Below are positions 1 to 64,000 of a DNA stretch of 64,000 bases, one piece after another. Within the stretch, counting starts at the first letter, position 1; the number at the start of each line of letters is the position of its first letter. Under the pieces are notes generated by a model. That model ran no database searches, was not told the origin of the DNA, and was given only the letters and a program-made list of their open reading frames with translations. Position numbers and translations under genes: made by a program. Source of the DNA: Amycolatopsis sp. EV170708-02-1 (lineage in GTDB: Bacteria; Actinomycetota; Actinomycetes; Mycobacteriales; Pseudonocardiaceae); assembly GCF_022479115.1 (NCBI RefSeq), contig NZ_CP092497.1, forward strand, positions 8,370,001 to 8,434,000, read 5' to 3'.

Positions 1-108
1 GTGTGCAAGGACCTTGTGGCCGTTCTCCAACTCGACGCGGAACATCGCGTTGGGGAGCGGCTCGACTACGCGGCCTTCGACCTCGATGGCCCCGTCTTTC
101 TTGCCCAT
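1..108 (-). CDS. infA: Translation initiation factor IF-1, N-terminal part (cut by window edge)
   Basis: The 36 codons present read [14 protein letters not shown] and on through [18 protein letters not shown], the conserved beginning of bacterial IF-1, an OB-fold protein that binds the ribosomal A site during initiation. The gene runs off the left edge, so about half is missing. GGAGG stands just upstream of the ATG at 106-108. It lies downstream of secY-adk-map as in other actinobacteria, but about 550 bases of repeat-filled DNA separate it from map, so it probably has its own promoter. Confidence 0.93.
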
Positions 109-263
109 GTCCTCCGCATTTCCTGTCGCTACGCTGTGTTATCAGTCAGAGCTTGAGTGCTTGGCTGGGTGGTGCATCGGCACACTCCTACCCGGGTCCA
201 ATGTCCGTTCGCGAGAATTCACGAGCGCGCAGGATCCGGGCGCGATGAGTACACCGACTTGAC

Positions 264-293
264 AGTGTACGCAACCCGTGTCGTGAGCCCCAA
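264..293 (-). promoter_or_regulatory. Candidate promoter for infA
   Basis: On the minus strand TTGGGG (288-293) is followed after 18 bases by TACACT (264-269), a fair match to actinobacterial sigma-A elements. It points at infA and leaves a leader of about 150 bases. This is inferred from sequence only. Confidence 0.3.
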
Positions 294-363
294 ACGGGGG
301 GTGACTGTGTTAGGTGACCCCTGAGCCCGCCGGATGCGACCTCTCCATCGTACGCCTGCGCCG

Positions 364-640
364 ACCTGCGTTTAGCGGGCTAATCGCGCTCCGACGGTGC
401 CGGGACCTGGCGCGCTCAGCGGCCGAGGTGTACCCGATGGGGGCAACGGGCGGGGCGTCTCAGCGGCGGGCCCGGACGCTGCGCCGACCAGCGATCCCAC
501 CTGCGTTTAGCGGGCTAATCGCGTTCCCGAGGCGGACTTGCGTTTCGCGGGCTAATCGCGCTCTGGGGAGCCAGATCGCCTTTAGCGGGCTAAACGCGAT
601 CCGGGGGCCCACCTGCGTTTCGCGGGCTAAACGCGCTCTA
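364..640. repeat. Five tandem copies of the dispersed palindromic repeat
   Basis: Copies lie at about 364-393, 499-527, 536-565, 573-604 and 611-640. Each has the core TTTAG or TTTCG, centre CGGG, then CTAAA or CTAAT, with arms ending in ACCTGCG, GATCGC or CGCGCTC. The four on the right are spaced about 37 bases apart. They occupy the gap between map (3' end) and infA (5' end). No reading frame of note lies in this gap. Confidence 0.9.
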
Positions 641-657
641 CAGGGCGAAGGGGCAGG

Positions 658-1434
658 TCAGGCGTCTTCGGGGGCGGTCAGCACCCAAGGGCCGTCATCG
701 GTGATGGCGACCGTGTGCTCCCAGTGCGAGGCCCGCGAGCCGTCCGCGGTCACGACGGTCCACCCGTCCTCGAGCTCGACGGTCTCCCCGCCGCCACCGG
801 TCAGCATGGGCTCGATCGCGAGCGCCATCCCGGTCTTGAGCCGCGGCCCCTTGCCCGGTTTGCCCAGGTTCGGCAGGAACGGGTCCATATGCATCTGGCG
901 CCCGATCCCGTGACCGCCGTACTCGACGATCATCCCGTACTCGATGCCGTCTTCCCGGCCGGCCTTCTCGGCGGCGGTCTGCACCGCGTGCGAGATATCC
1001 GTGAGCCTGCCACCGGACGACACCGCGGCGATCCCCGCCCACATCGCCGCCTCCGTGGCAGCCGAGAGCGCGAGATCCGCCTTCGACACCTCACCGATCG
1101 CGAGGGTGACCGCGGAGTCGCCGTGCCAGCCGTCGAGGATGGCGCCACAATCCACGGAGATGATGTCGCCGTCGTTCAGGACCTGCGTCTTCGACGGGAT
1201 GCCGTGGACGATCTGCTCGTTCACCGAAGCGCAGATCGACGCCGGGAAGCCGTGGTAGCCCTTGAACGAGGGCACCGCGCCGGCGTCGCGGATCGTCTGC
1301 TCGGCGAGCTCGTCGAGATCGGCCGTGGTCACCCCCGGCTTGGCGATCTCGCGCACCGCGGTGAGGGTGCGCCAGACGACCAATCCGGCGGCCCGCATCG
1401 CCTGGAGCTCGCCAGGGGTCTTGATTTCGATCAT
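658..1434 (-). CDS. map: Type I methionine aminopeptidase
   Basis: This 258-residue enzyme removes the initiator methionine from nascent proteins in the cytoplasm. The five metal ligands of the family are recognisable: Asp in SVDCGA, Asp in WHGDSA, His in GGHGIGR, Glu in AIEPM and Glu in HWEHTVA. The chosen start gives MIEIKTPGELQAM, which aligns with other actinobacterial enzymes. An alternative ATG 16 codons upstream (1482) would overlap the adk stop by ATGA and suggests translational coupling. It follows secY and adk in a tight operon. Its stop lies just beyond a repeat cluster. Confidence 0.95.
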   Translation of the reverse strand: MIEIKTPGELQAMRAAGLVVWRTLTAVREIAKPGVTTADLDELAEQTIRDAGAVPSFKGYHGFPASICASVNEQIVHGIPSKTQVLNDGDIISVDCGAILDGWHGDSAVTLAIGEVSKADLALSAATEAAMWAGIAAVSSGGRLTDISHAVQTAAEKAGREDGIEYGMIVEYGGHGIGRQMHMDPFLPNLGKPGKGPRLKTGMALAIEPMLTGGGGETVELEDGWTVVTADGSRASHWEHTVAITDDGPWVLTAPEDA

Positions 1435-1478
1435 GCGCCCACGACGAAGCCGTTGCAGTACACGCAGTCCTCCGAGAT

Positions 1479-2033
1479 TCACGTGCGGTCGCGCAGCGCT
1501 TCCAGCACGCGGGCGGAGATCTCGTCGACCGAGCCGACGCCGTCGACCGTGACCAGGATGTCCGCGTAGTACTCGAGCAGCGGAGCCGTCTCGGACACGT
1601 AGATCTGCTGGCGACGCCGGATGACCTCTTCGGTGTCGTCCGAGCGGCCGCGGGACAGCAGCCGCTCGACGACGACGTCTTCCGAAACCTGGAGCTGGAT
1701 GACCGCGTTGAGCTTGGTGTCGACCTCGCCGAGGATCTCGCCGAGGACGTCGGCCTGCTTCGTGTTCCGGGGGAACCCGTCGAGCAGGAAACCGACCTTG
1801 GCGTCGGGTTCGGCGAGGCGCTCACGCACCATCTCGTTCGTGACCGAGTCGGGCACGAGTTCGCCGGAGTCCAGGTAGCGCTTGGCTTCCTGGCCCAGCG
1901 GCGTCTGCTCGCCCACGTGGGCGCGGAACAGGTCGCCGGTCGAGATGTGCGGGATCCGGAGCTTCTCCGACAGTGCTACCGCCTGAGTACCTTTGCCCGC
2001 GCCAGGAGGGCCAACGAGAACCAGGCGCGTCAC
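1479..2033 (-). CDS. adk: Adenylate kinase, short form
   Basis: This 184-residue enzyme catalyses the interconversion of ATP plus AMP and two ADP. The P-loop [10 protein letters not shown] is near the N terminus, followed by [10 protein letters not shown] (AMP site) and [12 protein letters not shown]. The short length, lacking a long LID domain, is usual in actinobacteria. The start is GTG, whose last bases overlap the secY stop as GTGA, indicating translational coupling. It is the middle gene of secY-adk-map. Confidence 0.96.
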
Positions 2034-3337
2034 TTCAAGAACCCTTCGTAGTTACGTTGCATCAGCTGGCTTTCGATCTGCTTCACGGTGTCGAGACCGA
2101 CACCGACCATGATCAGCACAGCCGTGCCACCGAACGGGAAGTTCTGGTTGTTCCCGCTGCCGGTGACGGACAGGAAGAAGTTCGGAAGGATCGCGATGAT
2201 GCCCAGGTACAGCGAGCCCGGCAAGGTGATCCGGCCGAGGACGTAGCTGAGGTACTCCGCGGTGGGGCGACCCGGTCGGATACCCGGGATGAAGCCACCG
2301 AACTTCTTCATTTCTTCCGCACGCTCGTCCACGTTGAACGTGATCGTGATGTAGAAGTACGTGAAGAAGATGATCAACGCGAAGTACAGCAGGACGTGCG
2401 CCCAGCTGGACTGGTTGACGATGTAGTTCTGGATGAAGACCTGCCAGCCCGCGTTGCTGTTGGCGTCGCCGACGAGGCGGCTGATCAGGTCCGGCAGGTA
2501 GAGCAGCGATGAGGCGAAGATGACCGGGATGACACCGGCCTGGTTCACCTTGATCGGCAGGTACGTCGAGGTCCCGCCGTACATGCGGCGGCCGATCATG
2601 CGCTTGGCGTACTGCACCGGGATCCGGCGCTGGCCCTGCTCGACGAAGATGACGCTGGCGATGATCACCAGGCCGAACACGCAGATCAGAGCGAAGACGA
2701 CGCCACCCGCGCTGCTGAGGATGTTGCCACCCTCGATCGGGATCCGGGCCGCGATGTTCAGGAAGATGAGGACGGACATGCCGTTGCCGACGCCGCGCTC
2801 GGTGATCAGCTCACCCAGCCACATCATGACGGCGGTACCGGCGGTCATCGTGATGACGATGATGGCCAGCGTGTAGACGCTGTTGTCCGGGATGATCGCG
2901 GTGTCGCACTGCGGGAAGAGCTGCTTGCGGTCGGCGAGTGCCACCACACCGGTCGCCTGCAGGACCGCGAGGGCGATCGTCAGGTACCGGGTGTACTGGG
3001 TCAGCTTGCCCTGGCCGGCCTGGCCTTCCTTCTTCAGTTCCTCGAATCGCGGGATGACCACGGTGAGGAGCTGGACGATGATGCTCGCCGTGATGTACGG
3101 CATGATGCCGGTCGAGAACAGCGACAGCTGCAGCAGTGCACCGCCACTGAACAGGTTCAGCAGCTGATAGACGCCCTCCTGCGACCCGGTCTCCGTACAT
3201 TGCTGCACGGCGGAATACGAGATGCCCGGGGCCGGAATGGTGGCACCGATTCGGTAGACCGCGACGATGGCTAGCGTGAACAGGATCTTCTTACGTAGAT
3301 CCGGCGTCGCTAGAGCCGAGCGGAAGGCGCTGAGCAC
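2030..3337 (-). CDS. secY: Preprotein translocase subunit SecY
   Basis: SecY forms the protein-conducting channel of the Sec translocon in the cytoplasmic membrane. The 435-residue product has about ten hydrophobic segments and starts with [16 protein letters not shown]. Signature stretches include IGATIPAPG in the first membrane segment and the [18 protein letters not shown] cytoplasmic loop that contacts ribosomes. I chose the GTG at 3335-3337 because AGGAGG stands eight bases upstream; a longer frame upstream has no such site. In most actinobacteria secY directly follows rplO, but here two other genes and several repeats separate them. Confidence 0.96.
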
Positions 3338-3612
3338 GCGGGGAACCTCCTCGGCGTCGTCGGCTGTCTTACCGACGATCGGCTTGGCCGGCCTGGGGCC
3401 GGCGGGAACACACAGCTTTCTGGCACAAGCCAGGAACGCTTCGGGGCACACTCGTCCCGAAGCGTGCCGCCGACTCTAACAGCTTCACAGGGCGTGTCCG
3501 CAGTGCGTGTGGGTTTTCCGGACGAAGGTTGGTCCGCGGGGTTGATCGACTTGTGCTTCTCGCTCCGGAACCTTGACAGATCGCCTTACCTGTCCCAGCT
3601 TTCCGGGCCCTG
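3338..3612 (-). other. Leader region of the secY operon
   Basis: About 275 bases between secY and the repeat at 3613. No coding frame is convincing. It should hold the promoter of secY-adk-map, because the gene upstream (a LysE-type exporter) is unrelated and repeat-bounded. I see no clear paired -35/-10 elements. Confidence 0.4.
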
Positions 3613-3641
3613 CCGGATCGCGTTCAGCCCGCTAAACGCAC
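3613..3641. repeat. Single copy of the dispersed palindromic repeat
   Basis: Left arm GGATCGCGTTCAG, centre CCCG, right arm CTAAACGCA. One base of the core differs from the usual TTTAG. It lies six bases beyond the stop of the LysE-type gene. Confidence 0.85.
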
Positions 3642-3646
3642 TGTGA

Positions 3647-4279
3647 TCAGGAGCTCGAAGTGGCCAAGGCGCCGGCCATGCCGAGGAGCACCACACCGGT
3701 GCCGCGGTCCACGTTGCGAGTCGCCCGGCGGGACAGCCGGAGCGTCTTCACGAGCGCGCCCGCGCCGATGTAGGTCGCACCCGCGACGAACTCGGCTAGC
3801 AGGTAGACGGCGCCGAGGATCGCGATCTGGGCGGAAAAGGAGCCGTGAGCTGCGTCGATGAACTGAGGCACGAACGCGGTGAAGATGAGGATCGCCTTCG
3901 GATTCGTGATCGCGACGACGAATTCCTTCCTCGCGATCCGTAGCGCCGGCACGGATTCGGCGACCGGCGGCGACTGGACCAGCGTGGTGCGCCCGGCGCG
4001 GAACGTCGACCACAGCAGACGTCCACCGAGCCAGAGCAGGTAGGCGACACCCGCCCACTTGATCACCGTGAGTGCAAGCTCGGATGCCGCGAGGAGCTGT
4101 CCGAGACCTGCCGCGACAGCCGCGATGAGCACCGTGAATGCAGCCAATCGGCCTAACAGCCCCGCTAGCCCCTTCCAGGCCCCTTGCGTCATTCCGTGGT
4201 GCAGGCCGAGCAGATTGTTCGCCCCTGGCGTAAACGCCACGAGCACCGCCGCTCCGAAAAAGACCGCCACCCAAGTCAT
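3647..4279 (-). CDS. LysE/RhtB-family amino-acid exporter
   Basis: The 210-residue protein starts MTWVAVFFGAAVLVAFTPGAN; the FTPGANN stretch at the end of the first membrane helix is typical of LysE/RhtB translocators. Five to six hydrophobic segments are visible. Members export amino acids or related small molecules; the substrate cannot be told here. AGGAGG stands seven bases before the ATG. It is inserted, with its neighbour, between rplO and secY and is bounded on both sides by palindromic repeats, so it is probably transcribed alone. Confidence 0.85.
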   Translation of the reverse strand: MTWVAVFFGAAVLVAFTPGANNLLGLHHGMTQGAWKGLAGLLGRLAAFTVLIAAVAAGLGQLLAASELALTVIKWAGVAYLLWLGGRLLWSTFRAGRTTLVQSPPVAESVPALRIARKEFVVAITNPKAILIFTAFVPQFIDAAHGSFSAQIAILGAVYLLAEFVAGATYIGAGALVKTLRLSRRATRNVDRGTGVVLLGMAGALATSSS

Positions 4280-4313
4280 CGGCCACCTCCTACCCCACCG
4301 TATCGGCGACCGC

Positions 4314-4342
4314 GAGCGCGTTTAGCGGGCTAATCGCGCTCC
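4314..4342. repeat. Dispersed palindromic repeat that supplies a stop codon
   Basis: Arms GAGCGCGTTTAG and CTAATCGCGCTC around centre CGGG; both outer arms are of the same type and nearly perfectly paired. It overlaps the 3' end of the next gene: the TAG stop at 4330-4332 and its last codons lie inside the repeat. Confidence 0.9.
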
Positions 4343-5082
4343 TTCGCACCGGGATCCGGCGGCGGCGCGAAGGCTGAATAGTCCGGGGGCTCCGGCGGGA
4401 GCACGGTGATGGAGATGCCGTCCTTCGGTGTGGGCATTTCCGCGAGGGCCGAGTCTCCGCTCACTGGGACAGCGTCGTCCTGGACGCGGTGGCTCATGAC
4501 CGCCGCACCCACCGCGGCGACGACCGCAGCGAGCAGTGCCCACATCCCCGCTTCGAGTGTCAGGACCACCTTGACGTCATCTCCCAGCTGACGCCCGGCG
4601 CTCAGCGTGGCGATGGTGCTGACGACACCGGTTAGGAACACCGCCGCGATGGTGGTGAGCCACCTGTCCATCGCGCCCGGGCGTCCGGCGGCTCGCGCGC
4701 TGACGATCGCTGCGGCCAGCAAGAGAGCCGCGGCGACCAGGAGCGGGATACCGAGCGGAGACGACGAAGTGGTGAAAGCAGGTTCGTTGGTCTGTAACGC
4801 CGTCGTGTCCCACGCGCTTTGCACGAACACCATCAGGAGCTGTTCGCTGGTGTCGAAGGCGAACCGATGCTCGGTCTTGAAGAGCGGGAAGAAGCAGCCT
4901 ACGAGGGCCAGGACTAGAGCCAGCGATGCCAATCCCGCGGCGACCAGTCTGCGGGGCTCGAGCCGGCCAGGCCGCGCCGGCTCGCCTACGGGATCCATGG
5001 GGCCGGAAACCGATACGACCATCGGCGGAGCGTCCGGCTGCTGCTGAACGGGCTGCGGATCCTGCCCTGGAGGTATGGCCAC
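4330..5082 (-). CDS. Hypothetical four-helix membrane protein
   Basis: I do not recognise a family. The 250-residue product has a Pro/Gln-rich cytoplasmic N terminus, a first membrane segment (LVAAGLASLALVLALVG), an extracytoplasmic loop of about 40 residues, three further membrane segments and a Pro-rich acidic tail ending KERD. I chose the GTG at 5080-5082 because GGAAGGA stands seven bases upstream; a start 12 codons earlier lacks a site. The stop codon and last residues come from a palindromic repeat, so the original C terminus may have been altered. Confidence 0.7.
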   Translation of the reverse strand: MAIPPGQDPQPVQQQPDAPPMVVSVSGPMDPVGEPARPGRLEPRRLVAAGLASLALVLALVGCFFPLFKTEHRFAFDTSEQLLMVFVQSAWDTTALQTNEPAFTTSSSPLGIPLLVAAALLLAAAIVSARAAGRPGAMDRWLTTIAAVFLTGVVSTIATLSAGRQLGDDVKVVLTLEAGMWALLAAVVAAVGAAVMSHRVQDDAVPVSGDSALAEMPTPKDGISITVLPPEPPDYSAFAPPPDPGAKERD

Positions 5083-5138
5083 CTCACGATCCTTCCAGCT
5101 CGGACACCCCTCCGCCACGCCCGCGACCGCTGCGGCCG

Positions 5139-5337
5139 ACTTGCGTTTAGCCCCCTAATCGCGATCCGGGCGGCGGGCATCTGGGCGACCGTCAGAGCGC
5201 GTTTAGCCCGCGAAACGCAGGTCGGTGCCGGGGCGGCGGCCCACGACCCAGATCGCGATTAGGGGGCTAAACGCAGGTCGGCGGGAGGGGCGGGCGAAAC
5301 GGGCCAGATCGCGTTTAGCCCGCGAAACGCAGGTCGG
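5139..5337. repeat. Four copies of the dispersed palindromic repeat
   Basis: Copies lie at about 5139-5169, 5195-5224, 5250-5281 and 5306-5337, spaced 55 to 57 bases apart. Centres differ (CCCC, CCCG, GGGG, CCCG) and two copies have CGAAA in place of CTAAA. They fill the gap between the rplO terminator and the membrane-protein gene. No coding frame is convincing here. Confidence 0.9.
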
Positions 5338-5358
5338 AGGCGCCGGAGGGAGCGCAAG

Positions 5359-5395
5359 CGAAAGGCCCGCCTGGCGGAGCCTGGCGGGCCTTTCG
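5359..5395 (-). terminator. Hairpin terminator after rplO
   Basis: A perfect 13-base-pair stem, CGAAAGGCCCGCC with GGCGGGCCTTTCG, encloses an 11-base loop, about 20 bases beyond the rplO stop. It closes the S10-spc ribosomal transcription unit. Confidence 0.8.
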
Positions 5396-5415
5396 GTGAA
5401 GCGAGCGAAGAAAGC

Positions 5416-5862
5416 TCAGAGCGTGGTGGCGGAGCCACCGGCAGCGGAGAGCTTCTCCTTGGCGGAGCCGGAGAAAGCGTCGGCGGTGACGTCCAGCTTG
5501 ACGCCGTTCACGTCGCCGTTGCCGAGCACCTTCACGAGCTTGCCCTTGCGGACGAGACCGTTCGCGACGAGCTCCTCGGCGCCGACCTTGCCACCCTCCG
5601 GGAAGACGCGGGCGATGTCGCCCACGTTCACCGGCTGGTACTCGGTACGGAACCGGTTCTTGAAGCCGCGAAGCTTCGGGAGCCGCATGTGGATGGGCAT
5701 CTGCCCACCCTCGAAACCGGCGGGCACGTTCTTCCGGGCCTTGGTGCCCTTGGTACCGCGACCGGCGGTCTTGCCCTTCGAGCCCTCACCACGGCCGACG
5801 CGGATCTTGTCGCGCTTCGCGCCCGGAGCCGGACGAAGGTGGTGGATCTTGATGGCAGTCAT
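5416..5862 (-). CDS. rplO: 50S ribosomal protein L15
   Basis: Bacterial L15 (148 residues) is an assembly protein of the large subunit that contacts 23S rRNA. The N terminus [16 protein letters not shown] and the glycine/basic-rich stretch [13 protein letters not shown] are diagnostic. It overlaps the rpmD stop by four bases (ATGA). Here it is the last gene of the spc operon, followed at once by a strong hairpin terminator; secY, its usual neighbour, lies about 2 kb further on. Confidence 0.97.
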
Positions 5863-6044
5863 GCCTTGACCTCCTCGACCTCCACCAGGTGGCGGACGGT
5901 GTGGATAAGGCCGCGCACCTCGGGAGTGTCATCACGCACGACGCTCTGGCGGATCTTGCGCAGCCCGAGGGTGCGCAGCGACTCGCGGTGAGCGTGCTTC
6001 GTGCCGATCTTGCTCTTGACCTGGGTCACCTTGAGCTGAGTCAT
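5859..6044 (-). CDS. rpmD: 50S ribosomal protein L30
   Basis: A 61-residue L30, normal length, beginning [14 protein letters not shown] and containing [15 protein letters not shown], the helix that defines the family. L30 is a small large-subunit protein. One base separates it from rpsE and it overlaps rplO by four, so translation of the three is likely coupled. Confidence 0.97.
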
Positions 6045-6045
6045 G

Positions 6046-6690
6046 TCAGACCCCCTGACCCGCGCGCTGACGCAGCATGCGAGCCGGAGCGACGTCCTCG
6101 AGCGGGAGACCGCGGCGGGCCGCGACCTCTTCGGGACGCTGCAGGCCCTTCAGGGCCGCCACGGTCGCGTGCACGATGTTGATCGCGTTGTCGGAGCCGA
6201 GCGACTTCGACAGCACGTCGTGGACACCCGCGCACTCCAGCACCGCGCGCACCGGGCCACCGGCGATGACACCGGTACCGGCCGAGGCCGGACGGAGCAG
6301 CACGACACCGGCGGCTTCCTCACCCTGGATGGGGTGGGGGATGGTGCCGGCGACGCGGGGAACGCGGAAGAAGTTCTTCTTCGCTTCCTCGACGCCCTTG
6401 GCGATGGCCGCGGGAACTTCCTTGGCCTTGCCGTAGCCGACGCCGACCTGACCGTCGCCGTCACCGACGACCACCAGGGCGGTGAAGCTGAAGCGACGAC
6501 CACCCTTGACGACCTTGGCGACGCGGTTGATCGTCACGACCTTCTCGAGGTGCGGGGTCTTTTCCTGGCCGGCCCCGCCACGGCCGCTGTCGCGCCGGTC
6601 CCGGCGGTCGCGACGGTCATTGCGGTCGTTGCCGCCCTGCCCGCCGGGTCCACCCTGGCCGCCGCCGAATTGCCGTGTACGTCCCGGCAT
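6046..6690 (-). CDS. rpsE: 30S ribosomal protein S5
   Basis: S5 (214 residues from the ATG at 6688-6690) acts in decoding fidelity and subunit assembly. The double-stranded-RNA-binding and C-terminal domains are complete ([33 protein letters not shown]). The N terminus is extended by a glycine, arginine and aspartate-rich stretch ([19 protein letters not shown]), common in actinobacterial S5. The open frame continues upstream, but that part overlaps rplR and is not conserved. Confidence 0.96.
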
Positions 6691-6724
6691 CAGGCTTTCC
6701 TTCCATTCACGAGCATCTGCTGCA

Positions 6725-7123
6725 TCAGAACTCCAACCCCGCCTCACGCGCGGCGTCGGCGAGCGCCGCGATGCGGCCGTGGTAGGCGTTGCCACCACGG
6801 TCGAACACCACGGTCGAGACACCGGCGTTCTTGGCGCGGGCGGCGACGAGTTCCCCGACCTTGGCGGCCTTGGCCTTCTTGTCGCCTTCCAGCGCGCGGA
6901 CGTCCGCCTCGAGGGTGGACGCCGACGCCAGGGTCTTGCCGGCGAGGTCGTCGATCAGCTGCACGGCGATGTGCCGCGACGAACGCTTGACGACCAGGCG
7001 CGGACGCTGGTCCGTGCCGTTGATCTTCTTGCGAAGGCGGAAGTGCCGACGGGCCTTCGCGACGCGGCGGCGGGTCGAGATGTCCTTGCCGACCGGCTTG
7101 CGCTTCGTAGTCGTGTCGCTCAT
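6725..7123 (-). CDS. rplR: 50S ribosomal protein L18
   Basis: L18 binds 5S rRNA in the central protuberance. The 132-residue product begins [16 protein letters not shown] and carries [13 protein letters not shown] and the C-terminal [23 protein letters not shown] block. A GTG two codons upstream overlaps the rplF stop (GTGA) and is an alternative start; I prefer the ATG at 7121-7123 by homology. Confidence 0.95.
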
Positions 7124-7125
7124 GA

Positions 7126-7665
7126 TCACTTACCCGTCTTTCCGACCTTGCGGCGGATCTTCTCACCCTCGTAGCGCAGGCCCTTGCCCTTGTACGGGTC
7201 CGGGCGGCGCAGCTTGCGGATGACCGCGGCGATCTGGCCGACCTTCTGCTTGTCGATGCCCGAGACCGAGAACCGGGTGGGGGTCTCGACCTTGAAGGTG
7301 ATGCCTTCCGGCGCCTCGATCTTCACCGGGTGGCTGTAGCCGAGGGCGAACTCGAGGTCCGAGCCCTTGGCCTGCACGCGGTAACCGACACCGTGGATCT
7401 CGAGCTTCTTCTCGTAGCCCTCGGTCACACCGACGACGAGGTTGTTGACCAGCGTCCGGGTGAGACCGTGCAGGGCACGGCTGGTGCGCTCCTCGTCGGG
7501 CCGCTTGACCTCGAGCGTGCCGTTTTCGGCCTGCTCGACGGTGATGGGCTCGGCGATGGTGTGCTCGAGGGTGCCCTTGGGCCCCTCGACCTTGATCTGC
7601 TGACCGTCGATGGTCACCTTGACCCCGGAGGGGACGGCGACCGGCAGCTTTCCAATGCGTGACAT
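7126..7665 (-). CDS. rplF: 50S ribosomal protein L6
   Basis: L6 (179 residues) binds 23S rRNA near the factor-binding site. It begins [15 protein letters not shown] and ends with [16 protein letters not shown], both standard. The start at 7663-7665 has a GGAAGGGGG tract 8 to 16 bases upstream. The open frame extends 69 codons further upstream but overlaps rpsH there and is not L6-like. Confidence 0.96.
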
Positions 7666-7681
7666 GTCTGTGCCCCCTTCC

Positions 7682-8080
7682 TTACCAGACGTAGGCGAGG
7701 ACTTCGCCGCCCACGCTGTTTCGCTTGGCCTGACGGTCGGTCTGGAGGCCGGACGACGTCGAGATGATCGCGACGCCGAGGCCACCGAGAACCGACGGCA
7801 GTTCGGTCGATTTTGCGTAGACCCGCAGACCGGGCTTGGACACGCGGCGAAGGCCGGCGATGCTGCGCTCACGGTTGGGGCCGTACTTCAGCTCCACGAC
7901 GAGGTTCTTGTGCTTCTCGCCCGGCTCGTCGCGGTAGCCCGAGATGTAACCCTCGCGCTTGAGGATCTCGGCGATGTTCGCCTTGATCTTCGAGTGGGGA
8001 AGCACGACCTCGTCGTGGTACGCCGAGTTCGCGTTACGCAGACGGGTCAAGAAGTCTGCGATGGGGTCGGTCATCGTCAT
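7682..8080 (-). CDS. rpsH: 30S ribosomal protein S8
   Basis: S8 (132 residues) binds the central domain of 16S rRNA and in some bacteria represses the spc operon. It begins [17 protein letters not shown] and has the C-terminal [27 protein letters not shown] signature in two pieces. An 80-base gap separates it from rpsN, longer than most gaps here. Confidence 0.97.
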
Positions 8081-8160
8081 GGTGACCTGTCAACCTTTCT
8101 CGCCCTGGTTCCCTGCACTCACTGCAGGGCCTGTGGCGAAGTGGGAGTTAAAAAAGACTC

Positions 8161-8346
8161 TTACCAGCTGGACTTGCGGACGCCGGGCAGCTCGCCCGCG
8201 TGTGCCATCTCGCGAAGGCAGATCCGGCAGAGCCCGAACTTGCGGAACACCGAGTGCGGGCGACCGCACCGCTGGCAGCGCGTGTAACCGCGAACCTTGA
8301 ACTTCGGCGTCTTCGCGGCCTTGTGGACCAGTGCTTTCTTGGCCAT
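8161..8346 (-). CDS. rpsN: 30S ribosomal protein S14, zinc-binding short form
   Basis: A 61-residue S14 of the type Z form: the zinc ribbon is seen as CQRCG and CRIC, with two CxxC pairs. This short form is normal for the spc-operon copy in actinobacteria; zinc-free paralogues usually lie elsewhere. It begins [12 protein letters not shown]. It sits between rplE and rpsH, four bases after rplE. Confidence 0.96.
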
Positions 8347-8350
8347 CGAC

Positions 8351-8914
8351 TCAGTTCTCCTTGAACGGGAAGCCGAGCTTGCGAAGCAGCGCGCGGCCCT
8401 CGTCGTCGGTGTTGGCGGTGGTGACGACAGTGACGTCCATACCGCGCGGGCGGTCGATGGCGTCCGGGTCGATCTCGTGGAACATGGACTGCTCGTTGAG
8501 ACCGAACGTGTAGTTGCCGTTGCCGTCGAACTGCTTCGGCGAAAGCCCGCGGAAGTCACGGATACGCGGCAGCGCGATGGTCAGCAGCCGGTCGAGGAAC
8601 TCCCACATGCGGTCGTTGCGCAGCGTGACGCGCGCACCGATCGGCTGGCCCTCACGCAGCTTGAACTGCGCGATGGACTTGCGAGCCTTGCGAACCTCGG
8701 GCTTCTGCCCGGTGATCGCGGCCAGGTCGCGGATGGCGCCTTCGATCAGCTTGCTGTCACGGGCGGCGTCTCCGACACCCATGTTCACGACGACCTTGAC
8801 GACGCCCGGGATCTGGTGGACGTTCTCGAAGGAGAACTCCTCCTGGAGCTGTCCCTTGATCTCCTCGCGGTACCGCACCTTGAGGCGCGGGGCGATCTTC
8901 TCTGCGGTGGTCAT
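8351..8914 (-). CDS. rplE: 50S ribosomal protein L5
   Basis: L5 (187 residues) binds 5S rRNA and contacts the P-site tRNA. Features include [18 protein letters not shown] near the N terminus and [20 protein letters not shown] near the C terminus. It lies two bases from rplX and four from rpsN, within the spc operon. Confidence 0.97.
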
Positions 8915-8916
8915 GA

Positions 8917-9231
8917 TCAGATGTCCTTACCGTTCCGGCGCGAGACCCGGACCTTCTTGCCGTCCTCGCCGATGCGGTAGCCCACCCGGGTCGGCTTGCC
9001 GTCGGAGTCGACGACCATCACGTTCGAGACGTGGATGGGCGCCTCCTGCGTGACGATGCCGCCGGACTGCGCGCCGCGCTGGGTCTGGGAGATCCGCGTG
9101 TGCTTCTTGATCCGGTTGACGCCCTCGACCAGCACGCGCTCGCGCTCGGGGTAGGCCTGGATGACCTTGCCCTTGGCACCCTTGTCCTTGCCGGCGATGA
9201 CGACGACCGTGTCGCCCTTCTTCACCTTCAT
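8917..9231 (-). CDS. rplX: 50S ribosomal protein L24
   Basis: L24 (104 residues) starts large-subunit assembly by binding the 5' end of 23S rRNA. The KOW motif is at the N terminus ([20 protein letters not shown]), followed by [12 protein letters not shown]. It is separated from rplN by three bases. Confidence 0.97.
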
Positions 9232-9234
9232 GCT

Positions 9235-9602
9235 CTACAACACCTCCGGCGCGAGCGAAATGATCTTCATGAACTTTCGGTCGCGCAGCTCGCGGCCGAC
9301 CGGCCCGAAGATGCGGGTGCCGCGGGGCTCATTGTCGTTCTTGATGAGCACAGCAGCGTTCTCGTCGAAGCGGATGTAAGAACCGTCCGGACGACGGCGC
9401 TCCTTGCGCGTGCGAACGATGACGGCCTTGACGACGTCACCCTTCTTCACGCCGGCGGCCGGCATGGCGTCCTTCACGGTGGCGACGATGATGTCGCCGA
9501 TGCCCGCGTAGCGCCGCCCGAGCCACCGAGAACGCGGATGCAAAGGATCTCCTTCGCGCCCGTGTTGTCGGCAACCCGAAGCCGCGACTCCTGCTGGATC
9601 AC
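9235..9602 (-). pseudogene. rplN: 50S ribosomal protein L14, apparent one-base deletion
   Basis: Read from the GTG at 9600-9602 the frame gives [19 protein letters not shown] and so on to VLGGSG, then breaks; [16 protein letters not shown] continues in another frame to the stop at 9235. Adding one base near 9515 (plus-strand text gcgccgcccg, expected gcgccggcccg) restores a standard 122-residue L14. L14 is a universal essential protein in the intersubunit bridge, so this is almost certainly a sequencing or assembly error. It is the first gene of the spc operon, 77 bases after rpsQ. Confidence 0.9.
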
Positions 9603-9679
9603 GTCTACTCCTGTATGTCGCGCTGGTTCTCGCGTTCTGCCGCGAGCCTTGCGGAACTAAGGGACTCAGAGAGCCCTAC

Positions 9680-9960
9680 TTACTTGGCCTTCTCCACGAT
9701 CTGCACCAGACGCCAGCGCTTGGTCGCCGACAGCGGGCGGGTCTCCATCAGGGTGACCCGGTCGCCGACGCCCGCCTCGTTGTTCTCGTCGTGCACCTTG
9801 ACCTTGCTGGTGCTGCGGAGAACCTTGGCGTAACGACGGTGCTTCTTGCGGTCTTCGAGCTCGACCACGATCGTCTTGTTCATCTTGTCCGAGACGACGT
9901 AACCCTCACGGACCTTGCGGTCGTTGCGGGGGCCGCCTCAGCGTTGGGCTGCTCGCTCAT
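9680..9960 (-). pseudogene. rpsQ: 30S ribosomal protein S17, apparent one-base deletion
   Basis: From the ATG at 9958-9960 the frame reads [11 protein letters not shown], then breaks at a G tract (9928-9932 on the plus strand). [21 protein letters not shown] follows in the next frame and runs to the stop at 9680. One extra G in that tract restores a 93-residue S17 with normal ends. S17 binds 16S rRNA and is needed for assembly, so a sequence error is far more likely than a broken gene. It overlaps rpmC by four bases. Confidence 0.9.
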
Positions 9961-10205
9961 GCGGCACCTTCACTCTCGGCGTCAGGGGAAACGGACAGGC
10001 CGAGTTCACGCTCGCGCATGACCGTGTAGATCCGCGCGATGTCCGTGCGGACGGTGCGCAGACGGCGGTTGTTGTCGAGCTGTCCGGTCGCCATCTGGAA
10101 GCGGAGGTTGAAGAGCTCCTCCTTGTATTCCTTCAGACGCAGAACGAGCTCTTCCGCGGTGAGCTCACGCAGCTCCGATGCCTGGGCGGCACCTGCCTTC
10201 GCCAT
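9957..10205 (-). CDS. rpmC: 50S ribosomal protein L29
   Basis: L29 (82 residues) lies by the peptide exit tunnel, where trigger factor and SRP bind. It contains [20 protein letters not shown] and the [18 protein letters not shown] block. A short acidic C-terminal tail ([12 protein letters not shown]) is typical of actinobacteria. It overlaps rplP by one base and rpsQ by four. Confidence 0.97.
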
Positions 10206-10624
10206 CAGAACTCACCACCTTCACGGGTCACGATGCGGCACTTCATGGGCAGCTTGTGGATCGCGCGACGGAGCGCCTCACGGGCGGTCTCCTCGTTCGG
10301 GAACGAGATCTCGAACATCACGCGGCCCGGCTTCACGTTGGCGATCCACCACTCGGGCGAACCCTTACCGGAACCCATGCGGGTTTCCGCCGGCTTCTTG
10401 GTCAGCGGGCGGTCCGGGTAGATGGTCGTCCACACCTTGCCGCCACGCTTGATGTGACGCGTCATGGCGATACGAGCGGACTCGATCTGCCGGTTGGTCA
10501 CGTAGCTGTGCTCAAGCGCCTGGATGCCGTACTCGCCGAAGTTCACCTTCGTACCGCCCTTGGCGGCACCGTGGCGCTTCGGGGAGTGCTGCTTCCGGTG
10601 CTTGACCCTGCGCGGGATGAGCAC
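10205..10624 (-). CDS. rplP: 50S ribosomal protein L16
   Basis: L16 (139 residues) organises the A-site region of the large subunit. It starts at a GTG with [12 protein letters not shown] and contains [10 protein letters not shown] and [12 protein letters not shown], the conserved loop near the peptidyl-transferase centre. It lies three bases after rpsC and overlaps rpmC by one. Confidence 0.97.
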
Positions 10625-10627
10625 GTG

Positions 10628-11484
<857 letters not shown>

Positions 11485-11485
<1 letters not shown>

Positions 11486-11901
11486 TACCGGCCACCTGCC
11501 TTCTTCTTGCCCTGTGCCTTCTTGGCCTCGGCCTTGGGACGCGACTCCACCTCGACGGTGATGTGGCTGGTCCGCTTGCGGATCCGGTACGCGCGGCCCT
11601 GGGCCCGCGGACGGATGCGCTTGAGGGTCGGGCCCTCGTCGGCGTAGGCGTTCTTGACCCAGAGGGTGTCCGGGTCGAGATCGAGGTTGTTCTCGGCGTT
11701 GGCCACGGCGCTGGCGAGCACCTTCGCGACCGGCTCGCTTGCCGCCTGCGGGGCGAACTGGAGCACGGCCAAGGCGTCGGCGGCGCTACGTCCCTTGATC
11801 AGCTCGATCACCCGGCGCACCTTGGTAGGCGAGTCCCGGACGAAGCGAGCCCGCGCGTAAGCCGTCGGCAAAGCCTCGGCCACGTCGTTCTGGGCGTTCA
11901 T
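11485..11901 (-). CDS. rplV: 50S ribosomal protein L22
   Basis: L22 (138 residues) lines the exit tunnel, near the macrolide site. From the ATG at 11899-11901 it reads [20 protein letters not shown] and carries [21 protein letters not shown] and the beta-hairpin [20 protein letters not shown]. The tail is Lys-rich. The open frame extends upstream only as an overlap with rpsS. Confidence 0.96.
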
Positions 11902-11930
11902 CGCTAGATTCCTTGTTCTCTCGTGCCCGC

Positions 11931-12212
11931 TCAGCGGCGGCGCGACTTGCGGTCGTCCTTGATGTGGCCCTTGAAGGTCCGAGTCGGCGCGAATTCGCCC
12001 AACTTGTGACCCACCATCGCCTCGGTGACGAACACCGGGACGTGCTTGCGGCCGTCGTGCACCGCGATCGTGTGACCCAGGAAATCCGGGATGATCGTGG
12101 AGCGACGCGACCACGTCTTGATCACGGTCTTCTTGCCCGACTCGTTGAGAGCGTCCACCTTCTTGAGCAGGTGGTCGTCCACGAAGGGGCCCTTTTTGAG
12201 GCTACGTGGCAT
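11931..12212 (-). CDS. rpsS: 30S ribosomal protein S19
   Basis: S19 (93 residues) sits in the head of the small subunit by the A-site finger. [19 protein letters not shown] at the N terminus and [18 protein letters not shown] are family signatures. It follows rplB by 18 bases. Confidence 0.97.
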
Positions 12213-12230
12213 GTTCTTCTACCTCCCTGC

Positions 12231-13064
12231 TCAGCGCTTCTTGCCGGTACGCCGGCGGCGGACGATCATGGCGTCGGAAGCCTTGCGGCGGCGGGTGCGG
12301 CCTTCGGGCTTACCGTTCGGGTTCACCGGGTGGCGACCACCGGAGGTCTTACCCTCACCACCACCGTGCGGGTGGTCGACCGGGTTCATGACGACACCAC
12401 GGACGGTGGGACGCTTGCCGCGCCAGCGGTTACGGCCCGCCTTGCCCCAGTTGATGTTCGAGTGCTCGGAGTTGCCGACCTCGCCGATGGTGGCGCGGTT
12501 GCGCACGTCGACGTTGCGGATCTCGCCCGACGGGAGACGAAGCTGGGCGTACGGCCCGTCCTTCGCCACCAGCTGCACCTTGGCACCGGCGGACCGCGCC
12601 ATCTTCGCGCCGCCACCGGGGCGGAGCTCGATCGCGTGGATCACGGTGCCGACCGGGATGTTGCGCAGCGGCAGGTTGTTACCCGGCTTGATGTCGGCAC
12701 GGGGGCCGTTCTCGACCGTGTCACCCTGCTTGAGCTTCTCCGGGGCGATGATGTAGCGCTTCTCGCCGTCGGCGTAGTGCAGGAGCGCGATACGAGCGGA
12801 CCGGTTGGGGTCGTACTCGATGTGCGCGACCTTGGCGGGAACGCCGTCCTTGTCGTTCCGGCGGAAGTCGATCAGCCGGTACGCGCGCTTGTGGCCACCG
12901 CCCTTGTGCCGGGTGGTGATCTTGCCGCTGGAGTTACGGCCGCCGGACTTGCTCAGCGGACGCAGCAGCGACTTCTCCGGGGTGGACCGAGTGATCTCGG
13001 CGAAGTCGGAGACGCTGGAACCGCGACGACCCGGGGTCGTCGGCTTGTACTTGCGGATGCCCAT
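12231..13064 (-). CDS. rplB: 50S ribosomal protein L2
   Basis: L2 (277 residues) is needed for subunit association and peptidyl-transferase function. It begins [20 protein letters not shown] and contains the conserved C-terminal [15 protein letters not shown] loop with its key histidine. It is in the S10 operon, 16 bases after rplW. Confidence 0.97.
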
Positions 13065-13080
13065 GTGTCAGCTCAGTCCT

Positions 13081-13392
13081 TTACGCGGTGGGTCCGCCGA
13101 AGATCTCGATCGGCTTGCTCTCAGCCGAAAGAGTCACGATGGCGCGCTTGGTGTCCTTGCGCTTGCCGAAGCCGGCGCGAGTCCGCTTACGCTTGCCCTG
13201 GCGGTTGGCCGTGTTGACGCTGACCACCTTGACGCCGAACACCTTCTCGACCGCGATCTTGATCTGGGTCTTGTTGGCGTCCGGGCGGACGATGAACGTG
13301 TACTTGTGGTCCTCGAGCAGCCCGTAGGACTTCTCGGAGATCACCGGCGCGAGCAAGATGTCGCGGGGATCGGGGATGGCGATCGCACTCAC
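13081..13392 (-). CDS. rplW: 50S ribosomal protein L23
   Basis: L23 (103 residues) is the docking site for trigger factor and SRP at the tunnel exit. It contains [18 protein letters not shown] and [19 protein letters not shown]. Its start overlaps the rplD stop by four bases. Confidence 0.97.
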
Positions 13393-14075
13393 TGCTCGTC
13401 ACTCCCTTCAACCTCGCTCGACCGAGCCGAAGCCTTCGCGCCCTTGCCCCGGACGGGGCCGGCGACGAACACGTCGTAAGCGGCCTTGGTGAACACCACG
13501 TCGTCGTTGACCAACACGTCGTAGGTGTTGAGCTGGTCGGGCGTGATGATGTGGACCTCGGCCAGGTTGCGCACGGAGTTCCAGCTCAGCTCGTCGTCGC
13601 GGTGCAGCACCACGAGAACGCGCTTGGCCTGGGTCACCGCGGCGATGGCGGCCTTGGCGGACTTGGTGGACGGCTTCTCGCCGGTCACCAGTTCGGTGAT
13701 GACGTGCAGCTGTCCGGCACGGGCCCGGTCGGAGAGGGCGCCACGCAGGGCGGCGGCCTTCATCTTCTTCGGGGTCCGCTGGGTGTAGTCGCGCGGCGTG
13801 GGGCCGTGGACGACACCACCGCCGACGAACTGCGGCGCACGGGTCGAACCCTGGCGGGCGCGGCCGGTGCCCTTCTGGCGGTACGGCTTCTTGCCACCAC
13901 CGCGGACTTCACCGCGGGTCTTGGTGTCATGCGTGCCCTGGCGAGCGGCGGCCAGCTGGGCCACCACGACCTGGTGCATGAGGGGCACGTTGGCCTGCAC
14001 GTCGAAGATCTCCGAGGGGAGCTCGACCGTGCCGTCGGCTTTACCGGCCGGGGTCTTCAGCTCGACGCTGGTCAT
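13389..14075 (-). CDS. rplD: 50S ribosomal protein L4
   Basis: L4 (228 residues) reaches into the exit tunnel. The [20 protein letters not shown] and [19 protein letters not shown] segments form the tunnel loop. A C-terminal tail ([18 protein letters not shown]) is extended. It lies two bases after rplC. No E. coli-type L4 regulatory leader was recognised upstream of the operon. Confidence 0.97.
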
Positions 14076-14077
14076 GT

Positions 14078-14728
14078 TCAGTTACCACCCTTCGCGGCGC
14101 TGCGAACGAACAGCAGGCCGCCCTTGGGACCGGGCACGGCGCCCTTGATCAGCAGCAGGCCGTCCTCGGCACGCACCGCGTGCACGGTCAGGTTCTGCGT
14201 GGTGACCCGGTCGTTGCCCATCCGGCCCGCCATGCGCAGGCCCTTGAAGACGCGGCCCGGGGTGGCGCAGCCACCGATCGAGCCGGGCTTGCGGTGCACG
14301 GCCTGGGCACCGTGGCTCGCGCCCTGGCCCTTGAAGCCGTGACGCTTCATGACACCGGCGTAGCCCTTGCCCTTGCTGGTACCGGTCACGTCGACCTCGA
14401 TACCGGCCTCGAACACCTCGGCGGTGATCTCCTGGCCGACCTCGTAGGTCTCGGCGTCGGTGGTACGCAGCTCCGCAAGGTAACGACGCGGGGTCACGCT
14501 CGCCTTGTCGAAGTGGCCGGTGCGCGGCTTGTTCACGCGACGCGGGTCGACCGCGCCGAAAGCCAGCTGCACGGCCTTGTAGCCGTCGTTCTCCTGGGTC
14601 CGAACCTGGGTGACCACGTTCGGCCCGGCCTGCACGACGGTCACCGGGACGACCCGGTTGTTCTCGTCGAAGACCTGGGTCATGCCGAGCTTGGTGCCCA
14701 GGATGCCCTTCACTTGCCTGTCAGACAT
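14078..14728 (-). CDS. rplC: 50S ribosomal protein L3
   Basis: L3 (216 residues) is an early assembly protein near the peptidyl-transferase centre. It begins [20 protein letters not shown] and has [21 protein letters not shown] in two pieces and [15 protein letters not shown]. It lies 34 bases after rpsJ. Confidence 0.97.
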
Positions 14729-14762
14729 GAGTCTCTTACTCTCCGCCGCTCGCCAGCCGCTG

Positions 14763-15068
14763 CTACTGGATGTTGACGTCGACGCTCGCCGGCAGGTCGA
14801 TGCGCATGAGCGCGTCGACCGTCTTCGGCGTCGGGTCGAGGATGTCGATCAGACGCTTGTGCGTGCGCATCTCGAAGTGCTCGCGCGAGTCCTTGTACTT
14901 GTGCGGCGAGCGGATGACGCAGTAAACGTTCTTCTCGGTGGGCAGCGGCACCGGCCCGACAACACGGGCGCCGGTACGCGTGACCGTCTCGACGATCTTG
15001 CGTGCCGAGGTGTCGATCGCCTCGTGGTCGTAGGCCTTGAGCCGGATGCGGATCTTCTGTCCCGCCAT
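14763..15068 (-). CDS. rpsJ: 30S ribosomal protein S10
   Basis: S10 (101 residues) is a head protein of the small subunit and also the NusE partner in antitermination. It begins [19 protein letters not shown] and has [15 protein letters not shown]. It is the first gene of an 11-gene S10 operon that runs straight into the spc operon. Confidence 0.97.
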
Positions 15069-15344
15069 GGTGGCTGCTCGTTCCTTGTCGTCTCGTGCCG
15101 CTTTTGTCTTTTCAAACCTCAGCCTGGCTGAGGTTTTCCCAGTTCAACGGCCCTGTCCCCGGTCCACGCGGTCGGGCGTGTCGTGCCCGACGCACAGACG
15201 GATCCCGCGGGATCTTCGTCTTGCCTGGTCTTCCTCAACGTGAGGAGGCATCGAGCCGGCGGAAAAGCTTGGATCGCCGTCTCAAACGCCCTTGCCCGCT
15301 AGCCTCACCCGAAGGAAGTGCTCCGCGGACCGTGGCCGCTCATA

Positions 15345-15398
15345 CCAGGGCGGCCGGAACCTGTCTTCCGAAGGAAGTACGAGTTCGGCCGCCCCAGG
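15345..15398. other. Long bulged hairpin in the S10 leader
   Basis: CCAGGGCGGCCGGAAC (15345-15360) pairs with GTTCGGCCGCCCCAGG (15383-15398) apart from a one-base offset, around a 22-base loop. It lies in the presumed untranslated leader of rpsJ and may be a regulatory structure. This is a guess from base pairing alone. Confidence 0.4.
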
Positions 15399-15432
15399 AC
15401 GAGCAACCTGAATAGTGTCGCACACGTGATTT

Positions 15433-15475
15433 GACGCCCCTAACCCGGGGGTGTATTACCCCCGGGCGGGGCGTC
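15433..15475 (-). terminator. Terminator after tuf
   Basis: Two nested stems: GACGCCCC with GGGGCGTC outside, CCCGGGGGT with ACCCCCGGG inside, around a five-base loop. It lies just after the tuf stop and separates the str operon from the S10 operon. Confidence 0.8.
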
Positions 15476-15479
15476 TAAA

Positions 15480-16673
<1,194 letters not shown>

Positions 16674-16797
16674 TGGAATGTCCTCCTGGACTGTTTTGCT
16701 TACTCACCGGCCAACGTGGCTGTCGGACGGGGATTCGTTTCTTGACGGATGCTGCGGACGTTCAGGAGTGTTCCTTATGCCCGCGAGCGGACGGGAA

Positions 16798-18897
16798 CTA
16801 CTCCCCCGTCGCCTTCGCGATGATTTCCTTCGCGACGTTCGCGGGAACCTCGGCGTAGGAGTCGAACACCATGGAGTAGTTGGCACGTCCCTGCGTACGC
16901 GAACGCAGGTCGCCGACGTAACCGAACATCTCCGACAGCGGGACCAGTGCCTTGACGACACGGGTACCGGCGCGCTCCTCCATGGCCTGGATCTGGCCAC
17001 GGCGGGAGTTGAGGTCGCCGATCACATCGCCCATGTAGTCCTCGGGCGTGGTGACCTCGACGGCCATCAGCGGCTCGAGGATGACCGGACCGGCCTTCTT
17101 CGCGGCTTCCTTCATCGCCATGGAGCCGGCGATCTTGAAGGCCATTTCCGAAGAGTCGACCTCGTGGTACGCGCCGTCCAACAAGGTGAACTTCAACCCG
17201 ACGAGCGGGTAGCCGGCCAGCACGCCGTACTGCATGGCGTCCTGCGCGCCCGCGTCGACCGACGGGATGTACTCCCGCGGCACGCGGCCACCGGTGACCT
17301 TGTTGTCGAACTCGTAGAGGGCACCGTCGGTGGACTCGAGCGGCTCGAGCTTGACGATGACCTTCGCGAACTGACCGGAACCACCGGTCTGCTTCTTGTG
17401 CACGTAGTCGAGCTTCTCGACCGTCTTGCGCACCGTCTCGCGGTAGGCGACCTGCGGCTTACCGATGTTCGCCTCGACCTTGTAGTCGGACTTCATGCGG
17501 TTGACCAGCACCTCGAGGTGCAGCTCGCCCATACCGGCGATGATCGTCTGGCCGGTGTCCTCGTCCAGGTTGACCTGGAACGTCGGGTCCTCTTCGGCCA
17601 GCTTCTGGATCGCCAGGGACAGCTTCTCCTGGTCGGCCTTGGTCTTCGGCTCGATCGCGACGCGGATGACCGGCGCCGGGAACGTCATCGACTCGAGGAC
17701 GACCGGGTTCTGCGGGTCGGCGAGGGTGTCACCGGTGGTGGTGTCCTTCAGGCCGATGACCGCGTAGATGTGGCCGGCCTGGGCCTCGTCGACCGGGTTC
17801 TCCTTGTTGGAGTGCATCTGGAAGAGCTTCCCGATGCGCTCCTTGCGCTCCTTGGTGGCGTTGATCAGCTGCGCGCCGGAAGCGACCTTGCCCGAGTACA
17901 CCCGGATGTAGGTCAGCTTGCCGAAGAACGGGTGCGCGGCGATCTTGAACGCCAGAGCGGAGAACGGCTCCTCGGTCGACGGCTTCCGGGTGACCGGGGT
18001 CTCGCCGTCGGGCAGCGTGCCCTCGACGGCCGGGACGTCCAGCGGCGACGGAAGGTAGTCGATGACCGCGTCGAGCATGGGCTGGACGCCCTTGTTCTTG
18101 AACGCGGAACCGGTGAGCACCGGGTACGCCTCGCGGGCGACGGTGAGCTTCCGGATACCGGCCTTGATCTCGGCCTCGGTCAGCTCCTCGCCCTCGAGGA
18201 ACTTCTCCATCAGCGCGTCGTCGGTCTCCGCGACGCTCTCGACGAGCTTCTCGCGGTACTCGGCGGCCTTGTCGGCCAGCTCCGCGGGGATGTCCTCGAC
18301 CGAGTAGTCCTCGCCCTTCTGGACCTCGCCGCGCCAGGTCAGCGCCTTCATGCGGACCAGGTCGATGACGCCTTCGAACTCGTTCTCGGCGCCGATCGGC
18401 AGCTGGATGACCAGCGGGCGGGCGCCGAGGCGCTCCTCGATGGTGCGGACGGTGAAGTAGAAGTCCGCGCCGAGCTTGTCCATCTTGTTGACGAAGCAGA
18501 TACGAGGAACCTCGTACTTGTCCGCCTGACGCCAGACCTGCTCGGACTGCGGCTCGACACCTTCCTTGCCGTCGAAGACGGCGACGGCACCGTCGAGCAC
18601 CCGCAGCGAACGCTCCACCTCGACGGTGAAGTCGACGTGACCCGGGGTGTCGATGATGTTGATCTGGTGGTCGGCCCAGAAGGTGGTGGTGGCAGCCGAG
18701 GTGATGGTGATACCCCGCTTCTGCTCCTCCTCCATCCAGTCCATCGTCGCGGCACCGTCGTGCACCTCGCCGATCTTGTAGTTGATCCCGGTGTAGAACA
18801 GGATCCGCTCGGTGGTGGTGGTCTTACCGGCGTCGATGTGGGCCATGATGCCGATGTTGCGGACCTGGTTCAGGTCGGTCAGCACTTCACGTGCCAC
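16798..18897 (-). CDS. fusA: Translation elongation factor EF-G
   Basis: EF-G (699 residues from the GTG at 18895-18897) drives ribosomal translocation. GTPase motifs [21 protein letters not shown] and NKMD are present, along with [11 protein letters not shown] start seven codons earlier exists, but the AGGGG site and the conserved [11 protein letters not shown] beginning favour this one. It lies between rpsG and tuf in the str operon. Confidence 0.97.
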
Positions 18898-18960
18898 GAG
18901 AGTGTTCCCCTGTCTCAAAATTGGGGCCCGGCAAGGCTTTGATCGGCAGCCGGGCGGATA

Positions 18961-19431
18961 TCACCAGCGGTAGTGCGCGAAGGCCTTGTTGGACTCGGCC
19001 ATCTTGTGCGTGTCCTCACGCCGCTTCACGCTGGCGCCGAGGCCGTTGCTCGCGTCGAGGAGCTCGTTCTGCAGACGCTCGATCATGGTCTTCTCGCGAC
19101 GAGCCTGCGAGAAGGAGACCAGCCAACGGAGCGCGAGGGTCGTCGAGCGGCCCGGCTTGACCTCGATCGGCACCTGGTAGGTGGCACCACCGACGCGGCG
19201 GCTCTTCACCTCGATGGTGGGCTTCACGTTGTCGAGGGCGCGCTTCAGCGTGACGACCGGGTCGGTGCCGGTCTTCTCGCGAGCGCCTTCGAGGGCGCCG
19301 TAGACGATGCGCTCGGCCAGGGACCGCTTGCCGTCCTTCAGCACCTTGTTCACCAGCTGGGTGACCAGCGGGGATGCGTAGACGGGGTCAGAGATCAGCG
19401 GCCGCTTCGGGGCCGGACCCTTGCGGGGCAT
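18961..19431 (-). CDS. rpsG: 30S ribosomal protein S7
   Basis: S7 (156 residues) nucleates the 3' domain of 16S rRNA. It begins [18 protein letters not shown] and has [14 protein letters not shown] and the C-terminal [14 protein letters not shown]. Its ATG shares one base with the rpsL stop, so translation is likely coupled. Confidence 0.97.
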
Positions 19432-19804
19432 TAGCTCTTCTCCTTCTTCGCGCCGTACCGGCTGCGCGCCTGCTTACGGTTCTTGACACCCTGGGTGTCG
19501 AGCGAACCGCGGATGATCTTGTAGCGGACACCCGGCAGGTCCTTCACACGACCACCGCGCACGAGCACCATCGAGTGCTCCTGCAGGTTGTGGCCTTCAC
19601 CGGGAATGTAGGCGGTGACCTCGATGCCGCTGGTCAGCTTCACACGAGCGACCTTGCGAAGCGCCGAGTTCGGCTTCTTGGGGTTGTGGTGTACACGCGA
19701 GTGCACACGCCACGCCGCTGCGGGCTCCCCTTGAGGGCCGCGGTCTTCTGCTTGGCAGCCTTGTCCTGGCGGCCCTTACGGACCAGCTGCTGGATCGTGG
19801 GCAA
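19431..19804 (-). pseudogene. rpsL: 30S ribosomal protein S12, apparent one-base deletion
   Basis: From a TTG at 19802-19804 the frame reads [20 protein letters not shown] and on to GVCTRVYTT, then breaks at a G tract (19680-19683, plus strand). [16 protein letters not shown] continues in another frame to the stop at 19431. One extra G restores exactly 124 residues, the normal S12 length. S12 controls decoding accuracy and is essential, so this is most likely a sequencing error. The break lies directly before the PKKPNS loop, where streptomycin-resistance changes occur, so those codons should be read with care. Confidence 0.9.
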
Positions 19805-20453
19805 TGGACCAGCTTTCTGTTCGCGATCTTGCTACTACGTGTTGTCTCCGGCCCCCGCGGTCGGGCGTGTCGGCCCGCGTCACGGTCTTGCGACCGGTAA
19901 CTTCCCGTAGGGATTTTCCGTCGGATCCCGCGTGGGCGAAGCCTTCGGACCGGATGCCTGAGCACCCCGTCCGTGCCGCACGGCACACGGGACGGCCCGA
20001 CGCCTGCCGGGCACGGTCTCCAAAGATACCCGGCCACTTCCGGACCGGCCAAATCGGGGGGTCGATAACTATATCGTGCCGGGCGGCACGCCGCGGCCAC
20101 CCTGATGGAACGGCGTTTCGGCCGCTTTCATTCCTCTTCGGGCTTGGCGTGATCGGCCCGGCCCGGGTGCGGGTCCCGGGAAAGATCGATCAACGGATGC
20201 ACGGGAGCCCCCTCCGGCGCCGCGTGACTCCCCCGCCTGGGTTCCTCGGTGCTTTCCTGCTGCTCGGCGTCCACGACGCCTCCCCTCGTTCGTACTGATA
20301 CCGCCCTGCTCGGCGGTCCACGCTACCTATTCCCCTATCGGGTGAGCCGGATGGATCCGATAACCACCCCGTCGCGTCGAACCGGTGAATGAGTCACGAT
20401 GAGACTGGTCACAGCGTCGGCCCGGCCGTCGCACCGCACTATGGGGAGGCTCC
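19805..20453. other. Divergent intergenic region between rpsL and the YbaB-like gene
   Basis: About 650 bases without a convincing gene and without the dispersed palindromic repeat. It must carry the str promoter (minus) and a promoter for the plus-strand cassette. A short dyad CGATA...TATCG lies near 20063-20076. Confidence 0.6.
20023..20052 (-). promoter_or_regulatory. Candidate str operon promoter
   Basis: On the minus strand TTGGCC (20047-20052) is followed after 18 bases by TATCTT (20023-20028). A second possible -10, TATAGT at 20068-20073, lacks a good -35. Either would give a leader of about 220 to 265 bases before rpsL. Confidence 0.3.
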
Positions 20454-21026
20454 ATGTCCGCCGAGTTCGAGCAGCTGGTCGCGCAGTTCGACAAGTTCCA
20501 GTCCCAGCTCCAGAACGTCGACGATCGGCTGGCGAATATCGGCGGTATGCAGGACGAGCTCAGCCGGATCGAGGCGACGGCGTCCTCTTCGGACCGTTCG
20601 GTGACCGTGACCGCCGGGCCCGGCGGCGCGATCATGGACGTCAAATTCACCGAAGACGCCCTTCGCCAGCGTCCGGACGCCCTTTCGGCGGCGCTGATGT
20701 CGACCATCCAGCAGGCCGTGGCCGAATCGGCCCGTAAGCAGGCCACCATCGTCGAAGGACATATGGGCGACGACCTCAACCTGGTGGACCAGGTGCTGGA
20801 GACCCAGGCCGAGCTGTTCGGCACCTCCGTCGAGGAGATGCGGGCGCGGATGGAGGAGGAGTCGCCTGCGCAGCCGGCGGCCGAGCAGCAGGCCGACGAC
20901 TACTCCGAGCGTTCCGTCCTCAAGTCCGCGGACGAGCCGCAGCGGCCCCAGCCTCCGCTGCCCCCGGCGTCGGGCGGCTCCGACGGCGACCGCTTCCTGA
21001 AGAACCTCTTCGACGACGACCACTGA
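20454..21026 (+). CDS. YbaB/EbfC-family protein, type VII secretion-associated kind
   Basis: The 190-residue product begins MSAEFEQLVAQFDKFQSQLQ, a coiled N terminus, followed by the YbaB core: SVTVTAGPGGAIMDVKFTEDALRQ in two pieces. The C-terminal 60 residues are Glu/Pro/Gln-rich and probably disordered. GGGGAGG stands four bases before the ATG. YbaB proteins bind DNA; versions with this tail are often found beside EspC/WXG genes in actinobacteria, as here, so I infer a role with the next three genes rather than the recR-linked role. Confidence 0.75.
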   Translation: MSAEFEQLVAQFDKFQSQLQNVDDRLANIGGMQDELSRIEATASSSDRSVTVTAGPGGAIMDVKFTEDALRQRPDALSAALMSTIQQAVAESARKQATIVEGHMGDDLNLVDQVLETQAELFGTSVEEMRARMEEESPAQPAAEQQADDYSERSVLKSADEPQRPQPPLPPASGGSDGDRFLKNLFDDDH

Positions 21027-21032
21027 CCCACG

Positions 21033-21067
21033 CCCGGATCGCGTTTAGCGGGCTAAACGCGATCCGG
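21033..21067. repeat. Fully symmetric dispersed palindromic repeat
   Basis: Arms GGATCGCGTTTAG and CTAAACGCGATCC around centre CGGG: a perfect dyad. It lies between two codirectional plus-strand genes, nine bases after a stop, so it is one of the few copies possibly inside a transcription unit. Confidence 0.92.
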
Positions 21068-21157
21068 CGGTATCCGGAACCGCGAGCGGCGCCCCGGGGT
21101 CCAAGGCGCCGATCACGACGAGCCGCATCGGAAGGTGCGCGAAGGGAGGGACCGCCG

Positions 21158-21517
21158 ATGGCCGGAGGGCATGAGGTGGTGATCAGCGCTCTGCGCACCT
21201 ACTCGGGCAAGCTCGGGCAGGACGTCCAGATCCCGAACGAGGTCGGGCGGCTGGTGCAGCAGTCCGACGTCGGCGACGAATCCTGGGGAGTCGTCGGCCT
21301 GTTCGTGAAGAACGAGTACACGTCGATGCTCACCGATCTGCAGGATCTGCTGATCGAGATGTCCGCGGGGCTGACCGCGGCTTCGGAGAAGCTCGGCAAC
21401 GCCGCCACCGCCTACGAGCGGAACGAAGACGACAACGTCAAGGCGCTCAACGAAATCCTCAAGCTGCTGGAGCAGCCGGCGCAATCGAGGACACCGAAGA
21501 TGGGGCCGGCCAAGTAG
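21158..21517 (+). CDS. EspC-like small helical protein, probable type VII secretion substrate
   Basis: A 119-residue, signal-less, mainly helical protein: HEVVISALRTYSGKLGQDV at the N terminus and LTDLQDLLIEMSAGLTAASEKL in the middle, then AATAYERNEDDNVKALNEIL. The YERNEDD stretch resembles the YxxxD/E export signal of ESX substrates. GGGAGG precedes the ATG. Length and layout match EspC/DUF2580-like proteins. Placed 15 bases before a WXG-motif gene. The function is inferred from layout; no biochemical role is claimed. Confidence 0.65.
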   Translation: MAGGHEVVISALRTYSGKLGQDVQIPNEVGRLVQQSDVGDESWGVVGLFVKNEYTSMLTDLQDLLIEMSAGLTAASEKLGNAATAYERNEDDNVKALNEILKLLEQPAQSRTPKMGPAK

Positions 21518-21532
21518 CGAGGGGGACTGATC

Positions 21533-22720
21533 GTGGCCGATCAGAAGATCACCGGCGAACACACCAAGATCCAGATCAACGACTACAACCCGGACACCAT
21601 CCGCACGGACAAGATGCTGACCTCGCTGCCCGGTCCGATCGGCAGTGGCTTCAGCACCTTCGACACCGTCAAGAAGGCGACCGCGGACGGGTTCCAGGCG
21701 AGCGACATCGGGACCATCGCGGCCAGCGGCGCCGGCTTCGTCAGCTCGTGCATGGGCGTGGCGGATATCGCCAGCGACCCGATCGGCTGGCTGGTCGGCC
21801 AGGGCCTCAGCTTCCTGATGAACGTGTGCCAGCCGATCCAGGACGCCATCCACATGGTGAGCGGCGACGGTCCGGCGTTGTCGAACGCGGCGGGCAACTT
21901 CAACAACATCGGTGTCTACCTGCAGAACTACAGCAAGAAGTTCGGTGAAGACGCGGAGACGTCGCTGTCCCAGTGGACCGGTGACGCGGCGAACGCGGCG
22001 GGCGAGAAGCTGGCGAAGTTCGCGCAGGGCATCGACGGGATCGCCGCGCAGGCGGGCGACATCGCCCAGCTGCTGCAGATCTCCAGCATGGTCATGACGG
22101 TGATCGAGGAGTTCATCAAGGCGATCCTCACCGAGTTCATCACCTGGCTGATCATGATCTGGATCCCGGCGCTGGCCGCGGCCGTCCCGACCTGCGGCGG
22201 TTCGACGGCGACGGCGGGCGGGCTGACGGCCACCCGCGCGGTCTCCACGACGTCGAAGGTGCAGAAGTTCCTGAACAAGCTCCGCCAGCTGCTCGACAAG
22301 ATCAAGCAGTTCCTGGGCAAGCTCAAGGAGTTCTTCGGCAAGTGGAAGGGCAACTACAAGGAGCTGATGGCCCACAACAAGTCCACCGCGCAGCTGGCGG
22401 CGGGTCCGGGCGCGTCCGCGTGGGGCAAGTTCGCCTCGAAGGACGGCGCGATGGGCGGCAGGCTCGCGGACGGCTTCGGCGAGCGGATGACGTCGGCCAC
22501 GAAGAAGGCCGCGCTGAACACCGTCGGGCTCGGCAAGGCCACGAATCCGGACGGCAGCTGGAAGACGCCTGAGACGGGCCGCGAGAAGGGCGAGGTCGCG
22601 GCGGGTGTCGCCGGGAAGGCGGGCACGTACACGTCGGGCGGGATCAAGGCGGGCCAGTACGGTTCCGTGGGTGACGACGAACAGACGCCCGAGGAAGCCT
22701 CCGACAACCTGGACTTCTGA
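21533..22720 (+). CDS. WXG-motif protein with membrane segment, putative type VII secretion effector
   Basis: The 395-residue product has a helical N-terminal half with a Trp-Thr-Gly motif at 148-150 in SLSQWTGDAANAAGEKL, as in WXG100 and PPE-like proteins. A hydrophobic segment lies at about 190-212 (FITWLIMIWIPALAAAV), then a Lys-rich coil (LNKLRQLLDKIKQFLGKLK), and a Gly-rich tail without recognisable catalytic residues. Start GTG, with GGGGGA upstream. It may be a secreted or membrane-inserting effector or a structural partner; no toxin domain was recognised. Confidence 0.6.
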   Translation: MADQKITGEHTKIQINDYNPDTIRTDKMLTSLPGPIGSGFSTFDTVKKATADGFQASDIGTIAASGAGFVSSCMGVADIASDPIGWLVGQGLSFLMNVCQPIQDAIHMVSGDGPALSNAAGNFNNIGVYLQNYSKKFGEDAETSLSQWTGDAANAAGEKLAKFAQGIDGIAAQAGDIAQLLQISSMVMTVIEEFIKAILTEFITWLIMIWIPALAAAVPTCGGSTATAGGLTATRAVSTTSKVQKFLNKLRQLLDKIKQFLGKLKEFFGKWKGNYKELMAHNKSTAQLAAGPGASAWGKFASKDGAMGGRLADGFGERMTSATKKAALNTVGLGKATNPDGSWKTPETGREKGEVAAGVAGKAGTYTSGGIKAGQYGSVGDDEQTPEEASDNLDF

Positions 22721-22723
22721 GCC

Positions 22724-23344
22724 GTGACCGCGTGGATCATCGCCATCGTCGCGGTGGCGTTGCCGATCGTGCTGGCCGTCTGGTGGATCCTCGCCGGGGC
22801 GGCGAAGAAACGCGGGCTGGCCACGTTGGCGCGGGAACGGGGCTGGGACTTCTACAGCGGTGCCCGGCTCGGTGCCCCCGGCGGGCGGCACGAGCAGCCG
22901 GCGACGGGCCGCGCGCCCGCCCCGCTGCGGCGGGCCGGCGAGTCGATCGACCAGGCGGTGGTGGGCACGCACCGGGGGAAGGCCTTCGGCGTCTACCGGT
23001 ATCACCAGCCGGGCGCCGGGTTCCGTCAGGACGGCACCCGCGAGTCCGGTTCGCTGCGGACGGTCGTGCACGTCGAGGTCGGCGCGGCCATGCCGGATTG
23101 CACGCTCTCGATCAGCGGGTCCGAAGTGGACTGCTCCAATCCCGCGTTCGTCCCGCGCCCCGAGGTCCGGGACTGGCTGACGGCGAACGCGGGCCGGTGC
23201 CGCGAGTTCCACACGTCCGGGCGGACGGTGGCGGTGGTGCCGAAGGTCCTGCCGAGCGGGAAGCAGCTCCTGCGCACCTTGGACTACCTGGCCGACGTCG
23301 CCGACCGGGCCCCGCTCACCGCCACCCCGCCGGATCGCGTTTAG
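22724..23344 (+). CDS. Membrane-anchored protein of unknown function
   Basis: The 206-residue product starts at a GTG four bases after the preceding stop. One membrane helix (residues 3-24, AWIIAIVAVALPIVLAVWWI) is followed by a soluble domain beginning GLATLARERGWDFYSG and containing VVGTHRGKAFGVYRYH. I do not recognise the family. Position as last gene of the YbaB-EspC-WXG cassette suggests a partner or immunity role, unproven. The last residues, DRV, and the TAG stop are supplied by a palindromic repeat. Confidence 0.65.
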   Translation: MTAWIIAIVAVALPIVLAVWWILAGAAKKRGLATLARERGWDFYSGARLGAPGGRHEQPATGRAPAPLRRAGESIDQAVVGTHRGKAFGVYRYHQPGAGFRQDGTRESGSLRTVVHVEVGAAMPDCTLSISGSEVDCSNPAFVPRPEVRDWLTANAGRCREFHTSGRTVAVVPKVLPSGKQLLRTLDYLADVADRAPLTATPPDRV

Positions 23345-23409
23345 CCCGCTAAACGCAGGTCAGGCGTCCCGCCGCCCGGATCGCGTTTCGCGGGCTAAAC
23401 GCGATCCGG
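23332..23409. repeat. Two palindromic repeats forming the ends of two convergent genes
   Basis: Copies at 23332-23362 (GGATCGCGTTTAG, CCCG, CTAAACGCAGGTC) and 23375-23409 (GGATCGCGTTTCG, CGGG, CTAAACGCGATCC). The left copy contains the stop of the plus-strand gene and the right one the stop of the minus-strand gene. Both proteins therefore end in DRV. Confidence 0.92.
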
Positions 23410-23889
23410 GACTTCCAGGGACTTCGCGAAGTAGTGGTGGGCGAAGGGTTCGTCGTTGAAGGGCTCGACCTCGTCGTAGCCGAGGCGCGCGTACAGGGCC
23501 CTGGCCTCGACCAGGTCGCGCCGGGTGTCGAGGCGGATCAACGAGGCGCCGAGGCCGCGGGCGACGTCTTCGGCGGCGGCCACGAGCAGGGCGGCACCGC
23601 CGTTGCCGCGTTCGGACTTCCGCAGGAAGACGCGGGTGAGCTCGGTGATGTCCGGCGAGGCGACCCGCAGCCCGGCGCACCCGGCGAGCACCCCGTCGCG
23701 CCGCGCGAGGAGGAAGGCGCCGGTCGGCGGGGCCAGATCACGGCTGTGGTGCTCCAGGAGCAAGCCGTCGAGCTCCTCTTCGGTGACCTGGCGCTCGTAG
23801 AAGCGGGACGCGATTTCGTCGAGGTACTCGCGCAGCAGCAGGGCGGCGTCCGGGTGATCGACGGGGGTGACTTCGAAGCTCCAGGTCAT
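23395..23889 (-). CDS. GNAT-family N-acetyltransferase
   Basis: The 164-residue protein has the acetyl-CoA-binding motif region as VFLRKSERGNGGAALLVAA followed by GASLIRLDTRRDLVEARALY and ARLGYDEVEPF, the standard motif A and B order. GNAT enzymes transfer acetyl groups from acetyl-CoA to amines; the substrate is unknown. The last residues DRV and the stop come from a palindromic repeat, so the C terminus may be altered relative to homologues. Confidence 0.85.
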   Translation of the reverse strand: MTWSFEVTPVDHPDAALLLREYLDEIASRFYERQVTEEELDGLLLEHHSRDLAPPTGAFLLARRDGVLAGCAGLRVASPDITELTRVFLRKSERGNGGAALLVAAAEDVARGLGASLIRLDTRRDLVEARALYARLGYDEVEPFNDEPFAHHYFAKSLEVPDRV

Positions 23890-23932
23890 GGCTACATTCT
23901 GCCGACCTTGGCCACCGGTTTTCCCTGCCCCG

Positions 23933-23966
23933 CCGGATCGCGTTTAGCCCGCTAAACGCAGGTCAG
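23933..23966. repeat. Dispersed palindromic repeat touching a stop codon
   Basis: GGATCGCGTTTAG, CCCG, CTAAACGCAGGTC. The TGA of the MmpS-like gene begins in its last bases (23963-23965). Confidence 0.9.
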
Positions 23967-24448
23967 GAGGGGGCAAGGCGGCCGGCGCAGGTCGCGACCT
24001 CGCCGGGGGCGGACTTCTCCGAGGTGACGACGGCGCCGCCCACGGCCACCCGGCATTCGACGGCGCCCTCGCCCTGCCCCATGAGCTGGACGGTCGGCGG
24101 GGTGCCGGTGTTCTTCCACGTGAGCTCCTTGCGCCACGGCAGCGTCACCTGCAGCTCCTGATGCACGAGCCCCAGGCCGTTGGAGTCGTAGACCACGGTC
24201 GCGGTCCCCGTCCCGGCGAGCTCGTACGCGATCCGCCAGTCGTTCGACGCCGGCCGCGCCTGGCTGAGCGTCCGCGTGATCGTGCGGTCCGGTCCGCGTG
24301 ACGGCGCGGCCTCGGTCGGTTCGCCGACCACGGCCACGGTCTCGGCCCGCGGTTCCTCACCGCCGTTGAGCAGCACCACACAGGTCGCGAGGGCGGCCAC
24401 CACGATCCCCGCGATGGCGATGCGCCCGATCAGTTGTCTGTCTGCCAT
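23963..24448 (-). CDS. MmpS-like membrane-anchored protein
   Basis: The 161-residue product has one N-terminal membrane helix (residues 11-27, AIAGIVVAALATCVVLL) and an extracytoplasmic domain with YELAGTGTATVVYDSNG, VTLPWRKELTW and ECRVAVGGAVVTSEKSAPGE, matching MmpS-type proteins (beta-sandwich accessory subunits of MmpL transporters in mycobacteria). No MmpL gene is in this window. It is the last gene of a five-gene minus-strand cluster. The assignment rests on pattern, not on a search. Confidence 0.65.
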   Translation of the reverse strand: MADRQLIGRIAIAGIVVAALATCVVLLNGGEEPRAETVAVVGEPTEAAPSRGPDRTITRTLSQARPASNDWRIAYELAGTGTATVVYDSNGLGLVHQELQVTLPWRKELTWKNTGTPPTVQLMGQGEGAVECRVAVGGAVVTSEKSAPGEVATCAGRLAPS

Positions 24449-24502
24449 CGGTCCTCCTCACCGTAGGCGGCGGCGCGGCCCGTGAGCCGCGCCGCCACGA
24501 AG

Positions 24503-24727
24503 TCAGGACGGCAGCAGCCGGCCGGGGACGCCGTTGAGCGACTGGATCAGGCCCAGCACCGGGACGCCGAGCGGCGCGAACGTCCAGATGTTGTTGAGGT
24601 CGCTCGTGTCGGGTTCGTCGACGACCACGACATCGTTCGGCGCGGCGAGCGCCGGGGCGGCCGAGCCGAGCACGACGAGGCCGGCGAGCGCGGCGCCGGT
24701 GACCGCGCGGACGAAGCTCTTCTTCAT
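24503..24727 (-). CDS. Small secreted protein
   Basis: 74 residues with a clear Sec signal (MKKSFVRAVTGAALAGLVV, ending near ALA-APNDVV). The mature part of about 45 residues is VVVVDEPDTSDLNN followed by a hydrophobic Pro/Gly/Leu stretch. There are no cysteines. I know no function. It lies 26 bases after a second small secreted protein and 54 bases before the MmpS-like gene. Confidence 0.65.
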   Translation of the reverse strand: MKKSFVRAVTGAALAGLVVLGSAAPALAAPNDVVVVDEPDTSDLNNIWTFAPLGVPVLGLIQSLNGVPGRLLPS

Positions 24728-24753
24728 GGGATTCTCCTTTACTGGTAACGGTT

Positions 24754-24987
24754 TTACGAAATGGGCGTGATGATCCCGTAGATCGGGGCGAGGAGGTCGG
24801 TGGGCACGGGGGCGGTCGGTCCGAGCAGGCCGCCGAGGTCGAGGCCGGGGATCAGCCAGACCGCGGGGCCGCCGCCATCGGCGGGCAGACCCGGCAGCGG
24901 GTCGGCCGAGGCGACCCCTCCGGCGAGTCCGGACAGCGCGCCCGCGACAGCGAGCGGAAGCAGCACACGGGCCGCGATTCGCTTCAT
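24754..24987 (-). CDS. Small secreted Gly/Leu/Pro-rich protein
   Basis: 77 residues from the ATG at 24985-24987, chosen because GGAGAAG lies just upstream; a start four codons earlier is possible. Signal peptide MKRIAARVLLPLAVAGALSG ending ASA-DPL, then about 49 residues rich in Gly, Leu and Pro (GLDLGGLLGPTAPVP). No cysteine and no known domain. Its position among membrane and secreted proteins suggests an envelope role. Confidence 0.6.
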   Translation of the reverse strand: MKRIAARVLLPLAVAGALSGLAGGVASADPLPGLPADGGGPAVWLIPGLDLGGLLGPTAPVPTDLLAPIYGIITPIS

Positions 24988-25012
24988 TTCTTCTCCCATT
25001 CTTTCGTTGAAA

Positions 25013-26773
25013 TCACCGCAGTACCGAGCTGATCGGCACGATCGTGCCGTCGGGGATCCATTGCCCCGCGTAGTTCCGGTCGGCGATCATCCCGACGGCG
25101 TGCGGTTCGCCCGGGTACATCGGCATGGCGTTGACCTGTGCCGCCGCGAAGATCTGGACGTCGCCGTTGATCGACCTCCACTGATCGCCCAGCCAGCTCC
25201 GGAACCCGCCGAGCGTGGGGCTTTCGCCACCGAAGGCATTGCCCGCGGCGACGGCGAAGCTGACGGCGACCTGCTCGCGCGGGTCGAACCTCAGTGGCAC
25301 CGAGGAGCTCGCGACGGAGTTCACGATCGGCCCGTTCAGCAGCCAAGGCGCCAGGTACAGGCCGTACTGGTGGGTCGGCTTGAGCCGCTGGGACTCGGCC
25401 GCGCGGGTCATCGCCGTGTAGCCGCCCGCCCAGCCGGACACGACGAGCAGCGCGGTATTCGGCCCAGCCTCGGCCTGCACCGGCAGACCGGATCGCGCGG
25501 CGGTGTCGCGGACCAGCTTCGCGGCGGCCGCACTACGCGGGGAGGTGTCTTCGACGAGGGTGAGCGCGGAAGGCTTGCGCCCGGCGAGGAATTCGACGAG
25601 TTTGACGAGAGAACCACTGTCCTCGCCGGAAAGCGCGTCCGCGGGGCAGGAAGTGAGGGCTTCGCGACGGTCGGCGATCAAGCCGCCCAGGGCGGCCGAA
25701 GCGCATTCGGGCGCGTCCGCGTCCTCGATGGCGAGGCCCGGCTCCTCCCCCGCGTCGACCTCGATCTTCGTCTGCTCCCCACCACGGCTGATGATCAGGT
25801 CGCTGCGGCCTTTCGGCAGGTCGACCTCGGCCCAGGTGCCCTCGGCGCCGGGCCGCACGATGGCCTTGCCGACCAGGCCGCCTTCGATTCCAGCGGACAG
25901 GTCTTCTCCCGCGCTCGCGGGGAAATGGACGAGGTTCTTGCCGGGCCGCTGCGGGCTCACCAGCACGGGGAACCGCTGCTCGCCGAGGGCGGCATCGGCG
26001 AGCAGCGCGACACCGGGGATCGGAAGTTTGGGCGGCTCGGGAATGGCCGCGAGTGCGCTCCAGGCGACGAAACCGGCGGCCACGGCGGCGGCGCCGAACC
26101 GATAAGCACGCGTGGATTCCTTGTCCAGGTGGAAGAAACCGGCGATGACGGTGGCGACGATCGGCAGAAGCGCGATCACCAGCAACGTGAGACCGAAGAG
26201 CGTGCCGTAGATCCGGCGGTCGAAACCCAGCCCGGAGGAGAACAGCTGGACCGCGCCCGCGACGACGAGAAGTCCGCCCAGTGTCAGGGAAAGCGGGCCG
26301 AGCCGGAAGTTCGTCTGCCGCCATTTCTCCGCAGGAACCCAGATGGAGAGGACGGTGACACCGAACCACAAAGCGGCGGCCGCGACATAGACGGTGTCGA
26401 TGGCGAATTCGACGCCTGTCCGCCCGAGCGAGGTTTCGAGCACCACCAACGCGGCGAGCGCGAGGGAGGCCCAGCGGCCTGCCGACGGCCACCGGATCAG
26501 GACGGGAATCGCCAGTGCCAGCACGAGATGCACGATCAGCGCGATGACATTGACGTCGGTCGCGAAGGCGGAAACCGCGGCGAGCACGGCGGAAACCCCA
26601 CCGAGTGCGGCGATGGTGAACCGGAGGCGGCTGGGCAGCTCACCCACCAACGGACGCAGAATCCCGGTGCCCGCGAGGAAAGCGGTCGCCAGCAGAAGCC
26701 CGAGCCGGAGCAGGACGAGGGCGAGGTCGACGCCGGCCGAACCCGAGCTCGCCGGTATGACGTGGTGATCCAT
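25013..26773 (-). CDS. Large polytopic membrane protein with extracytoplasmic domain, unknown function
   Basis: The 586-residue product starts at the ATG at 26771-26773 (GGAGAAGG upstream). About eight membrane helices fill residues 15-250; the first ones loosely resemble CopD-like copper proteins. A soluble C-terminal half follows (from about 265), with four cysteines visible in the parts I inspected (ECASAAL, TSCPADA) and no motif I can name. It lies between the secreted SBP56-like protein and two small secreted proteins with gaps of 81 and 25 bases, so it is probably part of one operon. Confidence 0.65.
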   Translation of the reverse strand: MDHHVIPASSGSAGVDLALVLLRLGLLLATAFLAGTGILRPLVGELPSRLRFTIAALGGVSAVLAAVSAFATDVNVIALIVHLVLALAIPVLIRWPSAGRWASLALAALVVLETSLGRTGVEFAIDTVYVAAAALWFGVTVLSIWVPAEKWRQTNFRLGPLSLTLGGLLVVAGAVQLFSSGLGFDRRIYGTLFGLTLLVIALLPIVATVIAGFFHLDKESTRAYRFGAAAVAAGFVAWSALAAIPEPPKLPIPGVALLADAALGEQRFPVLVSPQRPGKNLVHFPASAGEDLSAGIEGGLVGKAIVRPGAEGTWAEVDLPKGRSDLIISRGGEQTKIEVDAGEEPGLAIEDADAPECASAALGGLIADRREALTSCPADALSGEDSGSLVKLVEFLAGRKPSALTLVEDTSPRSAAAAKLVRDTAARSGLPVQAEAGPNTALLVVSGWAGGYTAMTRAAESQRLKPTHQYGLYLAPWLLNGPIVNSVASSSVPLRFDPREQVAVSFAVAAGNAFGGESPTLGGFRSWLGDQWRSINGDVQIFAAAQVNAMPMYPGEPHAVGMIADRNYAGQWIPDGTIVPISSVLR

Positions 26774-26854
26774 GGGGACCTTCTCCGAGCAGATCGGCGG
26801 AGCCGTGGGTGGCGGAGTGTGCCCGCCACCCACGACCTTCCGCGCCGAACAGGG

Positions 26855-28699
26855 TTACTTGAGATCCGCGTCCGCCACGACGAACAGTTCGGAGTGCGGC
26901 TTGGCGTTGCCGAACGACCCGTGCGGCCAGGTCTTCCGGTTGAAGTTGATCCCGACCTGCCCGGTGAACTCGTCCCGGAAGTTCTGGTCGACCGCGACCT
27001 TCCCGTCCTCGCCGAGGTTCAGCAGGTTGACCTTGTGGTCACCGTCCAAACCGGACCGCGCGACGAAGTAGTTCGACACCGCGAGGTGCCGCGGCTTGTC
27101 GGTTTCGTGGTAGTACCCGTCGTCACCGAGCACGAAGTTGTCGTACGCGCCCCAGTGCGGGCCGCCACCGGGCGTGCCCGGGTTGATCGGCGCCGCGCCG
27201 ACGACGGTCGGCAGGTCGCCGCCACCGCCCTGCTGGGACTTCTCCTTCGTATCGATCCGGCCCTTGATGTTCTCGACCTTGTCGCCGGCGGCGACCAGCT
27301 TCTGGATGTCGAGGACGTACACGCCGCCGGTGGTGCCGGGGTCGTCCGGGCCGAGCGCACCCTTGGAGCGGCCGGTGATCGCGCGATAGAGGTATTTGTC
27401 GTCGGGGCTGGTCTGGATCCAGCCACCGTTCGACCCGCCACCGTTGGAGTCGTTGTTCGGATGGATCGCCTTGTTCGCCGCGCCGTCGTCGAACACCTGG
27501 ATCCAGTGCGGCTCCTTCGCGGTGATGTCCGGCGTGTAGAACACCGCACCGCCCTGCATGGTCTGCGCGAACGCACCCTTGTGCCCCGGCAGGTTGGTCA
27601 CCGTGGTCTCCATGACCGCGCGGCTTTCCGCGTGCAGCGGGTCCGCGGGATCGGCCCTCGGGCCGTCCGGCAGGTACGAGACCGCCTTGAGCTTCGGCTT
27701 GTTGCGGTCGGAGATGTCCCAGGTGCGGACGGTCGGGCGTCGCAGGTACGGCGACGGCTGCTTCACTGGGTCGAGGATGATGTTCCGCGGCTCGGCGTAG
27801 TCACTGGTGACCAGGGTGTTGAGGTCCTCGCGTGCCTGGATGCCGTGCGGGTTGGCGCAGGTGGGCTTGTCCAGCTGCGGGAGGTTGTCGCACAGCTTCT
27901 TGTTGTCGCCCTGCGGTGTGGCGGCCGGTGACTCGGAGAGCACCTGCGCGTTCTGGTCGAAGCGGACGACCTCACCGGGGCTGCCGGCGAAACCGTTGCC
28001 CACCACGGTGGAACCGTTGGCGTAGGTGTGCGGGCCGGGCACGACCGGGCCGCCCATGTACGTGCCGTACGCCGTGCCGTCCTTGAGCACCCAGTACGCG
28101 TCCGGCACGGAACCGCCGAGGGTCTGGGTCGGGAGGCTGACGCCCTTGAGCTTCAGCTGCGGCAACGCGGAGACGTCGAAGGCGTACGTCGCGGCGGCGA
28201 ACAGCGCGCCCGCGTAGATCGTGTCGCCCTTGTGCCACACGTACTGCATGTGGTGCGGCTCGTTCTCGACGAGCGGGCCGACGGTGGCGGTGTTGACGAC
28301 CTTGCCGTAGGTCGGCGAACCCTGCGTCGCGTCGATCACGGCGAGGAAGTCCGGACCGGGCAACGCGTTCTTGATCTTGTTCAGGCCGCCGCCGAGCGAA
28401 CCCGGCAGATTCTTGACGTCCTTGACCAGGGTGTCGGCGATGTTCTCGTCACCGGCCCAGACCAGCAGCCACTTCTTGCGCTTGCCGTCCGCGCTCCGGG
28501 ACGCCGCGACGTCCTTGGCCACCAGATGGTTCTGGACCCAGTACTCCTTGCCGTCGGCCGCCTTCTTCGCGTCCTTGACGACCTGGACATCGGCGTACGC
28601 ACTCGTCGACGAGCCGGTATAGGTCACCGTTCCCGCGGCGAGGGCGGCCGCCAAGGCGCCTATCACCACTTTTCGCCACTTGGGCGAGTTGGATAGCAT
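26855..28699 (-). CDS. Secreted SBP56/methanethiol-oxidase-like beta-propeller protein
   Basis: The 614-residue product has an N-terminal signal (KVVIGALAAALAAGTVTYTG) and then SBP56-family blocks: NEPHHMQYVWHKGD, CANPHGIQAREDLNTLVTSD, RTWDISDRNKPKL, PDDKYLYRAITGR, GGGPHWGAYDNF and INFNRKTWPHGSFG. Family members bind selenium or copper, and some oxidise methanethiol. At 614 residues it is longer than the usual 450-480. AGGGAGAAAGA precedes the ATG. First gene of a five-gene cluster. A secreted location is inferred from the signal. Confidence 0.75.
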   Translation of the reverse strand: MLSNSPKWRKVVIGALAAALAAGTVTYTGSSTSAYADVQVVKDAKKAADGKEYWVQNHLVAKDVAASRSADGKRKKWLLVWAGDENIADTLVKDVKNLPGSLGGGLNKIKNALPGPDFLAVIDATQGSPTYGKVVNTATVGPLVENEPHHMQYVWHKGDTIYAGALFAAATYAFDVSALPQLKLKGVSLPTQTLGGSVPDAYWVLKDGTAYGTYMGGPVVPGPHTYANGSTVVGNGFAGSPGEVVRFDQNAQVLSESPAATPQGDNKKLCDNLPQLDKPTCANPHGIQAREDLNTLVTSDYAEPRNIILDPVKQPSPYLRRPTVRTWDISDRNKPKLKAVSYLPDGPRADPADPLHAESRAVMETTVTNLPGHKGAFAQTMQGGAVFYTPDITAKEPHWIQVFDDGAANKAIHPNNDSNGGGSNGGWIQTSPDDKYLYRAITGRSKGALGPDDPGTTGGVYVLDIQKLVAAGDKVENIKGRIDTKEKSQQGGGGDLPTVVGAAPINPGTPGGGPHWGAYDNFVLGDDGYYHETDKPRHLAVSNYFVARSGLDGDHKVNLLNLGEDGKVAVDQNFRDEFTGQVGINFNRKTWPHGSFGNAKPHSELFVVADADLK

Positions 28700-29308
28700 T
28701 CTTTCTCCCTGTTTTCGCTACCGAAGCGCCAGACAATCGGCACACCTCTCCCCTATTTCGCGCAGGCTTCACCGCACGGATCGAAGGGGAAAGCAATCAA
28801 CCGCCGGTTCGCCGAGGGAACCGTTGCGGCACAGCGGAAAACGTCAGCGCACAAGGAACGGACGCATCCGTTCGGATACGCGAATCCGCCTGCGTCGCGA
28901 CAAACCCGGAATAGGTCAGGAATCCATACACAGCGCGCTTGCTTGCTGCCGCAAGTCAACGTGCCGGCGCCACACCAAGGCGACTGGGGATTGCATGGGC
29001 GAAATACTCGTGTGAACCCGCCGGAGTGTCAATCTCGTGATCAAAGAATGGGACATGCCACGGCAGGGTGAATTTCCCACGATGCGGATGGGCCATTGGA
29101 CCGAATGGGTGGCGGTTTTCCGAGCAGTGGGAATTAGACCACTTGGCGGCGCTACCGCAGGTCACAACGGACCAGTAACCCGCCAGCGACCCTCGCGGCA
29201 GCGTTATGAGTTCGTTACTCAATCCCGGGAACTCCGGTGCCGCGATGCCTTCGGACACGAAGTCGCCATGGGAGCTTTCGCGCCGCGCCGACCTGCGCTT
29301 CCCCGCCC
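28700..29308. other. Long non-coding region upstream of the SBP56-like operon
   Basis: About 600 bases with no convincing reading frame, visibly less GC-rich than its neighbours. It should hold the promoter of the SBP56-like operon. A lone half-site (GACCTGCG near 29290) of the palindromic repeat is visible at the right end. No terminator was recognised. Confidence 0.5.
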
Positions 29309-29376
29309 CGGATCGCGTTTAGGGGGCGAAACGCAGGTCGGCGCCGGATCGCGATTAGGGGGCTAAACGCAGGTCG
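29309..29376. repeat. Two adjacent palindromic repeats, one encoding a C terminus
   Basis: Copies at 29309-29341 (centre GGGG, with GCGAAAC in place of GCTAAAC) and 29345-29376 (GATCGCGATTAG, GGGG, CTAAACGCAGGTC), four bases apart. Read on the minus strand, the second encodes the last residues DLRLAP and the TAA stop of the serine hydrolase gene. Confidence 0.92.
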
Positions 29377-30491
29377 GAGGCGGGGCCGCAGAGGGCCTGG
29401 TGCTTGAAGGTCGCCAGGGCGTCGTCGATGAGGTGCGTGGTCCCTTCGGCATCCGGCTTGCGCCATCGCACGACGTTCATCGCCGCGGAGAACTGCCGCC
29501 CGCCGTCGGCACTGGACCACGCCATCGTCATCGCTCCCCAGACCGTGCCGTCGTGCCCCCAGAAGACGCCGTGCCCCGGGATCTCGGTGCTGTACAGGCC
29601 GAGCCCGTAGTCGATCAGCCGCCCGTCCTGCGCGATGACCGGGACCAGCCGCTGCATCTCCGCCAGCGACGACGGGCTGACGATCTCCCCGCTCAGCAGT
29701 TTGCCGTAGAAGCGGTTGAGATCCTCGACGGTCGAGACCAGCCCGGCCCCGGCCATCACCCAGGACATGTCGTAGACGCTGTAGTCGCGCGGCGGATCGA
29801 TCGCGCCGAACAGCGCCTCGTACATCCGCGAGTGCGGCTCCTCGATCCGCGGACCGGCGGGAAAGCCGGTGTTCGCGAGACCCGCCGGTTCGATGATGGC
29901 GCGCGAGATGTGCTCCTCCATCGGGACGCCGGTCAAGTGCTCCAGCAGTTCGCCCAGGAGCAGGTAGTTCGTGTTGGAGTAGACCCCGGGGGTGCTGCCC
30001 GGCTCGCCGGTGGCGGGCGCGCCGACACCGATCGCGATCAGCTCGGCCGGGCGGAACTCCTGAAAGCGGTTGTCGTCGAGGCTTTCGGGGGCGAGCTTCT
30101 GGAGCGAAGGGAACGCGTAGGGCAGGTATTCGGCGAGGCCACTCGTGTGGTTGAGCAGCATGCGGATCGTGATCGCCCGGCCCCGTTCACCGGGGACCAG
30201 CCGCGGCAGGAAGTCGCCGATCGGCGCGTCGAGGCCGAGCCGCCCCGCCTCGACCTGACGCAGAACCGCGGCCGAGACGAAGGTCTTGGTGACACTGCCG
30301 ACGCGCTGCCGCATCCCGGCCTCGACGGGGCGACCGGTTTCGAGGTCGGCGACTCCCGCGGCGCCGCGCCAGCTCCGCGCACCCGCCCGCACCTCGGCGA
30401 ACACCCCGGGTACGCCCGCCCGATGGACATCGTCCAAAGCGGACCGCAGGTTCTTGGTGGCCGAGTTCTCTTCTGTCACAAGGGATTCCAT
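29355..30491 (-). CDS. Serine hydrolase of the class C beta-lactamase/DD-peptidase family
   Basis: The 378-residue product has the catalytic SxxK at 66-69 (SVTK), YSN at 171-173, and a GHDG motif near the C terminus in place of KTG, as in many beta-lactamase-related esterases and peptidases. No signal peptide is seen, so it is probably cytoplasmic. I chose the ATG at 30489-30491 because AAAGG lies nine bases upstream; two earlier starts have poor spacing. The last six residues (DLRLAP) and the stop derive from a palindromic repeat. Confidence 0.8.
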   Translation of the reverse strand: MESLVTEENSATKNLRSALDDVHRAGVPGVFAEVRAGARSWRGAAGVADLETGRPVEAGMRQRVGSVTKTFVSAAVLRQVEAGRLGLDAPIGDFLPRLVPGERGRAITIRMLLNHTSGLAEYLPYAFPSLQKLAPESLDDNRFQEFRPAELIAIGVGAPATGEPGSTPGVYSNTNYLLLGELLEHLTGVPMEEHISRAIIEPAGLANTGFPAGPRIEEPHSRMYEALFGAIDPPRDYSVYDMSWVMAGAGLVSTVEDLNRFYGKLLSGEIVSPSSLAEMQRLVPVIAQDGRLIDYGLGLYSTEIPGHGVFWGHDGTVWGAMTMAWSSADGGRQFSAAMNVVRWRKPDAEGTTHLIDDALATFKHQALCGPASDLRLAP

Positions 30492-30576
30492 ATCGGCCAT
30501 CCTTTCGACCGGCAGTCCCGGGATCGCCCGCCATCCGTCGCGCATCCAGGCGGATACCGCACCGATCGTCGGCGGC

Positions 30577-30609
30577 CGGATCGCGATTAGGGGGCTAAAC
30601 GCAGGTCGG
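30577..30609. repeat. Dispersed palindromic repeat
   Basis: GATCGCGATTAG, GGGG, CTAAACGCAGGTC. It lies between the serine hydrolase start and the terminator of the surface-protein gene. Confidence 0.9.
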
Positions 30610-30620
30610 GCCGGGCAAAA

Positions 30621-30658
30621 GAGAAGCCCCCGGTCTGGGATGGACCGGGGGCTTTCTC
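30621..30658 (-). terminator. Hairpin terminator after the surface-protein gene
   Basis: AAGCCCCCGGTC pairs perfectly with GACCGGGGGCTT around a seven-base loop, with a few more pairs outside. It lies about 10 bases after the stop of the LASTG protein gene. Confidence 0.75.
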
Positions 30659-30668
30659 GGGGTGGGTT

Positions 30669-32429
30669 TTACTCGGCGGGCCGGCGACGGCGGCGGGCGC
30701 CGAAGACCAGAACCGCTCCGAGCCCCAGCGCGGAGAGCGCGAGCGCGCCGAGCCAGATGACGTCGGCACCGGTGCTGGCCAGCCCTGTGCCACCTTGGCC
30801 GCCGCCGTTGCCCTGGCCGGCGGGCGCGGTCGTCGGCGCCGGGGTTTCGGCTTTGCCGCAGTCCGCGGGTTGTGTGGGGACGGTGGGCGCGGCCGCCTCG
30901 CCAGGCTCCGCCTCCACCCGCAACTGCCACGGTTTGTCCTCCGGCCCGACGACATGGATCGGCCTCGGGTTCTCGTACTGGATCCGCCATCCCCGCGGCG
31001 TCAGGAGGTACAGCTTGTACTCGGGCCCCGGCACCACCTTGCGGAACTCGAAGCGGCCTTCGGCGTCGGTCGTCCGCTCACCGATGACAGGGCACTTCCC
31101 GTCGGAGACGAGCACGACCTTGACCCCGCTCACGCCCTTCGGATCACCCTGACCGGCGAGGTGAACCACGTCGCCGACGACGGTGGCCAAGGCCCCGGGC
31201 ACGGCCGCCTGGTCGCCGGCTTGCGCGTGGCCGTCGTTATCGACGTCGCGGTAACCGAAGTCGCAGCTCACCGTGACCAGGCCGCGGTTGAGAGTGGCGT
31301 CCGGCACCTTCTCGGACACGTCGATCGTGCGAGTCTCCCCGGGGGCGATCGTCACCCCGTTTCCGAGGTATCCGAGGTCGCCCCAACCCGCGCCGCCCTT
31401 CAACGCGTAGTCGGCTCCGAACCGGTCACAGCCGGAGACGATGCCCGTCAGCGGGATCGAACCGGAGTTGGTCAGGGTCACGGTGACATGCGCGAGATCG
31501 CCGGGCTTGTAGCTGTCCTGGGTGAACGCCATCGACGCTTTCAACGCACCGTTCAGCGGCGGCGCTCCGCGGATGAGCAGGTCCTTCGAGTCCGGCCCGA
31601 TCCGCACGATCTCGAACGGGAAGTGCCAGCCCTTGAGTTCTTCGCCACCGAGGTGGTACTTGGCGGCAGGGACATCACCGAAGTCGATCTTCCCGGCCGC
31701 GTCACTTGTGGCCTCGTACTTGGCGGAGCCGTTGAAGTACCTGAGGGTCAGGGTGATTCCGGACAGCTGCTCGCCGTCGTCGGCTCGACCGTTGCCGTTC
31801 TTGTCGCCGAACACGGTGCCTGCCGCGTTCCCGGAGACCTTGACGATGCCGACGGACTCCTGGAATTCCCCGCCCCCTCCCCCGCTGCCGTCTTGCACGT
31901 AGCCGCGGACGACCGCCTTGGGCGAGGTGAGATCTTGGATCTGCCCAGCGACCTTGACCTCGTAGGTCTCTCCTGGCTGGAGCGTCTTACCGGACCTGAT
32001 GCGTTCCAGCTCTCCCCACCCGGGATCGACCGGGACCGACAGGTCGGTCGGATCGCTGATGAACTGGAAGACCTTGAGATTCATCGCGGGAGCGGTGCCC
32101 GTGTTCTTGAGCTTGAAGGTGAACGTGACGTTCTCGTCGGTCCGGAATTCGCTCTTGTCGAAGACGACTGACGACACGAGCTGTGGCCGCTCGGCCTGCT
32201 GCTTCGGCGCCGCCGGGGGCGCGCTTTCCGCAACCGACGAACCAGGCGGCGCGCTGGAACTCGCCGGTGCTTCGGATGTCGACGGCGCACTCGACGCCGG
32301 TGACGACGGTGCCGGATCCGCTCCGGCGGGCGCGGCGAAGACGCCGGTCAAAGCCGCCGCGACAGCGAAGGTCGCGAGATAGACAGCCCCAGTACGTGAG
32401 CCGGATCTACCACTTGGCGATTTGTTCAC
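30669..32429 (-). CDS. Cell-wall surface protein with LASTG sorting signal
   Basis: The 586-residue product starts at a GTG and has a signal peptide (cleavage near PAGA-DPAP), a Ser/Pro/Ala stalk to about residue 80, and two pairs of Ig-like modules. These are CARDB/DUF11-like (DENVTFTFKLKNTGTAPAM, DLAHVTVTLTNSGSIPLTG) each followed by an SdrD-B-like one (FGDKNGNGRADDGEQLSG; VSGVKVVLV). It ends with an LASTG motif at 550-554, a membrane helix and RRRRR, the signal for a class E-type sortase. It is therefore probably linked to peptidoglycan. No sortase gene lies in this window. Confidence 0.85.
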   Translation of the reverse strand: MNKSPSGRSGSRTGAVYLATFAVAAALTGVFAAPAGADPAPSSPASSAPSTSEAPASSSAPPGSSVAESAPPAAPKQQAERPQLVSSVVFDKSEFRTDENVTFTFKLKNTGTAPAMNLKVFQFISDPTDLSVPVDPGWGELERIRSGKTLQPGETYEVKVAGQIQDLTSPKAVVRGYVQDGSGGGGGEFQESVGIVKVSGNAAGTVFGDKNGNGRADDGEQLSGITLTLRYFNGSAKYEATSDAAGKIDFGDVPAAKYHLGGEELKGWHFPFEIVRIGPDSKDLLIRGAPPLNGALKASMAFTQDSYKPGDLAHVTVTLTNSGSIPLTGIVSGCDRFGADYALKGGAGWGDLGYLGNGVTIAPGETRTIDVSEKVPDATLNRGLVTVSCDFGYRDVDNDGHAQAGDQAAVPGALATVVGDVVHLAGQGDPKGVSGVKVVLVSDGKCPVIGERTTDAEGRFEFRKVVPGPEYKLYLLTPRGWRIQYENPRPIHVVGPEDKPWQLRVEAEPGEAAAPTVPTQPADCGKAETPAPTTAPAGQGNGGGQGGTGLASTGADVIWLGALALSALGLGAVLVFGARRRRRPAE

Positions 32430-32458
32430 GCAGAGTCACCCCTGATTACCAGATGGAA

Positions 32459-32490
32459 ATGCGCATAGCCCCCGAATCGCGTAGAACCGG
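32459..32490. repeat. Degenerate copy of the palindromic repeat
   Basis: ATGCGCATAG, CCCC, CGAATCGCG and then AACCGG: it matches a minus-strand copy apart from three substitutions and a small insertion. It lies between rpoC and the surface-protein gene. Confidence 0.5.
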
Positions 32491-32548
32491 ATCACCCTAG
32501 CCGGATTCGTCAGGAGCCAGTACCCATTTCGGGTGACTCGGAAAACGG

Positions 32549-32583
32549 GAAGGGCCCCCGCCGGATCGGCGAGGGCCCTTCTC
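32549..32583 (-). terminator. Terminator after rpoC
   Basis: GAAGGGCCC pairs with GGGCCCTTC with an inner CGCC/GGCG stem, 16 bases after the rpoC stop. Confidence 0.75.
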
Positions 32584-32599
32584 GTGGATTTCGCTTCGG

Positions 32600-36511
<3,912 letters not shown>

Positions 36512-36602
36512 GTCTTTACATCCCCTTGGGGTTGATGCGACTAGAGGAGTTGGCGAGCGGAGGCGGGAGCCCACGGGAGGCAGGCTCCCGCCTCATCGCG
36601 GG

Positions 36603-40103
<3,501 letters not shown>

Positions 40104-40138
40104 GATGCGTCCTTCCGGGGACAATGAGCGGTGAGCAG

Positions 40139-40162
40139 CCGCATCAGCAACAGCTGATGCGG
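40139..40162 (-). other. Perfect hairpin in the rpoB leader
   Basis: CCGCATCAGC and GCTGATGCGG form a 10-base-pair stem with a four-base loop, about 35 bases upstream of the TTG start. There is no U tract, so it is a leader structure or protein site rather than a plain terminator. Confidence 0.6.
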
Positions 40163-40238
40163 TCTGTCAAGGGTGCCGTGTGCCCACTATCCTAACTACC
40201 GGCTCCGGGCAGCCTGAAAGAGGGCAGCGCAAAGAAGC

Positions 40239-40267
40239 AGTCTAGCCCGAACGTCGCGGTCTGTCCA
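40239..40267 (-). promoter_or_regulatory. rpoBC promoter
   Basis: On the minus strand TGGACA (40262-40267), 17 bases, then TAGACT (40239-40244). Five of six -35 bases match consensus and the spacing is ideal. It gives a leader of about 125-130 bases. Confidence 0.6.
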
Positions 40268-40531
40268 GGGGGCGCTCCCGATGGGGCCCAGCCTGCATCG
40301 CAACGTCTTCAGGTATGCCTCTCCTCGGCCTCCCCGGCCCGTCCCTCCCGCAAGGGCACCGCCGGTTCTCACCGTTGCCAGTAAGCGTGACCCCACAGGG
40401 GCTCTGAGTCAAGATGCCGCGCGGTGGTCCCGCCGGTTGGCGCAGCGTCGAAGAAGCTCCGCGCCGGGCGCCTCACAGGACGATCATCCTGGTTACCGCC
40501 CGGTACCCGCAGGTGACGGCGTTGGGGCGCC

Positions 40532-40564
40532 GACCTGCGTTTAGCGGGCTAAACGCGATCCGGC
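40532..40564. repeat. Dispersed palindromic repeat
   Basis: GACCTGCGTTTAG, CGGG, CTAAACGCGATCC. It lies in the divergent gap between rpoB and the plus-strand gene at 40745, upstream of both. The region 40268-40531 holds nothing else I can identify. Confidence 0.9.
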
Positions 40565-40689
40565 CGGCGGGGTTGCCGGGCGGGTCACCGGGTCGGGCCA
40601 GGGGGCCGGCGAGGCGCTCCGGGCGAACTTGTCCGGTGTGACCGTTGTGGCCGGTGGGCCTTCTGGTGCGGCGCACAGGCAGGGCGACG

Positions 40690-40721
40690 CACTTGCGTTT
40701 AGCGGGCTAAACGCGATCCGG
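40690..40721. repeat. Dispersed palindromic repeat next to a start codon
   Basis: ACTTGCGTTTAG, CGGG, CTAAACGCGATCC. It ends 23 bases before the GTG at 40745, so it overlaps where that gene's promoter or leader must lie. Confidence 0.9.
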
Positions 40722-40744
40722 CCGTCGCTGCCAGACTGGGCGGC

Positions 40745-41938
40745 GTGAACGAAACGTGGGAGCAGGACGCCAGTGCCGAGATGCCCCCGGTCTTCTTGAG
40801 GCCGGAAGCCGAGCTGCGGCTGGCCGCGGAGCGGAGCCCCCTCCTCCGCGAGGTCCGCGGCTACGTCGCCGGGTCGGGCGACAGCGACCCGCTGATCCCG
40901 CGGTGGGCGGAGGTGTCCGGGCTGGTCCGCGTCGTCGACGGCAAGCACGTGCCCGTCGAGGAGAACGCGACGCTCGTCGACGACCCTCTCCGGCTCTGGC
41001 AGCGGCTGTACTCGACGATCGGCGAGGCCGAGCCTCTGCCACTCGGACTGGTCGCGTCGATCTCACTCACGCTCTACCGGTCAGGTCCGGTCGCTGTGCC
41101 GGTTGAGCTCCTTTTCGAGGCCGTCGAACTCGGGCAGGCACCGGACGAGTCGATGCGGTACGCGACAAGCGTCGCGCTGGACCTGTTGGAACGGCTCGGC
41201 GCGCTCGAGAAGGGCACCGCGGACCCGGCCGGGCTCGCGCTGATCGCCGATATCGCCGGGAAACCCGATCCCTCCCCGTTCCTCCTCAGCCTCACCCCGA
41301 TCGCCGTCTGGGCGATCAACAGGGAGCTCCGAGAGGCCGGAATGGACGCACCGGTCATCGGCGAAGCCGCGGGCGAGAGTCTCGGCGAGCTGAGCCCCCG
41401 GCTCGTCCACTCCGCACCGGAGATCATCGACGCGGAGCTGAAGGCCTGGGTCCGGCACCGATCACCCTCAGACGCGGCAGCGGAGGCGAGCGAGTTCCTT
41501 CGCACGGCGCGGCTTCCCGAAGAACGACTGTTCGCCTTGATCGCGCTCGGGGAGACCGGCGAGATCGGCCTCGAGACCGCCGTGGGCGTCCGAGCCGAAG
41601 GCGGTCTGGTCGGCGCGGCCGCCGCGATGTGGCTGGCCGAACGTGGAGCGGTCGACCGGGAAACGGTCACCCGCGACGAGGTCGTCGTCGGGATGGCCGA
41701 CCATTACGCGGCGATGCACGCGCTCGGCGCGTTCGTCCATCAGCTCGCCGACATGGACGACCGCTTCGACATCGTGGAGCTGTTGACGTCCTCCGGCCAC
41801 CCGGACCGGCTCGAACTCCTCAACGTCGTCGGCGCGGACCACCCGGACCCGAAGATGGCCAAGAAGGCGCGGACGGCGAGTTTCAAGCTCCGGTCGAGCG
41901 GCGGCGGGCGACCCCCTGGTCAGCGCGCCGACGCGTGA
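40745..41938 (+). CDS. Hypothetical alpha-helical protein
   Basis: The 397-residue product starts at a GTG and is almost all helix, rich in Ala, Leu and Glu, with no membrane segment and no signal. Several stretches look like HEAT/TPR-type helix pairs (MRYATSVALDLLERLGALE, AAAMWLAERGAVDR). I do not recognise the family. It is alone on the plus strand between rpoB and the mce locus, framed by palindromic repeats. Confidence 0.7.
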   Translation: MNETWEQDASAEMPPVFLRPEAELRLAAERSPLLREVRGYVAGSGDSDPLIPRWAEVSGLVRVVDGKHVPVEENATLVDDPLRLWQRLYSTIGEAEPLPLGLVASISLTLYRSGPVAVPVELLFEAVELGQAPDESMRYATSVALDLLERLGALEKGTADPAGLALIADIAGKPDPSPFLLSLTPIAVWAINRELREAGMDAPVIGEAAGESLGELSPRLVHSAPEIIDAELKAWVRHRSPSDAAAEASEFLRTARLPEERLFALIALGETGEIGLETAVGVRAEGGLVGAAAAMWLAERGAVDRETVTRDEVVVGMADHYAAMHALGAFVHQLADMDDRFDIVELLTSSGHPDRLELLNVVGADHPDPKMAKKARTASFKLRSSGGGRPPGQRADA

Positions 41939-41963
41939 CGATTAGCCCGCTAAACGCAGGTCA
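41937..41963. repeat. Palindromic repeat with truncated left arm
   Basis: GACGATTAG, CCCG, CTAAACGCAGGTC. It starts at the stop codon of the preceding gene (TGA at 41936-41938). Confidence 0.8.
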
Positions 41964-41983
41964 GCGGGGCGGGAGCCGGAAAG

Positions 41984-42034
41984 CCGTGAAGGCCTCCTTG
42001 AGGGATTCTGGGTCCCTCAAGGAGGCCTTCACGG
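41984..42034. terminator. Bidirectional perfect hairpin, 22-base-pair stem
   Basis: The arms are CCGTGAAGGCCTCCTTGAGG plus GA at 41984-42005, and their reverse complement at 42013-42034, with a seven-base loop TTCTGGG. It lies between convergent genes and resembles a bidirectional terminator, though of a repeat-like, unusually regular kind. Confidence 0.7.
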
Positions 42035-42056
42035 AACGGGACGCGCGCCGCGTCGT

Positions 42057-42089
42057 CGGATCGCGTTTAGCGGGCTAAACGCGATCCGG
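42057..42089. repeat. Fully symmetric dispersed palindromic repeat
   Basis: GGATCGCGTTTAG, CGGG, CTAAACGCGATCC, beside the 3' end of the last mce-operon gene. Confidence 0.92.
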
Positions 42090-42100
42090 CCGGGCCGGGG

Positions 42101-43103
42101 TCACTTCGAGGGGGCTGGGGAGGCCGGGGGTGAAGCGGGGGCCGAGGAAGCGGCCGGGTTCGGCGGAGCGGCGTAGGTGTTCATCGCCGTGATCTTCCAC
42201 TTGTCGCCCTGCAGCTCCGCGTTCAAGTGCAGCTGCGCGCTCCCGGCGGTGGTCTTGTTCGTGTCGGCCCGCGTCGAGCTCTGGTCGACGAACACCATCA
42301 CGTCGGCCCGGTCGCCTTCCAGCCGGATGACGGCGCTGCGGGTGACCTTGCAGGTCACGACCATCTTCTGCTGCGGGGCCAGCCGTTTGACCTCGCCCAT
42401 GAGCAGGTTGTACTTCGCCCGCACGTCGTCGTTGACCAGCAGATCGGCCGCCGCGGACTCGGTCTTCGCGATGTTGTTGTAGTCGTAGGAGAACAGCGCC
42501 TCGGTCGCCTTCGCGACCTGGTCCTTGACCTGCGCGGTCTTCGCGACGTCCAGCAGCGCCGTGTTGTTCGTCGAGCTGGACACCTCGTCGGCCTGGATCT
42601 TGAAGAGCACCGCGGTCGCGGCCAGCAGCAATCCCACGACGACCAGCGCGCCCGCCAGGATCAGCTGCTTCGAGCCCGGCTTCTTCTCGGTCTCCGAAGA
42701 GTCCGAAGACTCCTCAGTCTCATCGGAGTCGACCTCGGCTTCGGCCTCTTCGAGGTCGTCCGGCTTCTCCTCGGCGACCGCGCGGGCCTTCGCGCGCGGG
42801 GTCGGCTTCGCGACGACCTCTTCTTCGGGAGCTTCGGGGCTTCAGGCTCTTCAGAAGTCTCGACAGCGTCTTCCTCAGCGACCTCGACAGGCTCGGCAGG
42901 CGCAGGAACCGGAGCCGGCCGCGGCGACGGACGGCGGACCGGCGCCGGCTTCGCCACCGGCGTCTCGTCGACCTCGACCTCCGAGGTGGGCGCCTCGGGA
43001 GAAGAAGCGGGAGCGGGAGACGCACCGGGCCGTCGCAGACCGGCCACCCGGGGGCGGCGCACCGGCGGAGTGCTGCGAGGGGGCTGGCGACGGGAGGGGG
43101 CAC
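42101..43103 (-). pseudogene. Mce-associated membrane protein, two apparent one-base deletions
   Basis: From a GTG at 43101-43103 (GGAG seven bases upstream) the frame soon becomes improbable. One extra G in the G tract near 43097 moves it to RRQPPRSTPPVRRPRVAG and a long Pro/Ala/Glu-rich region. A second extra G near 42838 joins this to PEEEVVAKPTPRAKARAVAEE and a membrane helix (LILAGALVVVGLLLAATAV), then a soluble domain with VTCKVTRSAVIRLEGDRADVMVFVDQ in pieces. Repaired, it is a 334-residue Mce-associated protein, a family that stabilises Mce complexes. The disrupted frame is probably sequence error. Confidence 0.75.
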
Positions 43104-43130
43104 TACGTGGCTCCGTTCTAGGTGACGCTC

Positions 43131-43652
43131 TTACTGACCGGCCGCGACGAGGGGCACGTTGTCGATCCCGGACAGCTTCCACTCATCGCCGACCCGGGTC
43201 ATCGAGACCTCCAGGCGCAACGCCTTCGAGCTCGCCTTGTCGCCCTGGGTGACCTGCGTGGAGATGGCGGCGAGGAAGCTCGCCTTGCCCTCGTGGTCGT
43301 CGAGTTCCTCGACCGCGATGTCCTGGATGGTGGTCACGACCTTGGTCTTCGCGTCGCCGAGCGCCTTGCGGTAGGTCGGCTCCAGCTGGGCCAGCTGCTG
43401 GCTCATCTTCTCGTCGGAGACGGCCTTCTGCTTGCTGAAGAACTCGTCGAGCTTCTCGAAGTCGACCTCGGTGTACGCCTTGATCGCGGTGCCGCCCGCC
43501 TTGACCACGTCGTCCCGCGAGCGCGCCAGGTCGGCGTTGTCGTCCGACGCGGCCACGGCCCACATGACACCGAAGATCGCCGCGGCGAGGAAGGCGGCCA
43601 GCGCGAACGCCGCCGCCCCCAGGACCAGGGTCCGCGATCGAGAAGAACTCAT
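43131..43652 (-). CDS. Mce-associated membrane protein
   Basis: 173 residues from the ATG at 43650-43652 (GGAG upstream): one N-terminal membrane helix (LGAAAFALAAFLAAAIFGVMWAV) and an extracytoplasmic alpha-beta domain ending DEWKLSGIDNVPLVAAGQ. The layout matches Mas-type proteins encoded at the end of mce operons. 31 bases separate it from mceF. Confidence 0.85.
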   Translation of the reverse strand: MSSSRSRTLVLGAAAFALAAFLAAAIFGVMWAVAASDDNADLARSRDDVVKAGGTAIKAYTEVDFEKLDEFFSKQKAVSDEKMSQQLAQLEPTYRKALGDAKTKVVTTIQDIAVEELDDHEGKASFLAAISTQVTQGDKASSKALRLEVSMTRVGDEWKLSGIDNVPLVAAGQ

Positions 43653-43683
43653 GACACTCCAGGGTAGGGATACGGTCTCGGGC

Positions 43684-44949
43684 TCAGCCGGGCAGGCCCA
43701 GCAGCGTGCCGAGGGTGGGCAGGCTGACCCCGGGGCTCTGCAGGACGCTCGGCATGCCCTGTGCCGCGCGCAGGCTGGCCAGCTCCTCGGCCGAGCGGCC
43801 GGCGTTCGCCGCGACGTCGCCTTCCGACGGGATCTGCGGGACCCCGTTGTACGGCGCGTTCTGCGAACCGCGCACGTTGATCGGGCTGCCCTTCGGCTCG
43901 GCGCAGTACGCGTTGTCCTTGGGCGGACGCGGCGTCGTGTCGGTGCCTTCGCGGTACTTGTCGAGGCCGAGGTAGCCCTTGGTGCACGACGGCGGGTTGA
44001 ACAGGTTGAGCGCGAGGCCGAGGTGCGCGGTGCCGTCGTTGGCGACGGTGTTGGCACCCGCAGCCAGCATCGGGTACGTCACCAGGCCCTGTTCGAGCCC
44101 GTCGAGCCGGGTCACCAGCAGATTCGACGTCGTGAGCAGGTTCGCCGTCAGCGCGCCCAGCCCCGGTCCGGATTCGGCGAGCACCTCGCTGATCTGGGTC
44201 GCCACCTGCGGGGTGATCCCGATCAGCTTCCGGATGTCGGCGTCGGAGTTCTTCAGCGTGCCCGAGAGCTTGTTGAGGTCCGCGCTGAACGACTTCATGG
44301 AGCTCGACATGTCGTTCTGGGTTTCGAGGACCTGCCCGCCCTTTTCCAGCAGCTGGATCGTCTGCGGCAGGTACTCCTGCGCGGTCGTGGTGAAGCTCCG
44401 CGCGGTGTCGAGTAGCCGCTGCAGGTCCGGGCCGGTGCCGTTGAAGGCGTTGTACGACTCGTCGACGACCTTGCGCAGCGAGTCGGTCGGCACCGAGGCC
44501 GCGAGGCTGTCGAGGTCGCCGATGAGCTGCTCGGTCGGCACCGGCGTCTTGACCTTGTCGGCTGGAATGACCGAACCAGCGTTCAGGAACGGTCCCTTGT
44601 CGCTCTTGGGCTTCAGGTCGACGAACTGTTCGCCGACCGCCGACCGGTTCGCGACGACGGCGTCGAGATCGGCGGGCACCTGCGGGGCGTCCGGCGAGAT
44701 GTTGAGGTCGGCTTCCAGCCCGGTCTTGGTCAGGCGCAGCTCACCGACCCGCCCGATGTTGAAGCCGCGGTACGTGACCTCGGCGTTCTGGAAGATGCCG
44801 CCCGACTGCTTGAGCTGCAGTTTCACCGTGTAGCCCTCGTCGCCGAAGACCTGGCCGAGCCCGGCGAACCGGATCAGCGCGTACACGATGGCGACCACGG
44901 AGATGATCGCGAACGCGACCAGCTGGATCTTCGTCCTACGGACCAGCAT
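43684..44949 (-). CDS. mceF: Mce-family substrate-binding protein, F position
   Basis: 421 residues with a membrane helix at residues 11-28 and the MCE domain next (GYTVKLQLKQSGGIFQNAEV). Long coiled helices follow and a Pro/Gly-rich C terminus. Mce proteins form a hexameric tube that carries lipids or sterols across the envelope. It shares one base with the mceE stop. Name by operon position. Confidence 0.88.
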   Translation of the reverse strand: MLVRRTKIQLVAFAIISVVAIVYALIRFAGLGQVFGDEGYTVKLQLKQSGGIFQNAEVTYRGFNIGRVGELRLTKTGLEADLNISPDAPQVPADLDAVVANRSAVGEQFVDLKPKSDKGPFLNAGSVIPADKVKTPVPTEQLIGDLDSLAASVPTDSLRKVVDESYNAFNGTGPDLQRLLDTARSFTTTAQEYLPQTIQLLEKGGQVLETQNDMSSSMKSFSADLNKLSGTLKNSDADIRKLIGITPQVATQISEVLAESGPGLGALTANLLTTSNLLVTRLDGLEQGLVTYPMLAAGANTVANDGTAHLGLALNLFNPPSCTKGYLGLDKYREGTDTTPRPPKDNAYCAEPKGSPINVRGSQNAPYNGVPQIPSEGDVAANAGRSAEELASLRAAQGMPSVLQSPGVSLPTLGTLLGLPG

Positions 44950-46150
44950 CAGCCGGCACCTCCCGACAGCACACCGAAGATACCGGCGGGTCCGGTCTGT
45001 TGCGGCTGCCCGCCACCCTGCGGCGCGCTCGCCTGGCCCGCCTGAGTGCCGCCCACGCTGTCCGGGATCGGCAGCGGCGGGTTCTCGCCCGGCCCCTCGG
45101 TGCCCCCGGTCAGCCCCGGCACCGGGACGACGTCCTTGAGCGGGTTCTCGCGGCTGCGGCCGAGGTTCTTGAGGATCTCGTTCAGGTTCAGGTCGATCTT
45201 CGCGAACAGGTTGAAGTAGTCGCCCTTGACGCCGTCGTAGGCGGCGTCGCTGAACGGGAAGGTCAACAGGATCTCCAGCGCTTTCGGCAGATCCGAGCCC
45301 GCTTCGCCGAGCTTCTGCAGCGTCGGCTGCAGTGCCTTGAGGTCGGCGACGAGGTCTTCCTTGCTCTTGTTCACCGTGTCGACGGCGACACCGGAAAGGT
45401 GGTTGAGCGCGTTCAGCATCGTCACCAGCTGGCCGCGCTGCTGCTCCAGCACGCCGAGGCCGGGGCCGAGGTTGTCGACCGCGCCGACCAGCTTGTCCTT
45501 CTGGCCGTTCAGCGTGAGCGAGAGCCGGTTCAGCCCGTCGAGCGCCCGCGTGATGTTCGCGGACTGCTTGTCGAGGTTCGTGACGAGCTCGTTGGTGTTG
45601 TTCAGCAGCGCCTTGAGCTCCGGCGAGCGGCCGGTGGTGGCGTTGTTGAGTTCCTTGGTGATGGTGTTGAGCTGTTCCACCCCACCACCGTTGAGCAGCA
45701 GCGAAAGCGCGCCGAGCAGCTCCTCGACCTCGACGCTGCGGTTCGTGCGGGCCAGCGGGATCACCGCGTTGTCGGCGAGCTTTCCCTGCCCGTCGGGGGC
45801 GCGGCCAGCTCGACGTACTTCTCGCCGAGGAGGCTCGACTGCTTGACGTTGGCGAGCGCGTTCGCCGGCAGCTTCACGTCGCCGTTGACCCGGAGGGTGA
45901 CTTCGGCGTTCCAGCCGTCCGGGGTCAGGCCGATCGCTTCGACCCGGCCGATGGCGACCTCGTTGACCTTCACCCCGGCCTGCGGGGTCAGGTCGAGGAC
46001 GTCGCGGAACTGCACCTTGACGGTGTACGGGTGGTCGCCGAGTTCGGCGCCGCCGGGCAGCGGGACGTCGTAGATCCCGCTGAACCCGCAGCCGCTCAAC
46101 GTCAGCGCCGCGACGGTCCCGGAGGCGAGGAGAGCGATCTTCTTCATCAT
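44949..46150 (-). pseudogene. mceE: Mce-family lipoprotein, E position, apparent one-base deletion
   Basis: It starts MMKKIALLASGTVAALTLSG with the lipobox LSGC at the head, as in MceE/LprK lipoproteins; the MCE domain follows (HPYTVKVQFRDVLDLTPQAG). At the G tract near 45793-45797 the frame breaks after KYVELAAPP. One extra G gives DGQGKLADNAVIPLARTNRS and continues to the stop at 44949, for 400 residues. A sequence error is likely, as neighbours are intact and tightly coupled. Confidence 0.85.
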
Positions 46151-47325
46151 TTCGCCGCCGTTCCGTAGAGCTGACCGGCGATCGGCAGCGGCAGCGGCGG
46201 CAACTGGCCCGCCTGCGACGACTGGATCACCTGCGCGATGGACGGCAACGGCACCAGCCCGTCGACCAGTCCGGCGACCCCCTTGCACGCGTCGCCCAGC
46301 GCGTCGAGCGCCTCCGGGGTCTGCTTGAGCAGGTTGCACACCATCACCAGCGGCGGCTGCGTGAGCTCGTTGAGGTTGGCCCGCGCGTCGAGCGTGCCCG
46401 ACGAGGCGTTGTAGGTGTTGACCAGGTTCCCGAGGCCGACCGGGGCGACGTCGAGGATCTCGGCGAGCGCGCCGCGCTGGTCGACGAGCACCTTGGTCAC
46501 GCTGGCCAGCTTGTCCACATTGGACTTGAGCCGGTCGCGGTTCTTCTCGATGAACGCCTGCACCGCGGTGAGCGTGTCCGACAGCTGCTTCACCGTGGCC
46601 GAGAGGTTCTCCCGCTCCCCCGCGAGGAATCCGCTGACGTCGGCGAGCTGCCGCTCGAAGTCGCGGACCTGCTTGTCGCTGTTCACCAGCGTCTGTGAGA
46701 AGGAGCCGAGGTTCTCGACGGTCTTGAACAGGTCGTCCTTGTTGCCCGACAACGTGCCCGCCGCCTGGCCGAGCTTCGTGATCGTGTCGTGCAGCGCCTG
46801 CCCGTTGCCGTCGAAGTTCTTCGCGGCGGTGTCGAGCAGGTTCGACAGCGAACCGTTCTTGTTGGCGCCGTTGGGCCCGAGCGACTTGCTGACCCGGGAC
46901 AGGCTGGCGGCGAGCTCGTCGACCTCCAGCGGCACCTCGGTGCGGTCGAGGCCGATGACGGCGCCGTCGGCGATCCGCGGGCCGCCCTTGTAGGCCGGGG
47001 CGAGCTGCACGTAGCGGTCGCTGACCAGCGACGGCGACACGATGATCGCCTTCGCGTCCGCGGGCACCGCCACCGAACGGTCGTATTCGAGTTCGACGCG
47101 GACCTGGTTGCCCATCGGCTGGATCTTGGTGATCGTGCCCATGTCCACGCCGAGCATGCGGACACTGTTGCCCTCGTAGAGGCCGACCGTGCCGGCGAAA
47201 TACGCGGTCACGTGGTTGCGGCCCGCGTCCTTGAGGGTCCACCACAGCGCGCCGGCGACGACCAGCGCGAGCACGATCGCGATGGTGAAACCGCGTGCGA
47301 GGCCTGCTCCGAGACGGGTACTCAT
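46147..47325 (-). CDS. mceD: Mce-family protein, D position
   Basis: 392 residues from the ATG at 47323-47325, which overlaps the mceC stop by four bases. Membrane helix at residues 11-28, MCE domain (TAYFAGTVGLYEGNSVRMLG), coiled middle part and a C terminus with the conserved ALGDACKGVAGL segment. Its stop overlaps the mceE start. A longer start four codons upstream is possible. Confidence 0.88.
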   Translation of the reverse strand: MSTRLGAGLARGFTIAIVLALVVAGALWWTLKDAGRNHVTAYFAGTVGLYEGNSVRMLGVDMGTITKIQPMGNQVRVELEYDRSVAVPADAKAIIVSPSLVSDRYVQLAPAYKGGPRIADGAVIGLDRTEVPLEVDELAASLSRVSKSLGPNGANKNGSLSNLLDTAAKNFDGNGQALHDTITKLGQAAGTLSGNKDDLFKTVENLGSFSQTLVNSDKQVRDFERQLADVSGFLAGERENLSATVKQLSDTLTAVQAFIEKNRDRLKSNVDKLASVTKVLVDQRGALAEILDVAPVGLGNLVNTYNASSGTLDARANLNELTQPPLVMVCNLLKQTPEALDALGDACKGVAGLVDGLVPLPSIAQVIQSSQAGQLPPLPLPIAGQLYGTAAK

Positions 47326-48308
47326 TTGTCGTAGCACCCCTTCTCGTTGATCGGGCCGAACGACGGCAGGACCAGCCCGCAGATGTAGTTGTCGAACCAG
47401 CGGCCGTTGCCGATCGTGTTCGTGAACACCCGGATGAACGGCGCGAACCGCGCGATGCCCTGGCCGAGGGCGTCCTGGTTGCGCTGCAGCATCGAGGTCA
47501 GCTGGTCGAGCTGGGCGAGCACCGGGTCAAGCTGCGCGTCGTTGTCGTCGACCAGGCCCTTGAGCTGGGTGGCGAGGTTGCGCGAGCCGTCCAGCAGCGC
47601 GGAGATCGCTTCCTTGCGCTTGGCCACCTCGCCGAGCAGCTTGTTGCCGTCGGCCAGGAGCTTCTGGAACTCGGCGTCACGGTCGACGAGCGTCTGCGAG
47701 ACCTGCCGAGTGTTCGAGAGCAGGCTCGACAGCTGCGAGTCACGTTTGGCGATGGTGTCCGAGAGGCGGGAAAGGCCGGTCAGCGCGCCCTTCACGTCGG
47801 CCGGGGTGTCGGCGAAGGTCTCCGTGATGACGTCGAAGCTCTTCGCCAGCTGCGTCGTGTCGATGTCGTCGACGGTCTGCGAAAGGCCGCGGAAGGCGTC
47901 GAGCACGTCGAACGGCGACGCCGTCCGCTCACGCGGGATGGTCGAGCTCGGGTCGAGCGTGCGCTGCCCCTGCGGGTCGAGCGCCAGGTACTTCTGGCCG
48001 AGGACGGTCTTGATCTTGATCGCCGCGCTGGTCTTGTCGCCGAGCCAGGCGTCCTTGACCTTGAACGAGATCCGGACCTTGTCGCCGTCGAGCTTGATCT
48101 CCGAGACCTTGCCGACCTTCACGCCGGCGACCCGGACGTCGTTGTCCTCCTGCAGGCCCGAAGCCTCGCTGAAGTCCGCGCTGTAGGTGGTCCCGCCGCC
48201 GATCACGGGCAGGTCGTCGGAGTTGAGCGCGGCGATGAAACCGAGCAGCAGCACCGAGATACCGACCAGCGCGATCGGGATCGGATTGCGTTTCTGGAAC
48301 GACTTCAT
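47322..48308 (-). CDS. mceC: Mce-family protein, C position
   Basis: 328 residues from the ATG at 48306-48308, overlapping the mceB stop (ATGA). Membrane helix (PIPIALVGISVLLLGFIAAL), MCE domain (TTYSADFSEASGLQEDNDVR), coiled helices and the C-terminal NYICGLVLPSFGPINEKGC. A start three codons earlier is possible. Confidence 0.88.
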   Translation of the reverse strand: MKSFQKRNPIPIALVGISVLLLGFIAALNSDDLPVIGGGTTYSADFSEASGLQEDNDVRVAGVKVGKVSEIKLDGDKVRISFKVKDAWLGDKTSAAIKIKTVLGQKYLALDPQGQRTLDPSSTIPRERTASPFDVLDAFRGLSQTVDDIDTTQLAKSFDVITETFADTPADVKGALTGLSRLSDTIAKRDSQLSSLLSNTRQVSQTLVDRDAEFQKLLADGNKLLGEVAKRKEAISALLDGSRNLATQLKGLVDDNDAQLDPVLAQLDQLTSMLQRNQDALGQGIARFAPFIRVFTNTIGNGRWFDNYICGLVLPSFGPINEKGCYDK

Positions 48309-49336
48309 GCCGTGCACCTCGCCCGGTTCACCGGCAGCAGCGGCAGGTTGATCGGCTCGTTGATCAGCGGAGGCAGGGCGACGGCTCCCGTCATCTCACA
48401 GGCGAAGAAGTTGAACCAGGAGCCATAGTCGGCGGTGCGGGTCAGCGCCGTCACCTTCTGCGGCAGGAACTGGATGAAATGCTCGACGATCGGCTGGCTG
48501 TCGTTGAGGTTCTTCGACAGCGTGCCGAGCGCGGCGATGTCCTGTTTGAGCGGCTCACGGGCCTCGCCGAGGAGACCGGAGGTCGTCTTGGCGAGGGTGC
48601 CGAGCGAGTCGATGGCGTCGCCGATCGGCTCGCGGTCCGCGGCCAGCCCGGAGACCAGCTGCTGCAGCTTGACGATCAGGTCGTTCAGCTGCGGCGTGTG
48701 CGCGTTGACCGTGTCGAGCACCGAGTTCAGGTTGTCGATGACCTCGCCGATCACCTTGTCCTTGTCGGAGATCGTGGTGGCCAGCGACGCGGTGTGCTTC
48801 AACAGGCTTTCGACCGTGCCGCCCTCGCCCTGCAGGACCTGGATGACCTCGTAGGACAGCTTGTTGATGTCGTCCGGGTTGAGCGCGGTGAACAGCGGCT
48901 TGAACCCGTTGAACAACTGGGTCAGGTCGAGCGCGGGCGTGGTCCGCTCCAGCGGGATGTTCCCGCCGGGCTCCAGCGTCTTGCCGGAGGTGTCGGTGCC
49001 CTGCCCGAGCGAGAGGTAACGCTGGCCGACCAGGTTCCGGAACTTGATCTGCGCGGTCACCCCGGCGGGCAGCTTGCGGCCGGAGTCCACCTCGAACTCG
49101 ATCTCGGCCTGGCGCCGGTCGACGATGCGGACCTCCTTGACCTGCCCGACCCGGACGCCGGCGATGCGGACGTCGTCGTTGGGCAGCACGAGGGTCGCGT
49201 CACTGAACCGCGCCTTGTAGGCGTTGGTGCTGGTGGTGTTCACGTTGGCGATGCTGATCCCGAGGATGGTCGTGAACAGCACGGTGACCACGATGAAGGC
49301 GCCGAGTTTGATCAGCGGAGCGAGCAATCCCCTCAT
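48305..49336 (-). CDS. mceB: Mce-family protein, B position
   Basis: 343 residues beginning MRGLLAPLIKLGAFIVVTVL with the membrane helix; MCE domain KARFSDATLVLPNDDVRIAG, and the C terminus WFNFFACEMTGAV. It overlaps mceA and mceC by four bases each. Confidence 0.88.
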   Translation of the reverse strand: MRGLLAPLIKLGAFIVVTVLFTTILGISIANVNTTSTNAYKARFSDATLVLPNDDVRIAGVRVGQVKEVRIVDRRQAEIEFEVDSGRKLPAGVTAQIKFRNLVGQRYLSLGQGTDTSGKTLEPGGNIPLERTTPALDLTQLFNGFKPLFTALNPDDINKLSYEVIQVLQGEGGTVESLLKHTASLATTISDKDKVIGEVIDNLNSVLDTVNAHTPQLNDLIVKLQQLVSGLAADREPIGDAIDSLGTLAKTTSGLLGEAREPLKQDIAALGTLSKNLNDSQPIVEHFIQFLPQKVTALTRTADYGSWFNFFACEMTGAVALPPLINEPINLPLLPVNRARCTA

Positions 49337-50670
49337 TTGACGTGCACCTCCGCCCCTCGGTAAAGCGGGCCGACGAGCAGCGAGCCCCAGCCGGGCACGT
49401 CCGAGGCGGTCATGCCGACCTGCGGGGCGACCAGCTGCGCGAGGAAGTCCGATTCGGACGCGCTGTAGGACGGGCTACCGCCGGGCGCTCCCCCGCCGTT
49501 GTAGCCGCCGTAGTTCGCGAAGCCGTTCGACGGCGAAAGACCGTCGTTCGCCGAGCGTGCCGGCGGTTTGACCGTGCTGCCGTCCTTGATCGGGCCGTCC
49601 GGCGGGTACTGGGGGAACGGGTCCGGGAACTGCTTCAGGTCGTAGCAGCGCGGACCGCGTTTGTCCTCGAACCGCGGCTCGTCCTTGCCCGGCAGGTACG
49701 GCCCTCGGTTGACGGTGACCTCGATGGTCGCGTGCAGACCGGGCCGGTCGGTGCCCTTGCCGAGGGCCTTGTCGATCTTCGGCAGGTTGTCCGCCATCTG
49801 CCCGATCACGCACGGATACTCCGGCGCGTACTTCGCGAGCAGCTCCGCCGTCGGGCGGGCCGTGTCGGCGAGGCGGATCAGGTTGTCGGCGTTGTTCTGC
49901 AGGAACGTCTGCAGGTCCACCGAAGCCTGGGTGACGCTGCCGTAGAGGTTCGCCAGGTTCATCTTCTGGTCCACCACGGTGCGGGTGGTGGTGCTCAGGT
50001 TGTCCAAGGTCTGCACCAGGTCCGGGGCCACGGCGTTGAGGTTGTCCGAGAACTTCGCGAGCTCTTTGAGGTTCTGCTGGAGCTTCGGCTCGTGCGGGTT
50101 CAGTTCCCCGACGTAGCTGCCGAGCTGCGCGAGGGTCTGGCCGAGCTGGTCACCGCGGCCGTTGAGCGCGGTGGAGATCGCCGAAAGCGTGCTCGACAGC
50201 TTCTGCGGCTGGACGGCCTGCAGGACCGGCATCAGATGGGCGAAGGCCTGCTCCAGCTCGACCGCGCCGGACGTGCGGTCCTGGGTGATCACGTCCCCTT
50301 CCGCGATCGTCTTCTCCGAAGGCGCGTCCGGGATCTCGAGGGAAACGAACCGCTCACCGAACAACGTCTTCGGCAGGAATCGCGCCGAAACGTTCTGGGG
50401 GATCAGTTTCGCCGACTCCGGATTCAGCGCGAGCGTGAGTTCGGCGCCGTCCGGGGTCGCGTTGATCTCCTTGACCGAGCCCACGATGAGCCCGCGGACC
50501 TTCACGTCGGACTGCTTCAGCAACTGGTTCCCGATGTTGCCCGACTGCAGTTTCACGCTGACGACGGGGGTGAACGCCCGTTGGTACAGCGCGATGCTCA
50601 GCGCCACCCCGCCGATGAGCACGGCGACCAGAAGCAGGCCCAGCAGCCTGCGCCGGATTGTCGCGATCAT
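49333..50670 (-). CDS. mceA: Mce-family protein, A position
   Basis: 445 residues: membrane helix (LLGLLLVAVLIGGVALSIAL), MCE domain (TPVVSVKLQSGNIGNQLLKQ), coiled-coil region, and the A-type C terminus with the KYAPEYPCVIGQM and GRGPYLPG-like (NRGPYLPGKDEPRF) segments and a Gly/Asn/Ser-rich tail. It overlaps yrbEB and mceB. Confidence 0.88.
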   Translation of the reverse strand: MIATIRRRLLGLLLVAVLIGGVALSIALYQRAFTPVVSVKLQSGNIGNQLLKQSDVKVRGLIVGSVKEINATPDGAELTLALNPESAKLIPQNVSARFLPKTLFGERFVSLEIPDAPSEKTIAEGDVITQDRTSGAVELEQAFAHLMPVLQAVQPQKLSSTLSAISTALNGRGDQLGQTLAQLGSYVGELNPHEPKLQQNLKELAKFSDNLNAVAPDLVQTLDNLSTTTRTVVDQKMNLANLYGSVTQASVDLQTFLQNNADNLIRLADTARPTAELLAKYAPEYPCVIGQMADNLPKIDKALGKGTDRPGLHATIEVTVNRGPYLPGKDEPRFEDKRGPRCYDLKQFPDPFPQYPPDGPIKDGSTVKPPARSANDGLSPSNGFANYGGYNGGGAPGGSPSYSASESDFLAQLVAPQVGMTASDVPGWGSLLVGPLYRGAEVHVK

Positions 50671-51503
50671 CCTGCGATCCTCACCGTGACGTCGGTTCCC
50701 CAGATCGCGAAACCGATGAAGAAGTTCATGATGGACACCGTGACGATGCTCAGCCGGACCGCTTTACCGACGGCCACGCCGACACCGGCGGGGCCACCGG
50801 AGGCCCGGTAACCGAAATAGCAATGGGACAGGATGATCAAGACGCTGAACAACAGCACCTTGATGAACGAATACAACACATCCTGTGGTGGTAGGAACAG
50901 GTCGAAATAATGGTCGTAGGTACCCGCTGACTGGTTGTAGATGTAGATAACGACCAACCGGGACGCGAGATACGAACTCAGCAGGCCGATGACGTACAGC
51001 GGGATGACCGCGACGAAACCGGCGATGATCCGCGTGGTCACCAGGTACGGCAGGCTCGGCACGCCCATGACCTCGAGCGCGTCGATCTCCTCCGAGATCC
51101 GCATCGCGCCGAGCTGGGCGGTGAACCCGGCGCCGACGGTCGCCGAAAGCGCGAGCCCGGCGACCAGCGGGGCGATCTCGCGGGTGTTGAAGAACGCGGT
51201 CAGGAAGCCGGTGAAGGCAGAGGTGCCGATCGAGTTCAGCGCCGAGTAGCCCTGGAGACCGACAAGGACACCGGTGAACAGCGTCAGGCCGACCATCACG
51301 CCGACCGTGCCGCCGATGACCGCGAGCGAGCCGGAGCCGAAGCTCACTTCGGCCAGCAGTCGCAGAACTTCTTTCATGTAGCGGCGAAGCGTCCTCGGCG
51401 TCCACAGCAACGCGCGGCCGTAGAACGACATCTGGTCGCCGAGGTTGTCCAGAGTCTGCAATGGACGGTTGGCAACCCCCTTGGCGCGTGTAAGGAAGGT
51501 CAT
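50667..51503 (-). CDS. yrbEB: YrbEB-type permease of the Mce transporter
   Basis: 278 residues with five to six membrane segments and the MlaE-type core ISEEIDALEVMGVPSLPYLV. With YrbEA it forms the inner-membrane permease that works with the MceG-like ATPase. It lies three bases after yrbEA. Confidence 0.9.
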   Translation of the reverse strand: MTFLTRAKGVANRPLQTLDNLGDQMSFYGRALLWTPRTLRRYMKEVLRLLAEVSFGSGSLAVIGGTVGVMVGLTLFTGVLVGLQGYSALNSIGTSAFTGFLTAFFNTREIAPLVAGLALSATVGAGFTAQLGAMRISEEIDALEVMGVPSLPYLVTTRIIAGFVAVIPLYVIGLLSSYLASRLVVIYIYNQSAGTYDHYFDLFLPPQDVLYSFIKVLLFSVLIILSHCYFGYRASGGPAGVGVAVGKAVRLSIVTVSIMNFFIGFAIWGTDVTVRIAG

Positions 51504-51506
51504 GCG

Positions 51507-52301
51507 TCAGTCCAGCTTTCCGGGCACGATCTGCAGGTAGATCAGCGTGATCACGAAGTTCACCACGAACAGCATGAGGAACGTGATGACGACCGACTGG
51601 TTCACCGCGTCGCCGACGCCCTTCGGGCCGCCGGACGGGTTCAGTCCCCGGTACGAGGCGACGACCGCGGCGATGAAGCCGAAGATCAGCGCCTTCAGCT
51701 CGCCGACCCAGAGGTCCGGCAGCTGGGCCAGCGCGGAGAAGCTCGCCAGGTACGCGCCCGGCGTCCCGCCCTGGAGGACGACGTTGAAGAAGTAACCGCC
51801 GAGCACGCCGATGACGCTGACCATGCCGTTCAGCAGGAGCGCCACCAGCATCATCGCGAGCACGCGCGGCACGATCAGCCGCTGCACCGCGGAGACGCCG
51901 AGCACCTCCATGGCGTCGATCTCTTCCCGGATGGTCCGCGCGCCGATGTCCGCGCAGACCGCGCTACCGCCGGCGCCCGCGACCAGCAGCGCCGTGACCA
52001 GCGGGCTGGCCTGCTGCACGGTGGCGAGCACCGACCCGGCGCCCGTGTAGGACTGGGCGCCGAGCTGGCGGGCGAGCGATCCGAACTGCAGCGAGATGAC
52101 TGCGCCGAACGGGATCGCGACGAGCGCCGTCGGCAGGATCGTGACGCTCGCGATGAACCAGGCCTGCTGGATGAACTCCCGCAGCTGGAACGGGCGCTGG
52201 AAAATGCCACGAACGATGTCGAGGCCGAGAGCGAACAGGTTCCCGGTCTCGCGCACCATGCCGATCCCGGGAATCTTCGCCGATGAAGCGGAAGAGCTCA
52301 C
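51507..52301 (-). CDS. yrbEA: YrbEA-type permease of the Mce transporter
   Basis: 264 residues, beginning at a GTG that overlaps the end of the ATPase gene. Five to six membrane segments, with ARTIREEIDAMEVLGVSAVQ, the MlaE coupling loop that contacts the ATPase. Confidence 0.9.
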   Translation of the reverse strand: MSSSASSAKIPGIGMVRETGNLFALGLDIVRGIFQRPFQLREFIQQAWFIASVTILPTALVAIPFGAVISLQFGSLARQLGAQSYTGAGSVLATVQQASPLVTALLVAGAGGSAVCADIGARTIREEIDAMEVLGVSAVQRLIVPRVLAMMLVALLLNGMVSVIGVLGGYFFNVVLQGGTPGAYLASFSALAQLPDLWVGELKALIFGFIAAVVASYRGLNPSGGPKGVGDAVNQSVVITFLMLFVVNFVITLIYLQIVPGKLD

Positions 52302-53467
52302 GCGCCACCTGACCCCGGATCTTGTGGCCGCAGGCGGTGGTTGCCCGCTCTCCCGGGGTGCGGGATGTGGGCGACCTGGTCGTCGGGCAGCTGGCCCTGG
52401 TGGTGGTTCGGGATGGAGCTCTCGGCGGGCGCCGACCGGTGGCCGGCGGCCGCGAGGCGCTGCGGGCGGACGCCGTAGCGCTGCTGTTCCTCCGGGGAGA
52501 GCGACTCGATGATGCTCTGCTGCGCCTCCGGCGGGAGACCGTGCAGGATCTGCATGACGCGGTCCTTGCGGCGGACAGCGCCCATCCGGGTCGGCACGCC
52601 GGGCGTCGGCTGCATCTGCGGCGGCACCCCGCTGACGTCCTCGACACCGCCCGCGTGGTGGCCGGCCTCGAACATCGCGCGCTCCGCGGCGAGCTGGGCC
52701 GAGTCCTTCTCCTCGCTCATCCCGATGGGGCCGTCCATCTTGCCGTTGAGGAACTGTTTGACGACCGGCTCCTCGCTGGTCAGCAGCACCTCGCGCGGGC
52801 CGAACATGACCAGTTCCTTGCGGAAGAGCATGCCCAGGTTGTCCGGGACGGTGCGGGCGAGGTTGATGTTGTGCGTGACGATCAGGAACGTCGCGTCGAT
52901 CTGCGCGTTGACGTCCAGGAAGAGCTGGGAGATGTAGGTGGTGCGGACCGGGTCGAGACCGGAGTCCGGCTCGTCGACCAGGATGATCTGCGGGTCAAGC
53001 ACCAGCGCGCGGGCGAGACCGGCGCGTTTGCGCATACCGCCGGAGATCTCGCCGGGCAGCTTCTTGTCGGCGCCGTTGAGACCGGTCATCTCGAGCTTCT
53101 CGAGCACGATCCGGCGGACCTCGGTCTCCGACTTCTTCGTGTGCTCCCGCAGGGGGAAGGCCACGTTGTCGTAGAGGTTCATCGAGCCGAACAGCGCGCC
53201 GTCCTGGAAAAGGACGCCGAAGAGCTTGCGCACCTCGTAGAGCTGGTGTTCGGAGCACGTCACGATGTCGACGCCGTTGATCATGCAGCGGCCCTTGTCG
53301 GGCTTGAGCAGACCGATCATCGACTTCAAGAAGACGGACTTACCGGTTCCGGACGGTCCGAGCATCGCCGAGACCTCGCCCGGAGGCAGGGTCAGCGTGA
53401 CGTCCCGCCAGATGGCCTGCTTACCGAAGGACTTGGAAAGACCTTCGATGACCACCTCGGCACCCAT
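52298..53467 (-). CDS. mkl: Mce transporter ATPase, MceG/Mkl type
   Basis: 389 residues from the ATG at 53465-53467 (GGAGG upstream). Walker A is GPSGTGKSV, signature ISGGMRKRAGLARAL, Walker B IILVDEPDSGLDP, and H-loop VTHN. The C-terminal extension (about 100 residues) is typical of MceG-like proteins. It heads the yrbE-mce operon, so this transporter has its own ATPase. In M. tuberculosis, mkl is not linked to mce genes but lies between rplL and rpoB. Confidence 0.9.
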   Translation of the reverse strand: MGAEVVIEGLSKSFGKQAIWRDVTLTLPPGEVSAMLGPSGTGKSVFLKSMIGLLKPDKGRCMINGVDIVTCSEHQLYEVRKLFGVLFQDGALFGSMNLYDNVAFPLREHTKKSETEVRRIVLEKLEMTGLNGADKKLPGEISGGMRKRAGLARALVLDPQIILVDEPDSGLDPVRTTYISQLFLDVNAQIDATFLIVTHNINLARTVPDNLGMLFRKELVMFGPREVLLTSEEPVVKQFLNGKMDGPIGMSEEKDSAQLAAERAMFEAGHHAGGVEDVSGVPPQMQPTPGVPTRMGAVRRKDRVMQILHGLPPEAQQSIIESLSPEEQQRYGVRPQRLAAAGHRSAPAESSIPNHHQGQLPDDQVAHIPHPGRAGNHRLRPQDPGSGGA

Positions 53468-53726
53468 CGCACCTCCAGGAGCTGTTCCGCGTCGTCGCGC
53501 ACTGCCTTCCCGTGCCACTGGCCCGAGAGGACGCATGCGTTCGCGCAGCGATACCCGCGTCAACCAGGTGCAACGAGCTGAGTGCGAACAGGTTACTCAC
53601 CAGTTTTCTTTTCTGGCCAGACCCGCGGGTAACTTTTCGCGCAGCCCGCCGCCTGCCCGTGCACCGCTTGCAGCACCGTAGTGCACGTCACTCCCGCGCG
53701 CAGATCCACGACCTGCCCCTGCCCAG

Positions 53727-53873
53727 GCCGGATCGCGATTAGGGGGCTAAACGCAGGTCAGGGCCCCCGCCGCCCTCCGCCCGCACAGATCGCCTTTCGC
53801 GGGCTAAACGCGATCCGGCGCCCTGATGCTTAGCGTGGCTACGCGTCGCGATCAGGGGCTAAACGCAGGTCGG
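53727..53873. repeat. Three palindromic repeats between mkl and rplL
   Basis: Copies at 53727-53760 (centre GGGG), 53786-53819 (GATCGCCTTTCG, CGGG, CTAAACGCGATCC) and a damaged one at 53846-53873 (GCGATCAGGGGCTAAACGCA). A possible remnant lies at 53826-53845. The remaining part of this gap (53468-53726) should hold the promoter of the mce operon, not identified. Confidence 0.88.
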
Positions 53874-53886
53874 GGCGTCGACAGCA

Positions 53887-53920
53887 AAGGGGCGGGCATC
53901 CGTGTGGATGCCCGCCCCTT
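53887..53920 (-). terminator. Terminator after rplL
   Basis: A perfect 15-base-pair stem, AAGGGGCGGGCATCC with GGATGCCCGCCCCTT, with a four-base loop, about 36 bases past the rplL stop. Confidence 0.85.
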
Positions 53921-53955
53921 CGACGGTGCTGCGGTAGGCGCTGACGCGCCCGAGA

Positions 53956-54342
53956 TCACTTGATGGCGATCTTGGCGCCCGCGGCCTCGAGCTTCTCCTT
54001 GGCGGCCTCGGCGGCCTCCTTGTCGACCTTCTCCAGGAGGGCCTTGGGAGCGGCCTCGACCAGCTCCTTGGCCTCCTTCAGGCCCAGACCGGAGACGACC
54101 TCACGGACGACCTTGATGACCTGGATCTTCTTGTCACCGGCGGACTCGAGGACGACGTCGAACTCGTCCTGCTCCTCGGCGGCCGCGGCGGGGGCGGCAC
54201 CCGGGGCGGCGGCGACGACGGCAGCCGGGGCGGCCGCGGTCACGTCGAAGGTGGTCTCGAATTCCTTCACGAACTCGGACAGCTCAAGAAGGGTGAGCTC
54301 CTTGAAGGCGTCGATCAGCTCGGCGGTGCTCAGCTTCGCCAT
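53956..54342 (-). CDS. rplL: 50S ribosomal protein L7/L12
   Basis: 128 residues, forming the stalk that recruits GTPase factors. N-terminal dimerisation helix ([18 protein letters not shown]), Ala-rich hinge ([16 protein letters not shown]) and the C-terminal domain [20 protein letters not shown]. 48 bases after rplJ. Confidence 0.97.
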
Positions 54343-54390
54343 GGTGGCTTTCCTCTCTGAAACGAACTAAAAGTTCGGGGGTGGGGGTGT

Positions 54391-54942
54391 TCAGCTCTCG
54401 GCGGGTGCTTCGGCTGCTTCGGTACCGGCGTTGCGCTGCTTCTCCTCCAGCGCGGCAGCCAGGCGGGCGACCTGGGACGCCGGCGCCTGGAACAGCGCGG
54501 CGGCCTGGGACAGCTTCGCCTTGAACGCGCCCGCCGCCTTGGCGAGCAGGACCTCACGGCTGTCGAGATCGGCGATCTGGTTGATCTCGTCCACGGACAG
54601 CGTCTTGCCGTCCATGTAGCCGCCCTTGATCACAAGCGCGTTGTTGTCCTTCGCGAAGTCGCGAAGCGCCTTCGCGGCGTCAACAGCTTCACCTTCGACG
54701 AAGGCGATCGCGGTCGGGCCGACGAACAGGTCCTCGAGACCCTCGATTCCGGCGTCCGTGGCGGCACGCTGGACAAGGGTGTTCTTCGCGACCCGGTACT
54801 TGGCATTGGTGCCGAGAGCGCGGCGCAGCTGGGACAGCTGGGACACGGAGAGGCCGGTGTACTGGGTAACGACTGTGGCCGAGCTGGTGCGGAAGCGCTC
54901 CGCGATCTCGGCGACGGCCGCCTCCTTGTCGGGCTTCGCCAT
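54391..54942 (-). CDS. rplJ: 50S ribosomal protein L10
   Basis: 183 residues; anchors L7/L12 to the ribosome. It begins [17 protein letters not shown] and has [16 protein letters not shown] and [15 protein letters not shown] structured leader upstream suggests autoregulation by L10. Confidence 0.97.
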
Positions 54943-54959
54943 GGTCGCCTCCTCTCTTG

Positions 54960-55150
54960 GCTAGTGGTCCACTGGCCTTGAGAGCCCTGAAACGACGAAA
55001 CGCCCCAGCGCAGACAGGCGCGGGGCGTCAGGGCACACGACGGAGTGCGTCGCGAGCGAGCCTCGTTCCTCCTGCGCGGGTCGCCCGCCCTAGCGGGGCC
55101 TTCGTTCTCCAGGTCAGATGACCGGGAGAAGACCAGCGGTCTTCGGTAGA
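54960..55150 (-). ncRNA. Probable L10 leader RNA
   Basis: The leader contains AGACCGCTGGTC near 55130, the usual beginning of the L10-leader fold, GCGCAGGAGGAACG in the middle, and a strong hairpin (54995-55031, ACGCCCCGCGC with its complement) near the end. L10 binds such leaders to limit rplJ-rplL synthesis. Boundaries are approximate. Confidence 0.55.
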
Positions 55151-55199
55151 ACCTTGACAAGAATACGCGAGCCTCTCCGGCCCTTCGCACGGGCCCCCC

Positions 55200-55231
55200 A
55201 GATCGCGTTTAGCGGGCTAAACGCGACCGGC
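55200..55231. repeat. Palindromic repeat in a divergent gap
   Basis: GATCGCGTTTAG, CGGG, CTAAACGCGACC. It lies upstream of both rplJ (minus) and the plus-strand gene at 55269. Confidence 0.9.
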
Positions 55232-55268
55232 GGAGTGCGCCGACGGCCTCGCGAGGCATCATGGTGAC

Positions 55269-56114
55269 GTGGCGGAGCAGCGTGATGACGGAAAGCCGGG
55301 CAGCGAGCCCGGCACGGACATCGAGCCCAAGGCGGGGGGTCAGCCCGCGCCCCGGCTGGATGAGGAGCAACTGCGCCAGTTCCAGCAGTTTCAGCAGTTC
55401 CAGGACTATCTGAAGTTCACCGAGGCACAGCAGCAGGGCCTCGTGCCGTCACAGCCCACGCAGCCCGTGACCCAGCACTACGGAGGACAGCCTCCGGCGC
55501 CTCCGGGACCGCCGCCCGGGCAACTCGTGCCGGCTCCCCGGCCGCGCATGCCGCGCTGGCTGCGGCGTCTGGGCGGGAAACTCCTCGCCTGGATCATCGT
55601 GATCTTGCTGATCTGCATCGGCGCGACCATCGCCTACCGGCAGATCTTCCCCAGCGACGCCGGGGAGGACACGGCGACGTTCGTGCAGGGTGGCGGCGGC
55701 AAGCACCACACCAACCGAGTGCTCGCAAGTAGCCCGTGGGAGGCCGTGCGGGCCATCTACGACACGATCGGCAAGCCGTACCCACGGGACGTCCGGATCG
55801 AAACGGTATGCCTTGCGATGACCGAACAAGCGCAGGCCCAGTTCGCCCGCGACCTCGGCTATCCGGACTGCGCGACCGCCGTCCCGGCGCTGAACGCCAA
55901 GGTCACCGACATCACTCCGTACATCTACGCGGTGCGCCCGATGTCGAGCGTGGTCCCGCGGCAGAACCTGACCATCCACTCGTGCTGGTACACCATCCGC
56001 GGTGGCCCCATGCTGGGCAGCTTCACCCTGCAGGAAGTCGAGATGGGCCAGTGGCTGATCACCGGACACGCGAACTCTCCCGACCCCTGCCCCGCGCCGC
56101 CCGCCGGCAACTGA
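55269..56114 (+). CDS. Membrane-anchored protein with Gln-rich N terminus
   Basis: 281 residues from a GTG. A Gln/Phe repeat (QFQQFQQFQ at about 37-45) and a Pro/Gln-rich cytoplasmic part lead to one membrane helix (104-122, KLLAWIIVILLICIGATIA), then an extracytoplasmic domain with paired cysteines (VCLAMTEQAQ, YPDCATAV, HSCWYTI, PDPCPAP). I do not recognise the family. It stands alone, framed by palindromic repeats. Confidence 0.7.
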   Translation: MAEQRDDGKPGSEPGTDIEPKAGGQPAPRLDEEQLRQFQQFQQFQDYLKFTEAQQQGLVPSQPTQPVTQHYGGQPPAPPGPPPGQLVPAPRPRMPRWLRRLGGKLLAWIIVILLICIGATIAYRQIFPSDAGEDTATFVQGGGGKHHTNRVLASSPWEAVRAIYDTIGKPYPRDVRIETVCLAMTEQAQAQFARDLGYPDCATAVPALNAKVTDITPYIYAVRPMSSVVPRQNLTIHSCWYTIRGGPMLGSFTLQEVEMGQWLITGHANSPDPCPAPPAGN

Positions 56115-56131
56115 CCTGCGCGTCTTCACCC

Positions 56132-56279
56132 TCGGATCGCGTTTAGGGGGCTAAACGCAGGTCGGCCGCCGGATCGCGTTTAGCCTGCGAAAGGCGACCC
56201 GGCCCGCCGGGATCGCGATTAGCCCGCGAAACGCAGGTGCGAGCGCCAGGTCGCGTTTAGCCCGCGAAACGCAGGTCGC
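56132..56279. repeat. Four tandem palindromic repeats between convergent genes
   Basis: Copies at about 56132-56164, 56170-56202, 56207-56239 and 56246-56279, spaced 37 to 39 bases. Centres are GGGG, CCTG, CCCG and CCCG; three have GCGAAA in place of GCTAAA. An extra half-site ACCTGCG starts near 56114. They fill the gap between the stops of the two genes. Confidence 0.92.
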
Positions 56280-56280
56280 G

Positions 56281-57045
56281 TCAGAGGTCGTGCGACGTCA
56301 GGAAGCCGGTCAGCGCGGAGCCGAAGGCGGGGTGCATGACGGCGGCCATGTGATCGCCGGGCACGCGGACGAGGCGGGCGCCGGCGATGGCGGCGGCCAG
56401 GCGTTCGGGCTCCGCGGCCAGCGGGTCGGTGTCCCCGGCGAGGATCAGGGTCGGCACGGCGATCGCCGTCAGGTCCAGTTTCGGATTCGCCGTCCCGCGC
56501 GCGACGGCCGCCAGCGCGATCCGGTCCGCCCGCAACGCGTCGGCCAGCGCCCGGAAAGGCGCCGAAGACGGCGGAAGCGTCGAAGGGTCCGAAGCGAGCA
56601 GCGCCTCGCTGATCGCCTCAGGCGTGACGACGCGGGTGTCGACGCCGCCGAAGTCGACGATCCCCGAACCGACCCCGCCGATCGCGAGACACCGGATCCG
56701 CGGGTCGGCGGCCACCGCGCCGAGCGCGATCATCGCGCCCATCGAGTAGCCGACCATCGACACCTCGTCGAGGTCCAGCGCGTCGAGCAGCGCCGACACG
56801 TCGCGCACCATCGCGTCATCGCCGTAGCTCGCCTCGTCGTGCGGTTTCGCCGACCGACCGTGGCCGCGCGCGTCCAGGCTGATCACGGTCAGCCCCGCGT
56901 CCTGGAGGGTGTCGACGACGCCGGGAGCGATCCAGTTGGCGTTCGTGTCCGCGGCGAAGCCGTGCTGCAGCAGTACCGGGCGCCCACGGCCTTCCCAAAC
57001 GGTGTAACTCAGCTGAAGCCCGTCGAACGACGCGAAGGTAGGCAT
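56281..57045 (-). CDS. Alpha/beta-fold hydrolase
   Basis: 254 residues from the ATG at 57043-57045. The nucleophile elbow is GYSMGA (Ser101); HGF near residue 28 forms the oxyanion region; the acid is Asp in LILAGDTDP and the histidine is in VPGDHMA. Similar to haloperoxidase/lipase-like esterases; substrate unknown. No signal peptide. The open frame continues upstream, but this overlaps the rplA terminator. Confidence 0.85.
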   Translation of the reverse strand: MPTFASFDGLQLSYTVWEGRGRPVLLQHGFAADTNANWIAPGVVDTLQDAGLTVISLDARGHGRSAKPHDEASYGDDAMVRDVSALLDALDLDEVSMVGYSMGAMIALGAVAADPRIRCLAIGGVGSGIVDFGGVDTRVVTPEAISEALLASDPSTLPPSSAPFRALADALRADRIALAAVARGTANPKLDLTAIAVPTLILAGDTDPLAAEPERLAAAIAGARLVRVPGDHMAAVMHPAFGSALTGFLTSHDL

Positions 57046-57062
57046 GCTCTCCAGCAAACACG

Positions 57063-57103
57063 AAAAGGGGCGGCCCCGCCGTAGCGGGACCGCCCCCTTC
57101 TCA
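57063..57103 (-). terminator. Terminator after rplA
   Basis: A GC-rich inverted repeat, AAGGGGCGG...CCGCCCCCTT with an inner stem CCCGC/GCGGG, about 20 bases past the rplA stop. Confidence 0.7.
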
Positions 57104-57121
57104 GTGATGTCTAACTCAGAC

Positions 57122-57835
57122 TCACGCGTCCTCGGAGAGGAGGTTGCGGGTGCGGGCCGGGTCGACCGGGACACCCGGGCCCATCGTCGTGGAGATCGTG
57201 ACCTTCTTCAGGTAGCGACCCTTCGCCGACGACGGCTTGGCGCGCAGGATCTCGTCCAGCGCGGCCGCGTAGTTCTCCACCAGCTTCTCGGTGTCGAACG
57301 AGGCCTTGCCGATGACGAAGTGCAGGTTGGCCTGCTTGTCCACGCGGAAGTTGATCTTACCGCCCTTGATGTCCGAGACGGCCTTCGCGACCGCGGGGGT
57401 CACGGTGCCGGTCTTCGGGTTCGGCATCAGGCCACGCGGGCCGAGGATGCGGGCGATACGGCCGACCTTCGCCATCTGGTCCGGCGTCGCGATCGCGGCG
57501 TCGAACTCGAGCCAGCCACCCTGGATGCGCTCGATCAGTTCGTCGGTGCCGACCACGTCCGCGCCGGCGGCCTCGGCCTCGGCGGCCTTGTCACCAACGG
57601 CGAAAACAATGACGCGGGCGGTCTTACCGGTGCCGTGCGGCAGGTTCACGGTGCCGCGGACCATCTGGTCGGCCTTCCGAGGGTCGACACCGAGGCGCAT
57701 GGCGACCTCGACGGTGGCGTCCATCTTCTTGGAAGAGGTCTCCTTGGCCAGCTTCGCGGCCTCGAGCGGGGCGTAGAGCCGCTCGCGGTCCACCAGCTCA
57801 AGAGCCTGACGGTAGGCCTTGCTGTGCTTGGGCAT
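57122..57835 (-). CDS. rplA: 50S ribosomal protein L1
   Basis: 237 residues; forms the L1 stalk and represses its own operon by binding the mRNA. It contains [20 protein letters not shown] and [15 protein letters not shown]. It follows rplK by 81 bases. Confidence 0.97.
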
Positions 57836-57916
57836 TGCTTCTGTCCTTAACTCTTCAACGGATCAGTGTGGTGTTGGAGCCAGCACTGGCTCTCCCACGG
57901 TGGTGCTGGGTGGAAC

Positions 57917-58351
57917 TCAGTCGACGACCGTGATGCCCATCGAGCGGGCGGTGCCGGCGATGATCTTCGCGGCCTGGTCGATGTCGTGCGCGTTCAGGTC
58001 GGATTCCTTGGTCTTCGCGATGTCGCGGACCTGGTCCCAGGTGACCTTGGCGACCTTGGTCTTGTGCGGCTCGCCGGAGCCCTTCTCCACGCCCGCGGCC
58101 TTCAGCAGCAGCTTCGCGGCCGGCGGCGTCTTGAGCTTGAAGTCGAACGTGCGGTCTTCGTACACGGAGATCTCGACCGGGACGACGTCCCCGCGCTGCG
58201 ACTCGGTCGCGGCGTTGTAGGCCTTGCAGAACTCCATGATGTTGACGCCGTGCTGACCCAGCGCGGGGCCGACCGGCGGCGCGGGGTTGGCCGCACCCGC
58301 CTTGATCTGCAGCTTGATGATCGCCGCAAGCTTCTTCTTCTTGGGTGGCAT
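57917..58351 (-). CDS. rplK: 50S ribosomal protein L11
   Basis: 144 residues; part of the GTPase centre and the stringent-response sensor. Contains [20 protein letters not shown] in two pieces, and ends SMGITVVD. 78 bases after nusG. Confidence 0.97.
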
Positions 58352-58429
58352 TTCGTTTGTTCCTTCTTACTGACTTGAGTCCCCCGCACACCTGCCAGTA
58401 CGCGGGGACTGCCGGCCGTCTGGCGGCCG

Positions 58430-59269
58430 TCAGATCTTGGAGACCTGGTTGAACGACAGCTCGACCGGGGTCTCCCGGCCGAAGATCGACACCAGGACCT
58501 TCAGCTTCTGTCCGTCCACGTTGACCTCGGAGATCGTCGCGGGCAGCGTCGCGAACGGGCCGTCCATGACGGTGACCGACTCGCCGACCTCGAAGTCCAC
58601 CTCGACCGCGGGGGCACCCAGCTGCGACTCGGCGGAAGCGGCCTCGCCCTTGCCGGGCTTGGCGGGGGCGGCCGTCTCGACCTTGGGCGCGAGGAACTTG
58701 AGCACCTCGTCCACGGTCAGCGGCGACGGACGCGACGTGGCGCCGACGAACCCGGTGACACCCGGCGTGTTGCGCACCGCGCTCCACGAGGCGTCGTTCA
58801 GGTCCATGCGGACCAGGATGTAGCCGGGCAGCACCTTGCGCTGCACCTGCTTGCGCTGGCCGTTCTTGATCTCGGTGACCTCTTCGGTCGGGACCTCGAT
58901 CTGGAAGATGTAGTCCTCGACGTCCAGCGTCTGGGTCCGGGTCTCGAGGTTGGTCTTCACCTTGTTCTCGTAGCCCGCGTACGAGTGCACGACGTACCAC
59001 TCACCGGGAGCGGCGTTGAGTTCCGCGCGCAGCTTGGCGACCGGGTCGACGTCCTCGTCGGCCTCGGGCTCGGCGGCGGTGTCGTCGGTCTCGACGGACG
59101 CCTCGTCGGCCTCCGCGACATCTCCGGCTTCGTCGACCTCGTCGCCTGCGGCGGGCACCTCGACGGAGTCCAGGTGCTCGGACTGCTCGTCGCCGAGTGC
59201 CGCGTGCACCTGCTCGTCGGAAAGCTCGGTCAGCTCATGACCGGCTGCTGTGCCGTTCTCGGAGGTCAC
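58430..59269 (-). CDS. nusG: Transcription factor NusG with acidic N-terminal extension
   Basis: 279 residues from the GTG at 59267-59269 (GAGGA upstream). NGN domain from about 88 ([20 protein letters not shown]) and KOW domain near the C terminus ([19 protein letters not shown]). The first 85 residues are very acidic (Glu and Asp), and a Lys/Ala/Pro-rich linker of about 25 residues is inserted between the domains. NusG couples RNA polymerase with ribosomes and Rho. 76 bases after secE. Confidence 0.95.
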
Positions 59270-59345
59270 GTTCCGTCCTCTCAGTTGATCGGTTGCCGTG
59301 GCGCAGGCCACCGTGCGGTGCCCTCAGGCACCGCGAACGGCTGCC

Positions 59346-59792
59346 TCAGCTGCCGAAGACGGCACCGACGACCTCTTTGAAGGCCAGGTCGAGGCCGCTC
59401 ACCAGCGCCACCATGAACACCACGAAGACCAGCACCACCGCGGTGTAGGTGACCATCTGCTTGCGGTTCGGCCAGATGACCTTGCGCAGCTCGGCCCAGA
59501 CCTCACGGATGAAGCGCATGAGCCGGGCGAAGATCGACGCCTGCTTCGGCTTGCGGTCGCGCTTCGGGGTCGCCGTGCCTTTGGCGTCCTTGGACTTCTC
59601 GGTCTTGTCCCCGGCCTTCGCCTTGCCGGCGGGGCGGGTCTTGTCGTCCGACTTGGCGTCGGCCTTACCGGACGGGCGCGCGGACGCACGGCGCTCACGC
59701 CGGGCAGCGGCGGTCACCGGGCGGGACTGCTCGTCGGGCTTCTGCCCGGCGCCGTCCTGCGCCTTCTCACCGCTGGCGTCGCTGTCGCTCAC
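59346..59792 (-). CDS. secE: Preprotein translocase subunit SecE with basic extension
   Basis: 148 residues from the GTG at 59790-59792 (GAGGAG upstream). The C-terminal third is standard SecE (FIREVWAELRKVIWPNRKQM and one membrane helix). The first 85 residues are Lys/Arg-rich and probably disordered. A longer open frame runs into the tRNA-Trp and is not real. Confidence 0.94.
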   Translation of the reverse strand: MSDSDASGEKAQDGAGQKPDEQSRPVTAAARRERRASARPSGKADAKSDDKTRPAGKAKAGDKTEKSKDAKGTATPKRDRKPKQASIFARLMRFIREVWAELRKVIWPNRKQMVTYTAVVLVFVVFMVALVSGLDLAFKEVVGAVFGS

Positions 59793-59825
59793 GACCACTC
59801 CTCCGCCTTCACCAGTTCGCTTACG

Positions 59826-59898
<73 letters not shown>

Positions 59899-59989
59899 TT
59901 GGAACCCCGATGCTCTGGAGCTCCCGAGGACGCATTCCATCGTCCCCACCGCCGTGGCGGGGATGACCGTAGTGCGTTCCGAGACCAGA

Positions 59990-60019
59990 AGTCTACGGCA
60001 ACCCCGAACAGCTTCGCAA
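59990..60019 (-). promoter_or_regulatory. Candidate promoter of tRNA-Trp-secE-nusG
   Basis: On the minus strand TTGCGA (60014-60019), 18 bases, then TAGACT (59990-59995). The -10 is the same as that of rpoB. It is about 90 bases upstream of the tRNA. Confidence 0.45.
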
Positions 60020-60103
60020 CCGCGCCCCTCAAAGCGGCGCGGAGCAGCCTTCCGCGGGGAAACTCCCCCACGGCCGACCCCATGATCGTGCCACGATGTC
60101 GCC

Positions 60104-61333
60104 ATGAGCGCTCCCGCACCCTCGTCTTCCCCCGCCGCCCGCGTTTCGGCCCGGATCGGCGGCATCACGCCGTCGGCCACGCTGGCCGTCGACGCGAAGG
60201 CCCGGGAGCTCAAGGCGCAGGGTCGTCCGGTGATCGGGTTCGGCGCGGGGCAGCCGGACTTCCCCACCCCGGCCAACGTGCTCGAAGCCGCCGAAGCGGC
60301 GGTCCGGGACAAGGCCAATCACGGCTACACCGCCGCGGGCGGGCTGCCGGAGCTGCGCGAGGCGATCGCGGCGAAGACCCTCCGCGATTCTGGGTTCGAG
60401 GTCGACCCCGGCCGCGTCCTGGTGACCAACGGCGGCAAGCAGGCGGTCTACTCGGCGTTCGCGACGCTGCTCGACCCCGGCGACGAGGTGCTGCTGCCCG
60501 CGCCGTACTGGACGACGTACCCGGAGTCGATCGCCCTCGCCGGCGGTGTCCCGGTGCAGGTCACGGCGGACGAGACGACGGGCTACCTGGTCACCGTCGA
60601 GCAGCTCGAAGCCGCCAGGACGCCGCGCACGAAGGTGCTTCTGTTCGTGTCGCCGTCGAACCCGACCGGCGCGGTGTACCCGCGCGAGCAGGTCGAGGCG
60701 ATCGGTCGCTGGGCGCACGAAAACGGCCTCTGGGTGATCACCGACGAGATCTACGAGCACCTGGTCTACGACGGTGCCGAAGCGCCCTCGATGCCCGTCC
60801 TGGTCCCGGAACTCGCCGACCGGACGATCGTCCTCAACGGCGTCGCGAAGACGTACTCGATGACCGGCTGGCGGGTGGGCTGGCTGCTCGGCCCGCAGGA
60901 CGTGGTCAAGGCGGCGACGGCGTACCAGTCCCACTTGTGCGGCAACGTTTCCAACGTCGCGCAGCGCGCCGCGCTGGCGGCGGTGAGCGGTCCGCTCGAC
61001 GCCGTTTTCGCCATGCGTGAGGCGTTCGACGCCCGGCGGAAGAAGGCACTTTCCCTGCTTTCCGGGATCCCGGGAGTCGAAACTCCGGTGCCACTCGGCG
61101 CTTTTTACCTCTATCCGTCGGTGAAGGCCTTGCTGGGCAAGGAGATCCGTGGCGAGCGTCCGGCCGACACGGTGGCGCTGGCGGATCTGATCCTGCGCGA
61201 GGCCGAGGTCGCCGTGGTGCCCGGCGAGGCGTTCGGGACGCCGGGATACTTCCGGATTTCCTATGCGCTGGACGAAAACGATCTCGCCGAAGGGATCACC
61301 CGGATGGGCCGTCTGCTCGCGGAAGCACGGTGA
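60104..61333 (+). CDS. aspC: Class I PLP-dependent aminotransferase (aspartate aminotransferase type)
   Basis: 409 residues. The cofactor lysine is in [15 protein letters not shown]; other signatures are [19 protein letters not shown] and the substrate arginine in YFRISYAL. Aspartate aminotransferase (subgroup 1b) converts aspartate and 2-oxoglutarate to oxaloacetate and glutamate; exact specificity is unproven. Start ATG; divergent from tRNA-Trp. Overlaps the next gene by four bases (GTGA). Confidence 0.88.
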
Positions 61334-62226
61334 CCGCGGTGCGCTTGGGAATCGCGCTTCCGCAATACGGTCCCCTCGCGTCGATGGACGCCGTGACCGG
61401 TTTCGCCGCGGCCGCCGAGGAGCTCGGGTACGAGTCCTTGTGGGTCGGGGACCGGGTGCTGGCGCCGGTCTCGCCGTCGGATTTCTACCCCGGCGGCACA
61501 CCGGAACGGCCGTATCCGCCCGAATTCGTCACCTTCGCCGATCCGCTGATCCTGCTGACGGTGGCCGCGAGCGTCACGAACAAGGTCCGGCTGGGCACGA
61601 GCACGCTCACCGGAACGGTGTATCCGGCCGTCGTGCTCGCCCGGATGCTCACTTCACTGGATCAGGTGAGTGGTGGCCGTCTGGACGTCGGGCTCGGCAT
61701 CGGCTGGCTTCGCGACGAGTACACGGCGACAGGCACGCCCTGGAAGGGGCGCGGCGGACAGCTGGAGGAGCTTCTCGACGTCCTTGGGAAGTTCTGGACC
61801 GGCGACCTGCTCGAGCACGAAGGCGACCGCTGGCGGATCCCGGCGGCGAAGGTGGGGCTCCGACCGGTGCAGCGCCCGCATCCGCCAGTGCTGCTCGGCG
61901 GGCTGTCGCCGGTCGCGCTGGATCGTGTCGGCCGCCGCGCGGACGGCTGGCTTCCGGCGGGTCTTCCCGCGCCGTATCTGGCGAAGCTCTGGCAAACCGT
62001 GGAGGCCGCGGCCGAGAAGGCGGGCCGCGACCCCGGCGCGCTGCGGCGGGTGCTGCGGATCAATCCGAAGCCGGGGACGGACCTCAAGGACGTCGCGGCG
62101 CAGCTGGAGGCGGCCGCCGAAACCGGGATCGCCGAAGCCTTCGTCGACCCGCACTATCTCGCGCGGGACGTCACGCACGCGCTCGACCTCGCCGCGGAAC
62201 TGCGCGACCTCGTTCCGAAGACCTGA
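61330..62226 (+). CDS. LLM-class flavin-dependent oxidoreductase
   Basis: 298 residues from a GTG overlapping the aspC stop. Luciferase-like TIM-barrel features: [42 protein letters not shown], and [18 protein letters not shown]. Enzymes of this kind in actinobacteria commonly use coenzyme F420; substrate unknown. Coupled to the aminotransferase. Followed by a hairpin. Confidence 0.85.
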
Positions 62227-62258
62227 AGGCCCTCCCCGTTCACCGGGAAGGGCCTTCA
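62224..62258. terminator. Bidirectional terminator hairpin
   Basis: TGAAGGCCCTCCCCG and CGGGAAGGGCCTTCA pair with one mismatch around a five-base loop. It lies between convergent genes. Confidence 0.7.
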
Positions 62259-62265
62259 GTGAGGG

Positions 62266-62481
62266 TCAGGATTCGCCGTCGGCGAGCTGGACGAGCGCGT
62301 GGGCCTTCGCGGCGTACTTCCAGTTGCCGAGGTCCCGGATGGTCTTGATCTTGAGTTCGGCGAGGAGTTCGTCGTGCTTCTTGGTCAGACCTTCGAGAGC
62401 GGACGGCGGGGCGTCCAGCAGCTCGCTGATGCCCTTGTCCTCCCACGCCTTGTCCACCAGCTTGTTCAAGTTCAGGCTCAC
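62266..62481 (-). CDS. Small conserved cytoplasmic protein
   Basis: 71 residues from the GTG at 62479-62481 (AGGAAAGG upstream). Sequence SLNLNKLVDKAWEDKGISE then LTKKHDELLAELKIKTIRDL; all helical, with a helix-hairpin-helix-like end (LKIKTIRDLGNWKYAAKAH). I recall similar short genes in other Pseudonocardiaceae but know no function. Confidence 0.65.
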   Translation of the reverse strand: MSLNLNKLVDKAWEDKGISELLDAPPSALEGLTKKHDELLAELKIKTIRDLGNWKYAAKAHALVQLADGES

Positions 62482-62589
62482 GGTTTTCGCCTTTCCTCGG
62501 GGCAGGTACGCGCACCACCCTGAACGTGATCCACGTCTCAGGCAACCGGAGATCACCCGTTCACGCTCAGTTCACCGACGGTCGGCCCG

Positions 62590-63531
62590 ATGACAAAGGT
62601 GACCCAGGTCGCGTACAACGAACGGGTGACGCAGCGAAGAACGGGCGGCGGCTGCCTCTTCCTGGTGATCGTGCTGTCCGTCCTGGGGATCGCTTATCAC
62701 CTTTGGGAGCGTGGAACGGCGGTGACACCGGCGGGGGTCACCACTTCGGACGGTGCGGGCCGGTACGTGGCCCTGGGCGATTCCTACACGGCCTCGCCGG
62801 GCACCGGGCGGCCGGTGGGCGCGCCGGCGGGCTGCGACCGCTCGGACAACAACTACCCGAGCCTGCTCGCCGCGAAGCTGCGTCCGGCCGAGTTCGTCGA
62901 CGTCAGCTGCGGCGGCGCCACGACCGAGCACCTCACCGGCGAGCAGAAGACGCGGGACGGCACGAACGCCCCGCAGCTCGACGCCGTCGATGGCGACACG
63001 ACGCTGGTGACCGTCGGGATCGGTGGGAACGACGTGGGCTTCGCCGGCTTCGCGAGCCAGTGCGCGACGCAGATACAGACCGCTTCGCCCTGCAAGACCC
63101 AGCTGACCGCGGGCGGGCGCGACCAGCTCGCCGAGCGGATCACCGCCGCGGCGGACCGGCTCGGCGGAATCCTGGACCAGATCCGCGCGAAGGCCCCTTC
63201 GGCGCGCATCGTGGTCGTGGGATACCCGACGGTGCTTCCGGACGACGACGCCGGTTGCTGGCCCGTCCTGCCGGTCGGAGCGGGGGACGTGGCCTACTTC
63301 CGCGACTCGCTGAAACGCCTCAACACGGCCTTGCAGGACACGGCGAAGGCGCACGAAGCGGGCTTCGCCGACATGTCGACCGCGAGCAAAGGGCGGGACA
63401 TGTGCAGTGCCGCGAACCGGCGATGGGTCGAGGGCCCCACGCCCTTGGTGCCCGCGGCGCCCCTGCACCCGAACGCCCGAGGCGGGCAGGGAATGGCGGA
63501 GGTCCTGGAGAAGCTGCTCAAGCTCGCGTAG
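62590..63531 (+). CDS. SGNH/GDSL-family hydrolase, membrane-anchored or secreted
   Basis: 313 residues. A membrane segment at 21-37 (GCLFLVIVLSVLGIAYH) precedes the SGNH domain: GDSYT (Ser65), GGAT, GGND and a C-terminal PLHPNARG. Six cysteines suggest disulfides as in secreted SGNH lipases. Substrate unknown. An alternative start 12 codons later (GTG) cannot be excluded. Confidence 0.82.
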   Translation: MTKVTQVAYNERVTQRRTGGGCLFLVIVLSVLGIAYHLWERGTAVTPAGVTTSDGAGRYVALGDSYTASPGTGRPVGAPAGCDRSDNNYPSLLAAKLRPAEFVDVSCGGATTEHLTGEQKTRDGTNAPQLDAVDGDTTLVTVGIGGNDVGFAGFASQCATQIQTASPCKTQLTAGGRDQLAERITAAADRLGGILDQIRAKAPSARIVVVGYPTVLPDDDAGCWPVLPVGAGDVAYFRDSLKRLNTALQDTAKAHEAGFADMSTASKGRDMCSAANRRWVEGPTPLVPAAPLHPNARGGQGMAEVLEKLLKLA

Positions 63532-63597
63532 AGCAAGGGACCTTTGCTACCACTTACTTAGGCAGGCTAAGCGAGCGATAGCAAAGGTCCCTTGCTC
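63531..63597. terminator. Long hairpin with perfect 19-base-pair stem between convergent genes
   Basis: GAGCAAGGGACCTTTGCTA (63531-63549) pairs perfectly with TAGCAAAGGTCCCTTGCTC (63579-63597). The 29-base loop has an inner dyad CTTAG...CTAAG. Probable bidirectional terminator or small interspersed repeat. Confidence 0.7.
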
Positions 63598-63607
63598 CCC
63601 CGTGAGG

Positions 63608-64000
63608 TCAGGTGCGGACGACCGCCTGCGCCTTGCCCAGGACGGCCTTGCCCTCGAACTTGGCGGTGATGTCGACGCGGGCGGTGCCGTCGTCGTTGAC
63701 CACGGCGACCTTCCCGGTGAACTCGATCGTCGCCGCGCCCTCGTTCGGCACGACCACGGGGCGCGTGAAGCGCGCGAAGTAGTCGACGAGGCGGCCGGGG
63801 TCGCCGAGCCAGTCGGTGACGAGCCGCGCCCCGAGCGCCATGGTCAGCATCCCGTGCGCGATGACGTCGGGAAGGCCGACCTCCTTGGCGAAGGCCTCGT
63901 TCCAGTGGATGGGGTTGAAGTCCAGCGACGCGCCGGCGTAGCGCACCAGCTGGTCGCGGGTGACATCGATGGTCAGCGGCGTCAGTTCTTCCCCGACGGT
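63608..64000 (-). CDS. hadB: MaoC-like (3R)-hydroxyacyl-ACP dehydratase subunit HadB (cut by right edge)
   Basis: At least 130 residues; the start lies beyond the window. Hot-dog fold with the hydratase motif YAGASLDFNPIHWNEAFAKE and AHGMLTMALGARLVTDWLGD, close to mycobacterial HadB. HadB with HadA or HadC dehydrates intermediates of fatty acid (mycolate-type) elongation. In M. tuberculosis hadABC lies directly upstream of trpT-secE-nusG; here four other genes have come between. Confidence 0.88.
   Translation of the reverse strand, partial: TVGEELTPLTIDVTRDQLVRYAGASLDFNPIHWNEAFAKEVGLPDVIAHGMLTMALGARLVTDWLGDPGRLVDYFARFTRPVVVPNEGAATIEFTGKVAVVNDDGTARVDITAKFEGKAVLGKAQAVVRT

What the first reader, a model, noticed from the sequence alone, without database searches (positions are those of the whole stretch)
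364..56279. A family of about 30 short palindromic repeats marks the gaps between transcription units
I count 30 recognisable copies plus one degenerate copy. The core is TTTAG, a four-base centre (CGGG, CCCG, GGGG and rare others), then CTAAA; the arms end in GATCGCG or ACCTGCG. Copies occur in about 15 intergenic gaps, in codirectional, convergent and divergent settings, and in none of the operon interiors (S10-spc, str, rpoBC, mce). The centre varies while the arms are kept, as in a dyad for a protein or a DNA hairpin. There is no T tract, so a plain terminator role does not fit. It could be a REP-like miniature mobile element, a nucleoid-protein site or a boundary element.
Basis: seen in the sequence. 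Interest (0 to 1): 0.85.

Follow-up and report, generated by a model that had tools for sequence, protein, structure and literature searches.

The report
Address sites marking one chromosome domain
Short mirror-image DNA sites crowd into one stretch of the chromosome of Amycolatopsis and some related bacteria, and in a few relatives the same stretch carries a whole set with a different spelling, which suggests that an unidentified protein reads them as an address label for that part of the chromosome.

Summary
The repeats are real: 29 copies plus one degenerate copy in the window. They are not a genome-wide family. Of 81 near-exact cores in the 9.66-Mb genome, 72 lie in one 450-kb stretch, 0.63-0.98 Mb from dnaA. 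The syntenic stretch around rpoA/rpsI carries clusters in the other genera read; occupied gaps recur more than chance, and copies in arrays are spaced in steps of about one helical turn. Four Amycolatopsis genomes without the exact TTTAGC 18-mer carry another core (CTTTTGC-SS-GCAAAAG) mainly in that stretch; in the one read, it uses gaps occupied here too, and about half of its sites lie inside genes, without insertions in the conserved proteins. The window's genome has no Y1/RAYT transposase, the arms do not covary here or in G014, 1 of 106 copies has a T run, and a terminator-like hairpin after rpsI is kept beside the sites. REP elements and plain terminators fit poorly. Best reading: dyad sites for an unidentified dimeric protein that marks one chromosomal domain, working like matS/MatP or RBM/RefZ with unrelated sequence and place. 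Protein and function are not shown, and some genomes list sites outside the domain.

The parts
361..394 (.). site, core TTTAGCGGGCTAAT
496..641 (.). array of 4 sites, centres 37/38/37 bp apart, infA|map gap (gene names by eye)
   Evidence: the gap is also occupied in G014, G102, G139, G093
3613..3646 (.). site, core TTCAGCCCGCTAAA
4311..4344 (.). site, core TTTAGCGGGCTAAT
5136..5337 (.). array of 4 sites, centres exactly 56 bp apart
21034..21067 (.). site with near-perfect 34-bp palindrome
23330..23409 (.). pair of sites 46 bp apart
23933..23966 (.). site; the ortholog in G014 has the ATTAGGGGGC variant
29308..29377 (.). pair of sites 36 bp apart
30576..30609 (.). site, core ATTAGGGGGCTAAA
40530..40563 (.). 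site
40688..40721 (.). site
41931..41964 (.). site, one arm degenerate
42056..42089 (.). site
53728..53761 (.). site
53785..53818 (.). site, 57 bp from the previous one
53840..53873 (.). degenerate copy (core one base short)
   Evidence: far below the score of the others
55198..55231 (.). site in a divergent gap
   Evidence: gap occupied also in G102 and G093, not in G139
56132..56279 (.). array of 4 sites, centres 37/39/38 bp apart, convergent gap

Best explanation
Each copy is a duplex-DNA operator of about 26-34 bp: two inverted half-sites (GCG-TTTAGC) around a GG/CC step, bound by a dimer of a sequence-specific protein that is not yet identified. Shown: about 100 sites are concentrated in one stretch of about 350 kb around rpoA/rpsI on one replication arm (shorter in other genera); occupied gaps recur across genera; arrays are phased; a second spelling of the whole set exists in relatives. 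Inferred: that a protein binds, and that it marks or folds the domain (bridging, anchoring, or a signal to division or segregation), as MatP does on matS or RefZ on its RBMs. Phased arrays would let neighbouring dimers cooperate. The preference for gene ends would come from avoiding promoters.
For: Concentration: of 81 cores within one mismatch in the genome, 72 lie in 8.10-8.55 Mb and 1 in another 0.8 Mb examined; a second palindrome family of this genome is dispersed. Synteny: clusters of G014, G102, G139, G093 and G119 map to the same genes. Gaps: G000 and G014 share 30 (31 and 30 occupied, of 163 comparable); for G102, G139, G093, G119 4 of 5, 3 of 3, 5 of 6 and 3 of 4 of their occupied comparable gaps are occupied in G000. 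Second spelling: CTTTTGCGGGCAAAAG in 4 of 80 Amycolatopsis genomes, none of them among the 23 with the exact TTTAGC 18-mer; all 19 copies in G027 lie in 174 kb that includes rpoA; in 60 kb of G003, by eye, all 7 gaps with an intergenic site correspond to gaps occupied in G000. Genic sites of G003 in conserved proteins show no indel at the site. Third codon positions in coding cores, G003 against G054: 0 of 15 differ against 22 of 99 in flanks, for the 3 sites not used to fetch the G054 locus. Phasing: 31 of 41 spacings in G000 are 36-38, 46-48 or 56-57 bp; 30 of 38 in other genera are 31-32, 42-43 or 52-53 bp. No strand bias (26/23).
Against: No binding protein was found. Whole copies are gained or lost by indels between close relatives, and variants swap as blocks of about 8 bp, which could also be gene conversion. 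Of the comparable gaps occupied in G000, only 4 of 8, 3 of 7, 5 of 7 and 3 of 3 are occupied in the other genera. Three of 7 strictly genic G000 sites sit where the protein is longer than most orthologs. Mean divergence of the core is not below that of the flanks. Arm pairing is mildly positive at some positions in other genera. Only 31 of 297 family genomes carry 3 or more TTTAGC cores, so the system is dispensable. Sites outside the domain exist: in G000 a 4-copy array at 2.655 Mb and a site at 8.591 Mb, in G139 two at 3.851 Mb; G050 lists four at 6.89-7.02 Mb and G045 lists places on three contigs, not resolved. In G014 the rplJL block lies apart from the cluster and still carries its sites. 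The phase of the spacing differs between clades, and for G000 a period of 9.5-10 bp fits better than 10.5.
Confidence: 0.55

Rival explanations
1. A REP-like, non-autonomous palindromic element that spreads locally (short-range copying or gene conversion) and so stays near its ancestral place; the TTTTGC spelling would be another subfamily.
For: Near-identical 34-bp units in arrays, copy-number changes by whole units, mostly intergenic placement, other palindrome families in the genome.
Against: No Y1/RAYT gene in the genome, while the control search rang in 5 of 14 genomes including E. coli; no arm covariation in G000 or G014; 11 of 21 G003 sites are genic, without insertion in the conserved proteins; corresponding gaps are occupied although the core differs.
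Confidence: 0.21
2. Operators of a transcription factor whose regulon happens to be clustered around the ribosomal and rpo genes.
For: Dyad with positions that never differ between G000 and G014; some divergent gaps are occupied, such as those read by eye as eccC/eccD and glmS.
Against: Density is lowest in divergent gaps (0.79 per kb against 3.91 convergent); 7 of 93 intergenic copies lie within 60 bp of a start against 40 within 60 bp of a stop.
Confidence: 0.12
3. Transcription terminators or RNA hairpins without a T tract.
For: Enrichment at convergent gaps and gene ends; two G003 copies have 20-21-bp perfect arms.
Against: In the rpsI|glmM gap a separate GC-rich, terminator-like hairpin follows the rpsI stop in all nine genomes printed, seven with sites and two without, and in G049; TTTT within 12 nt in 1 of 106 copies; does not explain concentration in one region; genic copies.
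Confidence: 0.07
4. Sites for a site-specific recombinase, the asymmetric GG/CC step being the crossover.
For: The middle dinucleotide is GG or CC in 103 of 106 G000 copies, and it flips between some orthologs.
Against: Gene order across the sites is mostly collinear between genera in the sampled ortholog pairs. A recombinase gene was not looked for.
Confidence: 0.05

Closest known systems
matS/MatP, Ter macrodomain of E. coli
   Same: Short palindromic sites confined to one chromosomal domain; motif found in silico before the protein
   Different: matS is GTGACRNYGTCAC, 23 copies in Ter (PMC3116907, passages); here a different sequence, more copies, a domain away from the terminus, phased arrays, protein unknown
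RBM/RefZ of Bacillus
   Same: Nearly palindromic sites whose position relative to oriC is conserved across a genus (PMC6657595, abstract and passages)
   Different: Five RBMs, on both arms and near oriC; here about 100 sites on one arm; no TetR-type binder shown
ram/RacA, NBS/Noc, parS/ParB (recalled)
   Same: Regional sets of dyad sites read by a chromosome-handling protein
   Different: Different sequence; exact parS cores are at 9.116 Mb, outside the cluster
REP/BIME repeats with RAYT (features recalled)
   Same: Intergenic palindromes, often in arrays
   Different: No RAYT, regional, genic sites without insertion in G003, no arm covariation in G000/G014

Membership tests
REP/RAYT | RAYT (Y1_Tnp) gene in the genome | tested here: not met
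   PF01797: 0 matches in G000, control rings in 5 of 14 genomes; other genomes not searched
REP/RAYT | dispersed over the genome | tested here: not met
   72 of 81 cores in 450 kb
REP/RAYT | hairpin with compensatory changes | tested here: not met
   G000 and G014: highest z 1.0, many negative; other genera show some positive positions, up to z 2.7
matS/MatP | GTGACRNYGTCAC consensus | tested here: not met
   consensus of 29 copies compared by eye with the motif in PMC3116907
matS/MatP | confined to one domain | tested here: met
   largely; a few outliers
matS/MatP | domain is the terminus | tested here: not met
   0.63-0.98 Mb from dnaA in a 9.66-Mb genome
matS/MatP | MatP protein | not tested
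RBM/RefZ | RefZ (TetR-type) binder | not tested
   no search made
ParB/parS | parS consensus in the cluster | tested here: not met
   GTTTCACGTGAAAC (recalled): 2 exact places in the genome, both at 9.116 Mb
intrinsic terminator | T tract after the hairpin | tested here: not met
   TTTT within 12 nt in 1 of 106
described RNA family | Rfam match | tested here: not met
   only a tRNA in the window at gathering scores

The most novel reading that the evidence does not exclude
A chromosome-domain address system in Actinobacteria that is not at ori or ter: one protein reads tens to about 100 helically phased dyads in a conserved domain around the ribosomal genes, and the whole set of addresses is rewritten in step when the protein's specificity changes.
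Probability: 0.45. Interest if true: 0.9.

Novelty: new variant of a known kind. Interest (0 to 1): 0.77.

Why it matters
Few bacterial proteins are known that bind one chromosomal domain only, and a 2011 review (PMC3116907, passages seen) expected more to be found. A set of sites with an on/off presence pattern among relatives, a conserved position and two alternative spellings gives a direct handle: bait for a pull-down, a genome comparison for the co-occurring gene, and a natural change of specificity. It would give antibiotic-producing Actinobacteria a macrodomain-type system to study.

Tried and rejected
Origin-centred cluster: rejected, dnaA at 9.112 Mb and parS cores at 9.116 Mb. RNA or cruciform hairpin, suggested by perfect arms in single copies and written so in notebook entry 3: not borne out for G000/G014 by the shuffle test. 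The same entry says 'always clustered'; the capped lists do not show that for all genomes. Link to DUF222-HNH genes: 5 of 29 have related TTTAGTCG palindromes upstream, none of the 29 lies in the cluster. Array at 2.655 Mb as a pointer to the protein gene: neighbours are AlgX-like and DUF445, no lead. Proteins near the cluster centre: read by eye from their first 50-60 residues only; a DeoR-like and a LuxR-like protein are there, neither tested; none was seen to track the sites. Third spelling: three genomes without sites (G067, G009, G049) show no comparable 6-bp dyad in 40, 20 and 20 kb, but 20 kb of G154, which does have weak sites, also shows none, so the two 20-kb nulls are weak. Phage source: 2 viral contigs with one core each, not followed. 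Literature: listings show no title or abstract start on these sites; most subscription papers are not in that library. The covariance model kept only 2 pairs and was not used. In one search a fifth gene pair gave no aligned core and was left out.
Full report
Observation. The window holds 29 copies of an imperfect 34-bp palindrome, consensus CCGACCTGCG-TTTAGC-GG-GCTAAA-CGCGATCCGG, and one degenerate copy. In a PWM scan of the surrounding 450 kb all 106 hits above 10 bits score above 20; the best score in five shuffles was 13.6. Gene names below are read by eye from the sequences, except where a family call is cited.

Concentration in one region. The whole genome (9,660,387 bp, one contig; window = 8,370,001-8,434,000) has 70 exact TTTAG-N4-CTAAA cores against 0 for the reversed pattern and 81 GTTTAGC-NN-GCTAAAC cores within one mismatch; 72 of the 81 lie in 8.10-8.55 Mb. 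The 106 PWM copies span 8,132,555-8,480,054. Control stretches (0.06-0.46, 4.2-4.4, 8.0-8.1 and 8.55-8.65 Mb) have 0, 1, 1 and 1 hits above 10 bits, of which only 8,591,234 is a full site. Elsewhere there is a 4-copy array at 2.655 Mb, and related but different palindromes (centres TCCT, TCGG, TCGA). Another family in the same genome, GCGAAAGTGGCTTTCGC, is spread over the chromosome but absent between 8,100,309 and 8,479,935, so palindromes as such are not regional here. dnaA is at 9.112 Mb and the two exact parS cores at 9.116 Mb.

Relatives. TTTAGCGGGCTAAACGCG occurs in 23 of 80 genomes of the genus and 24 of 297 of the family sample; the looser core occurs in 38 of 297, 31 of them with 3 or more copies and 7 with one, while the reversed control reaches 3 in two genomes. 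Named matches are Amycolatopsis of the A. orientalis group and Saccharomonospora piscinae, whose contig has the length of G102:C4. In one search, G102 has 9 sites in 89 kb, G093 6 sites in 68 kb, and G139 5 sites in 55 kb plus one elsewhere (two by PWM). The fetched clusters of G014, G102, G139, G093 and G119 are syntenic with parts of 8.16-8.49 Mb of G000. rpoA was located in 20 genomes; in G050, G020, G063, G028, G096 and G133 listed sites lie on its contig and near it. The lists are capped. They also show sites elsewhere: G050 at 6.89-7.02 Mb, G020 and G014 one or two places far off, G028, G096 and G133 on other contigs, and G045, G007, G013 and G038 on several contigs of draft assemblies.

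Position. Among comparable syntenic gaps G000 and G014 share 30 occupied gaps (31 in G000, 30 in G014, of 163). For G102, G139, G093 and G119, 4 of 5, 3 of 3, 5 of 6 and 3 of 4 of their occupied gaps are also occupied in G000 (hypergeometric p 0.0013, 0.0038, 0.0002, 0.018). The other way round, 4 of 8, 3 of 7, 5 of 7 and 3 of 3 of the G000 gaps are occupied in them. The rpsI|glmM gap is occupied in all of these.

A second spelling. G003, which lacks the TTTAGC 18-mer, carries palindromes with the core CTTTTGC-SS-GCAAAAG in the same region. Genus-wide the 16-mer with a GG centre occurs in 4 of 80 genomes: G003 17, G027 19, G054 4, G058 3; none of the 23 genomes with the TTTAGC 18-mer has it. 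All 19 in G027 lie in 174 kb with rpoA inside; 13 of 17 in G003 lie in 153 kb with rpoA inside, two lie at 6.885 Mb and two at 7.50 Mb; in G054 three lie together and one 0.38 Mb away. In the 60 kb of G003 read, 21 sites within one mismatch occur, against 0 in 1.25 Mb of G000 and 0 in 40 kb of G067. Ten are intergenic, in 7 gaps, all of which by eye correspond to gaps occupied in G000 (rpsI|glmM, both sides of the gene next to glmS, after rplQ, and others); the eccC|eccD gap is occupied in G000 but not in G003. G054 has sites at rpsI|glmM, and G054 and G058 after rplQ and in the Hsp70-like gene. In G067, G009 and G049, which have neither spelling, no comparable dyad was seen in 40, 20 and 20 kb; the two short stretches are weak tests.

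Sites inside genes. In G003 11 of 21 sites are genic. In conserved proteins (an NAD(P)HX-type enzyme with two sites, a kinase-like protein, the C-terminal part of an Hsp70-like protein) there is no indel at the site; in variable proteins indels occur, and 3 of 7 strictly genic G000 sites lie where the G000 protein is longer than most orthologs. Between G003 and G054, third positions in coding cores differ at 0 of 15 in the three sites not used to fetch the G054 locus, against 22 of 99 in flanks; with the sites used for fetching it is 0 of 25 against 36 of 164. Two of the flank stretches overlap and numbers are small. Against G058, one core of the Hsp70-like gene does differ at a third position.

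Form. The arms show no pairing beyond the shared consensus in G000 and G014; in other genera some positions are positive. The centre is GG or CC in 103 of 106 copies. Between G000 and G014 some core positions never differ while others differ more than the flanks, over 59 aligned intergenic copies; averaged over the core, divergence is not below the flanks (0.084 against 0.087-0.099), so constraint shows only position by position. Variants swap as sets, for example GGGCTAAA to CCCCTAAT. Spacing up to 80 bp: 31 of 41 in G000 are 36-38, 46-48 or 56-57 bp; 30 of 38 in other genera (five values added by hand) are 31-32, 42-43 or 52-53 bp. Rayleigh p at 10.5 bp, one value per distinct spacing per array, is about 4e-6 and 2e-7; periods of 9.5-10 bp fit as well or better, and arrays share history, so these are rough. 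In 9 of 11 G000 arrays of three or more, neighbours differ in orientation, which argues against simple tandem duplication.

Not terminators, not REP. Copies avoid genes (13 of 106 against 84.5% coding) and favour convergent gaps (3.91 per kb against 1.72 codirectional and 0.79 divergent); 1 of 106 has a nearby TTTT. After the rpsI stop codon a GC-rich hairpin is kept in all nine genomes printed (with sites G000, G014, G003, G102, G139, G093, G119; without G067, G009), and the sites lie downstream of it; in G049 the hairpin is seen. That it is the terminator is inference. There is no Y1 transposase in the window's genome.

Mechanism. The pattern (one domain, recurring places, no strand bias, phased arrays, genic sites without insertion, a second spelling of the whole set) is what a single sequence-specific protein acting on duplex DNA over a chromosome domain would give. 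The review on macrodomain proteins (PMC3116907, abstract and passages seen) and the RefZ paper (PMC6657595, abstract and passages seen) describe such systems in E. coli and Bacillus. What the domain does here (anchoring, folding, division timing) is inference, and the protein was not found.

Noticed in passing
G000 genome-wide, e.g. L254-L273 (0.06-0.46 Mb): Second palindrome family GCGAAAGTGGCTTTCGC, often as inverted pairs 30 bp apart, dispersed over the chromosome (79 + 73 matches within one mismatch) but absent from 8,100,309-8,479,935.
   Followed up: partly
L232, L235, L236, L238, L241: A subfamily of DUF222-HNH genes (5 of 29) carries related palindromes of the type TTTAGTCGRCTAA upstream.
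   Followed up: partly
L208, L209, L210, L214, L215: Dispersed palindromes with centre TCCT (TTTAGTCCTCTAAA), mostly in convergent gaps.
   Followed up: no
L205 9903-10254 (2.655 Mb): Isolated array of 4 full sites between an AlgX-like and a DUF445 gene, far from the main cluster.
   Followed up: partly
L299 and L313 (G003 6.885 Mb, G054 9.873 Mb): An oxidoreductase-like gene a few hundred kb from the cluster carries coding TTTTGC sites at matching positions in both genomes.
   Followed up: partly
L278, L286, L287, L289, L291; L263: Long inverted repeats with centre GGTTAGAACC, and GTGAAGGCC-type palindromes, occur outside the cluster.
   Followed up: no
L331, L332: Two viral contigs hold one exact CGTTTAGCSSGCTAAACG core each.
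   Followed up: no
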